A DNA stretch of 64,000 bases from an uncultured Prevotellaceae bacterium (GTDB lineage: Bacteria; Bacteroidota; Bacteroidia; Bacteroidales; Bacteroidaceae): NCBI GenBank assembly GCA_900318555.1, contig ONKX01000005.1, forward strand, positions 1-64,000. The letters are read 5' to 3'. Shown in pieces: positions 1 to 64,000 of this stretch. Each line of letters opens with the position of its first letter. The stretch's first letter is position 1. Below the pieces are notes generated by a model that was not told the origin of the DNA, did not search any database, and was given only the letters and a program-made list of their open reading frames with translations. The translations under genes were made by a program, and so were the position numbers.

Positions 1-132
1 TCCTGCAGCAGTATTGTAGGATTCCATTTTCGCTTCATATTTTCTCAGCACTTCTTTCACATTATCGGGAATCTGTGCCATCGCGTTTGTAGCCATCACA
101 GCGACTACCACCATCAGCAAAATCTTTTTCAT
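1..132 (-). CDS. Secreted protein, N-terminal 44 residues only (runs off the left edge)
   Basis: Read on the minus strand from ATG at 130-132, the frame stays open to the window edge. It starts MKKILLMVVVAVMATNAMAQ, a clear Sec signal peptide with a signal peptidase I site (AMA|Q), followed by a charged segment. A promoter fits at 209-240, giving a leader of about 70 nt. The visible part is too short for a family assignment; small periplasmic or outer-membrane lipoprotein-carrier-like proteins often start this way, but that is only a guess. Confidence 0.75.
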   Translation of the reverse strand, partial: MKKILLMVVVAVMATNAMAQIPDNVKEVLRKYEAKMESYNTAAG

Positions 133-208
133 ATTTTCTTTTTAATTGTTACTATTCTTCAGTGCACACGGGGGTGCTGTCAAATTCCATGATTTGAGTT
201 TCACGGGG

Positions 209-240
209 CAAAGATAGGAAAAATCTCTGAAAGTACCAAA
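209..240 (-). promoter_or_regulatory. Promoter for the secreted protein at the left edge
   Basis: On the minus strand a TATCTTTG -7 box (209-216) follows a TTTG -33 box (237-240) after 20 bases, matching the Bacteroidetes housekeeping promoter pattern TTTG-N19-TAnnTTTG. Confidence 0.6.
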
Positions 241-286
241 TTATTAGAGCCTTTTTGAAAGAAAAGCTGTCCAAGAGATCACTCGG

Positions 287-1867
287 TCATTTCCGGGCGT
301 TTTCGGTCTCATCGCGCTTGGCGCGGTAGTAGCGGTCGACAAAGTCGATCTGCTCGCGGTTGGGCACCGTGATGAGCGAGGCGCCGTTGGAGAACTGCAT
401 GGTGGTGGGTTTCGTGTCGTTGAACGTAGGCCAGTAAGGCAGTCCCTTACCATTGGGGTTCAGTGTCTTGGCGAAATTCACCCAGTATTGCTGGAGGATT
501 TCGGCGACGGCAGCCTCAGCAGGATATTTGTCAGCCTGTGTCAGAAAATGGCCGTTCAGATACATGATATCGTCGGCATGGGCCACACCGCGACGACGGC
601 GGTCCTGCGAGAAACTCATCTTGGAAGGCTGAGCGAGATAGGCCGCATAGACCGGGCTCTTGCCCGTCTTAGACTGCAGGCTTACCCAGGCAAACGACGG
701 CCACGCAAAACCCATATCGCGGAAAGCATCGCCAAAGCCGTGCCACGCCTCGTCGTCAGTATTGCCGGGATAGACGCGCAGTGCCTCGTCGGCCCAGTCG
801 CCGAAGATGCCCTTGACGGTCTTCTGGTAGTTCTCGACGGTGATGTCGCGGGGTGCAAAGAGGGCACCCTCGTCGCTGTTGGTCATCACAATGACGGGCA
901 CATCATTGTATTCGCCGCGCTCGTAGAGACGGTACTGGTCGTCGCAGATGACGTAGCCGTCGACACACGGCCAGAAGCCCGCAAAGCCCACATTACCGTC
1001 GCACAGCGCCATAGCATCCATCTTGCGCAACTGCCTGAGGTTCTTTTTCTTCAGGTGCTTCTGGAAGGCCAATCCCTGCGCTTCGGCACCTTTCTGCGAG
1101 GCGTCGAGACCCAGCGAACGCGGTTGGTCAGTCCAAGGTGCAAACGAACCACCGCTATGGCTGATGCACGCACGGAAGAGGCCCTTGGCCAACGGCGAGC
1201 CACACAGCATGCTACAACTGATGGCACCGGCCGATTCACCGAAGATGGTAACCTTCGACGGGTCGCCGCCGAAATTACGGATGTTACGCTGTACCCACTG
1301 CAGGGCATATATCTGGTCGAGCAGTCCATAGTTGCCGGAATGTCCGTCGGGCGATTCCTTCGTCAGTTCCGGATGGGCCATGAAACCCAGGGCACCCGTA
1401 CGGTATTCGATGCTGACAATGACGACGCCACGCATGGCCAGATGGCTCCACAGGTCGCCGCCATACCATTCCGTCTGGAATCCGCCACCGTGAATCCACA
1501 CCATCACCGGCAGCATGTCATTGGTGCTCTTGGCAGGTGTGGCAATGCCCAGATAGAGGCAGTCCTCACTCATCATGTCGGCCGTACGACCCTCACGCGT
1601 AGGTTGTGGGGGCAGCGGTCCGAACTTGTCGCACACACGGACACCCTCCCACGCCTTGGCGGGCTGCGGGGCACGCCAGCGCAGGTCGCCGACAGGTGGT
1701 GCGGCATACGGAATGGCTTTATACACTGCGAGCGAACCTTCGAGTACACCCTGTACGTCGCCCGTTTCCACATGGGTCTTCAGGAGCGGTTGCCCCTGTA
1801 CGTCCGCTGCCGTCATCGTCAGGCACATCAGCGCCATGAGCAGCAAGGAAAAAACAGTCTTCTTCAT
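287..1867 (-). CDS. Secreted type-B carboxylesterase
   Basis: This is a 526-residue alpha/beta-hydrolase of the carboxylesterase type B family, expected to hydrolyse ester bonds of small or carbohydrate-linked substrates outside the cytoplasm. A Sec signal peptide covers about residues 1-21. The oxyanion-hole motif HGGG is at 126-129, the nucleophile elbow GESAG at 210-214 (Ser212), a likely acidic residue in SDEG (Glu333) and the catalytic His in GVAHADD (His430), so the triad looks intact. It starts 27 bases after the ABC transporter gene on the same strand and is probably co-transcribed with it. The exact substrate cannot be read from sequence. Confidence 0.9.
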   Translation of the reverse strand: MKKTVFSLLLMALMCLTMTAADVQGQPLLKTHVETGDVQGVLEGSLAVYKAIPYAAPPVGDLRWRAPQPAKAWEGVRVCDKFGPLPPQPTREGRTADMMSEDCLYLGIATPAKSTNDMLPVMVWIHGGGFQTEWYGGDLWSHLAMRGVVIVSIEYRTGALGFMAHPELTKESPDGHSGNYGLLDQIYALQWVQRNIRNFGGDPSKVTIFGESAGAISCSMLCGSPLAKGLFRACISHSGGSFAPWTDQPRSLGLDASQKGAEAQGLAFQKHLKKKNLRQLRKMDAMALCDGNVGFAGFWPCVDGYVICDDQYRLYERGEYNDVPVIVMTNSDEGALFAPRDITVENYQKTVKGIFGDWADEALRVYPGNTDDEAWHGFGDAFRDMGFAWPSFAWVSLQSKTGKSPVYAAYLAQPSKMSFSQDRRRRGVAHADDIMYLNGHFLTQADKYPAEAAVAEILQQYWVNFAKTLNPNGKGLPYWPTFNDTKPTTMQFSNGASLITVPNREQIDFVDRYYRAKRDETENARK

Positions 1868-1894
1868 AGTGATATTGTTATGAGTTATAGTGAA

Positions 1895-3730
1895 TCATTG
1901 TTTGATGGTCTGGGCTATCTTGTCGGCATTCATGCTTCGGGCACTGGCGTCGAAGATGTCCTTATACACCCCACCCTGTTGGTAGACCTCCGAGGGCGTA
2001 CCCGCCTGCACCACACGGCCTTGCTGGAGGACGTAGATGTAGTCGGCATCAATAATCTGACCGATGTTGTGGGAGATGATGATGACCGTACGGCCCTGCT
2101 TGATGGCGTCGATGCTGGACTTGATCTGTTCGGTGGCAATGGCGTCGAGCGAGGCCGTGGGTTCGTCGAGGAAGATGATGGGCGGGTTCTTGATGAACAT
2201 ACGGGCAATGGCCACGCGCTGCTGCTGACCGCCGCTGAGCTGCAGGGCGGCAGTGTCGAAACCGTGCGGCAACTGCATGATCTGATCGTAGACGGAGGCT
2301 TTCTTTGCGGCCTCAACGACCTGTTCGTGGGTAGCCTCGGGGAAACCGTACTTGATATTCTCCTCGATGGTGCCGTCGAAGATATGGTTCTTCTGCAGCA
2401 CCAGTCCGATGTTGTCGCGCATCCACTGGGTGTCCCATTCGCGAAGTTCGACGCCGTCGAGCTTGATGGAGCCCCGTTGCGGTTCGTAGAACTTGTCCAA
2501 CAAGTTGACAATGGTGCTCTTGCCCGCACCGCTTAGCCCCACGAGAGCGGTAATCTTACCCGGCTCAATGTGCATCGACACGTCAAACAGCGCTTGCGTG
2601 CCGTTTGAGTAGGTGAAATCGACGCCGCTTAGTTCAAAGTCACCGTGCACTTCGGCGGGCTTATGTCCGCCTGTGGGTTCCACCTCGTGGTCAGCATCCA
2701 GAATACCAAAGAAACCCTCGGCATAGATGAGCGCATCGTTCATGTCGTCGTAGATGCGGTGCAGCTGCCTGATGGGCGCGCTGACGTTGGCAAAGAGCAT
2801 TACGTGGTACATAATCTTACCGATGGTCATGCCCGGATAGTCTATCAGCACGAGGTAGGCCGTCAGGATAATAATGAGTACGGTACCAATCTGTTCGAGG
2901 AAACTCTTCAGGCCGTTATAAAAATAGCTCTTCTTGCGTGTGTCGAGCTGCAGACCCGTCATGTTGCGCTGGATGGCGGCCTGACGCTCGGCCTCGATTT
3001 GTTCGCGGTTGAACGACTTGATGACGGTGATGCTCTCGATGATGTTCAGGATGCCCTGCGACACAGCCTGATGACCGCCGAAGATGTTGCGTCGCCCACC
3101 CTTCATGCGGCACGCCTGGATGTATGTCACCCAGAAATAGACGGGAACGATAAACAGCGCGACGAGACCCACATAGACGTTCGCCATGAACATCAGTATC
3201 AAGGCGAGAATGGCACTCGTAAACAACGGCAATATCTCGATGAAGAAGTTGTTCACCGTGTTCGACAGCGACATGATTCCCCGGTCGATGCGCGACTGCA
3301 GCTTGCCCGTCTCGTTGCCCTCGCCGGTGAAGAATGCCAGGCGGAACGACAGGATGCGGTCGACCACCTTCAGCGACAGGTCGCGGCTGACGAGGATGCG
3401 CAGCTGTTCGCCGTAGTAGCGTTGGAAGAACGTAACCACCAGGGCCACAAACTCCTTGCCCAGCAGCACGATGGTGATGATGGTCAGTATCTTCACCGCG
3501 TCGCCCCACTGGAAACCGCCCTCCGTCTGTATCAGCGCATTGATGGCATCTACGGCCTTGTCGAGCACTACGGCATTCACCTGTGCCATCAGCGACCCGA
3601 CGAGTGTCAGCACCAGTGTCAGCGTGATGAGCCACCTGTAGGGCAGCACAAAGGGCAGGATATTCTTCAGCAGCGACCAAATGGTCATCCGCCCCGCATG
3701 TTCGGTTTGTTGTCTTACGTTAGCGTCCAT
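1895..3730 (-). CDS. ABC transporter, fused permease and ATPase (exporter type)
   Basis: This 611-residue half-transporter has an N-terminal six-helix membrane domain (about 30-320) and a C-terminal nucleotide-binding domain with Walker A GLSGAGKST (398-406), signature LSGGQ (498-502) and Walker B IIFLDEP (518-524). It belongs to the MsbA/multidrug exporter type and should work as a homodimer or with a partner exporting lipid-like or hydrophobic compounds. A TACCTTTG box at 3736-3743 lies only 5 bases upstream of the ATG, so transcripts may be leaderless or translation may begin at the in-frame ATG at 3688 (MTIWSLL). The secreted esterase follows in the likely operon. Substrate unknown. Confidence 0.9.
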   Translation of the reverse strand: MDANVRQQTEHAGRMTIWSLLKNILPFVLPYRWLITLTLVLTLVGSLMAQVNAVVLDKAVDAINALIQTEGGFQWGDAVKILTIITIVLLGKEFVALVVTFFQRYYGEQLRILVSRDLSLKVVDRILSFRLAFFTGEGNETGKLQSRIDRGIMSLSNTVNNFFIEILPLFTSAILALILMFMANVYVGLVALFIVPVYFWVTYIQACRMKGGRRNIFGGHQAVSQGILNIIESITVIKSFNREQIEAERQAAIQRNMTGLQLDTRKKSYFYNGLKSFLEQIGTVLIIILTAYLVLIDYPGMTIGKIMYHVMLFANVSAPIRQLHRIYDDMNDALIYAEGFFGILDADHEVEPTGGHKPAEVHGDFELSGVDFTYSNGTQALFDVSMHIEPGKITALVGLSGAGKSTIVNLLDKFYEPQRGSIKLDGVELREWDTQWMRDNIGLVLQKNHIFDGTIEENIKYGFPEATHEQVVEAAKKASVYDQIMQLPHGFDTAALQLSGGQQQRVAIARMFIKNPPIIFLDEPTASLDAIATEQIKSSIDAIKQGRTVIIISHNIGQIIDADYIYVLQQGRVVQAGTPSEVYQQGGVYKDIFDASARSMNADKIAQTIKQ

Positions 3731-3735
3731 GTGGG

Positions 3736-3743
3736 CAAAGGTA
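3736..3743 (-). promoter_or_regulatory. -7 box abutting the ABC transporter start
   Basis: TACCTTTG on the minus strand ends 5 bases before the ATG at 3730. A start site 5-8 bases downstream of the box would fall at or inside the start codon, which raises the question of leaderless translation or a downstream start. Confidence 0.5.
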
Positions 3744-3782
3744 GAAATAAATTCTGAAAAAACAAAGAAATCATATCTTTTA

Positions 3783-3814
3783 TTTGTTTTTTTTCAAAAA
3801 TAAGTGTACCTTTG
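3783..3814 (+). promoter_or_regulatory. Promoter of the thiamine-uptake operon
   Basis: A TTTG (3783-3786) is followed after 20 bases by TACCTTTG (3807-3814). Transcription should begin around 3821, exactly at the 5' edge of the TPP riboswitch. Confidence 0.7.
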
Positions 3815-3821
3815 CACCCGC

Positions 3822-3910
3822 AATCAAGGGGTGCTCACGGGTGTGGGCTGAGATGATACCCTCGGAACCTGATACGGACAATGCCGACGCAGGGATGATG
3901 AGTAACACTG
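3822..3910 (+). ncRNA. TPP (THI-element) riboswitch
   Basis: The leader carries the conserved THI-box blocks in order: GGGGTGC near 3828, GGCTGAGATGATACCC around 3846-3861, GAACCTGATACGG around 3865, and the closing AATGCCGACGCAGGGA at 3880-3895. These are the pyrimidine- and pyrophosphate-sensing helices of the thiamine pyrophosphate riboswitch. It lies between a good promoter and a TonB-dependent receptor followed by a PnuC-like permease, as expected for thiamine-repressed uptake. No clear terminator follows before the ATG at 3959, so control is more likely at translation initiation, but this is inferred. Confidence 0.93.
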
Positions 3911-3958
3911 AACAACCCCTTATTTAATGTATTAACAAATAAATAAGGTAAAAAGACA

Positions 3959-6382
3959 ATGAAGAAGTTTTTAGTGATGGCAGCATTTGTTGCGACAGTT
4001 GCAGCGAATGCACAAAACACAAAGGCACTGTATGACTCGACTGAGGTAGAGCATCTGCAAGAGGTAGTAGTGAAAGGCGTGCGGGCGCAAAAGAATGCAC
4101 CGTTTGCCGTAACAAACATCAAGAAGGCCGAGTTGGGCGTTTTTTCGAAAACAGGACAGGAACTGCCCTTCCTATTCTCGCAGTCGCCGGGTGTGATGGC
4201 ATGGGGCGAGAGCGGTCTGGGCATCGGTACGACACACATGCGCATTCGCGGTGCCGGCGACTCACGCATCAACGTGACGCTGGACGGCGTGCCCTTGAAT
4301 TCACCGGAAGACCAGTGCGTGTTCTGGGCCAACATGAACTCCTACGCATCGCTGCTGGGTTCCGCGCAGATACAGCGCGGCGTAGGTTCGTCAACCAATG
4401 GTGACGGAGCCTTCGGCGGAACGGTAGCACTGGCCAGTGCCACACCTTCACAGACGCCCACACTGGAACTGTCGGCATCGTATGGTTCGCTGAACACCTA
4501 CAACGTGGGCGGCAAGTTATCGACAGGACTACTATGGAACCACCTCATCCTGGATGGTGCCTACCACACCACAGGCACCGACGGCTATCTGCACGGCACC
4601 AGTGCCCGCAGCGGCTCATACTATGGTGGTCTGACCTATCTGGCGTCAGACAAACTGGTTGTCCGATACAAGAACATCGGCAACTTCGAGCGTACGGGTC
4701 AGGCATGGAATGGTGTGACGGCAGGTAACAACGACTATAGTCTGATGGACGGCTGTTACGACGACGGCTCTTGGACGTACAGCACAGCAACGGGTATCAA
4801 GAGCTACGACGACCTGCGTAGTGTCGGTTTGGGCAAATTTAACTCACTCTACGAGCGTCTGGTTACCGACGAGAACGGTCTTTTCGTTCGGGATGCTGAT
4901 GGCAACTATCAGACGGAACGCTATCAGTTTGCCGATGGCACGCTGTGGGACAAGACCACCGACAACTTCTGGCAGAATCACAACATCCTGTCTGCGGCTT
5001 GGGACATCAACGAGCACTGGTCCACTTCGGCCTCGCTGCACTATACCTACGGCTACGGCTACTATGAGGAGTTCCGCTACAAGAACAAACTGGCGAAATA
5101 CGGACTGGAGAACTTCATCGACAGCAATGGCAAGAAGCATAAGAAGATGGACTTTGTGCGTAAAAAAGGACTGGAACAGCACACCTATGGTCTCGTGTGG
5201 AATGCCAACTACAAGGACGACAGTTGGGACGTCATCGGCGGACTGTCCGTGCAGAACTACGACGGCTACCACTTCGGATATCTGACATACATCGAGAACA
5301 GCGAGCTGAGCAACCTGCTGCTTCAGGACGGCAGATACAAGTACTACGACTCGCCAGCCCACAAGCAGGACGGCAACATCTTCCTGAAGGCGGCCTATAA
5401 TATTAACAAGGAGTGGACAGTCTTTGCCGACGTGCAATACCGCCACGTAGGTTTCCAGACCAGCGGCTATAACGACAAGTATTATACCGACGACAATGGC
5501 GTCATCCACAAGCACATGCTCGACATTGACAAACACTACCACTTCTTCAATCCCAAGGCAGGATTCTCGTGGCATAGTGGTCCGCATCGCGTCTATGGTT
5601 CTGTGGCCATCAGCCATCGTGAACCGGAGCGTAACAATTTTACGGATAACGGCTCCTACCCTGCCCCCAATGCCGAGAAACTGACGGATTACGAGTTAGG
5701 ATACACGCTGAATGCCGACAATTGGCGCTTTGGCATCAATGGCTACTACATGAACTACACCGACCAGTTCGTACAGACGGGAGAGGTAACGGAAATTGGC
5801 GAGAACCTGACCACCAACATCAAGGACTCCTACCGTCTGGGCGTGGAATTGCAGGCAGGTGTTGATGTGACCAATTGGCTCACCATCGAGGGTAACGCAG
5901 CCTTTAGCAAGAACCGCATCAAGGATTTCGATGAGAAGGTGCAGGTGGACTGGGGCGACTTCGAGACCATCCATTACGACAATTCGACGTTGGCATTCTC
6001 GCCATCGACACTGCTCAACGGTTTCGTTAACTTCCACTGGCGAGGTATCCAGGCCACGTGGCACACCAACTTCGTTTCGCGCCAGTATCTTGACAACACC
6101 GAGTGCAAGGACCGCTCGCTGCCGTCGTTCAGCGTTTCGAACGTAAACATCAGCTATACGCTGAAAAGTTCAACGTTCAATGTTCAACGTTCAACGTTCT
6201 TCAAGGAGGCTGTCGTCGGACTGTCGCTGAACAACGTCTTCGACCGTCACTATGTCGCAGGCGGCTGGGTTTACTCGGCTATCCTCAGCGGTTCACACCC
6301 CAACGACAACCGCTACTACCAGATTGGATACATGCCGTCAGCCGGCTTCACCATGATGGGCAACATTACGCTTCGCTTTTGA
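3959..6382 (+). CDS. TonB-dependent outer-membrane receptor, probably for thiamine
   Basis: This 807-residue receptor has a signal peptide (MKKFLVMAAFVATVAANAQ), a plug domain with a TonB-box-like EVVVKGVR segment and the typical RIRGAG / VTLDGVPLN plug motifs, then a long aromatic-rich beta-barrel ending in Phe. The TPP riboswitch directly upstream and the PnuC-type permease directly downstream identify thiamine or a derivative as the likely substrate. Near residues 737-748 the barrel contains an in-frame array of the heptamer GTTCAAC (6168-6200). The stop codon lies inside a second heptamer array (TGACCTT-like) that fills the spacer to the next gene. Confidence 0.88.
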   Translation: MKKFLVMAAFVATVAANAQNTKALYDSTEVEHLQEVVVKGVRAQKNAPFAVTNIKKAELGVFSKTGQELPFLFSQSPGVMAWGESGLGIGTTHMRIRGAGDSRINVTLDGVPLNSPEDQCVFWANMNSYASLLGSAQIQRGVGSSTNGDGAFGGTVALASATPSQTPTLELSASYGSLNTYNVGGKLSTGLLWNHLILDGAYHTTGTDGYLHGTSARSGSYYGGLTYLASDKLVVRYKNIGNFERTGQAWNGVTAGNNDYSLMDGCYDDGSWTYSTATGIKSYDDLRSVGLGKFNSLYERLVTDENGLFVRDADGNYQTERYQFADGTLWDKTTDNFWQNHNILSAAWDINEHWSTSASLHYTYGYGYYEEFRYKNKLAKYGLENFIDSNGKKHKKMDFVRKKGLEQHTYGLVWNANYKDDSWDVIGGLSVQNYDGYHFGYLTYIENSELSNLLLQDGRYKYYDSPAHKQDGNIFLKAAYNINKEWTVFADVQYRHVGFQTSGYNDKYYTDDNGVIHKHMLDIDKHYHFFNPKAGFSWHSGPHRVYGSVAISHREPERNNFTDNGSYPAPNAEKLTDYELGYTLNADNWRFGINGYYMNYTDQFVQTGEVTEIGENLTTNIKDSYRLGVELQAGVDVTNWLTIEGNAAFSKNRIKDFDEKVQVDWGDFETIHYDNSTLAFSPSTLLNGFVNFHWRGIQATWHTNFVSRQYLDNTECKDRSLPSFSVSNVNISYTLKSSTFNVQRSTFFKEAVVGLSLNNVFDRHYVAGGWVYSAILSGSHPNDNRYYQIGYMPSAGFTMMGNITLRF
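6168..6200 (+). repeat. Heptamer array GTTCAAC inside the receptor gene
   Basis: Four to five tandem copies of GTTCAAC, with single-base variation, lie in frame and encode a Ser/Thr/Phe/Asn-rich stretch (STFNVQRSTF) in the barrel region. Period 7; no stop in the gene frame. Confidence 0.85.
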
Positions 6383-6416
6383 CCTTTGACTTTTGACCTT
6401 CGACCTTTGACTTTTA
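6380..6416 (+). repeat. Heptamer array TGACCTT/TGACTTT between receptor and permease genes
   Basis: About five copies of a TGACYTT heptamer begin at the receptor stop codon and run to 6 bases before the permease ATG. Because the period is 7, a TGA appears in every reading frame. Confidence 0.8.
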
Positions 6417-6422
6417 AACATT

Positions 6423-7025
6423 ATGGCAGATTTCTTGCAATCTCACTGGCTCGACCTCTTTACCACGATACTCGGACTGATATATATCTGGCTCGAGTAT
6501 CGTGCTCATATCGCCCTGTGGGTGGTAGGCGTCGTGATGCCGGCATTGGATGTCTGGCTATACTGGAGTCACGGACTCTACGGCGACGCGGGCATGGCGT
6601 GCTACTATACCTTTGCAGCAGTTTACGGCTTCTATGTGTGGAAGTTTAAGAAGACGCGCAAGAAACACGAATCGCTACCCATCATCTTCATGCCGCGCGA
6701 CAAGTACCTGCCCGCCATTGTGTTCTTCCTTGCGGCATGGGGAGCCACCTATTACGTCTTAGTGACGTGGACCAATTCTACCGTACCCGTGCTCGACTCG
6801 TTCACCAACGCCCTCTCGATAGTCGCCCTCTGGGCACTGGCACGGAAATTCGTCGAGCAATGGCTGTTTTGGATTGTCGTCGATGCGGTGTGCTGTGGGC
6901 TTTACATCAATAAAGGCATTCCCTTCAAGGCACTGCTCTACGGTCTTTATGTCGCCATCGCCATTGCCGGTTATTACAAGTGGAAGTCGCAGGCGAAAAC
7001 CGTCAAGCGAGATCAAAAAAAGTAG
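6423..7025 (+). CDS. pnuT: PnuC-family permease, probable thiamine transporter PnuT
   Basis: This 200-residue protein has about seven hydrophobic segments and the small size of the PnuC vitamin facilitator family. Family members take up nicotinamide riboside, riboflavin or thiamine by facilitated diffusion, with phosphorylation trapping the substrate inside. The short spacing to the riboswitch-controlled receptor gene makes thiamine the likely substrate, and hence the PnuT subgroup; the assignment rests on context more than on residues. No thiamine pyrophosphokinase gene follows here, although such operons often include one. The C-terminus is basic, consistent with positive-inside topology. 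Confidence 0.82.
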   Translation: MADFLQSHWLDLFTTILGLIYIWLEYRAHIALWVVGVVMPALDVWLYWSHGLYGDAGMACYYTFAAVYGFYVWKFKKTRKKHESLPIIFMPRDKYLPAIVFFLAAWGATYYVLVTWTNSTVPVLDSFTNALSIVALWALARKFVEQWLFWIVVDAVCCGLYINKGIPFKALLYGLYVAIAIAGYYKWKSQAKTVKRDQKK

Positions 7026-7043
7026 AAAATATTTTGTATTTTC

Positions 7044-7144
7044 CTCACTTATTCGTACCATTTCGCTTCGCGAGAAGGCACTTTCGCTCGAAAGAACAAA
7101 GAAAAACATGTTTTCCTTTGGTTCTTTGCTCACTTATTCGTACC
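7044..7144 (+). repeat. Promoter module, copy A (flanked by 16-bp direct repeats)
   Basis: The 16-mer CTCACTTATTCGTACC occurs at 7044-7059 and 7129-7144 and brackets a GAAGGCACTTTC near-palindrome next to CGAAAG. The same arrangement, with nearly the same spacing (85 versus 83 bases), occurs on the opposite strand at 30355-30453. The downstream 16-mer runs into a TACCTTTG -7 box (7141-7148) that drives the phosphatase-like genes. Confidence 0.8.
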
Positions 7145-7148
7145 TTTG
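7117..7148 (+). promoter_or_regulatory. Promoter of the histidine-phosphatase gene pair
   Basis: TTTG (7117-7120), 20 bases, TACCTTTG (7141-7148). The predicted start near 7155 gives a leader of about 20 nt to the ATG at 7175. Confidence 0.65.
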
Positions 7149-7174
7149 TCGTCAGAAAATAATGAATAACAGTT

Positions 7175-8434
7175 ATGAAATCTGACAACCACCTACGAAT
7201 GAGATGTTTGTTGGCCGTTTTGGCTGTGCTTGTCTCTGTCACCATACAAGGACAGAGGGAGACGCCTGTGCCTGAAGGCAAACAACCGTTTTACGTCAAT
7301 CACTATGGCTGTGCCACAGGCCATTATCTGTTGAATCCCAAGGATTACGAGGGGCCGTACACCATCTTTGCCAAAGCCGACAAACAAGGCAAGCTAACCA
7401 AGCTGGGACGCGACATTCTAGGTCGCATAGAACTCCTGTATCAAGAGGCTAAAGGCCGCGAGGGGGAGATGACTGCCGAGGGCGGCAAGATGATGCGCTC
7501 ACAGGTGCAACAGCTCGTCATGCAGTTTCCGACGATGTTCACTCCCAACACCTATGTCGACATCCGTAGCATCATGCAGAACCACTGCATCCAGATGGCC
7601 AACGAGGTAGGTGTGGAGATGGCCCGTCACTTCCGTTCCGACCGTATCAGCGTGAAGGCGTCGCACAAAAACCAACCCTGGCTCAACGCACAGGACAAAG
7701 ACCTCCTTGCCGAGCGTGAAGACTCGCTGACGAAGGAGCGCTACAACCGCTTCACCATCCTCAACAGCGGGGCAGGCCGTCTGATGCGCGTGTTGTTCAA
7801 CGACCAGAACTACGTCGTTGCCAACATCAACGCACCGGCACTGAGTCAGCAACTCTACATCCTCTCGCAGAATATCCACCAGACAGAACTCGGCAAGACG
7901 ATGACCCTCGACGACCTCTTCGAAGCCGACGAGATGCAACGCCACCTGCGCCGACAGAATGCCTGGAACTACATCTGCTATGGCAACTGCACGCTCAACG
8001 GCGGTCATCAGCCCTACATCCAGCGTGAACCGCTGTGGAACATGATGCACATGGGCGACAGCATTATGAAGAACGACTACCCCGTGTTCAACCTGCGCTA
8101 CACCAATCAGGGCGTATTGCTCGCCATGGCCAGTCTCATGGAGCTCGACAATTGCGGCGTGGCCACCGCCAACCTCGACAGTCTTGAAACTCTCGGATGG
8201 CTCGACAACAACATCGCACCGCCGGGCGGCAGCATCATGATGATCCACTACCGCCGCGACAAGAACGACGACGACCCACTCATCAAGGTTATATTCAACG
8301 GCCACGAAGCCCGTCTGCCCTTCAAGAGCGACTGTGCACCCTACTACCACTGGAACGATGTGAAGCGCTACTACCTGCGCAAGCTCTACCGCTATGAGAA
8401 AGCCCGCCAAGATGAACTCGAAAAAAAACGATAA
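7175..8434 (+). CDS. Histidine-phosphatase-family protein with a destroyed active site (probable pseudoenzyme)
   Basis: This 419-residue secreted protein aligns along its whole length with the next gene, a clade-2 histidine phosphatase. Where the neighbour has the catalytic HYG-RHGSR, this one has HYG-CATGH (residues 46-50), so the phosphohistidine residue is replaced by Ala. The neighbour's GHET acid/base motif is here YTNQ (309-312). Flanking landmarks (NGGxQPY, HEARLP, APYYxW) remain conserved and the frame is intact, so the fold is probably kept without catalysis; a binding role is inferred. An in-frame ATG at 7199 would give a shorter signal peptide and is a plausible alternative start. 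Confidence 0.82.
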   Translation: MKSDNHLRMRCLLAVLAVLVSVTIQGQRETPVPEGKQPFYVNHYGCATGHYLLNPKDYEGPYTIFAKADKQGKLTKLGRDILGRIELLYQEAKGREGEMTAEGGKMMRSQVQQLVMQFPTMFTPNTYVDIRSIMQNHCIQMANEVGVEMARHFRSDRISVKASHKNQPWLNAQDKDLLAEREDSLTKERYNRFTILNSGAGRLMRVLFNDQNYVVANINAPALSQQLYILSQNIHQTELGKTMTLDDLFEADEMQRHLRRQNAWNYICYGNCTLNGGHQPYIQREPLWNMMHMGDSIMKNDYPVFNLRYTNQGVLLAMASLMELDNCGVATANLDSLETLGWLDNNIAPPGGSIMMIHYRRDKNDDDPLIKVIFNGHEARLPFKSDCAPYYHWNDVKRYYLRKLYRYEKARQDELEKKR

Positions 8435-8438
8435 CGCT

Positions 8439-9740
8439 ATGAGACGATTCGCAATACTCTTTGCCCTCCTCCAATTGTCAATTTTCAATTGTCAATTATC
8501 AATTGTTGCCCAGCCCGTGATGGAAATTATCCGGCAACACCCTGCCTATTCCTCGTGCAACTACGACATCTATCCCGATAGCGTTCCCAACAATCTGACT
8601 CCTGCACCAGCAGGCAAGAAGCCGTTCTACATCTCCCACTACGGTCGTCACGGTTCACGATACATCAGCAACCGCACGGGCTACGAAACGCCCTACAATA
8701 TGATGCTGCAAGCCGAGAAGGTCGACGAGCTCACACCTACTGGCAAGAAAGTGTTGCAGGAGATGAAAACCATCATGGGCGATGCCGAGGACCGCTGGGG
8801 CGAACTGACCTACATCGGAGCCCAGCAGCACCGCCAGATAGCCCGTCACATGATTGAGCGTTTCCCAGAAGTGTTCGAGGGTGCCGCCAATGTCAGTGCC
8901 CGTAGCACCATCGTTCCCCGCTGCATGGTATCGATGAGCTATGCCCTCATGGAACTGGCTCAGATTAATCCCCAACTGCACATCACCATGGAGTCTACCA
9001 AGCGCACACAGCACTACATGAATTTCCAGGATCCCGTGTTGCGCAAGGGCTATATGACCCCCGAAGCCCGCAAGGCATATGACGCCTACGTCGCTCCACG
9101 AACGGGTAACAGCCGTCTGATGGAGATGATATTCAAGAATCCCGACATCGTCAAGGAAATCGTTGACGAGACATTCTTCAACTACTACCTTATGAAGATG
9201 GGACTCTTCATCCTCAATACCCACATGAAGACCGAGACCTTCCTGCTGAGTCTCTTCCAGACCGAAGAACTCTACCGCATGTGGCAGATTGACAACGCTC
9301 TCTGGTACATCCAGCACGGAGCCTGCAAACTCAATGGTGGTCGGCAACCCTACACTCAGCGCCACCTCCTGCGACAACTTATTGCCGACGCTGACAGCTG
9401 CATACTCCTCGACCGTCCAGGAGCTCAACTGCGCTTCGGCCACGAGACCGTCATCCTGCCACTGGTATGTCTCATCGGCATCAATGGCTACGACCTCTCC
9501 ACCGGCAACCTTGACGAACTTGAAAAGCGCGGTTGGTGGTGCTCGAGCGTCTTCCCCATGGGCGCCAACGTACAGTTCATCTTCTACCGCAGCAGTCCCA
9601 AGGACAAAGATGTCCTCGTCAAAGTCCTCCTCAACGAACAGGAAGCCAGGCTCCCCGTCCCTACCCATTCCGCTCCCTACTACCGTTGGGCCGACGTCCG
9701 CCGCTACTGTCTGAACAAACTCGAACAGTATAAAGAATGA
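8439..9740 (+). CDS. Secreted clade-2 histidine acid phosphatase
   Basis: This 433-residue protein has the histidine-phosphatase signature HYGRHGSRY (RHGSR at 70-74, nucleophile His71), a further conserved Arg in SARST, and the distal GHET motif (334-337) carrying the second His and the proton donor. It should remove phosphate from small phosphorylated compounds (phytase, glucose-phosphatase or inositol-polyphosphatase type) in the periplasm. The ATG at 8439 is preferred over upstream starts inside the preceding gene because it begins a clean signal peptide (MRRFAILFALLQLSIFNC...). Much of that signal peptide is encoded by a heptamer array (8472-8506). It shows clear homology to its upstream neighbour. 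Confidence 0.87.
   Translation: MRRFAILFALLQLSIFNCQLSIVAQPVMEIIRQHPAYSSCNYDIYPDSVPNNLTPAPAGKKPFYISHYGRHGSRYISNRTGYETPYNMMLQAEKVDELTPTGKKVLQEMKTIMGDAEDRWGELTYIGAQQHRQIARHMIERFPEVFEGAANVSARSTIVPRCMVSMSYALMELAQINPQLHITMESTKRTQHYMNFQDPVLRKGYMTPEARKAYDAYVAPRTGNSRLMEMIFKNPDIVKEIVDETFFNYYLMKMGLFILNTHMKTETFLLSLFQTEELYRMWQIDNALWYIQHGACKLNGGRQPYTQRHLLRQLIADADSCILLDRPGAQLRFGHETVILPLVCLIGINGYDLSTGNLDELEKRGWWCSSVFPMGANVQFIFYRSSPKDKDVLVKVLLNEQEARLPVPTHSAPYYRWADVRRYCLNKLEQYKE
8472..8506 (+). repeat. Heptamer array CAATTGT in a signal-peptide region
   Basis: Five exact 7-base steps of CAATTGT/CAATTTT/CAATTAT encode the hydrophobic stretch QLSIFNCQLSIV of the phosphatase leader. A related array lies at 25844-25872. 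Confidence 0.88.
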
Positions 9741-10663
9741 TGAAGAAAATATGTGATTTCATAGCCCGATGGATGGGCGCGATGGTGCTGCTGGTGGCAG
9801 CACTGGCATTGGTGGTGCCGGCATCGTTTGTATGGATTGACACATGGGCCATCAATCCGATGCTGGGTGTCATCATGTTTGGCATGGGACTGACACTTTC
9901 GCCACAGGACTTCAAAATTGTACTGAGCCGCCCCAAAGATATCCTGATTGGTTGTCTGACGCAATTTACGGTGATGCCGCTGCTGGCCATAGGACTGACG
10001 TGGGCGTTCGCGCTGCCAAAGGAACTGGCCATCGGCGTAATACTGGTGGGCTGTTGTCCGGGCGGCACAGCGTCGAACGTCATCACCTATTTGGCAAAGG
10101 GCGACTTGGCGCTGTCGGTGGGTATGACTGCTGCCTCGACACTGCTGGCGCCCCTGCTGACGCCCCTGCTAGTGTGGACGTTGGCAGGTACAATGGTCGA
10201 TGTGGATACGATGGGTATGCTCATGAGTATCGTGTATGTCGTCATTGCGCCTATCGTATGTGGACTGCTTTGTCAGCAGTTCCTGCCCGGCTTGACCAAG
10301 CGCGTAACGCCCTATCTGCCAGCCTTTTCGTCGGTAGTGATTGCACTGGTGGTAGGCATCATTGTTTCACACAATGCCGACCGACTACTGACCGCAGGTC
10401 TGATGGTGGTGGCAGTAGTCATCATTCATAACCTGCTCGGACTGACTATCGGCTTCATTGTGGGTCGGCTGCTCCACCTGCAGAAACCCAAATATGTGGC
10501 GCTCAGCATCGAGGTGGGCATGCAGAACTCGGGGCTCGCATCGTCGCTGGCCGTACTGCATTTCGCTGCCTATCCGTTAGCCACTATCCCCGGAGCCGTA
10601 TTCAGCGTTTGGCACAACATTAGCGGTGCGTTAGTGGCTAAGTTATATTCGATTAAAAAATAA
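9737..10663 (+). CDS. Bile acid:sodium symporter family (BASS) transporter
   Basis: This 308-residue membrane protein has eight to ten hydrophobic helices. The segments MFGMGLTLSPQDF, CCPGGTASNVITYLAKGD and VGMQNSGLA are hallmark motifs of the BASS/ASBT fold. Members import organic anions such as bile acids, pantoate or oxo-acids with sodium; the substrate here is not readable. The start overlaps the phosphatase stop by 4 bases (ATGA), so the two genes are translationally coupled. Confidence 0.88.
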   Translation: MMKKICDFIARWMGAMVLLVAALALVVPASFVWIDTWAINPMLGVIMFGMGLTLSPQDFKIVLSRPKDILIGCLTQFTVMPLLAIGLTWAFALPKELAIGVILVGCCPGGTASNVITYLAKGDLALSVGMTAASTLLAPLLTPLLVWTLAGTMVDVDTMGMLMSIVYVVIAPIVCGLLCQQFLPGLTKRVTPYLPAFSSVVIALVVGIIVSHNADRLLTAGLMVVAVVIIHNLLGLTIGFIVGRLLHLQKPKYVALSIEVGMQNSGLASSLAVLHFAAYPLATIPGAVFSVWHNISGALVAKLYSIKK

Positions 10664-10673
10664 AAGGATTATC

Positions 10674-12470
10674 ATGGAAACAGATTTATTTCTGGGCTTT
10701 GGCCTGTATGCTTGGATTACCATTGTGACGGTGCTGGGGATGTTCAGCATCCTGCTGTTTACAAAGTTACGCACCGACGTAGTGTTTATGGGTGCGGTCG
10801 GCATATTGTTTGTCACAGGCGTACTTGACGCAAAAGAGGCCTTCTCGGGGTTCAGCTCGACATCGGTGGTGGTCATCGGTGTATTGTTCGTCGTGGTGGC
10901 AGGACTGACGCATACGGGTGTGTTGCAATGGATTGTGCGCAACTTGTTAGGACAGCCCGACAGCTACGGCAAGGCAGTAGTGAGACTGATGCTGCCAGTG
11001 GCGGGATTGAGTTCGTTTTTGAGCAACACGACGGTGGTGGCAATGTTTGTAAACATCGTGAAGATGTGGTCGAAGAAACTGGGTATTTCACCGTCGAAGC
11101 TGCTGATTCCACTGAGCTATGCTTCGGGTATGGGAGGTGTGTGTACGCTGATTGGCACACCGCCGAACCTGATTATCAGCGGACTGTATGCCGACAAGAC
11201 CGGTACGGTGATGAACGTGTTGGCGACGACCATTCCAGGACTGTTTTGTCTGGCGGTGGGTGTGCTGTCGATTATTGCCATGAAGCGGCTGTTGCCCGAC
11301 AGGAAAGCTCCGGAGTCGGACTTCGAATCGACGGGCGATTATACCGTCGAGCTGCGGGTGCCGTCGGACAATCCGTTCATCGGCAAGACACTGGAAGAGG
11401 CCGGGCTTTATCATATCAAGGGCGGCAGCCTGATAAAGATATACCATTTTGATGATATCCCGTCGCCCGTTACCGAGGATGAACCCTTAATGGGCGGCGA
11501 TCATCTGGTGTATGCCGGACAGATAGATGAACTGTACGAGATGGCAATGGACCACCAGTTGGTTACCGCCGACCATCATGTCTTCTCCATAAACGAGGTG
11601 GACATGAACGGCAAAGTACGCACGGCATTCGTCACTTTTGGCAGCAGTCTCATCGGCCGTTGCATCGCCGACACCACCTTCGAGAAGGACAACAACGTCA
11701 TGGTCGCTGCCATCGCCCGTCGCGGCAGTCGCATCAACGAGGCGCCGCGCAAGGTAGTATTGCAGGCAGGTGATACGCTGCTGTTAGTATATCCAAGTCA
11801 CATCAAGGTTGACACCTCATCCCTGAAGAACGACCTCCATTTCTTCGACTCAGATGACATACCGAACATGGGTGTAGGAACACTCGTCTCGACGGTTATC
11901 ATGATAGCAATGGTGACATTGTCGGCACTGGGCGTCCTGCCGCTGTTGCAGTGTGCCTTCCTTGCTGCCGCCGCCATGCTGCTGTGCCGCTGTTGCAATG
12001 TGGAACAGGCCATGAAGGCTATCAACTGGGAAATCATCATGGTGTTTGCGGGCAGTATCTCTCTCGGACTGGCTATCCAGAAGACGGGTATTGCCGAACA
12101 GTTGGCCACAGGCATCCTCGACGTCTGCGGTACCAATCCGATTATCGTGATGACGGCCGTTTGTTTTGTGGGAACGTTTATCACGGAATTCATCTCAAAC
12201 ACGGCAGCGGGAGCAATGTTCTTCCCCATTATGTATGAGGCTGCCGAGAAGCTGGGGTACGAACCTTATACCTTCCTCATTGCTTTGATGATCAGTGTGA
12301 GCAGCAGTTTCGCCACGCCCATCGGTTCACCCACTCACATGCTGGTTTATGGCCCTGGCGGATACCGCTTCAGCGACTTTATGCGTATCGGTCTGCTGAT
12401 GAACATCATCATCCTCGCCGCGAATATCTTCATCGTGAATATTATCTACCCATTGACGCCGTTGCAATAA
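10674..12470 (+). CDS. SLC13/DASS-type permease with two RCK_C (TrkA-C) domains
   Basis: This 598-residue membrane protein has two blocks of transmembrane helices (about 10-205 and 395-598) separated by a cytoplasmic insert of about 190 residues. The insert carries two TrkA-C-like ligand-binding domains (PSDNPFIGKTLEEAGLY and SSLIGRCIADTTF regions). The SNTTVV and SNTAAGAMFFP segments match the SNT motifs that bind sodium and carboxylate in this family. It probably transports sulfate, dicarboxylates or a similar anion with sodium. It lies 10 bases after the BASS gene and is followed by a terminator. Confidence 0.87.
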   Translation: METDLFLGFGLYAWITIVTVLGMFSILLFTKLRTDVVFMGAVGILFVTGVLDAKEAFSGFSSTSVVVIGVLFVVVAGLTHTGVLQWIVRNLLGQPDSYGKAVVRLMLPVAGLSSFLSNTTVVAMFVNIVKMWSKKLGISPSKLLIPLSYASGMGGVCTLIGTPPNLIISGLYADKTGTVMNVLATTIPGLFCLAVGVLSIIAMKRLLPDRKAPESDFESTGDYTVELRVPSDNPFIGKTLEEAGLYHIKGGSLIKIYHFDDIPSPVTEDEPLMGGDHLVYAGQIDELYEMAMDHQLVTADHHVFSINEVDMNGKVRTAFVTFGSSLIGRCIADTTFEKDNNVMVAAIARRGSRINEAPRKVVLQAGDTLLLVYPSHIKVDTSSLKNDLHFFDSDDIPNMGVGTLVSTVIMIAMVTLSALGVLPLLQCAFLAAAAMLLCRCCNVEQAMKAINWEIIMVFAGSISLGLAIQKTGIAEQLATGILDVCGTNPIIVMTAVCFVGTFITEFISNTAAGAMFFPIMYEAAEKLGYEPYTFLIALMISVSSSFATPIGSPTHMLVYGPGGYRFSDFMRIGLLMNIIILAANIFIVNIIYPLTPLQ

Positions 12471-12489
12471 CGCGTACGAATAAAAAAGG

Positions 12490-12521
12490 TGGGCTGACAT
12501 TTGGTCAGCTCATTTTTTTTT
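12490..12521 (+). terminator. Intrinsic terminator after the SLC13-type gene
   Basis: An 8-bp stem (GGGCTGAC/GTCAGCTC with one G-U pair) and loop ATTTG are followed by a run of T. It closes the phosphatase-transporter operon. Confidence 0.75.
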
Positions 12522-12523
12522 GG

Positions 12524-12531
12524 TAATTTTG
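12524..12531 (+). promoter_or_regulatory. -7 box of argS
   Basis: TAATTTTG matches TAnnTTTG, 19 bases before the argS ATG and directly after the preceding terminator. A good -33 box is obscured by the terminator T-run. Confidence 0.45.
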
Positions 12532-12550
12532 CGCCCAAAATTGGAAAGAT

Positions 12551-14359
12551 ATGAATATTGAAGCATTGATTAGCAAGGCAGCAGGTGAGGCCGTGAAGGC
12601 ACTCTATGGCATGGACCCCAACGAAAAAATGCTGCAGTTGCAGAAGACAAGAAGTGAGTTTGAGGGTAACTTGACATTAGTGGTTTTCCCGTTCGTTAAG
12701 GCGGCTAAGAAGAGCCCTGAGCAGACGGCACAGGAGATTGGCGAGTATCTGGTTGCCAACTGTACCGCTATCAGTAAGTTTAACGTCGTCAAGGGATTCC
12801 TGAACCTGAGTATTGGCGAGGGCGCATGGCTCTCATTGCTGCAGGCTATGGATCAGGACGACCGCTTCGGCATGAAACCTGTGCACGAGGATTCTCCCCT
12901 CGTGATGATTGAATATTCTTCCCCCAACACCAACAAGCCCCTGCACCTGGGTCATGTGCGCAACAACCTGCTGGGTTGGTCGCTGGCTCAGATTATGGAG
13001 GCCAACGGCAACAAGGTGGTGAAGACAAATATCGTAAACGACCGCGGTATTCATATCTGTAAGTCGATGCTGGCTTGGCTGAAGTACGGCAACGGCGAGA
13101 CGCCCGAATCATCTGGCAAGAAGGGCGACCACCTCATCGGTGATTACTACGTGGCCTTCGACAAGCACTACCGCGAGGAGGTGAAAGAACTGACCGCCCA
13201 GTTTGTGGCCAGCGGTTTACCTGCTGAGCAGGCTGAGGAGAAGGCCAAGCAGGAGGCTCCGCTCATCAAGGAGGCTCACGAAATGCTGGTGAAATGGGAG
13301 CAAAACGATCCTGAAGTGCGCGCCCTGTGGGAGAAGATGAACAACTGGGTGTATGCCGGTTTCGACGAGACCTACAAGAAGATGGGCGTTTCCTTCGACA
13401 AGATATATTACGAGAGTCAGACTTACCTGAAGGGTAAGGCTAAGGTGGAGGAAGGACTGGCCAAGGGTCTGTTTGAGCGCCACGAGGACAACAGCGTGTG
13501 GGCCGACCTGACCAACGAAGGCCTCGACCAGAAACTGCTGCTCCGCTCCGACGGCACCTCAGTATATATGACGCAAGACATCGGTACTGCCGAGATGCGT
13601 TTCCAGGACTACCCCATCGACAAGATGATTTACGTCGTAGGCAACGAGCAGAACTACCACTTCCAGGTGCTCTCTATCCTGCTGGACCGTCTGGGCTTCA
13701 AGTGGGGCAAGGAATTGGTTCACTTCTCTTATGGTATGGTGGAACTGCCCAACGGTAAAATGAAGAGCCGTGAGGGAACGGTGGTGGATGCCGACGACCT
13801 GATGGCGCTGATGGTAGAGGATGCCTATAAGACCTCTATGGAATTGGGCAAATTCGACGATATGACCGAAGAGGAGCGTCGCGAGATTGCCCGTATCGTG
13901 GGTATGGGTGCCCTGAAGTACTTTATCCTGAAGGTTGACGCACGCAAAAATATGCTGTTCAACCCCGAGGAGAGTATCGACTTCAACGGCAACACCGGTC
14001 CTTTCATTCAGTACACCTACGCCCGTATCCGCTCCATTCTCCGCAAGGCCGAGGGAACGAACTATTCTCTCACCTCTCACCTCTCACCTCTAACCTCTAA
14101 AGAGGTTGAGCTCATTCAGAAGATGTCTGAGTTTGGTACTGCCGTCGAGCAGGCCGGCAAAGACTATAGCCCCAGTGGCATTGCCAACTACTGCTACGAA
14201 CTGACGAAGGTGTTCAACCAGTTCTATCACGACTTCAGCATCCTCAACGAGCCCGACGAGCAGAAGAAGGCCGTCCGCCTGATGATAGCCAAGAACGTGG
14301 CCAAGATTATCAAGAACGGCATGGGACTCCTCGGCATCGAGGTTCCCGAGCGCATGTAA
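12551..14359 (+). CDS. argS: Arginyl-tRNA synthetase
   Basis: This 602-residue class I synthetase charges tRNA-Arg. It has the N-terminal Add-1 domain, the HIGH-type motif HLGHV (132-136) after SSPNTNKP, and the degenerate KMSKS region KMKSREG (about 403-409) typical of ArgS. The C-terminal anticodon-binding domain ends IKNGMGLLGIEVPERM. Around residues 506-517 an in-frame heptamer array (14067-14100) encodes LTSHLSPLTSK, at the start of the anticodon-binding domain between conserved ARIRSILRK and VELIQKM segments. The same peptide word occurs in ribD. Confidence 0.97.
   Translation: MNIEALISKAAGEAVKALYGMDPNEKMLQLQKTRSEFEGNLTLVVFPFVKAAKKSPEQTAQEIGEYLVANCTAISKFNVVKGFLNLSIGEGAWLSLLQAMDQDDRFGMKPVHEDSPLVMIEYSSPNTNKPLHLGHVRNNLLGWSLAQIMEANGNKVVKTNIVNDRGIHICKSMLAWLKYGNGETPESSGKKGDHLIGDYYVAFDKHYREEVKELTAQFVASGLPAEQAEEKAKQEAPLIKEAHEMLVKWEQNDPEVRALWEKMNNWVYAGFDETYKKMGVSFDKIYYESQTYLKGKAKVEEGLAKGLFERHEDNSVWADLTNEGLDQKLLLRSDGTSVYMTQDIGTAEMRFQDYPIDKMIYVVGNEQNYHFQVLSILLDRLGFKWGKELVHFSYGMVELPNGKMKSREGTVVDADDLMALMVEDAYKTSMELGKFDDMTEEERREIARIVGMGALKYFILKVDARKNMLFNPEESIDFNGNTGPFIQYTYARIRSILRKAEGTNYSLTSHLSPLTSKEVELIQKMSEFGTAVEQAGKDYSPSGIANYCYELTKVFNQFYHDFSILNEPDEQKKAVRLMIAKNVAKIIKNGMGLLGIEVPERM
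14067..14100 (+). repeat. Heptamer array CTCACCT inside argS
   Basis: About five 7-base steps of CTCACCT/CTAACCT are read in frame as LTSHLSPLTS. The reverse-strand equivalent sits in ribD at 22321-22354. Confidence 0.88.
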
Positions 14360-14368
14360 TATTAGCAG

Positions 14369-14487
14369 CGGACTATACGGACTGATACGGACTTAATTGT
14401 TCCACCTCATAAAAAGTCCGTAATAGTCCGTTAAGTCCGATGCAAACAAAACAGAAGTCCGTAATAGTCCGTTAAGTCCGATGCAAA
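14369..14487 (+). repeat. AGTCCG word array with a perfect 33-bp direct repeat
   Basis: Between argS and the RNase H gene, 33 identical bases occur at 14414-14446 and 14455-14487, each made of AGTCCG words about 9-10 bases apart. Upstream, CGGACT words (14369-14393) form an imperfect inverted repeat with the first copy that could fold behind argS. TAA and TAG triplets are frequent. The second copy contains the ATG at 14481. Confidence 0.8.
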
Positions 14488-14957
14488 AATATAATCCGAT
14501 GCAGAACCCTCCTGACTATAGACACGACACGGTACTGCCCCTACCCATGGAGGTGCGGGCAGACGCGTGGGCCGTAGATGCAGCATGCAGCGGCAATCCC
14601 GGGCCAATGGAATATCAAGCCATTGATTTGGCAACAGGAGCACGTGTATTCCATTTCGGGCCAATGAAGGGTACCAATAATATCGGTGAATTCCTGGCTA
14701 TTGTTCATGCCCTGGCACTTTGCTGGCAGAAAGGACTGCACGACAAGACCATCTACTCGGATTCGTATAATGCCATTCTCTGGGTGAACAAGCGCCAGTG
14801 CAAGACCAAGCTCGAGCGCACCCCAGAGACAGAGCAGCTTTATCAGATTATCCAGCGCGCCGAGAACTGGCTACGCACCCACACTTTCCGCAATCCCATC
14901 ATCAAATGGGAAACGTCGAAATGGGGCGAAGTTCCTGCCGACTTTGGTCGAAAATAA
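14481..14957 (+). CDS. Ribonuclease H family protein
   Basis: This 158-residue protein has the RNase HI fold signature: first Asp in VDAACSGNPGP (Asp33), Glu in NIGEFLA (Glu70), Asp in IYSDSYNAI (Asp94) and a final Asp in PADFG (Asp154), so the metal-binding carboxylates are all present. It should cleave the RNA strand of RNA-DNA hybrids. Start choice is uncertain: the ATGs at 14481 and 14499 lie in or beside the AGTCCG repeat, so the first residues may be repeat-derived, and an ATG at 14547 would still keep the catalytic core. A large hairpin overlaps the stop codon. Confidence 0.85.
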   Translation: MQKYNPMQNPPDYRHDTVLPLPMEVRADAWAVDAACSGNPGPMEYQAIDLATGARVFHFGPMKGTNNIGEFLAIVHALALCWQKGLHDKTIYSDSYNAILWVNKRQCKTKLERTPETEQLYQIIQRAENWLRTHTFRNPIIKWETSKWGEVPADFGRK

Positions 14958-15028
14958 TCTCCATCTCTCCCATCATCTTCGGGAATGCCTTTGGCTAAAG
15001 GCGATTCGGCATAGTGGAGATTATTTTT
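14951..15028 (+). terminator. Large hairpin/terminator after the RNase H gene
   Basis: AAAATAATCTCCA (14951-14963) pairs with TGGAGATTATTTTT (15014-15027). An inner hairpin GAATGCCTTT-ggct-AAAGGC-ATTC sits in the loop and T-rich sequence follows. The outer arm overlaps the RNase H stop codon. Confidence 0.6.
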
Positions 15029-15241
15029 ATCTCTCCCATATCCCTCCCAAATCTCTCCCATGACATGCAGAGATCGACAGTCGACAGGTGTGGATACTTA
15101 TAGTCGACGGGAGAGATGGAGCCATTTTCATTAATTGTTCGTGATTCATCAATAACCCTTGGCTATTGGAAAATAATGGACGCTTATTTCTTGATAATGC
15201 TGCCTTATTTGCGCCAATCGTTCACTTAATGGGAATTATTC

Positions 15242-15307
15242 ATTCCCAGTGTGGGAATGTCAGATTCCCAGGCTGGGAACAAAACATTCCCAGGCTGGGA
15301 AATAATC
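15242..15307. repeat. Three tandem 22-bp palindromic units (iteron-like)
   Basis: Three consecutive units of exactly 22 bases (15242-15263, 15264-15285, 15286-15307) each begin ATTCCCAG and contain the palindrome TTCCCAGNCTGGGAA (the first unit is slightly degenerate). This looks like a row of binding sites on one helical face. Confidence 0.85.
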
Positions 15308-15318
15308 GTTCGTTACAA

Positions 15319-15406
15319 GCTAACCGCCGTCACCTTCCCTGCTAATCGTCACTCTGCTACCTGATCTCCGGCCGACAGCAGGGAAATGTCAAGCCGACAG
15401 CAGGGA
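15319..15406. repeat. Degenerate 22-bp-period words (GCTAA / CCGACAGCAGGGA)
   Basis: GCTAACCGCC... (15319-15340) and GCTAATCGTC... (15341-15362) are consecutive 22-base units. CCGACAGCAGGGA recurs at 15372-15384 and 15394-15406, again 22 bases apart, and is the reverse complement of the CCCTGCTGTCG word seen near 15970. Confidence 0.65.
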
Positions 15407-15906
15407 GCAGAGCGCCGTTCACCCAGTAAGGTGATGAGGCAAAGGCGGTACTAAAAGAGCGCGAGGTGTCAATGGTACATGTCCCTTCGTCACTTTATTA
15501 ATATTTTTTCTTCCATCTTCCACAAATCTCTCAAACACTTATTATTTACTGGTAGTTTGAAAATGGAAGAGAAAGTTTTCTCTTCCATATATCTTCCATG
15601 TTTTTTTAACGCATTTCGTTGGCTCTGTGTGTCCAACATGACTGAAGTGTCTAGTGAAATCAGGAAAAGTCAAAATACTCCTGGAGTAATTTGAAATACT
15701 CTTGGAGTATTTTTCAATAACCCTGCCTTATTGCTCAATAACCTGCCTTTATCAGGAAAGAGGTGGTACTTCATTCATTAGAATTACTTGAAAATATGGA
15801 AGACATGTGGAAGAGAAAATTTTCTCTTCCATACATGGAATAGTCAGTAAATACAGGCAATACGAACATTTTAGTGGAAGATGGAAGAGAATTCAGAATA
15901 TTTTAT

Positions 15907-15972
15907 GCTAACCGACATTCTACTCCCGGCTAACCGACACTCTGCTACCGGCTGTCCGCTTGAAACTTCCCT
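15907..15972. repeat. 22-bp tandem units GCTAACCGACA...CCG
   Basis: Two units (15907-15928, 15929-15950) are nearly identical over 22 bases and a third diverged unit beginning GCTGTCCG follows (15951-15972). They share the start GCTAACCG with the unit at 15319. Confidence 0.75.
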
Positions 15973-16180
15973 GCTGTCGACCACACATCAGCCATCAGAC
16001 ATCGTTAGTGTCGTTCACCAGCCCCTTCTGTCATTTTATCACAGCCATATTCAAATTCCTCCGCCATCATCTTCCTGAAAATCAAAGGTTTAAATCACCT
16101 GGCGGAGAAATATTTGTTTTTTGTATAACATTGTCTCCTAAGCCGAATGCACAGAAGAGTCGGTTCTGCGTGCACTCAAA

Positions 16181-18733
16181 TCAAAACACACCAGTATCAG
16201 TATCTTTGTTTTGAAGTTTACGATTCAACTTCATATTCTTACCGCTTGAGAAATCGTAGCTGAAGCCGAGGACAAACATTGACTTATTGTCATCAATCCA
16301 GGTTTTATTAGTACTCTGAAGAATATTTGTGGGTAATGTATAGCTAGAATAGCGGGAACGCGTAAGGAACCAGATATCGGTGGCGTAGATGCGCCAACTC
16401 TTCTTCTGCCAGAATATCGTGAGAACGGATTGATTCTCACCAGCATCAAGATATGCTCCACTGAGTTTCTTCGAAACAACATTACCACTATAACTGACAC
16501 CCCAACAGCCTTTTCTGAAATTAATGCTATAATAGAATGGCAGAGATGTATGATGATAGTGTCCGATGATAGGACTGCTTACTGTCTGGTATAGTATGTA
16601 ACTTTGTAAATAGATTTTTAGCAAGTCATTCTTGAAGGGCTTGATATTCAGGCGCATAACAGCACCTGCATCGGATTCATAATTGGCGTTCTCTCTCATT
16701 GCCACAACATATTTTGTCCCATTGATTTCCTGTTCCGTATAATAGGTGCTAATGGGAGAGTCGCTGTATTCATAGGTTAAACCAATCGTAGCATTCAACC
16801 AGCTGATGTTCCATTTCAAGTAAAGTTGAGACCTATAGCTGTTATAACTCTTCAGAGAAGGATTGCCCATGGTCATCACGCCAGGAATAACCATGCTTGC
16901 ATTGTTGCTGAGTTGCGAAATAGTCGGAGTCGTCGACCACGATGTAGTTTCCCACTGAAGGCTAGCTCTCTTTGAGATGTTAGAGCTTAGGATAAGTTTG
17001 GGAGTAAAAAGCCAATGAGAATCATGGGCGTTATCATTATGCTGTGTCACTTGGGTGACACCTGCACCAATGCGATACATCAATTTTCGCCACATGCCAT
17101 TATACTCCGCATACATATAGTGTTGATAACTGGCAGACGAATAATCATAGTCTTCATAGTTGGACAGCACATTGCTGATAGTAGCCTTTGAGCGTCCAAG
17201 CGTAGCGCGATAGCCAAGACTGAGACTATTCTTGCTCCATTTCTTGGTATATGCCATTTCACCAATGAAAGAGTATTTATTGTTTTTTTGCTCCACCTTA
17301 TCTGTCAATATGTAACTGCCATCACTTTGGTCAATATCTTTCTCCTCATTCTTAGAGTCACCATGATAATAGGTACCTACAAGGTCAATGGCCAATTCCT
17401 GATTATGGGGTAATGTCTTTTGTACATAGGCATTGATGCTTGGACCAAAGACATTTTCTGCACTTTTAAAACTACCATCTCCTTTAATTTCTCTATTGGC
17501 TGTAAGGATGTTAATGCTTCTTGTTCCATCACTATGGTAATGCAGAAAGTGCGGAATAGCAGTCAGCTGTAGAGCAATGTCATCTGGTTTGTTATAGGTG
17601 TATTTGACGACAGGGTCATTCCATGTATAGCCAAATTTGTCATGATTATGGCTTTCGTAGTGAGTCTGTTCCCCATTCAAGACATAGTCGTAGGTACGTT
17701 CATTGAATCGATTTGAATAATCTCTAAGGCTGAAGTCATAGGAGAGCGACAATTGATGGTTGCCAGACGTGAGGTTGAAATACACATCGTCATTAGTAAA
17801 TCCTGTAGTAAAAGCTGTTCTGGCTTCAACTCCTGCATTTACTCCATTGTCCAGTTTCTTGGTAATGACATTAATGAGCGTACCTGCATCAGCGTAACGG
17901 GCTGGGGGAATGTTGTAATACTCCACCTTTACAATTTTGTTGGCAGGGATGCCTTTCAGGTCTATGTCTGAAGCACTGATACCATTCAATAAAATCTTTA
18001 CGTTATTGCCGTCTGCACGTTGTATCTTGTTGCTCACAGGGTCGATTCTCAAATCTTCCACATGCTCTAACAGGTCACGGACATTGCGAGCCTGCCTAAT
18101 TTGCTCAGCGGAAAACGTATGCACACTCTTATCAACATAATTCATAATATGCGTGCCATCCACAATAACTCCCTTGATAGTGTATTGAGTTTCTTGCATC
18201 TGGATGGCACCAATATCACCAACCTCATAGATATGGCTGAACGTCTTGTAGCCCACATATGAGCACTTTACTATCACACGATAGGCTTCCGTTGGTATAA
18301 CAAAGTCACCTGCCTCATTACTTACGCCACCACCGATAAGAGTAGAGTCAGAAGGATTAAGTAGTGAGATATTAGCATAGACGACAGGATGATTCTGTTC
18401 ATCAATAAGTCGTCCCTTCAGATAGCGTTCCGTCTTATGCGTACTCTCCACGAAATACTTCTCTCCATCTCTGACTATGCGGACGGGATAAAAGCCTACA
18501 ACCTTCATTAATGCATCTTCCAGAGAAATATCTTCAAGGTGACAAGTAACTGTAAAGTTCTCTAAGTCATTATAAACGAAAGAAATCTCATGGTGAGTTG
18601 TTGCATCATTCAGGTCTAAGAGTACCTGGCTCAACGACTGTTCCTGATAATTACGTGTGATTCTTTGTGCTTGACTAATGCTGACTACAAGACAAAACAG
18701 CAGTAGAATATAAATTCTATTTATCACAGGCAA
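16181..18733 (-). CDS. STN-containing outer-membrane receptor (TonB-dependent receptor-like)
   Basis: This 850-residue protein has a signal peptide (about 1-22), an STN domain (about 23-95) that in transducers contacts an inner-membrane regulator, a carboxypeptidase-regulatory-like beta-sandwich (about 104-180), a plug domain (about 205-300, with VKILLNGISASDI and VEYYNIPPARY) and a long beta-barrel of the OMP_b-brl_3 type. Its gene starts 7 bases after a sigma factor gene that carries its own transmembrane/DUF4974-like tail, so the two probably form a surface-signalling unit. The ligand is unknown; the barrel lacks the features of a SusC partner and no SusD gene is adjacent. Confidence 0.85.
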   Translation of the reverse strand: MPVINRIYILLLFCLVVSISQAQRITRNYQEQSLSQVLLDLNDATTHHEISFVYNDLENFTVTCHLEDISLEDALMKVVGFYPVRIVRDGEKYFVESTHKTERYLKGRLIDEQNHPVVYANISLLNPSDSTLIGGGVSNEAGDFVIPTEAYRVIVKCSYVGYKTFSHIYEVGDIGAIQMQETQYTIKGVIVDGTHIMNYVDKSVHTFSAEQIRQARNVRDLLEHVEDLRIDPVSNKIQRADGNNVKILLNGISASDIDLKGIPANKIVKVEYYNIPPARYADAGTLINVITKKLDNGVNAGVEARTAFTTGFTNDDVYFNLTSGNHQLSLSYDFSLRDYSNRFNERTYDYVLNGEQTHYESHNHDKFGYTWNDPVVKYTYNKPDDIALQLTAIPHFLHYHSDGTRSINILTANREIKGDGSFKSAENVFGPSINAYVQKTLPHNQELAIDLVGTYYHGDSKNEEKDIDQSDGSYILTDKVEQKNNKYSFIGEMAYTKKWSKNSLSLGYRATLGRSKATISNVLSNYEDYDYSSASYQHYMYAEYNGMWRKLMYRIGAGVTQVTQHNDNAHDSHWLFTPKLILSSNISKRASLQWETTSWSTTPTISQLSNNASMVIPGVMTMGNPSLKSYNSYRSQLYLKWNISWLNATIGLTYEYSDSPISTYYTEQEINGTKYVVAMRENANYESDAGAVMRLNIKPFKNDLLKIYLQSYILYQTVSSPIIGHYHHTSLPFYYSINFRKGCWGVSYSGNVVSKKLSGAYLDAGENQSVLTIFWQKKSWRIYATDIWFLTRSRYSSYTLPTNILQSTNKTWIDDNKSMFVLGFSYDFSSGKNMKLNRKLQNKDTDTGVF

Positions 18734-18740
18734 AGGACAA

Positions 18741-19640
18741 TTAAGGTTTCACAATCAGTTTGTCATCCTCAACAACGAGGTTCACACGGTCAAAGTGGTT
18801 CAGGTCGTTGACAACGCTCTCCAACTCATCCTTCAATTCCCACTTGTAGTAAAGTCGCAATTCATTGGCCTTAGGATTTTGGATATCCAATTCCTTATTA
18901 TAATATAAGGCTAGTTCTTGAGTTATTTTATCAAGCGTCATATTCTCGAAGATTCGAGTCTGTGGGATGCTGTCAGTTAGGACCTCTTGTAAATTTTGTT
19001 GTTGTGGATTATCAATCTGCATTTCCTGATTCGGAGAAACTAAATCCTCTTCCATGTTATTGACGTTTATCACCATACGATAGGCTGCATATACAATGCC
19101 TGAAATCATCAGCACGCCAATGACAACTGCCGCGATATCAATCCAACTCCTTGTATGCCAGTTCTTAAACTTGGAACGCAACTTCTTCAATCCCTGTACA
19201 ATGTGCTTATTTACGGCCGAGAGGCTAATCCCGAGAGAATCTGAGATTTCCTTATACGACTGGTCCTCATCATAGTGCATCCGGATGATGCGACTAGTCT
19301 GAGGAGTCAGTTTCTCGTCAACAAAGCGATTGACAGCTTCAAGTAGTTCTTCGTCTCTTTCCGACTCTTCGAGTTTGCATAATTCGTATAATTCGTTCAA
19401 TACGTGTTCATTCCGTCTTCTTGCAATGATGTTAAGGCAACGATTACGTACACAAGTCAAAAGAAACGTTCTCTGTGATTCCTCACGTAATGGGGTACTC
19501 CCGTCCCACAACTTGGTAAAGACATCCTGAACAGCATCCTTCGCCTCTTCCTCGTTGCCCAGCAGGATGTAGGCAGTCTTATACATCCTGCCGTACTCCA
19601 AATGGAATAGTTCCTTGAATTGTTTTTCTCTGTCTGGCAT
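18741..19640 (-). CDS. ECF sigma factor fused to a transmembrane helix and a DUF4974-like domain
   Basis: One uninterrupted 299-residue frame contains sigma-70 region 2 (about 8-73, EEEAKDAVQDVFTKLWDG), region 4 with its helix-turn-helix (about 106-157, SYKEISDSLGISLSAVNKHI), a single hydrophobic span (about 166-188) and a C-terminal segment (about 230-298, FENMTLDKITQELALYYNKELDI...) that resembles the DUF4974 module normally found at the C-terminus of separate FecR-type anti-sigma proteins. The FecR domain proper is absent. By analogy with FecIR systems, the tail could sense the STN receptor encoded just downstream while holding the sigma factor at the membrane; this is inference. No FecR gene is adjacent. 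Confidence 0.85.
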   Translation of the reverse strand: MPDREKQFKELFHLEYGRMYKTAYILLGNEEEAKDAVQDVFTKLWDGSTPLREESQRTFLLTCVRNRCLNIIARRRNEHVLNELYELCKLEESERDEELLEAVNRFVDEKLTPQTSRIIRMHYDEDQSYKEISDSLGISLSAVNKHIVQGLKKLRSKFKNWHTRSWIDIAAVVIGVLMISGIVYAAYRMVINVNNMEEDLVSPNQEMQIDNPQQQNLQEVLTDSIPQTRIFENMTLDKITQELALYYNKELDIQNPKANELRLYYKWELKDELESVVNDLNHFDRVNLVVEDDKLIVKP

Positions 19641-19753
19641 TTACGTCACTTTGTATTTAACTAATATACCGATTAGCGAGAAAAATCATTACCCCATTAA
19701 CATTTTTAATGAATTGGGGCATATTGAATCACTGGGTCTCTAATAATCACTTC

Positions 19754-20306
19754 TCACACTCCCAGCACCACAGCGGGGTCGATGTTCAGCTGACGACTCA
19801 ATTCTCTGCCAATTTTCAGCGAGGGCTCGCGAATCTGGTTTATTTACAGATGACTTCGTTCGAAAGTACTCTTGTACATCCTTGTCTTAACTCGGGGGTG
19901 TTGATGCGGATATCGCAATCTACGACGAAAATGGTGTTGGACTTGTTGGAGCGAATCACATTCTCGTCGTGCACGTCGCTGAGGTAAATATCAGACCTCC
20001 AAGTTGGCACTCTCTTTGGTAGTCGCTGAGTGCTGACGAATCCTGGCTATCTGAGCCAGTTTCTGCTCCCGCGAGCAGGGATGCAATGACATTTGTTGCA
20101 CCTCCTGGACGGAAGCCCAAAAGTCTGCATTGTTCATAATTAATTTCGATTTTGCTACTTACATTTTCTTGGCTAGCTCCAGATTCCGCTTCATATATCT
20201 GACTGCGTCTTCTGAGCTCATCGGCGATTTTCGCGATTCGCTGATTTTCTGCATCTTTCTCTCCGATGCCTCTTTGTGAAATTGGTTGAGATAAGTCATA
20301 CTTCAT
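19754..20306 (-). pseudogene. Frameshifted remnant of a kinase-like 'polyvalent' protein
   Basis: Three protein-like segments follow each other in three different minus-strand frames: 20306 down to about 20000 (MKYDLSQPIS..., RRRSQIYEAESGA), about 19980-19870 (SDVHDENVIRSN...VVDCDIRINTPELRQG) and about 19840-19754 (NQIREPSLKIGRELSRQL...VVLGV, then stop). SDVHDENV followed by a DxD-like segment recalls the catalytic loop of kinase-fold domains in mobile-element polyvalent proteins. A TATCTTTG promoter box survives at 20323-20330. The breaks argue for a decayed gene. The family assignment is from memory of such motifs and is tentative. Confidence 0.5.
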
Positions 20307-20400
20307 TTTCTATACTTTGGTGCAAAGATAAGAACAATTTCCCAATCCACCAAATTATTTGCCATCATTTATAAAAACTATAATGATATATAGCGATACG

Positions 20401-20560
20401 CTCTCTCTTAATCGGTTTGTTGAACTATGTTCGAGAAACCTCACGCTCGGCAAAGTGAGCAAGTTCCCTTTGCTCTCGCTTAATCGGTTTGTTGAATTGT
20501 CATTCGACAAAACTCTCCTTCGGCATAGCTCAAACAAGTTTGGCTCTGCTCTCTCTTAAT
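20401..20560 (-). repeat. About 73-bp imperfect tandem repeats at the 3' end of the Fic gene
   Basis: CTCTCGCTTAATCGGTTTGTTGAA-like cores (here split: CTCTCNCTTAATCGG then TTTGTTGAA) occur at about 20401, 20473 and 20547, each followed by CTCGGCA or TTCGGCATAG arms and GCTCT. The third core supplies the last codons and the stop of the Fic gene. Confidence 0.7.
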
Positions 20561-21431
20561 CGTTTTGTTCATAATAGTAGGAATAGTCGATACCTTTCAT
20601 GAAGATTTCGCGGTCGTCAATGCGGTCTGTCATTGCTCCTTGGAGCAACGATTTGATGGCACGGGCATCTGTCGTGCTTTGCTTCATTGCAGATAAATAC
20701 GCTTTCTTGTCTATCTTACTCCAATCAACACAAAGTTTCAGGCGCGCCTTGAAGATAAGGTCCAGCCAAATGCGTGTTGAGCGCCCATTGCCCTCCATAA
20801 AGGGATGGGCTACGTTCATCTCTACATATTTATTGACAATCTCATCGAAAGTGGTCTCTGCCATACCTTCAATCATTCTCAAATTTTGCATCAGATATTC
20901 TGCACGACAGAACAAGGTACCATCTTTCCAAATGGTCTTGGTGCGTATCTGACCTGCAAAATCATATAGACCACCAAAAATATATGCATGAATTTGTTGC
21001 AGGCACTCAACGGTTCCCGGCTTCATACTGTCGAGCAAGCCGCTCTCGACAAGCGTGTAGGCCTTTTTCTTACTCTGCCCATCAATGCTGTTGTCGCTAT
21101 ATGTGAACCAGTGGAGAAACGAACGGGCACGATTATTGGGATAGTTTTCCGCCAAAGTCTGAACACAATCGCTATCCAATGCATCAGCAAAGCGCTGTTT
21201 ACCATCTGGAGCCTCGAATTTGAAGTGGTTAGTGACACTAACCAGTTGAATGCCATCCTTAACAAACTTTCCTTTCAGGTACTTCCAATAGTTTCGAGAT
21301 TTCTTATAATCCTCCTCATCGTTGATGGCGCGTACGATGTCAGTAGCCGAGAACCACCACTTGCTGTGTTCCTCGTCCCAGACTGCACGTACTTCGCGGT
21401 CGTTGAAAAAGCGGATTGATTTCTTGCTCAT
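20556..21431 (-). CDS. BRO-N/Fic domain fusion protein
   Basis: This 291-residue protein has an N-terminal segment (about 5-105, FFNDREVRAVWDEEHSKWWF...SATDIVRA) that resembles the BRO-N/antirepressor domain of phage proteins. A Fic domain follows, starting near QQIHAYIFGGLYDFAGQIR, with an intact catalytic motif HPFMEGNGRSTR (209-220). Fic enzymes usually transfer AMP from ATP to Ser/Thr/Tyr of target proteins; His209 and the GNGR anion hole are all present. I do not see a confident inhibitory (S/T)xxxE(G/N) helix or a separate antitoxin gene. It lies in an accessory segment beside a pseudogene and repeats, with a TATATTTG promoter box at 21451-21458. Confidence 0.85.
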   Translation of the reverse strand: MSKKSIRFFNDREVRAVWDEEHSKWWFSATDIVRAINDEEDYKKSRNYWKYLKGKFVKDGIQLVSVTNHFKFEAPDGKQRFADALDSDCVQTLAENYPNNRARSFLHWFTYSDNSIDGQSKKKAYTLVESGLLDSMKPGTVECLQQIHAYIFGGLYDFAGQIRTKTIWKDGTLFCRAEYLMQNLRMIEGMAETTFDEIVNKYVEMNVAHPFMEGNGRSTRIWLDLIFKARLKLCVDWSKIDKKAYLSAMKQSTTDARAIKSLLQGAMTDRIDDREIFMKGIDYSYYYEQND

Positions 21432-21485
21432 TTCAGTTCCGATTTTGCTGCAAATATAGTCAATTATCTTCTTACCACCAAACTT

Positions 21486-22454
21486 TTATTCGGAAAAGTC
21501 AGTTGGGACACGAGCCACATAGCGACACAGGGTATTGTCATCGTAGGTCTCACGGCTGAGCAACGAGACGTTGGCAGGAAGCTGGGGAGCACGAGTGCCG
21601 TCAGTAACAGTCATAGTGCCTGTTTCGACACGAATTTCGTCCCAAAGTCCAGCGGCGATAAACGACTGGAGCGTCTGACGGCCACCCTCGACGATGAGCG
21701 ACTGGATGACGTGCTGGTAGAGATCGTCCATCAGTTGTGGCAAGGGACGATCGTGGGTCAGTACGATACGCTTGGGATTGGGTCCGTGCCAATGACGGAC
21801 AGTCAATTGAGGATGTTCACGTGCATCAGTGGTATGACCTACGAGGATGGCGTCCTCCTCAGCACGTAACTGGTGGGAGAGCATCTGCGTCTGTTCGTTG
21901 CTGATTTGCAGGGCTTTCCCGTGGTCGTCGATGAATCCGTTGGCAGTCTGAGCCCATTTGAGGATGATGTACGGACGGTGCTCACGATGATAGGTGAAGA
22001 AACGGCGATTCAGCCACTGGCACTCCTTTTCGAGCACACCGACAGTGACGTTAATGCCTGCATCCTGTAATTTCCGGATACCCCTACCCTGCACCTCGGC
22101 AAAGGGATCAATGGTGCCTACGACCACACGACGGACACCCTTCTTGATAATCAGGTCAGCACAAGGCGGTGTCTTGCCGTAATGTGAACAGGGTTCCAGA
22201 GAAACATAGATAGTGGCATCCTTTAATAAAGCCTCATCCTCAGGACGTACACTGGCAAAGGCGTTCACCTCCGCATGACCCTCGCCACAACGTACGTGGT
22301 AGCCTTCGCCGATAATTTTAGAGGTAAGAAGTGAGAGGTGAGAGGTGAGAGGGGCAACGATTACAGCCCCCACCATAGGATTGGGGCGTGCTCCCTGAAT
22401 ACCATTTGCAGCCAGTTGAATGCAACGCTGCATGTAAAATTCGTCGTTCGTCAT
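21486..22454 (-). CDS. ribD: Bifunctional riboflavin deaminase/reductase
   Basis: This 322-residue protein carries the zinc-dependent deaminase domain with HAEV (His60, Glu62) and PCSHYGKTPPC (Cys89, Cys98), followed by the NADPH-dependent reductase domain (YIILKWAQTANGFID...ILVGHTTD...LIVEGG). Together they catalyse two middle steps of riboflavin synthesis. The ATG at 22454 is chosen because an upstream in-frame start (22490) adds only a non-conserved leader. Residues 34-45 (APLTSHLSLLTS) come from a heptamer array inserted in a loop between two core strands, in the same reading phase as a similar array in argS. Confidence 0.95.
   Translation of the reverse strand: MTNDEFYMQRCIQLAANGIQGARPNPMVGAVIVAPLTSHLSLLTSKIIGEGYHVRCGEGHAEVNAFASVRPEDEALLKDATIYVSLEPCSHYGKTPPCADLIIKKGVRRVVVGTIDPFAEVQGRGIRKLQDAGINVTVGVLEKECQWLNRRFFTYHREHRPYIILKWAQTANGFIDDHGKALQISNEQTQMLSHQLRAEEDAILVGHTTDAREHPQLTVRHWHGPNPKRIVLTHDRPLPQLMDDLYQHVIQSLIVEGGRQTLQSFIAAGLWDEIRVETGTMTVTDGTRAPQLPANVSLLSRETYDDNTLCRYVARVPTDFSE
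22321..22354 (-). repeat. Heptamer array AGGTGAG (reverse of CTCACCT) inside ribD
   Basis: Four to five 7-base steps of GAGGTGA read on the gene strand as LTSHLSLLTS. It is the same word, in the same coding orientation, as the array in argS. Confidence 0.88.
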
Positions 22455-22505
22455 AGCTGCAAAATTATAGAAAAAAGATGAAAACACCAAATAAAATTAA
22501 ATTTA

Positions 22506-22537
22506 TTTGGATATTTGCTTGATTTACACTATCTTTG
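22506..22537 (+). promoter_or_regulatory. Promoter of the lipoprotein-prmC-recX-comF operon
   Basis: TTTG (22506-22509), 20 bases, TATCTTTG (22530-22537), about 30 bases before the ATG at 22568. Confidence 0.7.
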
Positions 22538-22567
22538 CCGGCAGAAACAAATAAAAAGAACATCCCT

Positions 22568-23815
22568 ATGAAAAAAACTATTAACTCCCTATTCGTGATG
22601 TTGTTGATGACAGCCGGAATATTTGTACTATCGGGCTGTAGTAAGGACGACGATAATCAAGCTGGCAAGCAGACGAAAGATGATGTTGTGCTGCCGGCCA
22701 GTCCGCTGTTGGATACTGCGAAATCATTTAACGAGCAGCTGTCAGACCTAAACTTCCAAGAACTGGAAGGACTGAAAGAGGTGGTACCCTATACGACAGC
22801 AATGACCCGTGCTGACGAGAATAACGAACGCACTGAGTTTGAGAATAAACTGTCGGAACTGCTAACCTTGCTGGAAGGCGAGCAGGCTAAGACACGTGCC
22901 GTGACGCTGGGACGTCGATTCTCGTTCCAAGCCTTTAACGATGCCCTTAGCCTGGCATGGGATTTGTCGGTGACATTAGGTGACATGGGCGAGAGCAGCT
23001 CTTCGTGGTTTGGTCTGAACACCACCAAAAGGGGTGAGGTAAACTATACCGCCAAGGATGGCAGCCTGTATACGGTGAAGGGTGAAATCATCAAGGAAGT
23101 GACCATCAAGTGGCGAGGTTTCAAGACGCGGACGGTGGTGAACAAAGCCAGCGAGTTCTATATCTATAAGAACAATGAACAAGTGGTGAGGATTGAGTCT
23201 GGTTCGGAGAGCGAGCGTCCCTGGTGGTTGCCGATTATCATTAAAGACTATTTCTATAATGGTCAGCTGTACTATCGCGACTATGAAATTAACCTGACAT
23301 ATGACAAGAACAGCTCGCACAGACGCACAGTAGACCTGACCTACGGCAAGGTGGGTGAAGAAACTCCGTTGCTGACCATGACCGCCCACCTGGAAGACGA
23401 TGGCGATCTCCTGAAGTTGCTCACTCACGATGTCAAGGTGCATGCCGACTTCACCGTCAAGGCAATGGACAATAATTTGGTCTTTGTCGGCACGACGGAT
23501 AATGTCAACTATCTGGTAGTCAACGGAATAAAGATTGCCAAATGTATGGAAGAAGGTACGACTGAACAGGAATGTAAGGCTATCGTTGCAGACTTCAACA
23601 ACAACCTAAAGCTGTCACTGCTGATGGCAGACGTACCAGTTGGCGATCTATATATGGATGCCGTGCAAAATACCCAGAATGGTCTCTACTACCCAACGGT
23701 GATGATACACTCCGAGATGTTGGGTAATAAGGATTATTCAGTGATAGCCATTCTGCAAATGCTGGGTGTTGAATTGCCTGAGATTTTTAGAACGGTAGCG
23801 CAGATTAGCCAATGA
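22568..23815 (+). CDS. Lipoprotein of unknown function
   Basis: This 415-residue protein starts with a lipoprotein signal peptide (MKKTINSLFVMLL...) and a lipobox LSGC with Cys24, followed by acidic SKDDD, a pattern often linked to surface export in Bacteroidetes. The rest is soluble, with beta-rich segments (WRGFKTRTVVNKASEFYIY, YYRDYEINLTYDK) and no motif I recognise. The ATG at 22568 is preferred over 22535 because it gives a normal signal peptide. It is first in an operon and its stop overlaps the prmC start by 4 bases. Confidence 0.85.
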   Translation: MKKTINSLFVMLLMTAGIFVLSGCSKDDDNQAGKQTKDDVVLPASPLLDTAKSFNEQLSDLNFQELEGLKEVVPYTTAMTRADENNERTEFENKLSELLTLLEGEQAKTRAVTLGRRFSFQAFNDALSLAWDLSVTLGDMGESSSSWFGLNTTKRGEVNYTAKDGSLYTVKGEIIKEVTIKWRGFKTRTVVNKASEFYIYKNNEQVVRIESGSESERPWWLPIIIKDYFYNGQLYYRDYEINLTYDKNSSHRRTVDLTYGKVGEETPLLTMTAHLEDDGDLLKLLTHDVKVHADFTVKAMDNNLVFVGTTDNVNYLVVNGIKIAKCMEEGTTEQECKAIVADFNNNLKLSLLMADVPVGDLYMDAVQNTQNGLYYPTVMIHSEMLGNKDYSVIAILQMLGVELPEIFRTVAQISQ

Positions 23816-24630
23816 CTTATCGCCAGCTGTGGCAACGATTAGTCCCTGTTTATGGCGAGGGCGAGGCACAGGCCATTGCGAGACTCATCTATGAGGTACG
23901 CTATGGCTTGACATTAAGTGACCTGCTGATGGGTCGTGACAGTAGCGTGCCACAAGACGAACTGGAGCAGATTGCAATTAGGCTGGAGCGACAGGAGCCT
24001 GTGCAGTATATATTGGGGCAGGCAGACTTTTGCGGCAGGATGTTTGTGGTCAATAAACATGTACTGATTCCTCGGCCCGAAACAGCAGAACTCTGCCAAT
24101 GGATAGTTCCTAGCAAAAAAATACTTGACATCGGCACAGGTTCTGGTTGTATTGCCATTACGCTGGCAGCTGAGATGCCTGAGGCTGAGGTGACGGCATG
24201 GGATATCTCAGAAGAGGCGTTAAAAGTCGCAGAGGAGAATGCTAAACGTACCGATGTTCATGTGAAGTTCGAACAAGTGGACATCTTACATCTGCCCTCT
24301 TCCATCTTACATCTTACCTCCGCTTTCGACCTCATCGTCAGCAATCCCCCTTATATATGTAATAAGGAACGCGAGACAATGGAAACTAACGTATTGGAAC
24401 ACGAACCTCATACGGCGCTGTTTGTGCCTGACGACAACCCGTTGCTGTTTTATCGTGCCATAGCGCAATACGGACAGACGGCACTGAAAGAGGGCGGGTG
24501 GTTGTATTTCGAGATAAATCCCCTTTACGCTGAGGATCTCCGCGCGATATTGAGTAAAATGTCGTACTACGACATCGAGATCAAGGAAGACCAATACGGT
24601 AAACAACGAATGATAAGAGCAAAACTATGA
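23812..24630 (+). CDS. prmC: Release factor glutamine methyltransferase
   Basis: This 272-residue enzyme methylates the GGQ glutamine of peptide chain release factors. It has the S-adenosylmethionine-binding motif DIGTGSGCIAI (near residue 103) and the substrate-Gln motif NPPY (near 177-181), which define the family. Between them, around residues 157-169, a heptamer array (24281-24320) encodes LHLPSSILHLTSA in place of the usual short link before the FDLIVSNPPY strand. The gene overlaps both neighbours by 4 bases, so translation of the operon is coupled. Confidence 0.95.
   Translation: MTYRQLWQRLVPVYGEGEAQAIARLIYEVRYGLTLSDLLMGRDSSVPQDELEQIAIRLERQEPVQYILGQADFCGRMFVVNKHVLIPRPETAELCQWIVPSKKILDIGTGSGCIAITLAAEMPEAEVTAWDISEEALKVAEENAKRTDVHVKFEQVDILHLPSSILHLTSAFDLIVSNPPYICNKERETMETNVLEHEPHTALFVPDDNPLLFYRAIAQYGQTALKEGGWLYFEINPLYAEDLRAILSKMSYYDIEIKEDQYGKQRMIRAKL
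24281..24320 (+). repeat. Heptamer array CATCTTA inside prmC
   Basis: Five 7-base steps of CATCTTA with variants (CATCTGC, CCTCTTC) are read in frame as an LHLPSSILHLTS peptide just before the catalytic NPPY strand. Confidence 0.82.
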
Positions 24631-25103
24631 AAAGTGAGAAAGAAGCCTACCTGACGTTGGCGGCTTTGTGTGCACAAGCCGAGCACTGCCAATGGGAAAT
24701 GCTGGAAAAGATGCGTCGTTGGGAAGTGCCCGAGGAAGCACAGGCCCGCGTGATGCAACGTTTGGTAAAGGAACGCTATGTCGATGACGAGCGCTATGCA
24801 CAGGCTTTCGTCAAGGATAAGATCCGATATAACAAATGGGGCCGTCGTAAGGTCGATCAGGCGTTGTGGCAGAAACATATCGATGAAGATATCCGCAAAC
24901 GTGTGCTCGACGAGGTAGATGATGATGAATACCTCAAGGTGTTGCGCCCTTTGCTAAAACAGAAACGCAAGTCGACGAAAGCCAATAACGACTACGAATT
25001 GAATCAGAAACTGATGCGCTTTGCATTGGGACGCGGCTTTACGTTTGATATCATCAGCCAGTGTATTGACGTGGAAGAAGAACCAGAGGAAGATGATTTT
25101 TAA
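24627..25103 (+). CDS. recX: RecX family regulatory protein
   Basis: This 158-residue charged helical protein matches RecX, which binds RecA filaments and limits recombination and SOS activity. Visible repeats of the three-helix type include LVKERYVDDERYAQAFVKDKIRYNKWGRRKVDQALW, whose VDDxRYAxxFV and GxxxIxxxL pattern is characteristic. It is smaller than some RecX proteins but normal for Bacteroidetes. It overlaps prmC by 4 bases. Confidence 0.88.
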   Translation: MKSEKEAYLTLAALCAQAEHCQWEMLEKMRRWEVPEEAQARVMQRLVKERYVDDERYAQAFVKDKIRYNKWGRRKVDQALWQKHIDEDIRKRVLDEVDDDEYLKVLRPLLKQKRKSTKANNDYELNQKLMRFALGRGFTFDIISQCIDVEEEPEEDDF

Positions 25104-25110
25104 ATGAACA

Positions 25111-25803
25111 ATGAACTGGTGGACGCGTTTTCTTGACTTTATCTCGCCGCGGCAATGTGTGGTCTGCGGTGAACGACTATCACCCACAGAACGAAGCCTT
25201 TGTTCCGTGTGCGTGCTGCACCTGCCTCGTACCACCTATCAGTTTACACCTAATGACAACCCTATGGCCCAGTTGTTCTGGCATCTGACGCCTGTGGAAC
25301 GTGCTGCAGCACTGTTGTTTTACGAGCCTCATTCGGAGATGGCACGCATTGTTTACGACATGAAATACCACGACCGCCCGGATATTGGTGAGGATATGGG
25401 GAGGCTGATGGCCAACGAGATGGAGTTTGCACGCTATTTCGACGGTATCGACGTCCTGCTTCCCGTGCCGTTAAGTCGCAAACGCTTGCGACAACGCGGC
25501 TATAATCAGAGTGAACAATTGGCCATTGGAATTAGCGACATTACCAATCTGCCTATCGCCACCAAAGCCCTGCGTCGCAAACATTTTGTCAAGAGCCAGA
25601 CGCAGCTCAGCCGTCATGAACGTCAGGAGAACGTAGCAGACATCTTCGAGTTATGCGACGATAGCCCGCTGAAAGGTAAACACGTACTACTCGTTGACGA
25701 CATCTGCACCACAGGAGCAACGCTGATAGCCTGCGTTGATGCCCTCAAGGACGTCGAAGGCATCCGCCTTAGTGTACTGACTTTAGGCTATACGAAAACA
25801 TAG
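25111..25803 (+). CDS. ComF-family phosphoribosyltransferase-like protein
   Basis: This 230-residue protein has an N-terminal zinc-ribbon-like site (Cys16, Cys19, Cys31, Cys34 in CVVCGE and CSVC), then a phosphoribosyltransferase domain with the PRPP loop VLLVDDICTTGA (192-203) and the KHFVKSQTQLSRHERQENV segment typical of ComF. ComF proteins support DNA uptake and processing of single-stranded DNA in competent bacteria; their role in Bacteroidetes is not clear. The gene is last in the operon, 7 bases after recX. Confidence 0.9.
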   Translation: MNWWTRFLDFISPRQCVVCGERLSPTERSLCSVCVLHLPRTTYQFTPNDNPMAQLFWHLTPVERAAALLFYEPHSEMARIVYDMKYHDRPDIGEDMGRLMANEMEFARYFDGIDVLLPVPLSRKRLRQRGYNQSEQLAIGISDITNLPIATKALRRKHFVKSQTQLSRHERQENVADIFELCDDSPLKGKHVLLVDDICTTGATLIACVDALKDVEGIRLSVLTLGYTKT

Positions 25804-25843
25804 CCGTGTGCAATCGGTTGCACACTACTGTCGCCACGAAACT

Positions 25844-25872
25844 GTTAATTGTCAATTGTCAATTATCAATTA
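25844..25872 (+). repeat. Heptamer array GTCAATT in front of the amylase promoter
   Basis: Four 7-base steps of GTTAATT/GTCAATT/ATCAATT, the same word family as the phosphatase signal-peptide array. The array covers the position of the -33 box of the next promoter. Confidence 0.83.
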
Positions 25873-25885
25873 ATCCGTATCTTTG
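25855..25885 (+). promoter_or_regulatory. Promoter of the amylase gene, -33 box within a heptamer array
   Basis: ATTG (25855-25858), exactly 19 bases, TATCTTTG (25878-25885). The -33-like box belongs to the array, so the repeat may form part of the promoter. Confidence 0.6.
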
Positions 25886-25913
25886 CAGTATAAAAACTAA
25901 TAACCCAATGATT

Positions 25914-27737
25914 ATGAAACGTTTATTCGCATCTATCATTACACTTTTAGCAACCCTGCCCATGCTGTCGCAGGGTTGGCCAGAGAATTATCCCGGTGTC
26001 ATGTTGCAAGGCTTCTATTGGGACGGTTACGCCGATGCGCAGTGGTCAAGACTTGAAAAGCAAGTAGACAATCTTGCAACGACGTTTGATTTGCTGTGGC
26101 TGCCACAGAGTGCCAATTGCGGTGGTCAGTCGATGGGCTACGACGACCTCTATTGGTTCCCAGGCCATTACGATAGCTCGTTCGGAACAGAAGAAGAGCT
26201 GAAATCGCTGATTGCCACATTCAAGGAGAAAGGTATTGGCACCATTGCAGATGTGGTGATTAATCACCGTAAGAATGTCTCGAATTGGGTGGACTTCCCT
26301 AAGGAGACGTATAATGGCGTGACTTACGAGCTGAAGTCGACGGACATCTGTGCCAATGATGATGGCGGCAAGACCAAGACTTGGGCCACGCAGAATGGTT
26401 ACTCGCTCTCGTCGAACAACGACACTGGCGAGGGGTGGGACGGTATGCGCGACTTGGACCATAAGAGCGAGAATGTGCAGGCAAACGTAAAAGCCTACTT
26501 GAAAATGCTGCTTGAATATTTTGGCTATGTGGGATTCCGCTATGACATGGTAAAAGGCTATAGTGGTTCATATACCAAATTGTATAATGAATACAGTGGG
26601 CCTCAGTTCTCTGTCGGTGAATGCTGGGACAGTAGCAATACCATTAAGAACTGGATAGAAGCCACAGGCAAGACCAGTGCCGCCTTCGACTTCCAGTTCC
26701 GCTATACTGTACGCAATGCCATCAACAAAAATGACTGGACCTATCTGGGGAAACAGAACGAGAGCAACTGGCCGCTGGTGAGCGACAAATACAGTTCGGG
26801 CAGCTATCGCCAGTATGCCGTAACCTTTGTGGAAAATCACGACACAGAATATCGTTCGGCAACGGCTCAGCAGGATCCCATCCGCAAGGATACGTTGGCT
26901 GCTAACGCCTATCTGCTGGCTATGCCGGGTACACCCTGTGTATTCCTGAAGCACTGGCAGGCCTATAAGCAGGAGATAGCCAATATGGTGGCTGTGCGTA
27001 AGGCTGTAGGAATCACCAACATGAGCACTCCAACCAACATTGCAAGCGAAAAGAACTATTATGCTGTGCAAGTGGCTGGCAGTGACGGTAAGGAACTGCT
27101 TTGCGTCGTCGGTAAGGATGCCGCCACTTACACACCGAATAGCAATGCTTGGAAAAAGGTCATCAGCGGTTATCACTACGTCTACTACGTACAAGGTATT
27201 GAGCCCAACGACATTACACTGCCTGAGCTGAAACAGGACGAGCAGCCACAGGATGGCGTGTATAATGGCGTTCCCTCATTCTGCACGATCAATGAAGGCG
27301 AGATATGTGCCTTCTTTGAGGCTCCTACGACATGGGGTAGCCAGATATTCACATGGGCTTGGATGAATGGTGGCGATGGCAAAGATTATGTGGGCACAAA
27401 CTGGCCTGGTGTTGCAGCAACGCTGATTGGAACGGCTGACAATGGTAACAAGGTGTTCAAATGGGTTTCGGCAAAGGCGACTGCTCCCGATAATATCATT
27501 TTCAGTGGTGGCGGTAACAAGACGGCCGATTTATCCTTCACGAATACCGGCTATTATACTAAGGATGGTTGTCAAGACGTGGTAACAACAGACATTCAAG
27601 AAGTCAGATGGCAGATGTCTGATGGCAGAAGTGAGATGTACGATTTGCAAGGTCGCAGAATCGGCTATCAGTCGTCATCCGTCAAGCCTCAGAAAGGTCT
27701 GTATATTATTAACGGGAAAAAGGTCGTGATTAATTAA
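25914..27737 (+). CDS. Secreted alpha-amylase (GH13) with T9SS-type C-terminal tail
   Basis: This protein of about 607 residues has a signal peptide (MKRLFASIITLLATLPMLSQG) and a GH13 catalytic barrel with the conserved regions DVVINH (about 112-117), GFRYDMVKG (nucleophile Asp about 210), GECWD (acid/base Glu about 236) and VENHD (about 306-310). It should cleave alpha-1,4-glucans. A starch-binding-like module follows (TTWGSQIFTWAW...). The last residues, YDLQGRR...KGLYIINGKKVVIN, resemble the T9SS sorting tail of Prevotella proteins. An ATG at 25908 is an alternative start. A further heptamer array (27603-27639) lies in the tail linker. Confidence 0.92.
   Translation: MKRLFASIITLLATLPMLSQGWPENYPGVMLQGFYWDGYADAQWSRLEKQVDNLATTFDLLWLPQSANCGGQSMGYDDLYWFPGHYDSSFGTEEELKSLIATFKEKGIGTIADVVINHRKNVSNWVDFPKETYNGVTYELKSTDICANDDGGKTKTWATQNGYSLSSNNDTGEGWDGMRDLDHKSENVQANVKAYLKMLLEYFGYVGFRYDMVKGYSGSYTKLYNEYSGPQFSVGECWDSSNTIKNWIEATGKTSAAFDFQFRYTVRNAINKNDWTYLGKQNESNWPLVSDKYSSGSYRQYAVTFVENHDTEYRSATAQQDPIRKDTLAANAYLLAMPGTPCVFLKHWQAYKQEIANMVAVRKAVGITNMSTPTNIASEKNYYAVQVAGSDGKELLCVVGKDAATYTPNSNAWKKVISGYHYVYYVQGIEPNDITLPELKQDEQPQDGVYNGVPSFCTINEGEICAFFEAPTTWGSQIFTWAWMNGGDGKDYVGTNWPGVAATLIGTADNGNKVFKWVSAKATAPDNIIFSGGGNKTADLSFTNTGYYTKDGCQDVVTTDIQEVRWQMSDGRSEMYDLQGRRIGYQSSSVKPQKGLYIINGKKVVIN
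27603..27639 (+). repeat. Heptamer array CAGATGG/CTGATGG in the amylase tail
   Basis: Five 7-base steps (CAGATGG, CAGATGT, CTGATGG, CAGAAGT, GAGATGT) encode the linker before the YDLQGRR motif. Confidence 0.7.
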
Positions 27738-28515
27738 ATACGGCACGCACCACAAACCAGCAGTGCAGCAAGAACGTCTGCACAGGACCATAGTGGTGAG
27801 CCATCACACGATAACGCTCCAAGAGGGAAGCACGATGATTCTGCGTCGTGGTTCCCTCTTCGGTATAGTTAGCCACAACCATCTGCGTGTTACACAACTT
27901 CAAACCCATGCGTTCCGTCTCCTTCATCACACGGATACACCAGTCGACATCGGCAGAGAAACGATAGCGTGTGTCGTACTGCTGATTCTTGGCAATATCG
28001 GTACGGGCATAAAAGGCCTGATGGCATACCAACATACCCTTACGGAACGAACGCCATGTAAGCTGCTGGGGAGGTTGGTGTTGGCGAGGATGCAGATAAC
28101 GACCCTCACCATCCACGATATCGGTATTGCCATAAAGCACACCAGGAAGTTCGTCCGACGGCAATTCATTCAGTTGACAACGCTGAACAATCTGTTCCAA
28201 CGTATCAGCCTGCGGAAAGAAATCACCTGCATTCATATAGACAATATAATCACCAGAAGCCTGCGTCAAACCTTTGTTCATGGCGTCGTAGATGCCGTGA
28301 TCAGGCTCAGACAGGATGATCACCTTATGGTCGTTGCCCGAAGCGTCGCTCTTTTCTTTATAAGCCTCAGCCATTTGTAACGTGTTGTCTTTCGAAGCGC
28401 CATCTACTATCAAGTGTTCTACCCCTTCATAGGTCTGACCATATACGCTGTCAAGTGTTCGCTGCAACACTTTCTCGGCATTATAAGTTATCGTTACTAC
28501 AGTAAAACGTATCAT
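27730..28515 (-). CDS. Family 2 glycosyltransferase
   Basis: This 261-residue GT-A enzyme starts FTVVTITYNAEKVLQRTLDSVYGQTY and has EHLIVDGASKDNT and DYIVYMNAGDFF, the nucleotide-sugar and metal-binding regions typical of family 2. It probably adds a sugar during surface glycan synthesis. It is the last of three co-directional glycan genes, 3 bases after the acyltransferase. Its 3' end overlaps the convergent amylase gene by 8 bases. Confidence 0.9.
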   Translation of the reverse strand: MIRFTVVTITYNAEKVLQRTLDSVYGQTYEGVEHLIVDGASKDNTLQMAEAYKEKSDASGNDHKVIILSEPDHGIYDAMNKGLTQASGDYIVYMNAGDFFPQADTLEQIVQRCQLNELPSDELPGVLYGNTDIVDGEGRYLHPRQHQPPQQLTWRSFRKGMLVCHQAFYARTDIAKNQQYDTRYRFSADVDWCIRVMKETERMGLKLCNTQMVVANYTEEGTTTQNHRASLLERYRVMAHHYGPVQTFLLHCWFVVRAVFN

Positions 28516-28518
28516 ATA

Positions 28519-29070
28519 TTATAGAGTCTTAACGATTGTAGCTGGATTTCCTGCTACTATACAATTATCCGGAACGTCATGAAACACCACCGAACCTGCG
28601 GCAATCTTAACATTATTACCAATACGGATACCACCATAGACGATGGCACCGGTGTAGATACTCACATTGTCACCAATTGTGGGACGACCGCCTTTGCCAT
28701 TACCCAACGTGACCATTTGCAGGCAATAGAAATTACAACCTATGCTTTCGGCATTCAGGTACGTCGCGTAGTTGTGTTCAAAATGAGCACCAGGACCAAT
28801 ACTCGGACACCAAATGGTCAATGTACGCTCTGGCGGAAGCAGCCATTGGATAGGAGCAGCAAGATACTCCCCTATTCTATAATAGAACAGATTACGGAAC
28901 GTACGTTCACGGGTACAAGCCTTGATGAAGTTCAGCACAGTGGGTTTGCCATCCTGTACCTTCGTCAAATCGTCGGCTATCGTCTTTTTCTTGCAAAGGA
29001 AAAGAAAGATATGCGGCAACATGCGCAAAGTCGACGCCGAGAGTAATATGGTTTGTGTCAATGGATTCAT
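28519..29070 (-). CDS. Hexapeptide-repeat acyltransferase (serine acetyltransferase-like)
   Basis: This 183-residue protein has a C-terminal left-handed beta-helix of hexapeptide repeats (IGDNVSIYTGAIVYGGIRIGNNVKIAAGSVV) and the ending VAGNPATIVK common to serine/sugar O-acetyltransferases. The N-terminal half has helical segments seen in CysE-like polysaccharide acetyltransferases. Its place between two glycosyltransferases suggests it acetylates a glycan precursor rather than serine. It overlaps the upstream glycosyltransferase by 4 bases. Confidence 0.87.
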   Translation of the reverse strand: MNPLTQTILLSASTLRMLPHIFLFLCKKKTIADDLTKVQDGKPTVLNFIKACTRERTFRNLFYYRIGEYLAAPIQWLLPPERTLTIWCPSIGPGAHFEHNYATYLNAESIGCNFYCLQMVTLGNGKGGRPTIGDNVSIYTGAIVYGGIRIGNNVKIAAGSVVFHDVPDNCIVAGNPATIVKTL

Positions 29071-30329
29071 CCGTTCAGACTTTTGGGTTTCATTCGTAAC
29101 TGATATTCCTCGATATAACGATTAGCAACGCTCTGTTGAGAGTAACAGCGAGCCACCTTTTTCACGCACTCATGGCTTAACTCGTCATAATCAGCCTCAG
29201 CCAAAACATAGTGAATGCCGTAGGCCAAATCGTTAGCATCGCAGGGTTGAGCCACATAACCGTTTGACTGATGGTCAATCATCTCAGGAATGCCACCGAC
29301 ACGGAAACTGACACAAGGGACGCCACAGGCCATTGCTTCCATCAGCGTATTAGGCAGGTTATCCTCCAACGAAGGCAACACAAAGACATCAGCTGCATTA
29401 TACACGCTGACAATACGTTGCGGATCACTGACATATCCCAATGGATAGGACGGCAACGCCAGCTGTGATGCCACCTCCTCAGCATGTCCGCCAAGGATGG
29501 CAACACCAGTATTCTTCCGCATTTCAGGGTGTTGCTGAACCAGCTTTTGGATAGCCTCCACAAAATAGTTCATACCCTTACGAGGGTCCGTCACACGCTG
29601 AGAAACAAACAGAATAATACGACTATCGACAGGTAATCCTAATGTCTGGCGAGCCTGCTGCTTGTTCTGTGGACAAAACACACGTGAATCAATGGCATTG
29701 GGAATACTGACGATACGCTGTCCTGCTAACAACGCACTCTTCTTGGCCTCACCAGCAAGCCACTCACTGCAACAGACAAAAGTAATGCATTGGCCTTGAA
29801 GCATTCGCTCTTTCTGTCTCCAAACCCGCTTAGCCATACTGCCACCCGGCAGGAGAGGACATTTCGTACATTCTACCTGATATTGTTCACAGCCACGACA
29901 ATAATGACAAATAGCCGTCGCTGGCCATATATCGTGCATCGTCCATACCACAGGTTTACCGCTCTCCAGAATCTTGCGGATATTGTTCAACGACAACATT
30001 CCCTGATTAATCCAATGCAGGTGAATAATGTCGGCCTCCTGAAATTCTGGCAATTTCGTAATGTCAGTGCCACAATTGGCAATATCTATTTCGAACAAGT
30101 GTTCGCGTTTAAAATGCAGTCGCGTCCATACAACAAAGCGTTCCCATAGGAAATTCCATTGCTGGCGCCAAGATTGCGGCAAGGCAGAAACCGTCAACTG
30201 GTCCGTTTCCTTATCACGAACCAGCATCTTTGCCTTCACACCATTGTTGTTCAATGCATCCATCAGGCGGTGGGCTGCAACTGCTGCCCCACCCGTCCGT
30301 TCGCTCGTATTTATTATCAGTACTCGCAT
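29067..30329 (-). CDS. Family 4 glycosyltransferase
   Basis: This 420-residue GT-B enzyme begins MRVLIINTSERTGGAAVAAHRL (acceptor-side Rossmann fold with glycine-rich loop) and has the C-terminal donor-site segments ILFVSQRVTDPRKGMNYFVEA and PSLEDNLPNTLMEAMACGVPCVSF, with the Ex7E-type motif of family 4. A short Cys-rich stretch (CHYCRGCEQYQVECTKC) in the N-domain is typical of a Bacteroidetes subgroup. It is first in the three-gene cluster and is driven by TACCTTTG at 30351-30358. Confidence 0.92.
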   Translation of the reverse strand: MRVLIINTSERTGGAAVAAHRLMDALNNNGVKAKMLVRDKETDQLTVSALPQSWRQQWNFLWERFVVWTRLHFKREHLFEIDIANCGTDITKLPEFQEADIIHLHWINQGMLSLNNIRKILESGKPVVWTMHDIWPATAICHYCRGCEQYQVECTKCPLLPGGSMAKRVWRQKERMLQGQCITFVCCSEWLAGEAKKSALLAGQRIVSIPNAIDSRVFCPQNKQQARQTLGLPVDSRIILFVSQRVTDPRKGMNYFVEAIQKLVQQHPEMRKNTGVAILGGHAEEVASQLALPSYPLGYVSDPQRIVSVYNAADVFVLPSLEDNLPNTLMEAMACGVPCVSFRVGGIPEMIDHQSNGYVAQPCDANDLAYGIHYVLAEADYDELSHECVKKVARCYSQQSVANRYIEEYQLRMKPKSLNG

Positions 30330-30354
30330 ACCTTATTATATATATGCCGACAAA

Positions 30355-30453
30355 GGTACGAATAAGTGAGGACAATACAAAATAAATTGGCATTTATTTT
30401 ATTTGTCGAACGAAAGTACTTTCTCGTGAAACGAAAAGGTACGAATAAGTGAG
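30355..30453 (-). repeat. Promoter module, copy B (flanked by 16-bp direct repeats)
   Basis: The 16-mer CTCACTTATTCGTACC occurs on the minus strand at 30355-30370 and 30438-30453, bracketing a perfect GAAAGTACTTTC palindrome. It runs into the -7 box (30351-30358) of the family 4 glycosyltransferase gene. It matches copy A at 7044-7144 in order, spacing and core. Confidence 0.8.
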
Positions 30454-30503
30454 GACAAAACAAAAAGAAAAAGGGTAAAAAATACATGTTATCGCGCACA
30501 TCA

Positions 30504-30519
30504 CTTGATTTAAATCAAG
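30504..30519. promoter_or_regulatory. Perfect FNR/CRP-type palindrome
   Basis: CTTGATTTAAATCAAG is a perfect 16-bp palindrome containing TTGATnnnnATCAA, the FNR/CRP-family half-site arrangement. It lies between the divergent glycosyltransferase and ncRNA promoters, about 81 bases upstream of the predicted ncRNA start. Confidence 0.5.
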
Positions 30520-30555
30520 AACAACGCATTTTTTTGAGAAAAAAGATAGTAAAAA

Positions 30556-30586
30556 CTTGTAGGAATCTAAAAAGTTCGTACCTTTG
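30556..30586 (+). promoter_or_regulatory. Promoter of the unassigned ncRNA
   Basis: CTTG (30556-30559), exactly 19 bases, TACCTTTG (30579-30586). No protein-coding frame follows before the terminator at 30869. Confidence 0.7.
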
Positions 30587-30592
30587 CATTGT

Positions 30593-30907
30593 CAAACGAA
30601 AGGATGACACTTGACTAAGTGAGGTCAAGATTCTTTAATAGATTGTTTTAGGTTAGTAGTAATATTTATAGTTTTAGGTTTTTAGTTATTGGTAAGAAGA
30701 AAGTTTTAAATGTGTTAGGATAACAGTGATCGCTGTGAAGCGCTCATAACTTTCTTTTCTAAGGAAATCGTTTTAATAAAATAATATGCTGCCGCAAGGC
30801 AGACCTCCAGTCGAAAGACTGGAATTGTTTCGAATACAAAGGATTTTTAGTTAAACATAGGCTTTTTGAATACCACTGCTCGTTGATGAGTAGTGGTATT
30901 TTTTTAT
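30593..30907 (+). ncRNA. Probable structured non-coding RNA, about 315 nt, family unknown
   Basis: A well-spaced promoter and a strong intrinsic terminator bracket a stretch with no credible reading frame but many local helices: CTTGAC...GTCAAG near 30611-30630, AAGAAAGTT...AACTTTCTT closing a domain at about 30690-30760, CTGCC-GCAA-GGCAG near 30790, and CCAGTC-GAAA-GACTGG near 30808-30825, both tetraloops of stable classes. It lacks recognisable RNase P, tmRNA or SRP signatures. A 6S-like or other Bacteroidales-specific RNA is possible but I cannot assign it. An untranslated leader is unlikely because the downstream gene is on the opposite strand. Confidence 0.62.
30869..30907 (+). terminator. 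Strong terminator of the ncRNA, also at the ispF 3' end
   Basis: AATACCACTGCTC pairs with GAGTAGTGGTATT (13 bp, one G-U) around a 6-base loop and is followed by seven T. The T-run overlaps the end of convergent ispF. Confidence 0.85.
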
Positions 30908-31377
30908 TTTTCAATAAGAGCCACTGCGTAAGCGGAAATACCCTCTTGTCGCCCAGTAAAACCCAATTTCTCTGTCGTCGTAGCCTTAATAGAGATGGCG
31001 TCGACATCGCAACCAATTACTTGCGCCATTGTCTGTTGCATCTGAGGAATATGCGGATTCATCTTTGGCCGTTCGGCACATATCGTTGCGTCGATATTCA
31101 CCAACCGATAACCCTTGGTTGCTATCAATTCAATGGTTTTCTTCAAGATAATCTTGCTGTCCATGCCGTCTGTTTCCGCTGAAGTATCCGGAAAGTGATA
31201 GCCAATATCTCGCATATTGGCAGCTCCCAGAATAGCATCACAGATAGCATGTATCAATACATCGGCATCACTGTGGCCCAGCAGACCCAGTTCGTGTTCC
31301 AACTTTATTCCACCCATCCATAGGTCGCGTCCCTTTACTAATTGGTGGACGTCATAGCCCATTCCTACTCTTATCAT
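30904..31377 (-). CDS. ispF: 2-C-methyl-D-erythritol 2,4-cyclodiphosphate synthase
   Basis: This 157-residue enzyme of the MEP isoprenoid pathway cyclises the diphosphate intermediate. The zinc ligands appear in GYDVHQL (Asp8, His10) and HSDADVLIHAICDAILGAA, and the C-terminal TTEKLGFTGRQEGISA is the substrate-binding signature. The gene lies directly downstream of porV on the same strand; the spacer between them is filled by the octamer array at 31383-31454, which ends AACGAAAAC just before the ATG. IspG is encoded 9 kb away. Confidence 0.96.
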   Translation of the reverse strand: MIRVGMGYDVHQLVKGRDLWMGGIKLEHELGLLGHSDADVLIHAICDAILGAANMRDIGYHFPDTSAETDGMDSKIILKKTIELIATKGYRLVNIDATICAERPKMNPHIPQMQQTMAQVIGCDVDAISIKATTTEKLGFTGRQEGISAYAVALIEK

Positions 31378-31382
31378 GTTTT

Positions 31383-31454
31383 CGTTATTGCGTTATGTCG
31401 TTATTCCGTTATGTCGTTATTCCGTTATTACGTTATTACGTTATTACGTGATTC
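31383..31454 (-). repeat. Octamer array CGTAATAA filling the porV-ispF spacer
   Basis: Nine consecutive 8-base units (CGTAATAA, CGGAATAA, CGACATAA variants in the gene direction) run from 4 bases after the porV stop to the ispF start. TAA occurs in every frame. It matches arrays before rpoN and purE. Confidence 0.9.
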
Positions 31455-31458
31455 CGAT

Positions 31459-32625
31459 TTATTTTTTGAATAAGTCCTTGATGCCATCCATATCGAAGGC
31501 TAGCGTAAAGCGCAGTGTCTGGTCCAGAGGATTGCTACGGGCCGTAGAGATGACATAACCCACATCCAGCGAGAATACATTCATGCGGAAACCACCACCG
31601 ATTGTAAAATACTTACGGTTACCCTTATTCTCCGACTCATGATGATAACCGGCACGCAGCGAGAACTGGTCGTGATAGACATACTCTGCACCCACACTCC
31701 ACTGAATCTCCTCCAATTCCTCCTTGAAGCCGCCCGGTGCATCGCTAAAGCTCTTAATCATACCACTGAATGAGCTGACATCGCTGTATTCAGAGATGAC
31801 ACGCTCCTCGTACTCCTCCTTCGTTTCGCCATCATTCTGCTTGGGAACCGTGGGAACCATCAACTTATTGGCATCGGCAGCAATGGTGAAACGATTGTAT
31901 TCATCAACAGGAATCATCAGTGAAGCACCTAACCTGAGATTGGCAGGCAAGAACTGCGAACGGTCGTCACCGAAATAGGTAATCTTCGAACCCATATTCT
32001 GGAGTACCAAACCTAAGCCCAATTGGCATTCACGCTGTCCAATATTGATATAATTGTTGTAATAAGCATGAATATCAGCAGCAAAGGCAGAAGCCGGCGA
32101 AGCATCCTCCGTGTAGTCGAAACGCAAGTCACTATAAATCCAGCGCAGAGCCACACCCAGCGAGAACTTCTCAGTCAACATCAGGGCGGCACCGACGTCA
32201 AGCGACATCTCGTAGGGTTTCACCGTCATGGCGTTATCTTCGAGCGAAGTCATCACTTCACCCAGCGAGAAATAACGCAACGAACCACTAATCGACGCAT
32301 TGTCACCGATGCGATAATAGCCTGCCACATAAGCTAGGTCGATGTCATTCACCAACTGTCGCAGCCACGGAGTGTAGTTCAATGCAATACCTGCACGACT
32401 GATACAGAACGGATACTTAGCAAGGTTCCAGTACTGCGAGTTCACATCAGGATCTGTGGCCGCACCGACATCACCCATACCTGCCGAACGGGCATCAGGA
32501 GCGATGGTCTGCGAGATGACAGCATGTTCAACGGGGTTGAACTGGCTCTTGGTATCCTGTGCACGGACAATCAGTCCCAAGAACAGACTAGCTGTCAATA
32601 AGATTATCTTTTTTGTTGTCTTCAT
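31459..32625 (-). CDS. porV: T9SS outer-membrane shuttle protein PorV
   Basis: This 388-residue outer-membrane beta-barrel of the FadL/PorV family has a signal peptide (about 1-22) followed by the conserved N-terminal AVISQTIAPDARSAGMGDVGAATDPDVNSQYWNLAKY segment that marks PorV. PorV collects T9SS cargo from the translocon and hands it to the PorU sortase at the surface. The porU gene lies 6 bases upstream on the same strand, which is the usual arrangement. At least four genes in the window encode likely cargo. Confidence 0.94.
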   Translation of the reverse strand: MKTTKKIILLTASLFLGLIVRAQDTKSQFNPVEHAVISQTIAPDARSAGMGDVGAATDPDVNSQYWNLAKYPFCISRAGIALNYTPWLRQLVNDIDLAYVAGYYRIGDNASISGSLRYFSLGEVMTSLEDNAMTVKPYEMSLDVGAALMLTEKFSLGVALRWIYSDLRFDYTEDASPASAFAADIHAYYNNYINIGQRECQLGLGLVLQNMGSKITYFGDDRSQFLPANLRLGASLMIPVDEYNRFTIAADANKLMVPTVPKQNDGETKEEYEERVISEYSDVSSFSGMIKSFSDAPGGFKEELEEIQWSVGAEYVYHDQFSLRAGYHHESENKGNRKYFTIGGGFRMNVFSLDVGYVISTARSNPLDQTLRFTLAFDMDGIKDLFKK

Positions 32626-32631
32626 ATTCCT

Positions 32632-35600
32632 TTATTTATGAGTTATAACTATCAATTTCTTAGCTTTCGAAGCATAGCTGCTGCCGTCACTGGCTATACG
32701 CAACCGATAGAGGTAAACACCCGTTTGCAGACGACGTCCGCCATCCACCGTCAGATCCCAGTCTACAGAATAGCTGTTATCTGCAGGAATGCCGTTCTCT
32801 GTATACGACCACAGATGACGTCCGGAAATGTCAAACACGTCCAAAATAATATCCATATTACTACCCGTCCTGTCATGCAGGATGCGGAACGATGTCGTTG
32901 TCGTGGCTGGATTCTTCGTTGCCTCAACGTCGAAGAACAACGGTTCCAGACCTTTTACGACCTTGAATGTAAGTTCTGCCGTCGACGAGTTATTCAGTAT
33001 GTCCCAAGCACGGAACAGCAATTTATGTTCTCCATACGACAGTTCGGGAATGCTATAGCCTATCGTTCCCGTAGTATAGCTGCCAAAGTCGTACTTGAAA
33101 TAATCGTTCAACGAATAAGTCTTCGTCATGTCACCGTCGATAATCAGCTCCAGGTCATGACCGATGCCGCTACCTGCCGCATTGATGCCATCCTCGTCGT
33201 TCAGCTGAGCGACGAAGTAAGGCGTCGGATTGACGCTACCACCATTGACAAACGACTCACTATTCAGATAACAATAGATGTTAGGTCCCGCTCCATCGTG
33301 TGGAAGCGGTCCCGAACCGCTCATCTTCACCTGATCGCAAATACCGCTGGCCTCCATAGTCTTATCGTTGCTGACGGCATAGAGGTTGATGAGTCCGTTT
33401 GCATCGGAATAGCTGATATCCTTAGGAACAGCAAAAGTCAGCGTGAATCGTCCGTCCTTCACCGCATTATTACCATTGAAGAGCACGTTCTGACGGTCGT
33501 AGTACACAAAGGGATCTTCAGCCTCCGTTGGGTCATTCAACTTACAAACCACCCGTTCGAGCGCATCTCGCACTATCGTCGTCAGCGTGCCATTAAATCC
33601 AATAGCGGGCTGTCCGTCCTCTTCCAGGATATGTCCACTGATGGTTGCTGTCGATCCTGCATTCAGAATCTGCGTCTGACTATCCGTTAAAGGCACATGG
33701 TTGATGGAATCAATCCGGATACTCATCGTTGGCGCTGCCAGTCTCATAGCAGGGTCGCCCAATAACGTATATTGCAGCTTGTTCTGCGTGCGGTCAGTGG
33801 AGTAAACAGGATTCCCGTTCACATATCCGGTGATGATACCAGTTTCTATGAGTTCGTTCTTTGCCCGTCGTACAGCTTCACCGATGGGGAGTAGCTGTGC
33901 GTTGTCGTCCTGACTTAGCACATGACGGGTAAATGCCAGGTTCATCAGTCGGTTCTGAGTCTGATATACTGTACGTGTCGTACCATAGAACGCCACAGCA
34001 CCGCCTTTCTTGTTAAAGAATGCCGTCTCACCGATATTCTCTTCTTGTCCGTCAAAAGGCATAATGTCACAAGAGGCCGTCAACCACAAAGGCAGTCGCG
34101 GCGACACATTCTCGAAATCGGCCAAACGCAGCACATATTCATGTGAAATAGCGTCGGCACGCCCGTGTCCAGCATAATTCATCATCAGCGCACCTTGCTG
34201 CATCTGCTGTTTGATGAGTCGCGTCACGTCAGGATAACTGTTTCCCGTCGAAGAACTGACACGGGTGTAGGCATCCCACATGACACGCTTTACCTGATAA
34301 GCCGGATAGAGTTGTTCCACCATCCGTGCGACGCTATCGGCATCCTGCATGTGGGCATTCTCATTACCATCGTCACCCATAAAGCAAAGCAGGTTTTGCC
34401 AAGCACCGGCATTATCGTTGTTGACATAGCTTTCTATTTTATCTACCACGCCAGCGGCATCGTCAGCCGTTCGTGCAGAGATACGTCCTACTGCCACATC
34501 AGCCTTTGCCGTCAGCATATTGCCTCCTTCGCCGTCGTCCATCAGACAGAAATAGTCGTCCGTTACATAGCAATCAGTGGCACTCGACGAGTTCTCGCTC
34601 TCATAGCAGAGCAGGAAATCGTCAGGTGAATAGCCTTTCCATTCCGCACTGGCCATACGGTTGTCCCATGCACCATCACCCATCAGCAACAAATAACGCG
34701 GCATATCTGCATCTGTCCCTGCGCGGTCGTAAAGCATCTTCAGGTAACGGCGATAGGCATTGGCATCCGGAGTTCCGCTGGAAAACTCGTTGAACAGTTC
34801 GTCAGCAGGAACGATAGTAACCCTCAAGCCGTCCTCCTGCTCATGCATTGTCTTCAGACGTTCTGCCTGTGCCTTGAGTTTTTGCGTCGTAGGAATGATA
34901 ATGACCATATCTGCAAATGCATCGGCATGGTGGTCCTGATTCGTGATGTTATAGACATATTCCGGAACGGGGAATGTAGCAGACAAGTCTGGAGCTGCAG
35001 CGGGTTCATTGGCATGTAGGGAAATATAGTCCAATCGCACCGTAGCGCTGCCAGAGAGATTCTTGATAGTCACCTTGTTAGATGTCTGCAGGTTATGAAC
35101 GGCCTTCATACTCATCGCCTGACGCATCTTTTCATAACTGCCGTGCGCCGTGATTGTGACGGAATCCAGAGGAACATCATTCAGGCTGATAGACACCTTT
35201 GCGGCATCATCCGCCGTCACCACCGTTGTCATCTGTCCTTCAGCGCCTGTTCCTTTTGTCGCAATGGTAAAAGTATGGCTTCCGCCTGCTCCTATCGCCG
35301 TCGCATCATACAAGTTACGACCTCCATGGAACCAGGCGAAGTCGTCAACCTCATACAAGGAGTTATAGTCGTCCGCCAAAGGATAATACTTTTCCTTGAA
35401 TTCCGCTTCACTCATAGTCAGCGCAGTACTGTCGTTTTCCGTCAGGAAATAATAGCCATAGTTCGAATACGGATTACGAATACGTTTATGGCTGGCATCC
35501 CAAGTGACTGGTCCAATGGCATAGAACAGTTTCCGTCCTCCGACCTCACACGTCGGTACTTCCATCAGATCGTCGGTTTCTGCCAGATAGGTGGCCGTCA

Positions 35601-36195
35601 GCGTCTCGGGCTGCATTCCACCGCCATAACCATAGATCTTGACCTTATTGATATCCGAGAAACCAGCCTTTTTGATCAAATCAGTGGTTACTTGATAGAT
35701 ACCCGTCGACGGCACAGCGATTTTTGCCCATTTGCCCGTTGCCAACACAGAATGATCAGCATAACGCTGCGTTGCAGCCCTTTTACCTCTGACCACTGAC
35801 TTCTGACCCCTGACATCCAGCATAAAACTTACTAGTTTCTGGAATCGGCCATCACGGAATACCAGCGGAATAAACGAGACTGTCAATTCTCCCTGTTTCC
35901 TATCTACGCTAATGACCTGCGATACCTCAGGCATGGCGGGCAGAGACTTCGACATAATCTTTTCACAGCGTTCGATGTCGGCCTCACTCATCGGAATAAA
36001 TTCTGGATAGACAATGGAAACAGTATAGACGGAGTCGGCATAGTCCGGTCCCAGCGGCACATGATGGGTGAATACCGGCAACAACGAATCAATCCTGACC
36101 TGCTCAGCAGTCAGGTTGAAAAATCGTTGCTGTGCTTTGGCCGTCAGGCTCATCAGCAACAATCCTATACCTATTATATATATAAAGCGTCTCAC
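32632..36195 (-). CDS. porU: T9SS C-terminal signal peptidase/sortase PorU
   Basis: This 1187-residue protein has a signal peptide (MRRFIYIIGIGLLLMSLTAKA), N-terminal beta domains, a gingipain-like C25 peptidase domain with the catalytic dyad His677 (NYAGHG) and Cys709 (LTASCD), and a C-terminal Ig-like plus sorting-type domain. PorU cleaves the C-terminal signal of T9SS cargo at the cell surface and attaches the protein to lipopolysaccharide. The start codon is GTG at 36193-36195 and overlaps the stop of the upstream gene (GTGA). A heptamer array (35784-35816) encodes the in-frame insert GQKSVVRGK in the N-terminal part. Confidence 0.95.
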   Translation of the reverse strand: MRRFIYIIGIGLLLMSLTAKAQQRFFNLTAEQVRIDSLLPVFTHHVPLGPDYADSVYTVSIVYPEFIPMSEADIERCEKIMSKSLPAMPEVSQVISVDRKQGELTVSFIPLVFRDGRFQKLVSFMLDVRGQKSVVRGKRAATQRYADHSVLATGKWAKIAVPSTGIYQVTTDLIKKAGFSDINKVKIYGYGGGMQPETLTATYLAETDDLMEVPTCEVGGRKLFYAIGPVTWDASHKRIRNPYSNYGYYFLTENDSTALTMSEAEFKEKYYPLADDYNSLYEVDDFAWFHGGRNLYDATAIGAGGSHTFTIATKGTGAEGQMTTVVTADDAAKVSISLNDVPLDSVTITAHGSYEKMRQAMSMKAVHNLQTSNKVTIKNLSGSATVRLDYISLHANEPAAAPDLSATFPVPEYVYNITNQDHHADAFADMVIIIPTTQKLKAQAERLKTMHEQEDGLRVTIVPADELFNEFSSGTPDANAYRRYLKMLYDRAGTDADMPRYLLLMGDGAWDNRMASAEWKGYSPDDFLLCYESENSSSATDCYVTDDYFCLMDDGEGGNMLTAKADVAVGRISARTADDAAGVVDKIESYVNNDNAGAWQNLLCFMGDDGNENAHMQDADSVARMVEQLYPAYQVKRVMWDAYTRVSSSTGNSYPDVTRLIKQQMQQGALMMNYAGHGRADAISHEYVLRLADFENVSPRLPLWLTASCDIMPFDGQEENIGETAFFNKKGGAVAFYGTTRTVYQTQNRLMNLAFTRHVLSQDDNAQLLPIGEAVRRAKNELIETGIITGYVNGNPVYSTDRTQNKLQYTLLGDPAMRLAAPTMSIRIDSINHVPLTDSQTQILNAGSTATISGHILEEDGQPAIGFNGTLTTIVRDALERVVCKLNDPTEAEDPFVYYDRQNVLFNGNNAVKDGRFTLTFAVPKDISYSDANGLINLYAVSNDKTMEASGICDQVKMSGSGPLPHDGAGPNIYCYLNSESFVNGGSVNPTPYFVAQLNDEDGINAAGSGIGHDLELIIDGDMTKTYSLNDYFKYDFGSYTTGTIGYSIPELSYGEHKLLFRAWDILNNSSTAELTFKVVKGLEPLFFDVEATKNPATTTTSFRILHDRTGSNMDIILDVFDISGRHLWSYTENGIPADNSYSVDWDLTVDGGRRLQTGVYLYRLRIASDGSSYASKAKKLIVITHK
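35784..35816 (-). repeat. Heptamer array GTCAGNN inside porU
   Basis: Four to five 7-base steps of GTCAGGG/GTCAGAA/GTCAGTG/GTCAGAG in the gene direction encode DVRGQKSVVRGKR, with no stop in the gene frame. Confidence 0.82.
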
Positions 36196-36809
36196 TTACA
36201 ATTGAATTCCAATACTTTTCTTTCTTCCAGCCACCCTTCCAGATGGTCGTTGATATGAACAGGACCGACGCCCACAGGAGTTCCTGTATATAACAGGTCA
36301 CCGGTTTTCAGCGTGAAGAACTGCGAAATATAAGCTATCAGCTCGTCAATCTTATAGAGCATATCGCTCGCACAGCCTTCCTGCACCGTCGTCCCATTGA
36401 TGTCGAGATGGAAGTGCAACGCCTGCACATCCAGGAATTTTTCTTTCGGCACCCACTCGCCAATCACCGCCGACCCGTCGAAACCCTTACAGATTTCCCA
36501 GGGATGCCCCTCTTTGCGGGCCTCACGCTGCCAGTCACGTGCCGTAAAGTCAATACCTACAGTGACAGCGTCATAATAACGGTGGGCGAAGCGCTCGGGA
36601 ATGCTCTTGCCCAGCCTGCAGATGCGTACTACCAGCTCTGTCTCATAATCCACCTGCTCGCTCCAGTCGGGGATGAAGAACGGCTTATGGTCCTTCAGCA
36701 TCGCGGAGTCTGCTTTGGTGAAAATAACAGGCCTCTCTGGTTTATATAACGCGCCATCCAGCTCTTTATTGTGCTGGATATAATTCATTCCTACAGCAAA
36801 TATCTTCAT
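36192..36809 (-). CDS. Fumarylacetoacetate hydrolase family protein
   Basis: This 205-residue protein is the single-domain FAH type: it begins MKIFAVGMNYIQHNKELDG, has the metal-site segment DYETELVVRICR, and ends with the GDLLYTGTPVGVGPV signature. Family members are acylpyruvase/oxaloacetate-decarboxylase or isomerase-like enzymes; substrate unknown. Its promoter (-7 box 36829-36836, minus strand) lies back to back with that of the divergent gene. Its stop overlaps the porU GTG start, so porU is probably translated from the same mRNA. Confidence 0.9.
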   Translation of the reverse strand: MKIFAVGMNYIQHNKELDGALYKPERPVIFTKADSAMLKDHKPFFIPDWSEQVDYETELVVRICRLGKSIPERFAHRYYDAVTVGIDFTARDWQREARKEGHPWEICKGFDGSAVIGEWVPKEKFLDVQALHFHLDINGTTVQEGCASDMLYKIDELIAYISQFFTLKTGDLLYTGTPVGVGPVHINDHLEGWLEERKVLEFNCK

Positions 36810-36828
36810 ATTTCTCTAATTTTTGGTG

Positions 36829-36857
36829 CAAAGATACAAAAATATTGTGTATCTTTG
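36829..36857. promoter_or_regulatory. Back-to-back promoters of the FAH-porU and secreted-protein genes
   Basis: TATCTTTG occurs on the minus strand at 36829-36836 and on the plus strand at 36850-36857. On the plus side only 8 bases separate the box from the ATG at 36866, so that transcript would have almost no leader. Confidence 0.6.
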
Positions 36858-36865
36858 CAGCGAAA

Positions 36866-37849
36866 ATGAAGAAAATAACGTTTATCATCCTCCTGTTGGT
36901 AGCAGTACTGACCGTTTCTGCACAGCCACAGGGCGACCCACGAAGCATCTCTTTGATGGGTATTCCCATCGAAGGACCTATCGACTCGCTGCGACAGACG
37001 CTGGCAGAAGCCCAGTTTGCAGAATGGGGACAGTCCGACGATGGCGAAGACTATTATTTCCGTGGCAATTTCTACGGTTTCCGCTCGAAGCTGATGGTCA
37101 GCGTGGCTCCTGAGACGAAATTCGCCACGTCGGCCTACATCACTATCGGTCCTTATAGCACACAGAAAATGTTAGACAAGAACCTGCAGTATTTCCTTTA
37201 TAAGTTAGAAAAGGATCACGGAAAATTCACGCAGCGTGACGACAGCTGGTTCTACATCGACGATTTCGGCAGCATCAAACTCTCTATCATCGACAATGAC
37301 AACGGTTCCCACGACATCCGCGTGCTGTATCTTGGTTCCACTCCTTATTATAAGGATGCCCTTTCCATGGGACTGCGTGGCGATGTTCAGGAGGTCGTGA
37401 CGGAGAATGCCGTCGCTGAAGACCAGTTCATGCACTTCCACGGAAATGGCCAGATAGAGAATCTCGACCTTATCGACCGCGAATATAACCGCTATGGTTA
37501 TCTGCTTCGGGCACGTATGAAGGAACAGGAGGGTTTCAGCTCAATTACCTATGCCTACGACGACAGCTACCGCCTCGTCAAACGTACGCTGACCAACGAA
37601 GAGGCTGGCATCAGCTATGTCAACGACTACACATACAACGACCAGGACGAGGTGTTGACGCAGAATCAGAAAGTGTTCGACAAAAGTGGCGAGTGCATCA
37701 TGACCATCAATATGCGCAACAACTACATCACACGCGACGACAACGGCAATTGGACCAGCAACTCGCTCAGTCTGACCTATTGGGAAAAAGGTTCGAAGAC
37801 TCAGAATACTACCGTCCTACAACGGCGGACACTTGCCTATTGGGAGTGA
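36866..37849 (+). CDS. Secreted protein of unknown function
   Basis: This 327-residue protein has a signal peptide (MKKITFIILLLVAVLTVSAQ) and then a soluble domain with repeated beta strands (YYFRGNFYGFRSKLMVSV, NRYGYLLRARMKEQ, YDDSYRLVKRTL, YVNDYTYNDQDEVLTQ). The second half, with YxYDxxxRLVKR-type elements, recalls YD-repeat-like or MORN-like beta meanders, but I do not recognise a family. The ATG at 36866 is chosen because it starts the signal peptide and lies just after the promoter. The downstream octamer array leads into rpoN. Confidence 0.83.
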   Translation: MKKITFIILLLVAVLTVSAQPQGDPRSISLMGIPIEGPIDSLRQTLAEAQFAEWGQSDDGEDYYFRGNFYGFRSKLMVSVAPETKFATSAYITIGPYSTQKMLDKNLQYFLYKLEKDHGKFTQRDDSWFYIDDFGSIKLSIIDNDNGSHDIRVLYLGSTPYYKDALSMGLRGDVQEVVTENAVAEDQFMHFHGNGQIENLDLIDREYNRYGYLLRARMKEQEGFSSITYAYDDSYRLVKRTLTNEEAGISYVNDYTYNDQDEVLTQNQKVFDKSGECIMTINMRNNYITRDDNGNWTSNSLSLTYWEKGSKTQNTTVLQRRTLAYWE

Positions 37850-37876
37850 CGTAATGTCGTAATAACGTAATAACGA
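37850..37876 (+). repeat. Octamer array CGTAATAA before rpoN
   Basis: Three to four 8-base units (CGTAATGT, CGTAATAA, CGTAATAA, CGAAAA) fill the spacer between the preceding stop and the rpoN ATG, ending AACGAAAAA-ATG. Confidence 0.87.
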
Positions 37877-37880
37877 AAAA

Positions 37881-39374
37881 ATGGCACAGGGACAGATACA
37901 GGAACAGCGGCTCACGCAGCAACAGAAACTGACGCAGAGCATTACGCAGCAACAGTTGTTGCAGGCGCAACTCACTGAGTTGCCCATTACCCAACTGCTG
38001 GAACGTATCAAGACCGAGATGGACGACAACCCTGCGCTGGAACTCTCCCCAGAAGAAAATCTAGATAATCTAGATCCTCTAGAAAATCTAGACACCCCCA
38101 AAAACGACACCGACGACTACGAACAGGAGGAGCGCCAATCTGCTCTGGATGCTGCCTTGGAGTCTATTGGTCGCGACGACGAGGACCTGCCGGTCTATCA
38201 AGGCGGCCAGTCCAATCAGGAGGATCGCGAGGAAATGGTCTATGGCCAGACGGAATCGTTTATGGATCAGCTGAACGAACAGATGAACATGGCCAACATC
38301 ACCGAACGCCAGCGCGACATCATGGAATATCTCATTGGTTCGTTGGACGATGACGGACTGCTGCGCAAGTCGCTAGATAACATCAGCGACGAACTGGCCA
38401 TCTATCACCATCTCGACGCTACGACGCACGAAATAGAACAAGTACTGCTGCTGTTACAAGAGTTTGACCCTGCCGGCATCGGAGCACGTTCGCTGCAGGA
38501 ATGTCTGTTGCTGCAGATTCAACGGCGCGACCCGTCCCGTCTGAGAGACCTCATGGAGAAAACCATCAGCGAATATTTTGAGCTTTTCACCAAGAAACAC
38601 TGGCAACGCCTGCAACAGGTGCTGAAACTGAGTGACCTGCAGGCAGAGACGCTCATTGCTGAACTACGCAAGTTGAATCCGAAACCCGGTTCTTCCATCA
38701 GTGAAACAGTCGGACGTTCCCTGCAACAGATTACCCCTGATTTCATCATCGATACTCACGACGACGGCACGGTGACCTTCTCACTGAATGCTGCCGAAGT
38801 GCCGGAACTATGCGTCTCGCCGTCGTTCACCGACACGCTGCGCGACTATCAGGACAACAAGGAACACCTCAGTCGCCAGATGACGGAGGCTTTGGTGTAT
38901 ACGAAGAAGAAGGTCGAAGCCGCTCAGGGTTTCATCGATGCTATCCAGGTGCGTCGCCACACGCTGACCGTTACCATGCGGGCCATCATCCAGTGGCAGC
39001 ACCGTTTCTTCGAGGATGGCGACGAGGCCTCGTTGCGCCCGATGATACTGAAAGACATTGCCGAACGTACGGGACTGGACATCAGTACCATCTCACGCGT
39101 CAGCAATTCGAAATACGCCCAGACACGCTGGGGTACATTCCCCTTGCGCCATTTCTTCAGCGACGGTTATACGACAGCTGATGGTGAGGAACTCTCGACG
39201 CGTGAAATCAAAGCCGCCCTTCAGGAACTCGTCGAAGGGGAAGACAAGCGCAAGCCTCTGAGCGACGAGACACTTAAAGACCTGTTGGCCGAGAAAGGCT
39301 ATCCCATAGCCCGTCGTACCGTATCGAAATATCGCGAACAACTGGGCATCCCAGTAGCAAGACTAAGAAAATGA
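37881..39374 (+). CDS. rpoN: RNA polymerase sigma-54 factor
   Basis: This 497-residue protein has the Gln-rich N-terminal activator-interacting region (QEQRLTQQQKLTQSITQQQLLQAQL), the core-binding domain, the helix-turn-helix region and the RpoN box ARRTVSKYRE near the C-terminus, which reads the -24 promoter element. Sigma-54 promoters need AAA+ activators, none of which is encoded here. Around residues 59-71 an in-frame nonamer array (38055-38092, ATCTAGATA-like) encodes ENLDNLDPLENLD in the acidic linker. The start follows an octamer array. Confidence 0.96.
   Translation: MAQGQIQEQRLTQQQKLTQSITQQQLLQAQLTELPITQLLERIKTEMDDNPALELSPEENLDNLDPLENLDTPKNDTDDYEQEERQSALDAALESIGRDDEDLPVYQGGQSNQEDREEMVYGQTESFMDQLNEQMNMANITERQRDIMEYLIGSLDDDGLLRKSLDNISDELAIYHHLDATTHEIEQVLLLLQEFDPAGIGARSLQECLLLQIQRRDPSRLRDLMEKTISEYFELFTKKHWQRLQQVLKLSDLQAETLIAELRKLNPKPGSSISETVGRSLQQITPDFIIDTHDDGTVTFSLNAAEVPELCVSPSFTDTLRDYQDNKEHLSRQMTEALVYTKKKVEAAQGFIDAIQVRRHTLTVTMRAIIQWQHRFFEDGDEASLRPMILKDIAERTGLDISTISRVSNSKYAQTRWGTFPLRHFFSDGYTTADGEELSTREIKAALQELVEGEDKRKPLSDETLKDLLAEKGYPIARRTVSKYREQLGIPVARLRK
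38055..38092 (+). repeat. Nonamer array ATCTAGATA inside rpoN
   Basis: Four 9-base steps of ATCTAGATA/ATCTAGATC/CTCTAGAAA. The period is a multiple of three, giving a three-residue repeat N-L-D. CTAG is usually a rare tetranucleotide in bacteria. Confidence 0.87.
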
Positions 39375-39991
39375 AACGAGAAAAGGAAATCATCTTGGTT
39401 GCTCGCATCATGAGCATGGTGTTCACGCCATTCTACCTACCCATCGTAGGACTGGTGGCACTCTTCGTGTTCAGCTATCTCAGCATGTTCTCCTGGCCCT
39501 ACAAGCTACAGGTACTACTGCTGACTTATCTGTTCACCATCCTCCTCCCTACCCTGCTCATCCACCTTTACCGCCGCTATCAGGGCTGGAACCTTATCGA
39601 ACTGGGCCACCGCGAACGACGCATGGTGCCGTACGTCATCTCCATCATCTGCTATTTCACCTGCATCTATGTCATGGAGCGTCTCCACATGCCTCATTTC
39701 ATGGGTTCTATCGTGGTAGCAGCCTTGACATTGCAGATTGTCTGTGCACTCATCAACGTCTGGTGGAAGATTTCCACCCACACGGCAGCCATCGGAGGCG
39801 TGGGCGGAGCACTCTTTGCCTTTGCCTACTATCTGGGATTCAATCCTGTGTGGTGGCTTTGTCTGGTATTCATCGTAGGCGGAATTGTCGGCACCAGCCG
39901 TATGATTCTGCGCCAACACACGCTGGCTCAGGTGGTTGTCGGATTCTGGACGGGTTTCTTCAGCGCCGCCATAGCGATACTTTTCCTTTAA
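39371..39991 (+). CDS. PAP2-like membrane protein
   Basis: This 206-residue protein has about six transmembrane helices. Its segments GHRERRMVPY, KISTHTAAIGG and SRMILRQHTLAQVVVG resemble the three phosphatase motifs of the PAP2 family in a degenerate form, with the catalytic-type His in QHT. It may dephosphorylate a lipid-linked phosphate at the membrane, but the first motif is weak. The gene overlaps rpoN by 4 bases and is followed by an octamer array leading to purE. Confidence 0.78.
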   Translation: MKREKEIILVARIMSMVFTPFYLPIVGLVALFVFSYLSMFSWPYKLQVLLLTYLFTILLPTLLIHLYRRYQGWNLIELGHRERRMVPYVISIICYFTCIYVMERLHMPHFMGSIVVAALTLQIVCALINVWWKISTHTAAIGGVGGALFAFAYYLGFNPVWWLCLVFIVGGIVGTSRMILRQHTLAQVVVGFWTGFFSAAIAILFL

Positions 39992-39995
39992 AACA

Positions 39996-40056
39996 TCGTA
40001 ATAACGGAATAACGAAATCACGGAATAACGATATAACGATATAACGAAATAACGAA
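39996..40056 (+). repeat. Octamer array CGTAATAA before purE
   Basis: Seven to eight 8-base units (CGTAATAA, CGGAATAA, CGAAATCA, CGATATAA variants) fill the spacer between the PAP2-like gene and purE, ending AACGAAAAAAAT-ATG. Confidence 0.9.
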
Positions 40057-40062
40057 AAAAAT

Positions 40063-40569
40063 ATGACCCCATTAGTAAGCATTATCATGGGCAGCACTTC
40101 TGACCTGCCCATTATGGAAAAAGCCTGTAAGCAACTCAACGACTTACAGATTCCGTTTGAAGTCAACGCTCTCTCGGCACACCGCACACCCGAAGCTGTA
40201 GAAGAGTTTGCCCGTGGCGCCAAAGAACGCGGACTGAAAGTCATCATCGCCGCAGCTGGCATGGCCGCAGCACTGCCTGGCGTCATTGCCGCCTCAACGA
40301 CACTGCCAGTCATCGGTGTACCCATCAAGGGAATGCTCGACGGACTGGATGCCATGCTCTCGATTATCCAGATGCCTCCAGGCATTCCTGTAGCTACCGT
40401 TGGCGTGAATGCCGCACAGAATGCAGCCATCCTCGCTGTCGAAATGCTGGCACTCACTGATGATGCCATTGCCCAGCGACTTGCCGACTACAAGAGCGGC
40501 CTCAAGGCTAAGATTGAAAAGGCAAATAAGGACTTAGCAGAAGTGAAGTATGAGTACAAGACGAATTAG
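40063..40569 (+). CDS. purE: 5-(carboxyamino)imidazole ribonucleotide mutase
   Basis: This 168-residue protein is class I PurE, which moves the carboxyl group of N5-CAIR to C4 in purine synthesis. It has the MGSTSDLPIM nucleotide-binding start, LSAHRTPE with the catalytic His, and AAGMAAALPGV plus GVPIKGMLDGLDAMLSIIQMPPGIPVATV. It overlaps the next gene, ispG, by 20 bases in a different frame. The octamer array immediately precedes its start. Confidence 0.97.
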   Translation: MTPLVSIIMGSTSDLPIMEKACKQLNDLQIPFEVNALSAHRTPEAVEEFARGAKERGLKVIIAAAGMAAALPGVIAASTTLPVIGVPIKGMLDGLDAMLSIIQMPPGIPVATVGVNAAQNAAILAVEMLALTDDAIAQRLADYKSGLKAKIEKANKDLAEVKYEYKTN

Positions 40570-42004
40570 TACGGTTTGTCACGTAGGTAATATCGCCATC
40601 GGTGGCGATAATCCCATCCGCATACAGTCGATGGCAACTACGGACACCAACGACACGGAAGCCAGCGTGGCTCAGGCCAAACGCATCATTGATGCTGGTG
40701 GTGAACTGGTTCGTTTCACCACCCAAGGCACTCGCGAAGCGGAGAACATGAAGAATATCTCTGCCCGTCTGAAGGCTGACGGCTATAACACACCGTTGGT
40801 GGCTGACGTTCATTTCACGGCACATACGGCTGATGTCGCTGCGCAGTACTGCGAAAAGGTCCGCATCAATCCCGGCAACTACGTCGATCCGGGCCGTACT
40901 TTCAAACATCTGGAATATACCGACGAGGAATATGCCGAGGAACTGAAGAAGATTGAGGCCAAGCTCGTGCCTTTTATCAATATCTGTAAGGAGCATCACA
41001 CCGCCGTGCGTATCGGTGTAAACCACGGTTCGCTCTCCGACCGCATTATGTCGCGCTACGGCGATACACCTGAGGGAATCGTCGAGAGTTGTATGGAGTT
41101 TCTGCGCATCTTCCGTCGAGAACAGTTCGACGACGTTGTGATTTCCATCAAAGCCTCGAACACCGTCGTGATGGTCACCACCGTGCGTCTGCTGGTGAAA
41201 ACGATGGATGCTGAGGACATGCACTATCCCTTGCACCTCGGCGTTACTGAAGCCGGTGAAGGCGAGGACGGACGCATCAAGAGTGCTGTTGGCATTGGTG
41301 CTTTGCTTACCGAGGGCATTGGCGATACCATCCGCGTGTCGCTCAGCGAGGAACCCGAATGCGAAATTCCCGTTGCACGCAAGTTAGTGGAGCTCATTCC
41401 CGAATGCACCCGCCTGCGCGCCGAAGCCGAAGCCAGCATCAAGGATGACACTATCACCCTTGACCTGTCGGGCGTTGAAGATGTTGCTGTGACACAGCAA
41501 CAAACGGAACAGGAGGCTTGGGAGACCCTCCAACTCACAGCCGCCATGGCCGTAGGAGCCCTCCTCATCGACCGCCGCGCCACAAAGCTGATTATCCAAA
41601 GTGGTTCGCGGTTCTTTGACCACGGCTCAAAGTGTGGCGTTGCATTTGGCCGCGAACAACTCGTCACCCTTGCTGACGCCATTCTCCAAGCCGCCCGCAT
41701 CAAATTCACCAAGACGGAATACATCTCTTGTCCGGGCTGTGGCCGCACGCTTTACAACCTGCAGGAAACCATCGCGCGCATAAAAGCCGCTACCAGCCAC
41801 CTGGTGGGTCTGAAGATAGGTATCATGGGCTGTATTGTCAATGGTCCCGGTGAAATGGCGGATGCCGACTATGGCTACGTCGGAGCAGGCCGTGGCAAGA
41901 TATCACTTTACCGCGGAAAGGAATGCGTCGAGAAGAACATTCCCGAGGAAGAAGCCGTCGAACGCCTACTTCAGCTCATCGAGGCGGAAGTAAAAGCGCA
42001 ATGA
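40550..42004 (+). CDS. ispG: 4-hydroxy-3-methylbut-2-enyl diphosphate synthase (flavodoxin/ferredoxin)
   Basis: This 484-residue iron-sulfur enzyme of the MEP pathway has an N-terminal TIM barrel (QSMATTDTNDTEA, LVADVHFTAHTADVAA, VRINPGNY, GVNHGSLSDRI) and a C-terminal domain holding the [4Fe-4S] ligands Cys394 and Cys397 (CPGC) and Cys428 (GCIVNGPGE). About 130 residues separate the two parts. That is longer than in the 370-residue E. coli type but shorter than the large insert domain (proteins of about 600 residues) that I recall for many Bacteroidetes. It overlaps purE by 20 bases. Confidence 0.95.
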   Translation: MSTRRISTVCHVGNIAIGGDNPIRIQSMATTDTNDTEASVAQAKRIIDAGGELVRFTTQGTREAENMKNISARLKADGYNTPLVADVHFTAHTADVAAQYCEKVRINPGNYVDPGRTFKHLEYTDEEYAEELKKIEAKLVPFINICKEHHTAVRIGVNHGSLSDRIMSRYGDTPEGIVESCMEFLRIFRREQFDDVVISIKASNTVVMVTTVRLLVKTMDAEDMHYPLHLGVTEAGEGEDGRIKSAVGIGALLTEGIGDTIRVSLSEEPECEIPVARKLVELIPECTRLRAEAEASIKDDTITLDLSGVEDVAVTQQQTEQEAWETLQLTAAMAVGALLIDRRATKLIIQSGSRFFDHGSKCGVAFGREQLVTLADAILQAARIKFTKTEYISCPGCGRTLYNLQETIARIKAATSHLVGLKIGIMGCIVNGPGEMADADYGYVGAGRGKISLYRGKECVEKNIPEEEAVERLLQLIEAEVKAQ

Positions 42005-42041
42005 GCCCGAAGAGAAAAATCGCTTAGCCCGTAATAAAAGT

Positions 42042-42074
42042 CCGTTTTGTCCGTTGCAAAACAGGACAAAACGG
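42042..42074 (+). terminator. Inverted repeat after ispG
   Basis: CCGTTTTGTCC (42042-42052) pairs perfectly with GGACAAAACGG (42064-42074). It lacks a T-run, so it could be a weak terminator or a barrier between the convergent genes. Confidence 0.45.
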
Positions 42075-42083
42075 GTAGATAAA

Positions 42084-42167
42084 GTTAAAACTGCGTCGGC
42101 GGACGTTAAAACTGCGTCGATGAATGATAAAACTGCGACAATGGATGACAAAACAGCGTCGCAGTTT
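42084..42167. repeat. Four tandem 21-bp repeats between convergent ispG and acyltransferase genes
   Basis: Four consecutive 21-base units beginning GTTAAAACTGCGTCG (GATAAAA and GACAAAA in later copies) run to the 3' end of the minus-strand gene. 21 is three heptamers, so this may be a higher-order form of the 7-base arrays. Confidence 0.87.
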
Positions 42168-43308
42168 ATAGTTTTTTCTTATAGCAGCGGTGCTTGCGGT
42201 GGATGCGCGATTCCAGATACTGCCACTGCGAGCGAACGCCGTCGTTGGTTTCCATCTGCTGCATGGCCTCAGCATACTCGAAACCATAGCGCTGGAACCA
42301 CTGGATGAGGTCGTCGAAAATCAACGAATTGGCGCCTTTCTGGCGATAGTCAGGCAATACGCCGATGAGCAGCAAATCGACAACGCTCGTCTTGTGCCAT
42401 TTTAGCGTGCGTAGCAGGTGCCACCAGCCGAAAGGGAACAGTCGCCCATCACGCGTCTTACGCAGTGCCGACGTAAACGAGGGGAACGTAATACCGAAAC
42501 CAATCATCTTATGTTCGGGCGTGTTCCAATCCTCAATGGCTGTAATCAGATTCAAGTCAGCTATCTTGATGTATTCGTCAACCAACTGATTAATCTGGCG
42601 GTCTGACAGCTGCGAATAGCCGTAAAGGTCTTTATAGGTCTCGTTGATGATATCAAAGATTTCACGACCCTTATTCCCGTCTATCAACTCCTTGCGAGTA
42701 AACTTCTTCACCTGCAGGTTATAGCGCTTCGACACCATTTCGGCTATCTTATGGAACTTCTCAGGCACCCGCTCAGGCACCTTCACCTTGTATTCCATAT
42801 AGTCGTTGTCCTTCTCGAAACCGCCCATTTCTTCGATATGCTGCTGGTAGTAGGCGTAGTTGTAGTTGACGTACATCGTGGCGTCTTCTTCAAAACCTTC
42901 TATCATCAGACCCTCGCGGTCCATATCCGTAAATCCCAAAGGTCCGACCATTTCCGTCATACCGCGCTCACGGCCCCACTGCGCTACCGTATCCATCAGC
43001 GCTTTCGACACCTCGCGGTCGTCCACGAAATCGAGCCAGCCAAAGCGCACCTGCTTCCGTTCCCAGCGCTCGTTGGCGCGGCGATTGATGATAGCAGCCA
43101 CGCGGCCTACCGCCTTGCCGTCTTTGTAGGCTATGAAATAGTCAGCCTCACAGCACTCAAAGGCAGCATTCTTGTCGTGGCTCAGCGTGTTTATCTCGTC
43201 GGAATACAAAAACGGCACCGCCCATGGACAGTCGCGGTACATATCGTAGCGTAACTGCACGAATTGCTTCAGTCCCTTGCGGTCTTCGACCTTCTTTATC
43301 TCAATCAT
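42166..43308 (-). CDS. GNAT-like N-acyltransferase domain protein
   Basis: This 380-residue protein appears to consist of two GNAT-type acyltransferase halves. An N-terminal half has YFIAYKDGKAVGRVAAIIN and MVGPLGFTDMDREGLMIEGF. A C-terminal half has VVDLLLIGVLPDYRQKGANSLIFDDL, the acetyl-CoA-binding V-x-x-x-R-x-x-G-x-x region. Similar proteins of this size are widespread in Bacteroidetes without an assigned substrate. A TATCTTTG box at 43313-43320 lies close to the start. Its 3' end touches the four 21-bp repeats. Confidence 0.8.
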   Translation of the reverse strand: MIEIKKVEDRKGLKQFVQLRYDMYRDCPWAVPFLYSDEINTLSHDKNAAFECCEADYFIAYKDGKAVGRVAAIINRRANERWERKQVRFGWLDFVDDREVSKALMDTVAQWGRERGMTEMVGPLGFTDMDREGLMIEGFEEDATMYVNYNYAYYQQHIEEMGGFEKDNDYMEYKVKVPERVPEKFHKIAEMVSKRYNLQVKKFTRKELIDGNKGREIFDIINETYKDLYGYSQLSDRQINQLVDEYIKIADLNLITAIEDWNTPEHKMIGFGITFPSFTSALRKTRDGRLFPFGWWHLLRTLKWHKTSVVDLLLIGVLPDYRQKGANSLIFDDLIQWFQRYGFEYAEAMQQMETNDGVRSQWQYLESRIHRKHRCYKKKL

Positions 43309-43400
43309 GCTGCAAAGATACGAATAAACGAGTAAAAAGCCAAAAGTTTTTGGACTTTTTCGAGTTGAAGTACCTTCACCAAGGGTGAAAGTTATAAAAA

Positions 43401-43435
43401 AGCAGCGAACCTGTGCAAGGTTCGCTGCTTTTTTT
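43401..43435. terminator. Bidirectional terminator downstream of the 1760-residue gene
   Basis: AGCAGCGAACCT-gtgca-AGGTTCGCTGCT has a T-run on the plus side and an A-run before it, so it can act in both directions. It ends the minus-strand transcript of the large secreted protein. Confidence 0.85.
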
Positions 43436-43449
43436 AGTTATGATTGTTA

Positions 43450-46400
43450 TTATTTAACAACAACCTTTTTACCATTGTGGATGAAGACACCCTTAGAAGG
43501 CTTGTCAACACGAACACCCTGGATGGTGTACCAAGCACCCTCCTCGCCCTGCTTGTCAGCATTCAGCGTCTGGATACCGGTCGCACCGCCGTCGAGCCAG
43601 CGTGGGTCACCAATCTTGGCAGTCTTCTGCGGGCAGTCTGCCAAAGTATAGTTACCAACGAAGATCAAAGGCACTGCCTCGCCATCGTTTGCATTATACT
43701 TAAAGGCAACTTCACCCTCGATGCAATCGTAGAGCTCAAACTTCTTCACATTGTCAACCTCAGATGCGCTGGTATCCTCGTATGTAGCGTTGTCAGTACT
43801 CCACTGGAATGAATTGTACTTCACAATCCAGCTAGGATCATTACTGTCGCCTGCAGCATTCAGACCCTTGATGAACTGGCCCTTCTTGCCGCTGTTGACG
43901 AAGATGTTATTCAGCACCTCGAAGCTCATGAAGTCCTTACCGCTTTCACGGAGCGTAGAAGTAGTCTTTTCCTTAGCAACATTGTAGAACGTGTTGTTCG
44001 TCAGCACGAACTTCTGCTGATAAGCACCGCACTCTGAAAGCTTGGTACCGCTCTGTGTGCTGAAGAAGCCACCATTCTGCCACTGTGTATCATCGTCTGC
44101 ACTCAACGTAGACTTATTCACGGTCAGCTGCTCAACGAAGCCACCACCGCTGAAGTCGAAGAAGGTCTTCTTACTTGCTCTGTACATGCGGAGCTGGCAG
44201 TTGTCAACCGTCATCTGAGAAATCAGATACTTCTGCTTGTTAGCATAGAATACCTGGCCCTTCATACCTACGAGGTTAAGGTTCTTGAAGACAACCTTAT
44301 TAATGTTGTCATAGAAGCCCTTCTCGTTAGTGTAGTCAGTGGGCACCCAATCGCCATGAATCTGAACGAACGGATTTGCACCCAGAGCGTCAGCATAGAT
44401 CAAAGCATTGGTCTCATCGCTACCGGTAATCTCGATAGAGGTCATGATATTCAGAGGCTTAGAGATGGTATAAATCTCATTAGGCTCCAGCGTCAGCTTG
44501 ATGTAAACAGGATTCTCGCTGTCCTTCAGATAGTATTCCAGGAAGTAATACAGGTCAGTAAATCCTGCCTCACCATCCATCTTACCCAACTTACCGGGAA
44601 CCGTCACGTCAATGGGATCGGTAACTGTGGCGAAGATATACTTATCAGAGAACCAACGTGGGTCACCAACGCGATACTTGCGGTGGATTGAAGAAGCGCC
44701 AAGCGTGAAGTCGCCACTTGCAGCATTAGCAAACTCGGGAACATCGTCGACACAGTTCTTGACGATATCCTCACCGTCCTTCTGGCCGGCCTTGGTAACC
44801 TCAGCCTCGTTGGTGCATTCACCACCCCAAACGAAGGTATTGCCTGTAACATCCCACTGCGGAGTAGAACTGGTCTGGCCCTTGTTGAAGCCAACAACCG
44901 TCTGGCCGTTCTTACCACAGTCAACGAACATATTGCTCTTCAGGATGTAAACATTCTGTGCAGTACCGTTCTGCTTCAGGTCGCAGACGTTCTTGCCATT
45001 GGCAATATTGATAATATCAGAGTTCTCAACATCGAATACCTGCAACAGGTCACCGTTCACGTTCTTGGGACGGCTGCCATACTGGGCGAAGAAGCCTGTG
45101 TTCATGCCGGCAGACCAGATGGTAGAGTTCTGAACCTTAACCTCGCCAACATAACCCTTACCGTTGAAGTCGATGAAGTTCTTGTTAGAAGCAGGCATCT
45201 CGATAACACAGTTATCAACAGTCAGCTTCTCCAACAGGGTCTTCTGGTTATCCTTGATGAAGGCGCCAGTCATTCCTGTGATGGTCACACCCTTCACGGT
45301 AACAGCCTCAATCAGCTTGTGATCACTGTCACTACCGTCAGCCTTCTTGGCAAATTCCTCAGTGCCGTCGAGCACGATGAACGCACCACTCAAAGCAGAA
45401 GCGTCGATAGTTGACTTGTTACCATTGATGACAACGTTACCAGCAGAGGCAATCGAAGCAGTAATGGTATAGTCACCGGCTGCCAAGTTAATGGTGATGT
45501 TCTTGGGAACCTTGTTGACTGCTGTGGTAGCATCGAACAAAGCATCGTTGAGGTTTGCTCCTGGTTCTACTGATACAACAATATTCTCAGGTGCAGGCTC
45601 TAATGATGCATCAAGCCAGCGGGGGTCACCAATGTGGGCTGTGTTCTGTGCACAGTTACCCAGTTTGAAGTTGCCATTTGCTGCGTCAGCAAATACGGGC
45701 ACGCCTTCAATACATCTCTTAACGATGTCAGCACCGTCCTTCTGTCCGGCCTTGCTAATTTCATTTGCATTGGTGCTAACACCATTCCATGCAAAGCTGT
45801 TGTTTGTGACATCCCACTGCGGGGTAGCACTGGTCTGACCGCCATTGAGGCCAACCACCGTCTGACCGTTCTTGCCGCAGTTAACAAAGATGCTATTCTT
45901 TACAGTATAGACATTCTGAGCGGTACCTTGTTGCTTGAGATTATTAAAGTTCTGACCACTGCTGAGATCAGCGTTAGCACCCATATTAACGAGCGTTGAA
46001 TTCTGGATGTCGAACTCCTGCAGCAATGCCTCGTCGACATTCTTAGGACGAGAACCATACTTGGCCAAGTTCTTGTTATTGCCTTCGGGTGCCCAGAGGG
46101 TAGACTTCAAGATAGTAACCTTACCAACATATCCCTTACCATCAAAATCGATAGAAGGCTTACCGTCAGATACCTGAATGACACTATTATCAATAACAAG
46201 TGTATTCAGCAACGACTTCTGAAGATCTCTAATAATAGCTTTCTTCAAGCCCTTAACAGTAACGTCCTTAATGGTCACATTGTCAACGGCAAAATGATCA
46301 CTGTTAGTTCCATCAGCTTTCGGAGCATAAACAGTCGTACCTGAAAGCTCAATGAAGTTTACGTCACCGGCACTTGTAATCGTTGCACCGTTACCATTGA

Positions 46401-48732
46401 TAGTCAGACTACCGGGAACCTTTAATGCCTTTGCAAAGGTATAGTCACCAGCAGCCAGCTCAAGTGTGATGTTAGCAGGCTTCTTGAATTCAGCTCTCAT
46501 CTCAGCAGTCTTGTTACTAATAGCCTGAGAGAGATCTGTACCGGGTTCAACTGTGATCGTTACATCCTCGGGCTGATAGACGTCGTACCAGAAGATTTCA
46601 GACTTCTTCTCTTCGCCACCACCGCAGTAGATGCTCTGAATACCAATCTGATCCCAAGCGCTGAAGTCCATGTTCAGGTAGAGACGGTCGTTATACACAT
46701 CCCAATCATCGGAGAAGTTATACGGAATCACCGTCATGTCTTCGGTCAACTCTGTATAGAGGTCAGTGGTCAGTGTCAAAGGATACTCCGTACCACCCTG
46801 CTTATAATAATAGCGGTAGAATAACTTGCCGCTCAGGATGGGATTACCATCTACGTCCTCAACAGGAATATTGACAGAGATATTAGGATAGGACGTATCA
46901 ACAAACTTAGATTCATAAATCATGGGTTGTGCAGGAGTAGCAGCTACATCAGGAATTGCCTGCAATACGACGTCCGCATAAATATCATACGGATTTACAA
47001 GCAGCCAGCAGCCATTCTCAAAGCAGTAAAGGGGTGACTCCATGGTCAAGGTCTTTTTAGCAGTATCGTAAGACATCACGACATCCTCAAGACCATTCTC
47101 ACCATAACCTGCAAAGTAGATAGGTATTTCGATAAGAGAATATGTATTCCAGTCAATTTCATAAGAAACACCCATGCACTGACCAGTCTTGAAGGTTACC
47201 TTATTTGTTGCAGGGTCGAGTGTGCCCTTCACAATACCATCGGACAAACCTTCGAACATATTCAGTACATAAACATCATTGCCTGCAATGCCGACGTTTA
47301 CAGTAGATTTATATTCCTCAAATCCTTCGTCACCAGATCTTTGTGCCTTCAGTGCCCACTCTTCGGTCAACAGGCCGATAGGCATTTCATTAACAGCAGG
47401 AGCAGCACCCTTGAAGGTAAGAACGTCGAAGTACAGACCATAAGCATACATCTCATCAGCAGCGCCATTCTCAAGGATGTAAGCATCCGCAGGCCATGTA
47501 ATAGTGCCATTCTCAGCATCGTAAGTTGCGGTTATACTCTCCAGATAGTTGAATTCAGCATCAGCAGCAGCAAACCACATGTCATAGGTATTGGCATAAG
47601 CTCCATAATACTGGCCAGAAGCAAACGTAATGCTCTTGCCATCATCGCTCAAAGTACCCTTAATCCAAGCCTCGGGCTGATAGTTACCAATACCCTGGAC
47701 ATAGACGTCTTTACCGTCAACGCCAACCTGCAGAGCCTTCTCCGTAGGATACTCATCCTGGCCATCATAGAAGTAGCCAGCGAAGAACCAGTCTTCAGTT
47801 ACCAGTCCAGCAGGAGGAGTTACACGGGGATCAACAGGTGCAGTATCTGAAACAACATCGTCGATGGTGATATCGTCAACATCAAGTAGGAACTCGTCAG
47901 AGCAACCGTAGTGACGAATAGCCACATAACCCTCACCGCCATAGGAACTCAGATCAACTACATATTTGTACCAGGTACCCTGTGCGCGGCGCGAAGAGCG
48001 GAATTGATTAGCTTTAGCAAAAGGTGCTGGAGCAAGTGAGGGAGCTGCGGTCATCGTCCAACTCTGAACCATCGTAAAGTCAGCAGCATCGGTATTACCA
48101 GTGGTAGACACGGCAACTCCGAACACTTCAGCAGCATAGTTGGCATCCTGACCACAGGCGTAGAAAGTAAACGAACCAGTCAGCTTCACCTTAGGAGATA
48201 CCAAATAGTTATCTGGGGTCAATGCTCCAACCACATTACTATAAGACGCTGAGGTTACAAAATCTTCAGAGGAATTATGTCCTGTACCGGCAAGAGAGGC
48301 ACCATCTACCAGATAAATTCCTCCTGTTTGTGAGCCAAGCACCCAAGTATAGCCATCACCATCGGCATCGATGGTGGTCCACTCTTGCATGGAGCTGTCG
48401 TCGAAATTGTAGGTCTTGGGATAACCCCCACCAGAACGACGGAGAGCCTGCTGAGCCGTAGCTGCGGCTACATCTAACTTCTTAACCGGAAAATTCAGGT
48501 TACGCTGCTGCTTCTTGATAATCTGAGAAGCCGCAGGCTTGTTGTACTTGAATTGCGCAATAGTCTCCTTATTCAGCTGCTTTCCTTCACGCTTAGCCTG
48601 AAGGATCTGCTGCTTCAAAGTCGGCTGCTTTTTCAGACTTGGCAGAGCTTTCTGCTCAGTCTGCTGCGCAAACGCGACGACCGACATCATTACAAATGTC
48701 AGCGTCATGAGAGTAAATTTTTTAATTCTCAT
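43450..48732 (-). CDS. Giant secreted protein: cleaved-adhesin domain, three beta-helix-like modules, T9SS tail
   Basis: This 1760-residue protein has a signal peptide (about 1-22), a Lys/Gln-rich stretch, a cleaved-adhesin/choice-of-anchor-J type domain (about 105-295: YNFDDSSMQEWTTIDADGDGYTW...VDDITI) and beta-rich domains. It then has three modules of about 310-350 residues (near 725-1037, 1040-1360, 1363-1708). Each runs from a vEPGxxL...AGDYT...GNxxTI opening through N-K-x-L/I-D-F-x-G-x-G-Y/F-V to GDPRW, suggesting parallel beta-helix polysaccharide- or surface-binding modules (DUF5123-like). The tail YTIQGVRVDKPSKGVFIHNGKKVVVK matches T9SS sorting signals. Promoter at 48793-48824. Function unknown; likely surface-exposed. 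Confidence 0.87.
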   Translation of the reverse strand: MRIKKFTLMTLTFVMMSVVAFAQQTEQKALPSLKKQPTLKQQILQAKREGKQLNKETIAQFKYNKPAASQIIKKQQRNLNFPVKKLDVAAATAQQALRRSGGGYPKTYNFDDSSMQEWTTIDADGDGYTWVLGSQTGGIYLVDGASLAGTGHNSSEDFVTSASYSNVVGALTPDNYLVSPKVKLTGSFTFYACGQDANYAAEVFGVAVSTTGNTDAADFTMVQSWTMTAAPSLAPAPFAKANQFRSSRRAQGTWYKYVVDLSSYGGEGYVAIRHYGCSDEFLLDVDDITIDDVVSDTAPVDPRVTPPAGLVTEDWFFAGYFYDGQDEYPTEKALQVGVDGKDVYVQGIGNYQPEAWIKGTLSDDGKSITFASGQYYGAYANTYDMWFAAADAEFNYLESITATYDAENGTITWPADAYILENGAADEMYAYGLYFDVLTFKGAAPAVNEMPIGLLTEEWALKAQRSGDEGFEEYKSTVNVGIAGNDVYVLNMFEGLSDGIVKGTLDPATNKVTFKTGQCMGVSYEIDWNTYSLIEIPIYFAGYGENGLEDVVMSYDTAKKTLTMESPLYCFENGCWLLVNPYDIYADVVLQAIPDVAATPAQPMIYESKFVDTSYPNISVNIPVEDVDGNPILSGKLFYRYYYKQGGTEYPLTLTTDLYTELTEDMTVIPYNFSDDWDVYNDRLYLNMDFSAWDQIGIQSIYCGGGEEKKSEIFWYDVYQPEDVTITVEPGTDLSQAISNKTAEMRAEFKKPANITLELAAGDYTFAKALKVPGSLTINGNGATITSAGDVNFIELSGTTVYAPKADGTNSDHFAVDNVTIKDVTVKGLKKAIIRDLQKSLLNTLVIDNSVIQVSDGKPSIDFDGKGYVGKVTILKSTLWAPEGNNKNLAKYGSRPKNVDEALLQEFDIQNSTLVNMGANADLSSGQNFNNLKQQGTAQNVYTVKNSIFVNCGKNGQTVVGLNGGQTSATPQWDVTNNSFAWNGVSTNANEISKAGQKDGADIVKRCIEGVPVFADAANGNFKLGNCAQNTAHIGDPRWLDASLEPAPENIVVSVEPGANLNDALFDATTAVNKVPKNITINLAAGDYTITASIASAGNVVINGNKSTIDASALSGAFIVLDGTEEFAKKADGSDSDHKLIEAVTVKGVTITGMTGAFIKDNQKTLLEKLTVDNCVIEMPASNKNFIDFNGKGYVGEVKVQNSTIWSAGMNTGFFAQYGSRPKNVNGDLLQVFDVENSDIINIANGKNVCDLKQNGTAQNVYILKSNMFVDCGKNGQTVVGFNKGQTSSTPQWDVTGNTFVWGGECTNEAEVTKAGQKDGEDIVKNCVDDVPEFANAASGDFTLGASSIHRKYRVGDPRWFSDKYIFATVTDPIDVTVPGKLGKMDGEAGFTDLYYFLEYYLKDSENPVYIKLTLEPNEIYTISKPLNIMTSIEITGSDETNALIYADALGANPFVQIHGDWVPTDYTNEKGFYDNINKVVFKNLNLVGMKGQVFYANKQKYLISQMTVDNCQLRMYRASKKTFFDFSGGGFVEQLTVNKSTLSADDDTQWQNGGFFSTQSGTKLSECGAYQQKFVLTNNTFYNVAKEKTTSTLRESGKDFMSFEVLNNIFVNSGKKGQFIKGLNAAGDSNDPSWIVKYNSFQWSTDNATYEDTSASEVDNVKKFELYDCIEGEVAFKYNANDGEAVPLIFVGNYTLADCPQKTAKIGDPRWLDGGATGIQTLNADKQGEEGAWYTIQGVRVDKPSKGVFIHNGKKVVVK

Positions 48733-48792
48733 GTTGCAAATTGTTTTGGTTTGACTTATTATAATAATTTAAATATTAAACAGTTTTGCTTG

Positions 48793-48824
48793 CAAAGGTA
48801 AGTATTTTATTCGAAACTACCAAA
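48793..48824 (-). promoter_or_regulatory. Promoter of the giant secreted protein gene
   Basis: On the minus strand TTTG (48821-48824), 20 bases, TACCTTTG (48793-48800), giving a leader of about 55 nt. Confidence 0.7.
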
Positions 48825-48841
48825 TAATTCGCTAAAAAACA

Positions 48842-50224
48842 TTAATTTTGGAAGTCTGGAGCGACAGAAAGGTGCATATTTATGCCTGTAACAGGATGAT
48901 GAAACCAAATTTCTGCTGCATGAAGCATCAGTCGCTGACCTTTTTCGCGGGTGCCGTAAAGCTCGTCACCAACAATGGGACGACCCAAACCGTCGGGGTG
49001 GGCACAATGGATGCGCAGTTGGTGGGTGCGACCGGTCTGAGGCCATAATGCCACGAGGCTATCTGACAGGAATTCATAATCTGTAACGGCGCGTTTACCG
49101 TGCTCGGGATCCACAAGCTGTCGCGGACGGTTCATCGGGTCCGGCCGCAGGGGCAAACTGATGGTGCCACGTTTATCTAGAATATCTAGTTTTTCTAGAG
49201 CATCTAGAGATTCTAGAACCGCTAGATATTTTTTCTTCACCTGGTGTTTCACGAACTGCTCCTGTAAGTTACGATAGACCTCCAGCGTTTTCGCCACGAT
49301 GAGCAGACCGCTGGTAGCCATATCCAAGCGGTGGGCAATCATACTACCAGGATAACGCTCCTGCATAATGGTTTCAACGCTATATTCTTCTACGCGGCCC
49401 GGCGCGGAGAGCAATCCACTGGGTTTGTTGACCACCAGCAACCATTCATCCTCATAGACAACGGGCAGTTCCTGACGTTCGAAAGCCAGCGACTCCGGGT
49501 CGGGATCAACATCGAGCCCTTGCAGCATCCACGTCAGGACGGGTTTGCACTTGCCCCTGCAGGCTGGATAATAATTCAGATGATGGCGAAGCTCTGTCTT
49601 CGTCGTCTCGCCCCACCAGAATTCCGCCATACACAGCGGCTTCAAGCCCTGCTGATAGGCATATTGCAACAGTTTAGGCGCACAACAGTCACCAGTCCCT
49701 CCCGGAGGCAGCGGATATTTACGCAACAGTTTCGGACGGTTGTAATATTCCTGCCAAATATCAATAAGATCCTTCACCTCCCCACGAGCATTCAACAGCC
49801 GATATTGGTGGAAGAGCCAAGTCTGCAGCTCCTGTGAGAGCTGCTTAGAGCTAAAGTCACTAGAATCCCTAGACGATCTAGATGATCTAGATATTCTAGA
49901 GATCTCCCTTTCCTGCGTCTTGAAATACCCATCAGGCTGTTGCGCGTCGAAGATGGGCGGTACGAAATACGGCCAGTCGTTCCGTCCTGCCAACAGCCCG
50001 CTATAGGCTGCCAAAAAGCCCTGCTGCCCTGGCGACATCTCCACCACCAACACTCCAAACATTTTTCCTTTATCTGCATCCTCTAGAATCTCCTCATGAC
50101 TAGCAATATAGGCCTGCACCGCCTTAGCAGCCAATTGGCACAAAGGGTGCGGCTCGTAAGCGAAGGGATAGGTAAACCGCTTTGGCGGTGCTATCCTGCT
50201 CTCTAACGGATGCACATATTTCAT
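48842..50224 (-). CDS. RluA-family RNA pseudouridine synthase with Bacteroidetes N-terminal extension
   Basis: The C-terminal half (about 255-460) is a pseudouridine synthase with HRLDMATSGL (298-304, catalytic Asp301), VVNKPSGLLSAPG and the QTGRTHQLRIH motif. It should convert uridines in rRNA or tRNA. The first 250 residues form an extension with GGTGDCCAPKLL and ACRGKCKP cysteine motifs found in a Bacteroidetes subgroup. Two in-frame CTAG-rich nonamer arrays (49175-49229 and 49859-49903) encode LDALEKLDILDK-like and ISRISRSSRSSRDSSD stretches in loops. A TATCTTCG box lies at 50234-50241. Confidence 0.9.
   Translation of the reverse strand: MKYVHPLESRIAPPKRFTYPFAYEPHPLCQLAAKAVQAYIASHEEILEDADKGKMFGVLVVEMSPGQQGFLAAYSGLLAGRNDWPYFVPPIFDAQQPDGYFKTQEREISRISRSSRSSRDSSDFSSKQLSQELQTWLFHQYRLLNARGEVKDLIDIWQEYYNRPKLLRKYPLPPGGTGDCCAPKLLQYAYQQGLKPLCMAEFWWGETTKTELRHHLNYYPACRGKCKPVLTWMLQGLDVDPDPESLAFERQELPVVYEDEWLLVVNKPSGLLSAPGRVEEYSVETIMQERYPGSMIAHRLDMATSGLLIVAKTLEVYRNLQEQFVKHQVKKKYLAVLESLDALEKLDILDKRGTISLPLRPDPMNRPRQLVDPEHGKRAVTDYEFLSDSLVALWPQTGRTHQLRIHCAHPDGLGRPIVGDELYGTREKGQRLMLHAAEIWFHHPVTGINMHLSVAPDFQN
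49175..49229 (-). repeat. Nonamer array (TCTAGA words) in the synthase domain
   Basis: Six 9-base steps, each carrying CTAG, encode a leucine/acid repeat (residues about 337-351) between two conserved strands of the pseudouridine synthase. Confidence 0.87.
49859..49903 (-). repeat. Nonamer array (TCTAGA words) in the N-terminal extension
   Basis: Five 9-base steps with CTAG encode a Ser/Arg-rich peptide (residues about 107-123). It is the same word as in rpoN and in the other array of this gene. Confidence 0.87.
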
Positions 50225-50338
50225 TTTCGGCTGCGAAGATACACAAAAAAATCAACTCAAGAGAGCATATAATAATAAATAAGGTTAAAGCCATGCAAAA
50301 AAATCAATTATCAACGGGCAATAATCAATTTTTCTAGT

Positions 50339-50346
50339 TACCTTTG
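50339..50346 (+). promoter_or_regulatory. -7 box of the M6 protease gene
   Basis: TACCTTTG ends 14 bases before the ATG at 50361. A clear TTTG at the expected -33 distance is not visible. Confidence 0.5.
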
Positions 50347-50360
50347 CAGTCTGTTTGATT

Positions 50361-52742
50361 ATGAAAAGAACAATTTTATTACTGATTCCGATGCTATTGA
50401 TGAGCATCATGGCATTAGCCATTCCTGCGAAGCGTGGTCTGACGAGAACCATTACCCTGAAAGACGGTTCGACCATGCAGGCAAGACTGGTAGGTGATGA
50501 ATACGGTCATTTCTGGCTGGCGGAAAACGGAAATGCCTATATTCAGGTCTCCAATCAAGAATACTTTACAAAAATTGATGCAGAGGCTGTGAAACAACAG
50601 GCACAGGCACGCCGTTCGGCTGCCAATGTTAGTCGTGCTCAGCGGTTGCCCGGAATGAAAAAACACGGTCGTCGTGTAGGGCAGGTTGGATCTTACTTCG
50701 GCGCCAAGAAGGCACTGGTCGTTTTGGTCAATTTCACCGACAAAAAATTCAAAGCAACCAACGACAGCGCCCTCTACGACCGTATTGCTAATGAAAAAGA
50801 TTTCAAGGAAGGTAATTTCGTGGGGTCAATGTATGATTATTTCTACGCCCAAAGCGAAGGCCAGTTTGAACTGACGTTCGACATCATGGGTCCCGTCACC
50901 GTATCGCAAAAGCACAGCTACTATGGCAGCAATAATCCTCAGGGAGACGACAAGCATCCTGGCGAAATGATTCATGAGGCCATTGAAATAGTGAAAGACA
51001 GCATTAACGACTGGGAGCAATACGACTGGGATAACGACGGATTTGTTGACCAGGTATATGTCATCTATGCCGGTAATGGTGAAGCTGACGGTGGTGCCAG
51101 CACAACCATCTGGCCCCATACCTGGGATTTGGAGTCCAGCGGCGCCGGAATGGTTAGTGTCGGTGAAGGACTGCTGGTAAACACCTATGCCTGTGGCAGT
51201 GAACTGAACGGCAGCAACCAGATAGGAGGCATTGGTACCATGTGTCACGAATTCAGCCACTGTCTGGGTTATCCCGACTTTTATGATATTGACTATTCCG
51301 GTGGCCAGGGTATGGACGAATGGGATCTGATGAGCAGCGGTTCATACAATGGTGACGGATATTGTCCAGCAGGCTATACCGGTTATGAACGCTGGATGGC
51401 AGGATGGAAAACACCCGTAGAATTGGACTATGGCAAAGTTTCCGTCGAAGTCATGAAGGGCCTGCAGGAAGGAGGTGAGTTCTATGTAATGTATAATGAC
51501 GGCTGGCGTGATGAATACTTCATACTGGAAAACCGTACGCAGACAGGTTGGGACAAAAGTCTGCCGGGCAGCGGACTGCTCATCGTGCATGTAGATTACG
51601 ACGAAATGGTATGGGCTTATAACCAGCCTAACGACGACCCCGACCACCAGCGCATGACATGGATACCCTCCGATGGCAGTTATAACTTCTACGGATATGG
51701 CGAAGACATATATCCGACACATGTCGGCAAGGATGCCTACCCCAATGCTAACGGCAACAATGCTTTCGGCGACAGGACGACACCCGCCGCGGAACTGTAC
51801 AACAAAAACACGGACGGCAGCAAACTGCTACATAAAGGCATTAAAAACATTACCAAACATAATGATGGCAGTATCTCATTCGACTACATAAACGGTGCTA
51901 TGGTGAAGGTCCCCGTATTCTCGCACAAAGGTGGCACCTTCCTCGAGCCCATACAGTTAAGCATGACCTGTGACACTAACGCTGCTACCATCTATTATAC
52001 AACAGACGGTTCAACGCCTACGGTGAATAGCAGCATCTATTCTGCGCCCCTGGAGATAGACAGCGACGTGACTGTCAAGGCAATTGCTGCTACGGCGGAA
52101 TATGAGAGTTACATGACAGAGGCAACATACAAAATTGTTACCCTCATTTCCACGCCCGACTCGCTGCGCTATGCCTGGAAAGAAGATTTCGATGGCTATA
52201 CCGCAGAGACCGCTGCAGAAGATATCATCAGCGAACAGGCTTTCTATGATTGTGACGGTGGGCAATACTGTAAAATATATAGAGATAATCTTGCCGGGGG
52301 AAAAGTTCCAGAATTGCTAATACCTCATCAAGGCCGTCCTGTCAACAAACTGAATGCCATCATTGCTCTCGGTATGGTATATGGCGATTTCGAATTGTCG
52401 TATAAGAGTAACCATCCCTTATCTATAAGCACGGAAACGGAAGGTGTGGTCATTACGGAAGGCGAAGTCGACGGTAAGACCTATCACTTTACGGTAACTG
52501 TCCCGGAAGGCATCCATGCACTGCAGCTGTCGTTTGTCAACAATAACATACTGAACACCCGCATTGACGACATCATGTTGATAAAGCCAAAAAACAGTGG
52601 AGGAACAAGCGGCATTGCAAATCATTCGCCCTCGAACACGCAATCCAACGATGATGCTTACTATACCATTCAGGGCGTTCGGGTTGCAAAACCCACCCAT
52701 GGTATATTTATTCACCGCGGAAAGATACACATTTGTAAGTAA
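50361..52742 (+). CDS. Secreted M6-family metalloprotease with T9SS-type tail
   Basis: This 793-residue protein has a signal peptide (MKRTILLLIPMLLMSIMALA), a propeptide-like region, and an M6 peptidase domain with the zinc motif HEFSH (His296, Glu297, His300) followed by CLGYPDFYD, the third-ligand region. A chitobiase-type beta-sandwich (ATIYYTTDGSTPTVNSSIYSAPL) and a galactose-binding-like domain follow. The tail YTIQGVRVAKPTHGIFIHRGKIHICK resembles the T9SS tails of neighbouring proteins but ends IHICK instead of VVVK. It probably digests extracellular protein. A TTG six bases upstream is not used as the start here. Confidence 0.92.
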   Translation: MKRTILLLIPMLLMSIMALAIPAKRGLTRTITLKDGSTMQARLVGDEYGHFWLAENGNAYIQVSNQEYFTKIDAEAVKQQAQARRSAANVSRAQRLPGMKKHGRRVGQVGSYFGAKKALVVLVNFTDKKFKATNDSALYDRIANEKDFKEGNFVGSMYDYFYAQSEGQFELTFDIMGPVTVSQKHSYYGSNNPQGDDKHPGEMIHEAIEIVKDSINDWEQYDWDNDGFVDQVYVIYAGNGEADGGASTTIWPHTWDLESSGAGMVSVGEGLLVNTYACGSELNGSNQIGGIGTMCHEFSHCLGYPDFYDIDYSGGQGMDEWDLMSSGSYNGDGYCPAGYTGYERWMAGWKTPVELDYGKVSVEVMKGLQEGGEFYVMYNDGWRDEYFILENRTQTGWDKSLPGSGLLIVHVDYDEMVWAYNQPNDDPDHQRMTWIPSDGSYNFYGYGEDIYPTHVGKDAYPNANGNNAFGDRTTPAAELYNKNTDGSKLLHKGIKNITKHNDGSISFDYINGAMVKVPVFSHKGGTFLEPIQLSMTCDTNAATIYYTTDGSTPTVNSSIYSAPLEIDSDVTVKAIAATAEYESYMTEATYKIVTLISTPDSLRYAWKEDFDGYTAETAAEDIISEQAFYDCDGGQYCKIYRDNLAGGKVPELLIPHQGRPVNKLNAIIALGMVYGDFELSYKSNHPLSISTETEGVVITEGEVDGKTYHFTVTVPEGIHALQLSFVNNNILNTRIDDIMLIKPKNSGGTSGIANHSPSNTQSNDDAYYTIQGVRVAKPTHGIFIHRGKIHICK

Positions 52743-52751
52743 TATATCATA

Positions 52752-52791
52752 AAAAAGGGGCCTGTTTTGAGCGAAACGGGTCCCTTTTTTA
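52752..52791 (+). terminator. Terminator after the M6 protease gene
   Basis: AAAAAAGGGGCCTGTTT pairs imperfectly with GAAACGGGTCCCTTTTTT, with a T-run at the end. Confidence 0.75.
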
Positions 52792-52819
52792 TGTTTTTTT
52801 GCACTTTTTTAGGAAAAAT

Positions 52820-52851
52820 GTTGCATATTTGCAAAATAATTCGTACCTTCG
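52820..52851 (+). promoter_or_regulatory. Promoter of the ompA gene
   Basis: GTTG (52820-52823), 20 bases, TACCTTCG (52844-52851), about 40 bases before the ATG at 52893. The -7 box differs from consensus by one base. Confidence 0.5.
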
Positions 52852-52892
52852 CCACCAAATAGCTTATTTTATTCACTTAATATTAAGTAATT

Positions 52893-54026
52893 ATGAAAAT
52901 GAAAATGTTTTTGATAGCAGCTCTTGCCTTAGTAGGTATGAGTGCTATGGCACAGCGTCAGGAGAAGGTCGTTGACCGTGTTGACCAGCGCACTGTGCAG
53001 GAATTGGATCACGTTGACGTGACCACTAAGTTCAAGCCCTACTGGTACCTGGATTTACAGGGTGGTGGCCAGTGGACCATTGGTGAGGCCAAGTTCAAGG
53101 ACCTGATTTCTCCTAACGTCCAGCTTGGTTTGGGTTATCAGTTCTCTAAGGTTGTTGGTGCTCGTTTGGCATTCAACGGCTGGCAGTCTAAGGGTGGTTT
53201 CGACAACCGCGAAATCATGAATTACAAGTGGAAGTATATTGCTGGTGGTATCGACCTGACCTTCAACCTGTCTAACCTGGTTGCTGGCTGGAACCCCAAG
53301 CGCGTGTTCAACCTCTCACTCTTTGTTGGTGGTGGTGCTAACATGGGCTTCGACAACGATGAAGCTAAGGACTTGGATGCTAAAGGCTACAAGATGCAGT
53401 ATCTGTGGGATGGCACGAAGTTCCGTCCTTATGGCCGTGTTGGTCTGCAGGCTATGTTCCGTCTGAGCGATGCAGTGAACCTGCTGTTCGAGGGTAACGC
53501 CAATGGTCTGAGCGACAAGTACAACTCTAAGTATGGTAACAATATCGACAAGTACGTGAACGCACTTGTTGGTCTGCGCATCAACTTGGGTAAGACCTAT
53601 CGTGAGGAGTCTCATGAGGTTTATCGCGACGTTGTTGTTTACGATACCATTTACAAGTACGTCACCATCGAGGAACCGAAACCCGTTAAGATTGAGCCTC
53701 TGCGCCGTGATGTATTCTTCATCATCAACAAATACGACATTCGCGAGACTGAGGTTGACAAGATTTCTGACATTGCCAACTTCATGAAGCAGTATCCCAA
53801 AGCAACTGTTAGCGTAGTGGGTTATGCTGACGCTGGTACTGGTAACGACAAGATTAACGACCGTCTGGCTAAGCAGCGTGCTGACATTGTTGTGAAGGAA
53901 CTGATTGAGAAGTACGAGATTGCTCCCGAGCGCATCAGCTACGATTCAAAGGGTGCACACGAGCAGCCGTTCGAAGAGAACGACAAGAACCGTGTTTCTA
54001 TCATGATTGCTGTACCAAACGATTAA
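52893..54026 (+). CDS. OmpA family outer-membrane protein
   Basis: This 377-residue protein has a signal peptide (MKMKMFLIAALALVGMSAMAQ), an eight-strand-type N-terminal beta-barrel (about 40-235) and a C-terminal OmpA/MotB peptidoglycan-binding domain (about 270-377) with ATVSVVGYADAGTGNDKINDRLAKQRAD and NDKNRVSIMI. It anchors the outer membrane to peptidoglycan and is probably abundant: codon choice is regular (GCT, GGT, AAG rich) and differs from neighbours. It is a monocistronic unit with promoter and strong terminator. Confidence 0.95.
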   Translation: MKMKMFLIAALALVGMSAMAQRQEKVVDRVDQRTVQELDHVDVTTKFKPYWYLDLQGGGQWTIGEAKFKDLISPNVQLGLGYQFSKVVGARLAFNGWQSKGGFDNREIMNYKWKYIAGGIDLTFNLSNLVAGWNPKRVFNLSLFVGGGANMGFDNDEAKDLDAKGYKMQYLWDGTKFRPYGRVGLQAMFRLSDAVNLLFEGNANGLSDKYNSKYGNNIDKYVNALVGLRINLGKTYREESHEVYRDVVVYDTIYKYVTIEEPKPVKIEPLRRDVFFIINKYDIRETEVDKISDIANFMKQYPKATVSVVGYADAGTGNDKINDRLAKQRADIVVKELIEKYEIAPERISYDSKGAHEQPFEENDKNRVSIMIAVPND

Positions 54027-54042
54027 TTAGAGTACACATAAC

Positions 54043-54080
54043 AAAAAAGGGGCTGCTCAAGCGAGCAGCCCCTTTTATTA
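54043..54080. terminator. Strong terminator after ompA, shared with the convergent DUF1573 gene
   Basis: AAAAGGGGCTGCTC-aagc-GAGCAGCCCCTTTT is a perfect 14-bp stem with A and T flanks on both sides, so it probably acts in both directions. Confidence 0.9.
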
Positions 54081-54088
54081 TTACCACG

Positions 54089-54511
54089 TTAATTCAACTT
54101 TTCACCCGTCAGGTCAATGCTAACCTCTCCACCGTTGCTCTGAACGACTACAGTGCGAGAGAATTCTCCTGGAGTGAGGTGATTGGTATCTAACGATATC
54201 TTAAGTGTTCTACCATGTCCAGGGGCAATAGGCTTGTCAACGAACTCTGTCGTTGTACACGAGCAGAGGTTCTCTATGTTAGTAATCAGGAGGTCTTCAC
54301 TGCCATCATTGATCATGGCAACCTCCTTTTCTATAACCCCGCTCCCCTGCGGAATAGAGCCCAACTGTAACTCGGTAGGCTGTACGACCAGATGGGCCGG
54401 TCCCTCCTTGGGCTCTACTATCTTGTGTTTATCCTTACAGCTCGTCATACCCAGGGACAGGAAACACAAAAGAATTAATGTAGTAAATTGAATGAGACGA
54501 TACTTTTTCAT
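54089..54511 (-). CDS. DUF1573 lipoprotein
   Basis: This 140-residue protein has a lipoprotein signal (about 1-24, lipobox GMTSC) and one Ig-like DUF1573 domain (about 45-138). The domain has the typical strand FGSIPQG-like LQLGSIPQGSGVIEKEVAMINDG, the Cys pair in ENLCSCTTTEF and PIAPGHGRTLKISLDT. DUF1573 proteins are common periplasmic or surface proteins of Bacteroidetes; function unknown. A hairpin separates it from the upstream gene on the same strand. Confidence 0.9.
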   Translation of the reverse strand: MKKYRLIQFTTLILLCFLSLGMTSCKDKHKIVEPKEGPAHLVVQPTELQLGSIPQGSGVIEKEVAMINDGSEDLLITNIENLCSCTTTEFVDKPIAPGHGRTLKISLDTNHLTPGEFSRTVVVQSNGGEVSIDLTGEKLN

Positions 54512-54540
54512 TTTATTTCTTAATAGGGTTTGCTCATCAT

Positions 54541-54578
54541 AAACGGATTACAAGACTAACACCTTGTAATCCGTTTTG
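54541..54578 (-). terminator. Hairpin between the 1117-residue gene and the DUF1573 gene
   Basis: AAAACGGATTACAAG-gtgttagt-CTTGTAATCCGTTT on the minus strand is a perfect long stem. Only TTTATG follows, so termination may be partial. Confidence 0.65.
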
Positions 54579-54607
54579 ATAAATGCAGAACTAAATCTGT
54601 TTTTCAA

Positions 54608-57600
54608 TTATTTAATCACGATCTTTTGGCCATTGACGATGTAAACGCCTTTCTTATTCATACTCTGAACGCGACGGCCCTGCAGGTCGAAGATAACCTT
54701 AGAGGAATCGCCATCAATAACGTTATTACTAATTGCACTCACCTCCTGGAATGTCACTGTCAGCATCGTGTCAGCTGTTATGTTGTTGATGGTATAGCTA
54801 TTGTCAGAAACCTGTGAAGTCACATCGCTGTTGTTCACTATCACGCTGGCAATGCCATTACCTTCATCAGGCAAGAACGTAACTATTGCATTCGTTCCTT
54901 CATTCACAGTGAACGATGTGGTTTCGTTTCTTACCGATGTTTCACCATACGTTGCACTACCATTACCCGTTGCAGTAATGCTCAGCGTATAAGTTGGTAC
55001 AGGTATGGCCTCGAACTCCACCTCCAGAGTCGTATTACTACTGATGTCACTAATGGTGTATGTATTGTTCGATACAGACGACGTTACATCCGAATCGTTT
55101 TCCTTTACGCTCTTTATCCTGTATCCATCATCAGGTGTTATAGAAACCGTTGCATTCGTTCCTTCATTCACAGTGAACGATTTGGTTTCATTTCTTACCG
55201 ATGTTTCATCATACGTTGCACTACCATTACCCGTTGCAATAATGCTCAGCGTATAAGTTTTTGTTGTTGGTGTAGCCCTGTCGTTATCCACAAGGAAGTG
55301 TGGAGATAAAACACCGGGATTAACAATACAGTCTTCCTTCTTGATACTCTCGGGATTTTCAAGATACAACTTAAAATTAGCATCACCGAAAGCACCCTCC
55401 GGAATATGATAGCTGTAAGTGTCGGGGCTATTCTGCAAAGCACCCTTAGCAACAGGTTCATCCATCACCAGTTTAATGGCTACTGTATAACCATCGGCAT
55501 AATACTGGGGATAATCCTCAGCAAATGTGGGATATTCTTCAAAGTGTCCTCTGCCCACCACATTAGCCATGTTATACGCATTGACAATTTCTACTACGGC
55601 ATTCGGATTAGGCACCAAAGCGTTATAGAACCTCGGTACCTGAGCCATAATTACCAGATCATTCAAGTCAACATCACTGATAATATCGATAGCATGAGAA
55701 TTTCTCTCTATCACCTGCAAAACAGAATAGAGATCGTAAGTTGTATTAAACTGTGGCTCAGGCTCCGCCAGACTGAACTTTGCGGTCAATGCGACATCCG
55801 TGACAAGTTTGTCATTATTGCTATAATCAAATGTGCCTATCGGCATTTGCAGATAATAGATGCCAGGATTATTCAGACCATTCAAATGAACGATAAAGCT
55901 GTTTTCTTCCTTATCACTCTTGGTCAAGATGTCAACATCGCTGGTTGTTTCCACCTTCTTTTCGCCAAGTGCATCTGAAGAGAAATAGACCTTCTTTACA
56001 TCTTTCAGCTCTACTCTTGACAAGTTCTTGAAGGTTAAGACTATACTCTCTGTCGTTGTCAGTATTGAAGTTGCCGAAAGAGCGATTTCCGGATCCACAA
56101 GGGTCGGATTTGGGGCATCAACAAATGTGAATGCACTTGACAATGCAGCATCAAAGTGCAGATCAGGCTGACCTTCAACCAGCGGATGATTGACAATCAC
56201 GTTGTTGGTGTAGTCAATCGCCTCTGTGGCAAAGCCAAGATCATTGTCTCCTGCGTCACGTCCTTGCCATCCTATAATATAGAACAAAGCAAACACATCT
56301 TCATTATCTACACCGTCGATAAGCAATTTCTTGACGTCCAAGCCATTTTTCTTTCCTGGCTCAGGGGTAGTATTATCGTTTGTAGAAGGCAAAATAGTGA
56401 TAAAGCGACCATCAGCCGTTTTGAAGAACAAGGAGTCACTCGTTTCAGATTTAACAGCCTGGAATGGTGTAGCCTCTTCCTGGCTGGTCACTACAGTCAC
56501 CTTCTGCTCGCTATAGGCAAGATAGCATTCCTTCTTTTCAGCTTCCTTACCACCATTGACACCTTTGATAAAATACCAACTATCCTTGGCGGGCATCACC
56601 ACATTGGTTTCTGCGTAGAAAGCAGCGATAGCAGCTTCCAGCGATGCTTTTTGTTCATCATGAGTCTTTGTCGTGCCTTCCTTGGTGTCATCCAATGCCT
56701 GATCGATAGCTTTATCTGCATTACTTCCTGAGACAGGATAACCGATAGCACTTCCAATCTGACTCTTCAGCGTGTTTACCTCTGTTATAAGATCTTTCAG
56801 ATCAGCATAAGGATCTTGGATGGTATAGGTAATATTAAATTCTGCATTCCATCGATCGTAGGTGGCAGCTTGATTTGTGCCATAGGCTGTCGTATGCACG
56901 GTTCCCTCTGGTACATTGATGACGTATGTTCCATATTTCGTGTTAGATTTGGTTCTAATCACTATCTGATTGCGATTTCCTGCTGCAACATAAATATTCT
57001 CCAATGTTTCCACATACTCACCGTCTAATGTCAAGTTCAGTACTGTTCCAGCAGGCACTTTAACCGCTTTGTCAAATTCCACCTTGATCGGATCAGGTAG
57101 TTCTTGGACTATTGTCTCCGATTCAGGAGTGATTGAAACTACCTTCAACGAGTTACGCGGTTCAAACACGCTAAAGGCGCGTGCTATTTCAACATTTGCA
57201 TAACCCTCCGGGTCCTCGAAACTACCTGCAGGCACATGGAGCACAAAATCGCCATCCGTTGTAATTTCTTCATCGCCAGGCAATGACAGGGTTACAACTT
57301 TGCCTGAAACATTTACGTCTAAAGCCTTAAGACCATCTATTCCAGTACCCGTTAAACCGATACCGGAAGTGGATACCTGCTTCATGTCGCTATCAAAAGT
57401 CAGATTGACAGATTTAAAGGACGGAACCTGCCCTGCCAAACTGATAGATGGTTTAAGCGCATTCTTTAAAGCAGTATAGTTAACAGTGACTTTCTTCCAT
57501 TCAGAACCGCCATCAGTGAAGAGTTGAACTGACGTGACATTACTGGAGGTAGCTGTCCATGTATGACCAACAAGATTTCCTGAACCTGTTGAGCGATTCA

Positions 57601-57961
57601 ACAAATCACCCATAGAACTGTCATCACTCCATGTAATCGAATTAATCGTAGCACCATCTTTGGCAGTAAAAGTAATGAGAGTACCTGAAGTCAGACGCAA
57701 TGAATAAGTTAATCCATCCACAGTTCTGGTTACAATCTGTGCACCACCATTTCTGGCGACACCACTGGAAAAAGACATGCTGATTTTCCCATCCTCAAAG
57801 ATTTTATCGAAAACATTTAGCTTTCCACCTTCATAATCCATCGGGGTCATGGAGGGATTGAGTCCTGTCGGATTCGCATAGTCAAATACAGCAGTCAACT
57901 GTATCTGTGCAAGTGTTGGCAGCGATGCTACTAGTAAGAGTAATAACAGTGCTTTCTTCAT
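54608..57961 (-). CDS. Large secreted protein with duplicated bacterial repeat domains and T9SS tail
   Basis: This 1117-residue protein has a signal peptide (MKKALLLLLLVASLPTLA), several beta-sandwich domains with an Ig-like pattern (SISLAGQVPSFKSVNLTFDSDM, LKVVSITPESETIVQELPDPIKVEFDKAV), and near the C-terminus two almost identical domains of about 80 residues (YTLSIxATGNGSATYxETSVRNET...). These match the bacterial repeat domain class found in surface adhesins. The duplication is visible in DNA as 108-bp near-identical blocks (54888-54995 and 55152-55259). The tail VIFDLQGRRV...KGVYIVNGQKIVIK is T9SS-like. A surface role is likely; ligand unknown. Confidence 0.87.
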   Translation of the reverse strand: MKKALLLLLLVASLPTLAQIQLTAVFDYANPTGLNPSMTPMDYEGGKLNVFDKIFEDGKISMSFSSGVARNGGAQIVTRTVDGLTYSLRLTSGTLITFTAKDGATINSITWSDDSSMGDLLNRSTGSGNLVGHTWTATSSNVTSVQLFTDGGSEWKKVTVNYTALKNALKPSISLAGQVPSFKSVNLTFDSDMKQVSTSGIGLTGTGIDGLKALDVNVSGKVVTLSLPGDEEITTDGDFVLHVPAGSFEDPEGYANVEIARAFSVFEPRNSLKVVSITPESETIVQELPDPIKVEFDKAVKVPAGTVLNLTLDGEYVETLENIYVAAGNRNQIVIRTKSNTKYGTYVINVPEGTVHTTAYGTNQAATYDRWNAEFNITYTIQDPYADLKDLITEVNTLKSQIGSAIGYPVSGSNADKAIDQALDDTKEGTTKTHDEQKASLEAAIAAFYAETNVVMPAKDSWYFIKGVNGGKEAEKKECYLAYSEQKVTVVTSQEEATPFQAVKSETSDSLFFKTADGRFITILPSTNDNTTPEPGKKNGLDVKKLLIDGVDNEDVFALFYIIGWQGRDAGDNDLGFATEAIDYTNNVIVNHPLVEGQPDLHFDAALSSAFTFVDAPNPTLVDPEIALSATSILTTTESIVLTFKNLSRVELKDVKKVYFSSDALGEKKVETTSDVDILTKSDKEENSFIVHLNGLNNPGIYYLQMPIGTFDYSNNDKLVTDVALTAKFSLAEPEPQFNTTYDLYSVLQVIERNSHAIDIISDVDLNDLVIMAQVPRFYNALVPNPNAVVEIVNAYNMANVVGRGHFEEYPTFAEDYPQYYADGYTVAIKLVMDEPVAKGALQNSPDTYSYHIPEGAFGDANFKLYLENPESIKKEDCIVNPGVLSPHFLVDNDRATPTTKTYTLSIIATGNGSATYDETSVRNETKSFTVNEGTNATVSITPDDGYRIKSVKENDSDVTSSVSNNTYTISDISSNTTLEVEFEAIPVPTYTLSITATGNGSATYGETSVRNETTSFTVNEGTNAIVTFLPDEGNGIASVIVNNSDVTSQVSDNSYTINNITADTMLTVTFQEVSAISNNVIDGDSSKVIFDLQGRRVQSMNKKGVYIVNGQKIVIK
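54888..55259 (-). repeat. 108-bp near-identical direct repeats in the 1117-residue gene
   Basis: Blocks 54888-54995 and 55152-55259 differ at only a handful of positions. This indicates a recent duplication or ongoing gene conversion. Confidence 0.87.
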
Positions 57962-58001
57962 TATTGGAATGTATTAATAATTTTAAAAAGAATAATCTCG
58001 A

Positions 58002-58502
58002 TTATAGATGTTCTTCATCAACCTCTTTTTCAGGAGCCTTCACACAAAGTTTCCATTCTCCATCAACTTTGACGGGGTTGAACATAAACATCGTCGTAGG
58101 AGCCTCTCCCGTTCCCGATTGTTCGGACGTTGCGAAAGTGACTTTGTATTTAACATCATTACAGCCTTCCAGCATGAATGAATAATATTCACGACGATAA
58201 TCTAAAACAGGGAATAGCTTAAAACGGCGCTTTAGACTTTTCTTCATAGAGTCTGACAAAGGCAACAGTTCCCTGGTGCTGTCATTATACTCGTTAAGCG
58301 AAGCTATCACTTCATCAATCTTCTTACCTTTCAGCAATTCCATGGCATTATCGCAAATCTGCAGCATCTGTGTGGTATCCGATGCTGTCAGCATACTACG
58401 GAACTCTTCAATCTGTTCCTCGCGTGTTTGTTTCTTTTTATTACAAGCAGTGACAAGGCACAAAGCTGCCACAGCAATTAAGATGTAATTAATCTTTTTC
58501 AT
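58002..58502 (-). CDS. Small lipoprotein of unknown function
   Basis: This 166-residue protein has a lipoprotein signal (MKKINYILIAVAALCLVTAC, Cys20) followed by a basic segment. A helical part (EEQIEEFRSMLTASDTTQMLQICDNAMELLKGKK) is followed by a beta-rich part (YRREYYSFMLEGCNDVKYKVTFATSEQ...FMFNPVKVDGEWKLCVK) that resembles an NTF2-like or DUF4878-type fold. I do not assign a family. It lies between two large surface-protein genes and 40 bases before the 1117-residue gene, perhaps in the same transcript. Confidence 0.85.
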   Translation of the reverse strand: MKKINYILIAVAALCLVTACNKKKQTREEQIEEFRSMLTASDTTQMLQICDNAMELLKGKKIDEVIASLNEYNDSTRELLPLSDSMKKSLKRRFKLFPVLDYRREYYSFMLEGCNDVKYKVTFATSEQSGTGEAPTTMFMFNPVKVDGEWKLCVKAPEKEVDEEHL

Positions 58503-58530
58503 CTTGAATAATATTATTTAAAGAGAAAAA

Positions 58531-58564
58531 GAGAGTGCGTCCGCTCTCTGCGAGACGCACTCTC
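58531..58564 (-). terminator. Terminator after the collagen-like lipoprotein gene
   Basis: GAGAGTGCGTC pairs with GACGCACTCTC over 11 bp; on the minus strand it is followed by TTTTTCTCTTT. Confidence 0.8.
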
Positions 58565-58616
58565 CTATCAGAGCTTTTTAGATTCTTTTATAATTAAAAA
58601 TCTTGAGTTTCATCAA

Positions 58617-61600
58617 TTAGTGTTGACCATGAGTACTGTCAATCACGAAGTCAGCGAAGCGTGTGATCCAACCCCACTCATACTCAATGGTGTAAGGAAT
58701 GTAAACATCGAAGATCTGTACATTGTGACCATTGTTCTGATAGTAGACTGTACCGAAGCGCTGCTTCTGGGCATGATACTTCAGAGTAGGATTCTCGAAG
58801 TTCGGTGTACCCATGAAGTTCTCGATATTGGTCTCCTTGTATGAGCTGTTGAAGTTGTAGATACCGCGTGCAATGCCAGCAGGTGTCATATCAGGACCTT
58901 CGTTGAAGTTGAAGATAGACAGACCGGAATTACCAGCGCCACCAAATGCATCACTTGCAGCCCACAGGTCAACATCTGTAGAGATAGTGTTCAGCGTGTT
59001 GTAAGCATTGCCATAGTGCAGGTTGGTGTAAACGCTCAGCGGATCCAGATCCAGAATAATTGACTTCAACTGGTAGTAAGCCCAGAACCAGTAGTGATCC
59101 TCGTACATGTAACCCTGGTTAGGCTTGTTACCACGCCAGTCGTACAGCTTCAGGTAGTCAATCATGTGGAAGTAGTTCTCGTTCGTGGTAGCATCCAGAG
59201 CAGGCTTGATAGGCTCAGCATCGGTGTTGATAGGACGCTGCCAAGAAATCAAGAATGTATTCAGGTTGTCGTTGGTCTTTTCAGGATAGGTGTACATAGC
59301 AACTTCACAACCAAGGTCAGCAACGAGACCTACCCAAGTACGGAGCTCCTTATAGATATTCGTGTGGTTGCCCTCGTAACCATAAGCATTCAGGACGAGC
59401 TTAGCCTCCTCGAAGCTGGTCTGGTTAGCCTTCAGCAGCTGGATCTCACCAGTAGCCTGATTCAGTTCAGCAATCTTGATATACGTCTTGGTATCAGGAT
59501 TGTAAGAGTACAGATCCTTGTTAGCAAATACACCACGAGTGTAGTCAATAGCACACTTAGTCATGATAGACTCCAGATCGCTCTCAATCCACTTGTGAGC
59601 ATCCTGCTTGATATTATCACTTACAGGCTCAGCTTCGAATCTAGGATCGAGGTTATTATAATCGTGGGTCCAAACATACTTGCAGTACATCAAATCCCAA
59701 TCACCATCAGCATTGAACGTTCCACCGGCCTGAGGAGTAATCCAACGAGTCTCCTTCTTCACCTTACCGCTCTTCAGCAACTTAGTCTGGAGATCAGCAG
59801 GCAGCTTCTCGAAGTCCTCAACAACAGACTTAATAGTCATCGGAGCGATTACAGTACCAGCCTGTACATAAGGACTTGCAGCAATAGCCTCAGAAATTCT
59901 CGTGCTACCATCAGATGTTCTGGTGTAGGTGTAGAATTCGAGCTTCTCGGGCTTCGGAGCGAAGTAGTGCTTGTACTTCTTACCACCAACATTCCACTTG
60001 TTACCAACAACAGAGTTCAGGATAGTACGGTTGAAGGTCGTGATACGGAAGTCGTTTCTCGGAGCCTGGATATCCCAAGCCAGAGCAGACCAGTTCACAG
60101 CACTTTCAGCAGGAATGCCAACGTTGTTAGCACCAGTGTTCCAGTGATACCAGTAGTTAGTATCCTTAGTCTTATAAGCAACCTTGTTGTCGCCACGAGT
60201 GATCTTCATAGTCATCTTCACCCACAGATATGGATAAGGAGCACTATAGTTGTTCACCTCACGCATACGTCTTTCGTCCTTAGCAACATAACGGAACCAG
60301 CGAGTTACAGTTACAGGATACTGATCATCCTTCAGGTCGTGAGTGATGTACTCAATTTCCTCAGGAGACAGATACCAGTGGAATACGTGGTTGGTTGTAC
60401 CCTCACCATTAGGCTTGTAGTAAACAACACCAAGACCCTGGTTGGTCTGGAATCCAGCAATCTTATTCTCCTCGTATGCAGAAGCACCACCATTCTTCAT
60501 AGCCTTCAGAGCTTCAGCAGAAACGTTCTGACCGAACTTATCACCGAAGTTGTAGAGCTTCAGCTGGTACTGAGCGTGACCGTCAGCTGCATCCTGAACA
60601 CGACGTGCATCAGGAGAAACATACTTACCGTCATCACCATAGACCGTACCACCAGTCTTACAATCAGCCCAATAGTAATCATCGAAAGCAAGCATCTTCT
60701 CGTTGTTCAGAGAGGTCTGCAGAACGATGTTAGAGAACTGTGACCAGTTAGAAGACAGAGTCAGACCATTGCAGAGGTCGAATGTCTTTGCAGTTTCAGG
60801 ATAAACAATCTCCAAGTTATCGGGCTCGTGATTGATGTGGAGCAGGATATAACCATCGAGGAGAACCTTGTTGGCCTCGTTCTTCAGCAGTACGCGAACC
60901 AGAGGCTCACGGTCAACAGAAGTAGTGCTCTCAACATCCTGAGTCTTACCATCAACAGTTACACTCTTAACCTTAATGATACCAGTCTTGTTCATCTTAG
61001 TACCATTATTGTCAGTGTTATTGGTAGCTACCCAAGAATCCCAGTTACCATCCCAGTCGTTAAATGCAGCATAACGAGAATCGTGAGTCTGGTTAGTGCT
61101 GTTATAGTAGTCAACGAATTGGAACTCATAGTGCAGACCGAATGCGGCTTCCTCACCATACTTCCAGCAACCTACCTCGTAAACATCCTCGAAGTCGTTG
61201 TTGTTAGCAACAGCCTTCTCCTTCTTCTTCAGGTTCTCCTTCATGAAGTGAACACCGAGATACTTGGTCAGGTCAACCTCATCGCCAACCCAAAGCTCAA
61301 GAGCAGCACCACGGGGATCGTTCAGAGCCTCCTCAGGAGAGTCCCAAACGTGGATACGGTTTGCAGTACAATCGAAGTTGTTAACCTTGCAAGTACCTTC
61401 CTCGTCACCATCTTGGTTTCCAGGACCATAGCTATAGCCAGGCATGTTCGGCTCCTTATACTCAGGCTTATTGTACCAAATCAGACCTTCGAGCTGTACG
61501 CGAGTCGGAACGAGCAGAGCATAGTCAGAAGTAACGATACCCTCCTCACCATTGTTCAGCTGAAGAGCTACAGTATTGTCTGTGTTATTGTAGTTTGCGT

Positions 61601-63005
61601 CATACTTTGACAGACCGAACCAGTCCCAATCACCATACTTATAAGTAGGAGTAGCTGTATCAAGTCCATCAGGATTGAGTGTCTCGTCTGTAGGCCAGGG
61701 AGAGAGACGGTTAGGATGCTCAATCTGGATACCAGCGGTCAGCACACCTTCAGATGCGGTGAAGGAACCGTTTCTCTGGCTCCAAATACCATACTTACCA
61801 TATTCCTTAGCCTCAAGCTTACCATAGATACCATAAGTAGCAGCCTTAGGAGTAGCACCAACCCAGAAATTCTGAGGAGAGGTGATGTTCAACTTATTAG
61901 CAGCAGCACGCGTGTTATAGTAAATCACGTCGGGCTCAAGCACATTGAACTTAGGAGCATTAACGCTGTAATCAGCAGCTGCAGAAGCGGGGTTCATGTG
62001 ATACTGAACAGCCCAAGCGGGACCGTAGATCCACTCGTTAGCAGCAGTCAGAGCCTTCTGCTTCTTTGCATACTTGTTACCGCCAGTCGGTCTAATCTTC
62101 TTAGCATCAACATCGTAGTAACGAGCCAATGTGTTGGGGATGTAGTCATAGAGAGGATCCTGAATGTCCTGCAGCTCCTTAGCATCAGTACCATGGTGGC
62201 TCAGGTCTTTCCAGTCACTCTTAATTGTATTTCTCTCCAAGAACTGACCGCCAATCCAAGGATACTCGATACCCTCAATACCATCGAGGTAGAGCTGGGG
62301 AACGAATACCAGGCTCTTCAGCGTGCCATTCAGAGCAATCGTAACAGCAGTAACGTTACCGTTAGAATCAACCAGACCGCTCAGAGTCAGAGTGTTGTTG
62401 CTGCTATCCCATGCTGCGTTAACAACAGGATTACCAGTACCACCCTGGTTGCTCCACTTAATGTCAGTCTTGGTCTTGGTGCCAGTGTTAGGATCAACTA
62501 CATAGAAATAGCCATCCTCACCGGGAACGTAGTAAACGCCATCAGCGCCCTTCTCGCCACCGGCAGCACCGTCCTTGCCGTCCTTACCGTCTTTACCGTC
62601 CTTGCCGTCAAGGCCGTCCTTGCCGTCCTTGCCGTCCTTACCATTCTCGCCCTTGGCTTTGTACTCGGTCTTGGTACCGTTCTTGTACCAGTAACCGTCG
62701 TCACCGATAGTCCAAACGTCACCGTCCTTACCATCAGCACCAGCAGCACCATCCTTTCCATTAAGGATGTCATAAGATTGCTTGTTGGTGATAATTCTAA
62801 CACCACCTGCAATTTGCTCAACTTTCTGCAGAACTTCGCCATTTTCGATGGACTTCTGAAGCGCATCAAGTGTCGCCTTGAGCTGGTCGACTTGTCCTTG
62901 TAAGTTCTTGATGTCGTCATCGTAGTCCTTACAAGAAACGAACGCACTTCCTGCGGCAAACAGAATTGCCACTGAAAGCATTGCACTCAAAATTTTTTTG
63001 TTCAT
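58617..63005 (-). CDS. Giant lipoprotein with collagen-like Gly-Lys-Asp repeats
   Basis: This 1462-residue protein has a lipoprotein signal (about 1-25, lipobox FVSC, Cys25) followed by acidic DYDDD, a pattern linked to surface export. A coiled-coil-like segment (about 30-66, LQGQVDQLKATLDALQKSIENG) and collagen-like Gly-x-y runs (about 83-96 and 119-155, mostly GKD) follow, then a long beta-rich ectodomain without a family I recognise. The coiled coil before Gly-x-y triplets suggests trimerisation of a stalk that displays the ectodomain at the surface. Similar N-termini occur in Bacteroidetes proteins annotated with a PL29-lyase N-terminal domain; no lyase motif is claimed. The leader is about 150 nt. 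Confidence 0.88.
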   Translation of the reverse strand: MNKKILSAMLSVAILFAAGSAFVSCKDYDDDIKNLQGQVDQLKATLDALQKSIENGEVLQKVEQIAGGVRIITNKQSYDILNGKDGAAGADGKDGDVWTIGDDGYWYKNGTKTEYKAKGENGKDGKDGKDGLDGKDGKDGKDGKDGAAGGEKGADGVYYVPGEDGYFYVVDPNTGTKTKTDIKWSNQGGTGNPVVNAAWDSSNNTLTLSGLVDSNGNVTAVTIALNGTLKSLVFVPQLYLDGIEGIEYPWIGGQFLERNTIKSDWKDLSHHGTDAKELQDIQDPLYDYIPNTLARYYDVDAKKIRPTGGNKYAKKQKALTAANEWIYGPAWAVQYHMNPASAAADYSVNAPKFNVLEPDVIYYNTRAAANKLNITSPQNFWVGATPKAATYGIYGKLEAKEYGKYGIWSQRNGSFTASEGVLTAGIQIEHPNRLSPWPTDETLNPDGLDTATPTYKYGDWDWFGLSKYDANYNNTDNTVALQLNNGEEGIVTSDYALLVPTRVQLEGLIWYNKPEYKEPNMPGYSYGPGNQDGDEEGTCKVNNFDCTANRIHVWDSPEEALNDPRGAALELWVGDEVDLTKYLGVHFMKENLKKKEKAVANNNDFEDVYEVGCWKYGEEAAFGLHYEFQFVDYYNSTNQTHDSRYAAFNDWDGNWDSWVATNNTDNNGTKMNKTGIIKVKSVTVDGKTQDVESTTSVDREPLVRVLLKNEANKVLLDGYILLHINHEPDNLEIVYPETAKTFDLCNGLTLSSNWSQFSNIVLQTSLNNEKMLAFDDYYWADCKTGGTVYGDDGKYVSPDARRVQDAADGHAQYQLKLYNFGDKFGQNVSAEALKAMKNGGASAYEENKIAGFQTNQGLGVVYYKPNGEGTTNHVFHWYLSPEEIEYITHDLKDDQYPVTVTRWFRYVAKDERRMREVNNYSAPYPYLWVKMTMKITRGDNKVAYKTKDTNYWYHWNTGANNVGIPAESAVNWSALAWDIQAPRNDFRITTFNRTILNSVVGNKWNVGGKKYKHYFAPKPEKLEFYTYTRTSDGSTRISEAIAASPYVQAGTVIAPMTIKSVVEDFEKLPADLQTKLLKSGKVKKETRWITPQAGGTFNADGDWDLMYCKYVWTHDYNNLDPRFEAEPVSDNIKQDAHKWIESDLESIMTKCAIDYTRGVFANKDLYSYNPDTKTYIKIAELNQATGEIQLLKANQTSFEEAKLVLNAYGYEGNHTNIYKELRTWVGLVADLGCEVAMYTYPEKTNDNLNTFLISWQRPINTDAEPIKPALDATTNENYFHMIDYLKLYDWRGNKPNQGYMYEDHYWFWAYYQLKSIILDLDPLSVYTNLHYGNAYNTLNTISTDVDLWAASDAFGGAGNSGLSIFNFNEGPDMTPAGIARGIYNFNSSYKETNIENFMGTPNFENPTLKYHAQKQRFGTVYYQNNGHNVQIFDVYIPYTIEYEWGWITRFADFVIDSTHGQH
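62540..62665 (-). repeat. 9-bp-period coding repeat of the collagen-like region
   Basis: Tandem 9-base units (GGCAAGGAC-like, reading Gly-Lys-Asp) encode the collagen-like run. Near-identical synonymous codons make the region prone to slippage and length change. Confidence 0.8.
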
Positions 63006-63431
63006 ACGATTAAAATTAAATTAATAATAAAAAAAGAATTTATTTGTTCTCTATATTTTCTGCTATTTTATGCAATTTTATATAATTGTTTAACGTCCAT
63101 TTTACGCGCTATTTCACACGCCACGCGGCCCTTCCACATGCATGGAGCCACGTTTTTGGGTGCAAATATAGGCATTAATTCGCGAATCTGCAAGGATTTT
63201 TGAACTTTTTTTTCATTTTTGTGCAAAAAAATTGCTTTTCGAGGGGGGTTGAGGGCCCAAATAGGGATTTTTTCCACATTTTTTTGAATTTTTAAGATTG
63301 TGAGCCGATTTTAAAGTTTTTTTTAGTTACACCTTATTTATATATATAGGAGATTGGTTCACGAACTACGTTTCACAACTCCCGTTTACTTTCTCATGAA
63401 ATAGGGCGGTCAAAACAACCGCCCTAACTTG
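63006..63431. other. Intergenic region: long leader of the collagen-like gene, then no gene
   Basis: 63006-63156 is the predicted untranslated leader, including a G/C-rich foldable segment near 63100-63150. The promoter lies at 63163-63194. From 63195 to 63400 the sequence is A/T-rich with no reading frame or repeat I can support. A stem AGGGCGGT/ACCGCCCT (63403-63425) sits just downstream of the tRNA gene and may end its transcript. Confidence 0.6.
63163..63194 (-). promoter_or_regulatory. Promoter of the collagen-like lipoprotein gene
   Basis: CTTG (63191-63194), 20 bases, TATATTTG (63163-63170) on the minus strand. Confidence 0.55.
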
Positions 63432-63513
63432 TACCCAGACCCGGGCTCGAACCGGGATGGGTTTCCCCACTGGTGTTTGAGACCAGCGCGTCTACCGATT
63501 CCGCCATCTGGGC
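63432..63513 (-). tRNA. tRNA-Leu (anticodon CAA)
   Basis: An 82-nt class II tRNA: acceptor arms GCCCAGA/TCTGGGT, anticodon stem CTGGT/ACCAG with loop CTCAAAC giving anticodon CAA (Leu, UUG codons), a long variable arm TGGGG-AAA-CCCA, and T-arm CCCGGTTCGAGCCCGGG. The discriminator is A and CCA is not encoded. A TATCTTTG box lies 11 bases upstream. Confidence 0.95.
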
Positions 63514-63524
63514 TTAAGCGGGTG

Positions 63525-63554
63525 CAAAGATACGCAAAAAAATTGAATAACAAA
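63525..63554 (-). promoter_or_regulatory. Promoter of tRNA-Leu
   Basis: TTTG (63551-63554), 18 bases, TATCTTTG (63525-63532) on the minus strand. Confidence 0.65.
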
Positions 63555-63591
63555 CAAATTATCATGAATTATTTTAAAAAAGATTGATTTT

Positions 63592-63623
63592 TTTGTTTAT
63601 TCGGATTATTATTCGTACCTTAG
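63592..63623 (+). promoter_or_regulatory. Promoter of the mannose-1-phosphate guanylyltransferase gene
   Basis: TTTG (63592-63595), 20 bases, TACCTTAG (63616-63623); the leader is about 25 nt. Confidence 0.6.
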
Positions 63624-63654
63624 CAGTCAGAAACAAACACTTATTCTAATATAT

Positions 63655-64000
63655 ATGATGGAACAAAGTAACAAGAACTATTGCGTTATCCTGGCAGGAG
63701 GCATGGGACGACGCCTATGGCCGTGCAGTCGTGAGCACAAACCCAAACAGTTTCTGGACTTCTTCGGTATAGGCCGCACCCAACTGCAGCAAACCTTTGA
63801 CCGTTTCGTCCGCATCCTACCTAAAGAGAACATACTCGTTTGCACAAACCACGAACATGCACCTTTGGTAAGAGAACAGTTGCCGGACCTGCATGAGGAG
63901 AACCTACTTGTGGAACCCGTGAACCGCGGCACAGCTCCCAGCGTAGCGTGGGCTGACATGCGTATATGCCGTCGCGACATCAATGCCAACGTGGTGATTA
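63655..64000 (+). CDS. manC: Mannose-1-phosphate guanylyltransferase, N-terminal part (cut by the right edge)
   Basis: The 115 visible residues start MMEQSNKNYCVILAGGMGRRLWPCSREHKPKQF, the signature of GDP-mannose pyrophosphorylases (GGxGxRLWPxSR...PKQF, nucleotide- and metal-binding). FVRILPKENILVCTN and LVEPVNRGTAPSVAWA follow, as in the family. The enzyme makes GDP-mannose for glycan synthesis. Two adjacent in-frame ATGs (63655, 63658) are possible starts. The remainder lies outside the window. Confidence 0.93.
   Translation, partial: MMEQSNKNYCVILAGGMGRRLWPCSREHKPKQFLDFFGIGRTQLQQTFDRFVRILPKENILVCTNHEHAPLVREQLPDLHEENLLVEPVNRGTAPSVAWADMRICRRDINANVVI

Follow-up and report, generated by a model that had tools for sequence, protein, structure and literature searches.

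Why does a single bacterial contig carry, in genes and spacers alike, tandem arrays of short words with a period of 7, 8 or 9 bases, and are these random microsatellites or the product of an organised, copying system? We addressed this question in a window of 64,000 nucleotides, namely positions 1-64,000 of ONKX01000005.1 (GCA_900318555.1, an uncultured Prevotellaceae bacterium), to which all coordinates refer. The original prediction had placed at least 16 word arrays between 6168 and 49903, with words recurring at distant loci. Tandem Repeats Finder and direct reading of the letters recovered arrays at 16 of the 16 coordinates, and the shared words were found as described. The details agreed for 13 of the 16; the array at 14369 has a period of 9-10, and for those at 27599 and 35788 the best-scoring period is 14. 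We confirm that the observation is real, and bigger than first described.

Such arrays were predicted to exceed random expectation, and they do. In 671,172 unmasked bases of the host genome (~0.67 Mb, a sample biased towards period 8), period 7 was represented by 93 arrays, period 8 by 50 and period 9 by 22; an equally large order-5 Markov simulation gave 0 for each of the three, and no other period from 3 to 11 gave more than 6 arrays in the same bases. These counts place the arrays among the long simple sequence repeats, which have units of 5-11 nt, exceed chance and are most commonly heptamers. A search for CGTAATAAx2 with up to 2 mismatches allowed gave 68 matches, against 4 for the backwards control. 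The named-record set of 80 rpoN loci yielded 50, 38 and 16 arrays at periods 7, 8 and 9, with none at these periods in three runs of an order-4 Markov null. Chance or base composition as the cause is ruled out by the Markov and backwards-pattern controls. An artefact of metagenome-bin assembly is unlikely because many other genomes, G179 among them, also carry period-7 to -9 arrays. Among rpoN loci of presumed isolates, 3 of 7 have an array of period 7, 8 or 9 and 4 do not. Congeners sampled over 40-60 kb each had no array at these periods (G016, G262 and G024), one (G307) or two (G129). As measured on 27 TTGAACN and 43 CGNNATAA arrays and, with both strands counted, on 21 TCTAGANNN arrays, a word consists of about six near-fixed core bases and one to three freer spacer bases.

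Some of the arrays form protein linkers or the cores of signal peptides. The hypervariable linker of argS holds period-7 CTCTCAC (14067..14100, plus strand), where relatives have ACTAGTNNN-type words (G007) or CTCAACT (G008). The same sense word returns at period 7 in ribD (22320..22352, minus strand), in an array present in G306 and G093, reduced in G086 and absent in G261. A PrmC-like methyltransferase linker contains period-7 ACATCTT (24281..24317, plus strand), instead of which G093 has a CTCATTT-type word. A period-7 CAATTNT array (8472..8506, plus strand) in a histidine-phosphatase-family gene (likely start 8439) forms the hydrophobic core of a likely signal peptide, MRRFAILFALLQLSIFNCQLSIVAQP. 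Period-7 TTGAACR, which reads GTTCAAY on the plus strand (6168..6199, minus strand), encodes residues 737-747, SSTFNVQRSTF, of a TonB-receptor-like gene (3959-6382), and a period-7/14 array (35784..35818, minus strand) lies in a C25-peptidase gene (32632-36195). Two arrays accompany one alpha-amylase-family gene: period-7 AATTGTC (25843..25871, plus strand) adjoins TATCTTTG, which we take to be a -7 promoter motif, and likely precedes the true start of the gene, and period-7/14 AGATGKC (27599..27638, plus strand) lies near the 3' end.

Period-9 TCTAGANNN lies in the acidic linker of RpoN (NLDNLDPLENLD; 38054..38092, plus strand) and occurs twice on the minus strand in a pseudouridine-synthase gene, at 49171..49230, where it is read L-D/E-x, and at 49851..49905, in another frame, where it is read S-R-x. 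In G093, both sites of this gene have turned to the same new word, CCTACYNNN, with the period kept; the second site is of the ACTAGTNNN type in G086. The TCTAGA word is read in two different frames within one gene, and the repeating unit is therefore DNA. Because of these two frames, and because period-9 arrays also stand between genes, protein-level selection for a three-residue repeat is ruled out as a general cause of period 9; the RpoN linker partly fits such selection, with S-E-x or P-E-x repeats in mixed codons among relatives.

Other arrays occupy spacers. Period-8 CGNNATAA fills the spacer upstream of ispF (31380..31456, minus strand), with a unit number that varies among relatives, and the spacer upstream of an AIR-carboxylase (PurE-like) gene (39996..40060, plus strand), which has CCCTAAY-type words in G093. 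The spacer upstream of rpoN is filled by period-8 CGTAATAA (37847..37881, plus strand), and period-7 TTTGACY (6378..6415, plus strand) lies between gene 3959-6382 and the NMN-transporter gene (6423-7025). Across the host genome, and by our own gene calls, the expected restriction of period 8 to intergenic positions mostly held (46 of 49 between genes), that of period 9 to genes did not (14 in genes, 7 between), and period 7 was found in both as anticipated (35 in, 58 between). Most period-8 arrays take up the gap between the stop of one gene and the start of the next in the same direction, and do so in a single orientation: CGNNATAA has the sense orientation in 36 of 38 arrays, and 27 of the 38 lie at most 15 nt from both stop and start. 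For period 7, a stop-rich sense orientation was not the rule in G093 (5 sense, 7 antisense, 2 ties) or in G007 (3 sense versus 3 antisense).

The fixed orientation and place of the period-8 arrays beside start codons, and cores that are conserved as spacers drift, favour the idea that the words are sites recognised by a protein that binds DNA or RNA with a specificity varying by species, selection and not copying keeping the cores alike. A similar idea was put forward for the TAACTGA repeats in the portion of that report considered here (PMC4679880). However, the same kinds of word occur in the ArgS, RpoN, RibD and pseudouridine-synthase linkers, where both orientations and more than one frame are found, and binding leaves the common spacer letters unexplained; we regard this explanation as improbable.

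Each genome has its own vocabulary of words, which differs between species even at the same spot of the same gene. We searched word x3 patterns in 120 same-genus genomes, with the backwards pattern as the control. TTGAACR x3, with 213 matches in the host genome, was present in 55 of the 120 (1 to 213 matches) and gave 0 in the other 65. TCTAGANNN x3 was present in 41 of the 120 with up to 209 matches, and the relative with 209 is without TTGAACR. CCTACYNNN x3 matched 46 times in G093 versus 0-5 times in seven other genomes. The backwards controls were near zero across the 120 genomes, with the exception of G115 (9 control matches, 0 matches to TCTAGANNN x3). Several different words occur within one genome. 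When orthologous loci were compared for presence, absence and word swaps, as the original prediction had proposed, arrays were either missing or built from a different word in relatives, and changes in unit number, which in a phase-variable contingency locus occur within a population and alter expression, were seen here at the species level.

The spacer upstream of rpoN bears on how an array arises. Four genomes carry the period-8 array between stop and ATG; it is absent from G274, G093, G086 and G033, one of which is 96% identical, and insertion is therefore most likely. An empty relative has the local seed AATAAC at this place, and several gldN spacer arrays begin at the gldM stop codon, so that some arrays fit a birth by local slippage without copying in trans. 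These seeds, like the variable unit number of the 31380 array between close relatives, would be accounted for by ordinary microsatellite turnover, in which slippage acts locally on whatever 7-9 bases are present and likeness between arrays comes from composition and stop-codon context. Heptamers are, moreover, commonly over-represented in bacteria according to the part of the literature source used here (PMC4679880). Turnover of this kind does not readily explain why word counts range from 0 to 213 in a single genus while backwards controls stay near zero.

Inverted partner arrays provided a further line of evidence. Directly 5' of an RNase H-like gene at 14481, inverted word arrays of period 9-10 (14369..14480) place CGGACT at 14369, 14378 and 14388, and AGTCCG at 14415, 14425, 14434, 14456, 14466 and 14475. 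Same-word pairs were inverted in 20 cases versus 5 direct ones, and in 6 versus 1 in a second count on the 80 rpoN loci. That both arms have the same word again argues against microsatellite turnover. The words of such partners are species-specific, yet the two arms are complementary within a species. At gldN, the spacer arm and the signal-peptide arm pair best within species (0/20000 permutations), with loci L216, L217 and L223 breaking the pattern. The original prediction had called the system mobile, which is not supported in the transposable-element sense: the sequences enclosed by the inverted arms vary between genes. By eye, most of them hold the starts of different genes, and mobile-element ends are for this reason ruled out for most pairs; likewise by eye, and leaving out two GTGACWTT pairs, we saw no common internal sequence of the kind that marks miniature inverted-repeat transposons.

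Template-switch mutations, described in the part of the work by Monttinen and Loytynoja (2022, PMC8794818) considered here as errors of replication in which reverse-complement copies are written and stems stay paired, would explain the inverted partners. A reverse-complement copy near its source is what the excess of inverted pairs and the gldN permutations indicate, although that part describes such mutations for RNA-gene stems, not for tandem word arrays or a genome vocabulary. Alternatively, the main unit might be an RNA hairpin at the start codon of exported proteins, where spacer and signal-peptide arrays pair and control translation and the remaining arrays are a by-product. The gldN arms do covary, 12 of the 19 inverted pairs listed have one arm in the first codons of a gene that starts either between the two arms or at the other arm's edge, and of nine genes of this kind that were scanned, eight look exported, judging by family and our own signal-peptide reading (GldN, Omp85, an outer-membrane efflux protein, M23 and M28 peptidases, and others). 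Nevertheless, 7 of the 19 pairs are without this layout, and one of these 7 has both arms inside a single gene, separated by 16 bases. QueH, the last of the nine, is not exported, and most arrays have no detected partner. We therefore consider a hairpin as the main unit very doubtful.

The freer letters of the words bear on copying between distant places. Four G093 arrays in unrelated genes match at the array only (70 bp at 93%). Unit order across 19 G093 arrays is shared beyond chance (43/20000; shuffling within arrays only gave 268/20000, weaker than dealing units between arrays), and one hand-picked G093 pair has 30 of 35 non-core letters in common (8/100000). The shared unit order of CGNNATAA could also stem from an A-rich gradient towards the start codon, and that of TTGAACR from A/G alternation (165/5000 shuffles); the TCTAGANNN arrays of the host genome gave no clear excess of common letters (2 and 4 of 40 shuffles reach the value). 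The free-letter test of distant copying is positive for CCTACYNNN in G093 and ambiguous for CGNNATAA and TTGAACR, and the comparison of one genome per species caught no copying event in the act. Free letters common to arrays of unrelated G093 genes also speak against microsatellite turnover, which is already strained by the vocabulary counts and the G093 array-only matches and which we judge unlikely. Writing of words in the manner of telomerase by a dedicated enzyme, such as a reverse transcriptase that uses a short RNA template, would suit genome-specific words with near-fixed cores at many unrelated places, but several templates would be required, as each genome has several words and these differ in period; we give this idea very little credence.

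The period peak, the core-plus-spacer words, the site differences, the own vocabulary, the paired inverted arms and the G093 array-only identity were all observed directly, and the last three, together with the word swaps, support the original prediction of an organised, copying system unlike random microsatellites. We incline, with some caution, to the explanation that genome-specific words of 7, 8 or 9 bases multiply through slippage, are copied to new places through template switching when DNA is replicated or repaired, and persist only where the sequence is free. Tandem slippage would make the units, and template switching would probably make the inverted and distant copies. The reading frame, stop codons and translation start may act as a filter, leaving stop-rich, A-rich sense arrays between operon genes and stop-free arrays in linkers and signal peptides. 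A bolder form, which we put forward tentatively and hold to be less probable, is that each genome of the clade has a heritable vocabulary which an active process of copying keeps writing, in tandem and inverted, into free DNA in spacers, linkers and signal peptides, so that species would differ like dialects, whole sites would exchange one word for another with the period staying, and new signal peptides and linkers would be made thereof.

The STRR of cyanobacteria are heptamer tandem repeat families dispersed in the genome, like the arrays described here, and are known as intergenic, whereas the present arrays also lie in genes. The original prediction that no description existed was too strong, as dispersed heptamer tandem repeats are in print (PMC4679880, PMC4692102). 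Our literature search found no published account of a multi-period vocabulary, word swaps and inverted partners and, in the part of the matches it took in, no paper on such Prevotella arrays or repeat-made signal peptides. The sections of MacGregor (2015, PMC4679880) drawn on here report TAACTGA direct repeats as many short sets per genome, patchy across species including five Bacteroidetes. Like the present arrays, these are short heptamer tandem sets, mostly just 5' of starts, in one orientation and with a stop-rich sense; such placement holds for period-8 CGNNATAA and is not general for period 7. They have, in those sections, a single dominant word with related heptamers rarely repeated, which is not the case here, where each genome has several words and three periods; species-different words at one site, linker and signal-peptide arrays, and inverted partners also set the present arrays apart.

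Three other systems were compared on the basis of excerpts of their reports. The GGGNATC repeats of Xanthomonas and Nostoc (PMC4692102), G-rich heptamers thought to form quadruplexes, share many intergenic arrays, strong variation in length and sequence between two close relatives, and some inverted repeats; they are of one G-rich word type, and the excerpt mentions neither periods 8 and 9 nor orthologous sites with exchanged words. Tandem repeats of Borg elements (PMC9879509) likewise evolve fast in spacers and genes, with in-gene units that keep frame and make disordered regions, but are there perfect copies without variable positions, with example units of 18-21 nt, an independent origin and no common vocabulary mentioned. 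Prokaryotic satellite families (PMC6749651) are also tandem families at several genome places, some abundant ones being derived from hexamers or heptamers, but the excerpt reports transposed, non-coding long-repeat families from two species only and holds short ones to arise locally.

These findings touch an old question, namely the origin of new protein linkers, signal peptides and operon spacers. One process appears to feed all three from a small genome-specific word set, housekeeping genes such as argS, rpoN, ribD and gldN are affected too, and the word set changes from one close species to the next. Because cultured isolates are among the carriers, it can be tested directly how short repeats are born, copied and rewritten.

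All 16 arrays of 7-, 8- or 9-base words that the original prediction had placed between positions 6168 and 49903 of the window were confirmed, and such arrays exceeded chance in a larger sample of the genome. For this count, we took the window and 39 further stretches of the same assembly (680,696 bases in total; the assembly has 131 contigs and 3.26 Mb), detected arrays by their self-match at every shift, and compared the result with an order-5 Markov copy of equal size. Periods 7, 8 and 9 gave 93, 50 and 22 arrays, of which the period-8 count is biased upward because 25 of the 39 stretches were picked for holding a period-8 match, while periods 7 and 9 were unselected. The remaining periods within 3-11 gave at most six arrays each, period 12 gave 16, and period 14 gave 67, largely as a harmonic of period 7. 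The Markov copy lacked arrays at periods 7-9 and had one each at three further periods. A stricter scoring retained 67, 24 and 8 arrays at the three periods.

Most of the arrays in this genome belong to a small number of word families. At period 7 these are TTGAACR, AGANGTN, AATTGWC and ATTGAMC, with 25 of the 93 arrays falling outside all four as classed; at period 8, CGNNATAA, AAAARGTA and GTCACRAA-type words; and at period 9, TCTAGANNN together with protein repeats and single words. Over 27 arrays, each of the six core letters of TTGAACN is 88-96% constant, and the seventh is A (50%) or G (46%). The 43 CGNNATAA arrays vary most at positions 3 and 4, and in TCTAGANNN (21 arrays, both strands of each counted) any of the four bases can occupy the final three letters. 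Since AGANGTN has two variable positions, the form of six letters plus N is a tendency rather than a law. At L032 (893-988), about ten units of TCTAGA type form a period-9 array of 96 bp close to the 3' terminus of a called gene. L010 (412-677) and L047 (19480-19670) each have an inverted GTGACWTT/AAWGTCAC array pair around AT-rich, TATATA-rich sequence, which differs between the two; these pairs may represent a separate element in this genome.

Word matches counted in related genomes show that the vocabulary is specific to the genome; as the matches overlap inside an array, they are not array counts. The pattern TTGAACRTTGAACRTTGAAC, with at most one mismatch, gave 213 matches in this genome. 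Of 120 genomes of the genus, 65 lacked it and 55, this one counted, had it, with up to 176 matches in the others; its backwards control gave 0 or 1 per genome, except for 11 in G008. Three consecutive TCTAGANNN units were found in 41 of 120 genomes (94 matches in this genome, 209 in G009), with controls of 0-2 except in G009 (8) and in G115 (9), the latter having no match to the pattern itself. G009 had no match to TTGAACR, and G040 had 126 to TTGAACR and none to TCTAGA. Three units of CCTACYNNN matched 46 times in G093 (control 5) and 0-5 times in seven other genomes (control 1-4). Two CGTAATAA units, allowing one mismatch, occurred in 21 of 60 genomes and three TTGAACR units in 5 of 80 at the order level, this genome counted in both. 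G071, from another family of the order, had 41 matches to the latter pattern, so that this word is abundant beyond the genus too.

Genes outside the window were all called with a simple purpose-written codon-usage caller, so that their starts are uncertain. Between genes, the arrays favor co-directional spacers: in four genomes, 119 of 477 such spacers of up to 600 nt held arrays vs 18 of 190 other spacers. Of the CGNNATAA arrays between co-directional genes, 36 of 38 lay in the sense orientation, whose strand is stop-rich because the word contains TAA, and 27 of 38 came within 15 nt of the stop of the preceding gene as well as of the start of the next one. The corresponding rule of a stop-rich sense strand held for period-7 arrays in this genome (28 vs 9, one tie) and failed in G093 (5 vs 7, two ties) and G007 (3 vs 3). 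Among 178 co-directional spacers preceding an ATG in this genome, 34 contained at least two CG..ATA units, one of the 34 (14369) being another word. In these 34 spacers, A-content climbed from about 0.46 at position -40 to 0.6-0.7 close to the ATG; in the other 144 it rose from 0.37 to 0.41-0.53.

Inside genes, 27 of 87 arrays fell in the first 120 nt, where about 10% are expected by length. Several code for likely signal-peptide cores, such as LPFYLFTFLLLF from TTTTTACC words and, in the window, MRRFAILFALLQLSIFNCQLSIVAQP. Linkers holding arrays are found in argS, rpoN, ribD and prmC. One gene translates TCTAGA as L-D/E in one frame and as S-R in another, and thus the repeated unit is DNA. 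At 62569-62642, a period-9 array encodes (GKD)n, a collagen-like part of a very large protein; in contrast to the word arrays, it is an ordinary protein repeat.

Orthologous sites were compared in relatives, whose named records are Prevotella and Prevotellaceae, both cultured and uncultured, with many of them coming from ruminants. The argS linker uses CTCTCAC in this genome, ACTAGTNNN-type words in G007 (ArgS 97% identical) and CTCAACT in G008. The spacer upstream of rpoN holds a CGTAATAA array in four genomes and, by eye, TCAATGG-, AAGAGGT- or CATAATK-type words in three further species; in G274 (RpoN 96% identical) the upstream stop codon is followed by one base and the ATG of rpoN. This genome, G261 and G306 have TCTAGANNN at both period-9 sites of the pseudouridine-synthase gene; G093 has CCTACYNNN-type words at both, and G086 has different words of period 9. 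Of six relatives with a readable spacer upstream of the purE-like gene, five show units of CGNNATAA type, but G093 shows CCCTAAY-type words. G306 and G093 have the ribD array, which is reduced in G086 and lacking in G261. Unit number, presence and word thus all vary, and the period is kept at the period-9 sites.

Other features were observed at these and neighboring loci. Six loci of relatives (L101, L102, L106, L107, L111 and L116) have TTTGTAANTTTGCA just upstream of rpoN, which resembles the -7 box of Bacteroidota promoters; in this genome, unlike in those six, an array-filled spacer separates rpoN from the upstream gene. A 72-bp tandem repeat of 2.3 copies at 20400-20569, which includes GGTTTGTTGAACT, has about one copy fewer in G261. 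The 21-bp tandem repeat between two convergent genes at 42086-42161 is kept in G274 and G086 and diverged in G093, and G261, G306 and G033 have other sequence there with CTCCAAGAG.

Arrays can also be alike where their genes are unrelated. Four CCTACYNNN loci of G093 contain unrelated genes, read from sequence as a four-helix-bundle protein, a lipoprotein signal peptide, the pseudouridine synthase and a UvrA-like protein; blastn among them matched solely at the array (best 70 bp, 93%, E 2e-25), and the remaining flanks gave no match. One array pair agreed at 30 of 35 non-core letters (8/100000). As this pair and the four loci were picked for likeness, the unit-order test over all 19 listed G093 arrays is fairer: six unit pairs were shared vs 1.27 when dealt at random (43/20000), and one triplet vs 0.013 (261/20000). 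Shuffling within arrays only gave 268/20000 for pairs and 3869/20000 for triplets. In this genome, a similar test was positive for CGNNATAA and TTGAACR (0/200 shuffles each), for which other causes may account, and the shared-letter test for TCTAGANNN was not significant.

Neighboring arrays are frequently inverted partners. Among equal-period arrays up to 600 bp apart in eleven genomes, 20 pairs were reverse complements, 5 direct and 21 differing; 110 further loci, at up to 400 bp, gave 6, 1 and 7. Of the inverted pairs listed at distances up to 400 bp, 19 in number, 12 have one arm within the initial codons of a gene that starts either between the two arms or where the other arm ends, and eight of nine scanned genes of such pairs look exported. 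The clearest case is gldN (Pfam GldN), downstream of a gene taken for gldM. Its spacer and signal-peptide arrays are reverse complementary in 8 of the best 30 orthologues from 115 matching genomes (120 searched), with words differing between species, although the eight are not fully independent, G093 and G086 being close relatives. Computed pairing was strongest within species (mean -16.7 vs -12.7 kcal/mol with permuted partners; 0/20000 as low), the own partner ranking first in seven of the eight and second in the other. Of the 30 loci, four were left out, as a spacer of 12 nt did not remain as anchored; one of them, L216, has an array-like signal peptide without a spacer. Two loci, L217 and L223, have array-like signal peptides whose own pairing was not best. 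In G086, two neighboring genes on L174 (14380-14544 and 18442-18606) have nearly identical start regions with inverted AATGAAG/CATTCTT arrays, which looks like local duplication or conversion at gldN; the L167 stretch 12539-12703 of G093 belongs to this observation.

Searches of open-licence papers gave, among the results listed, no Prevotella paper on such arrays. In many bacteria, the most abundant long simple repeats are heptamers (Mrazek 2007, cited in PMC4679880), TAACTGA repeats of Beggiatoaceae precede start codons in a single orientation (PMC4679880), GGGNATC repeats of Xanthomonas vary between close relatives (PMC4692102), and a survey of satellites in prokaryotes considers genome-wide spread of non-coding families rare (PMC6749651). 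The word arrays are of the same kind but differ in that several words and three periods coexist, vocabularies are particular to species, words are swapped between orthologous sites, arrays have inverted partners, and signal peptides and linkers make use of them.

We propose that the tandem units likely originate by slippage, which would account for changes in unit number and for arrays starting at a stop codon; a duplication that spans a stop codon does not disrupt the gene before it. Replication can also switch templates, which is known to write reverse-complement copies (PMC8794818) and would yield the inverted partners and their joint change of word. A like event with a distant template would spread a word through the genome, giving a vocabulary. 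Selection would then retain arrays where any sequence suffices, within the limits of frame, stop codons and translation start.
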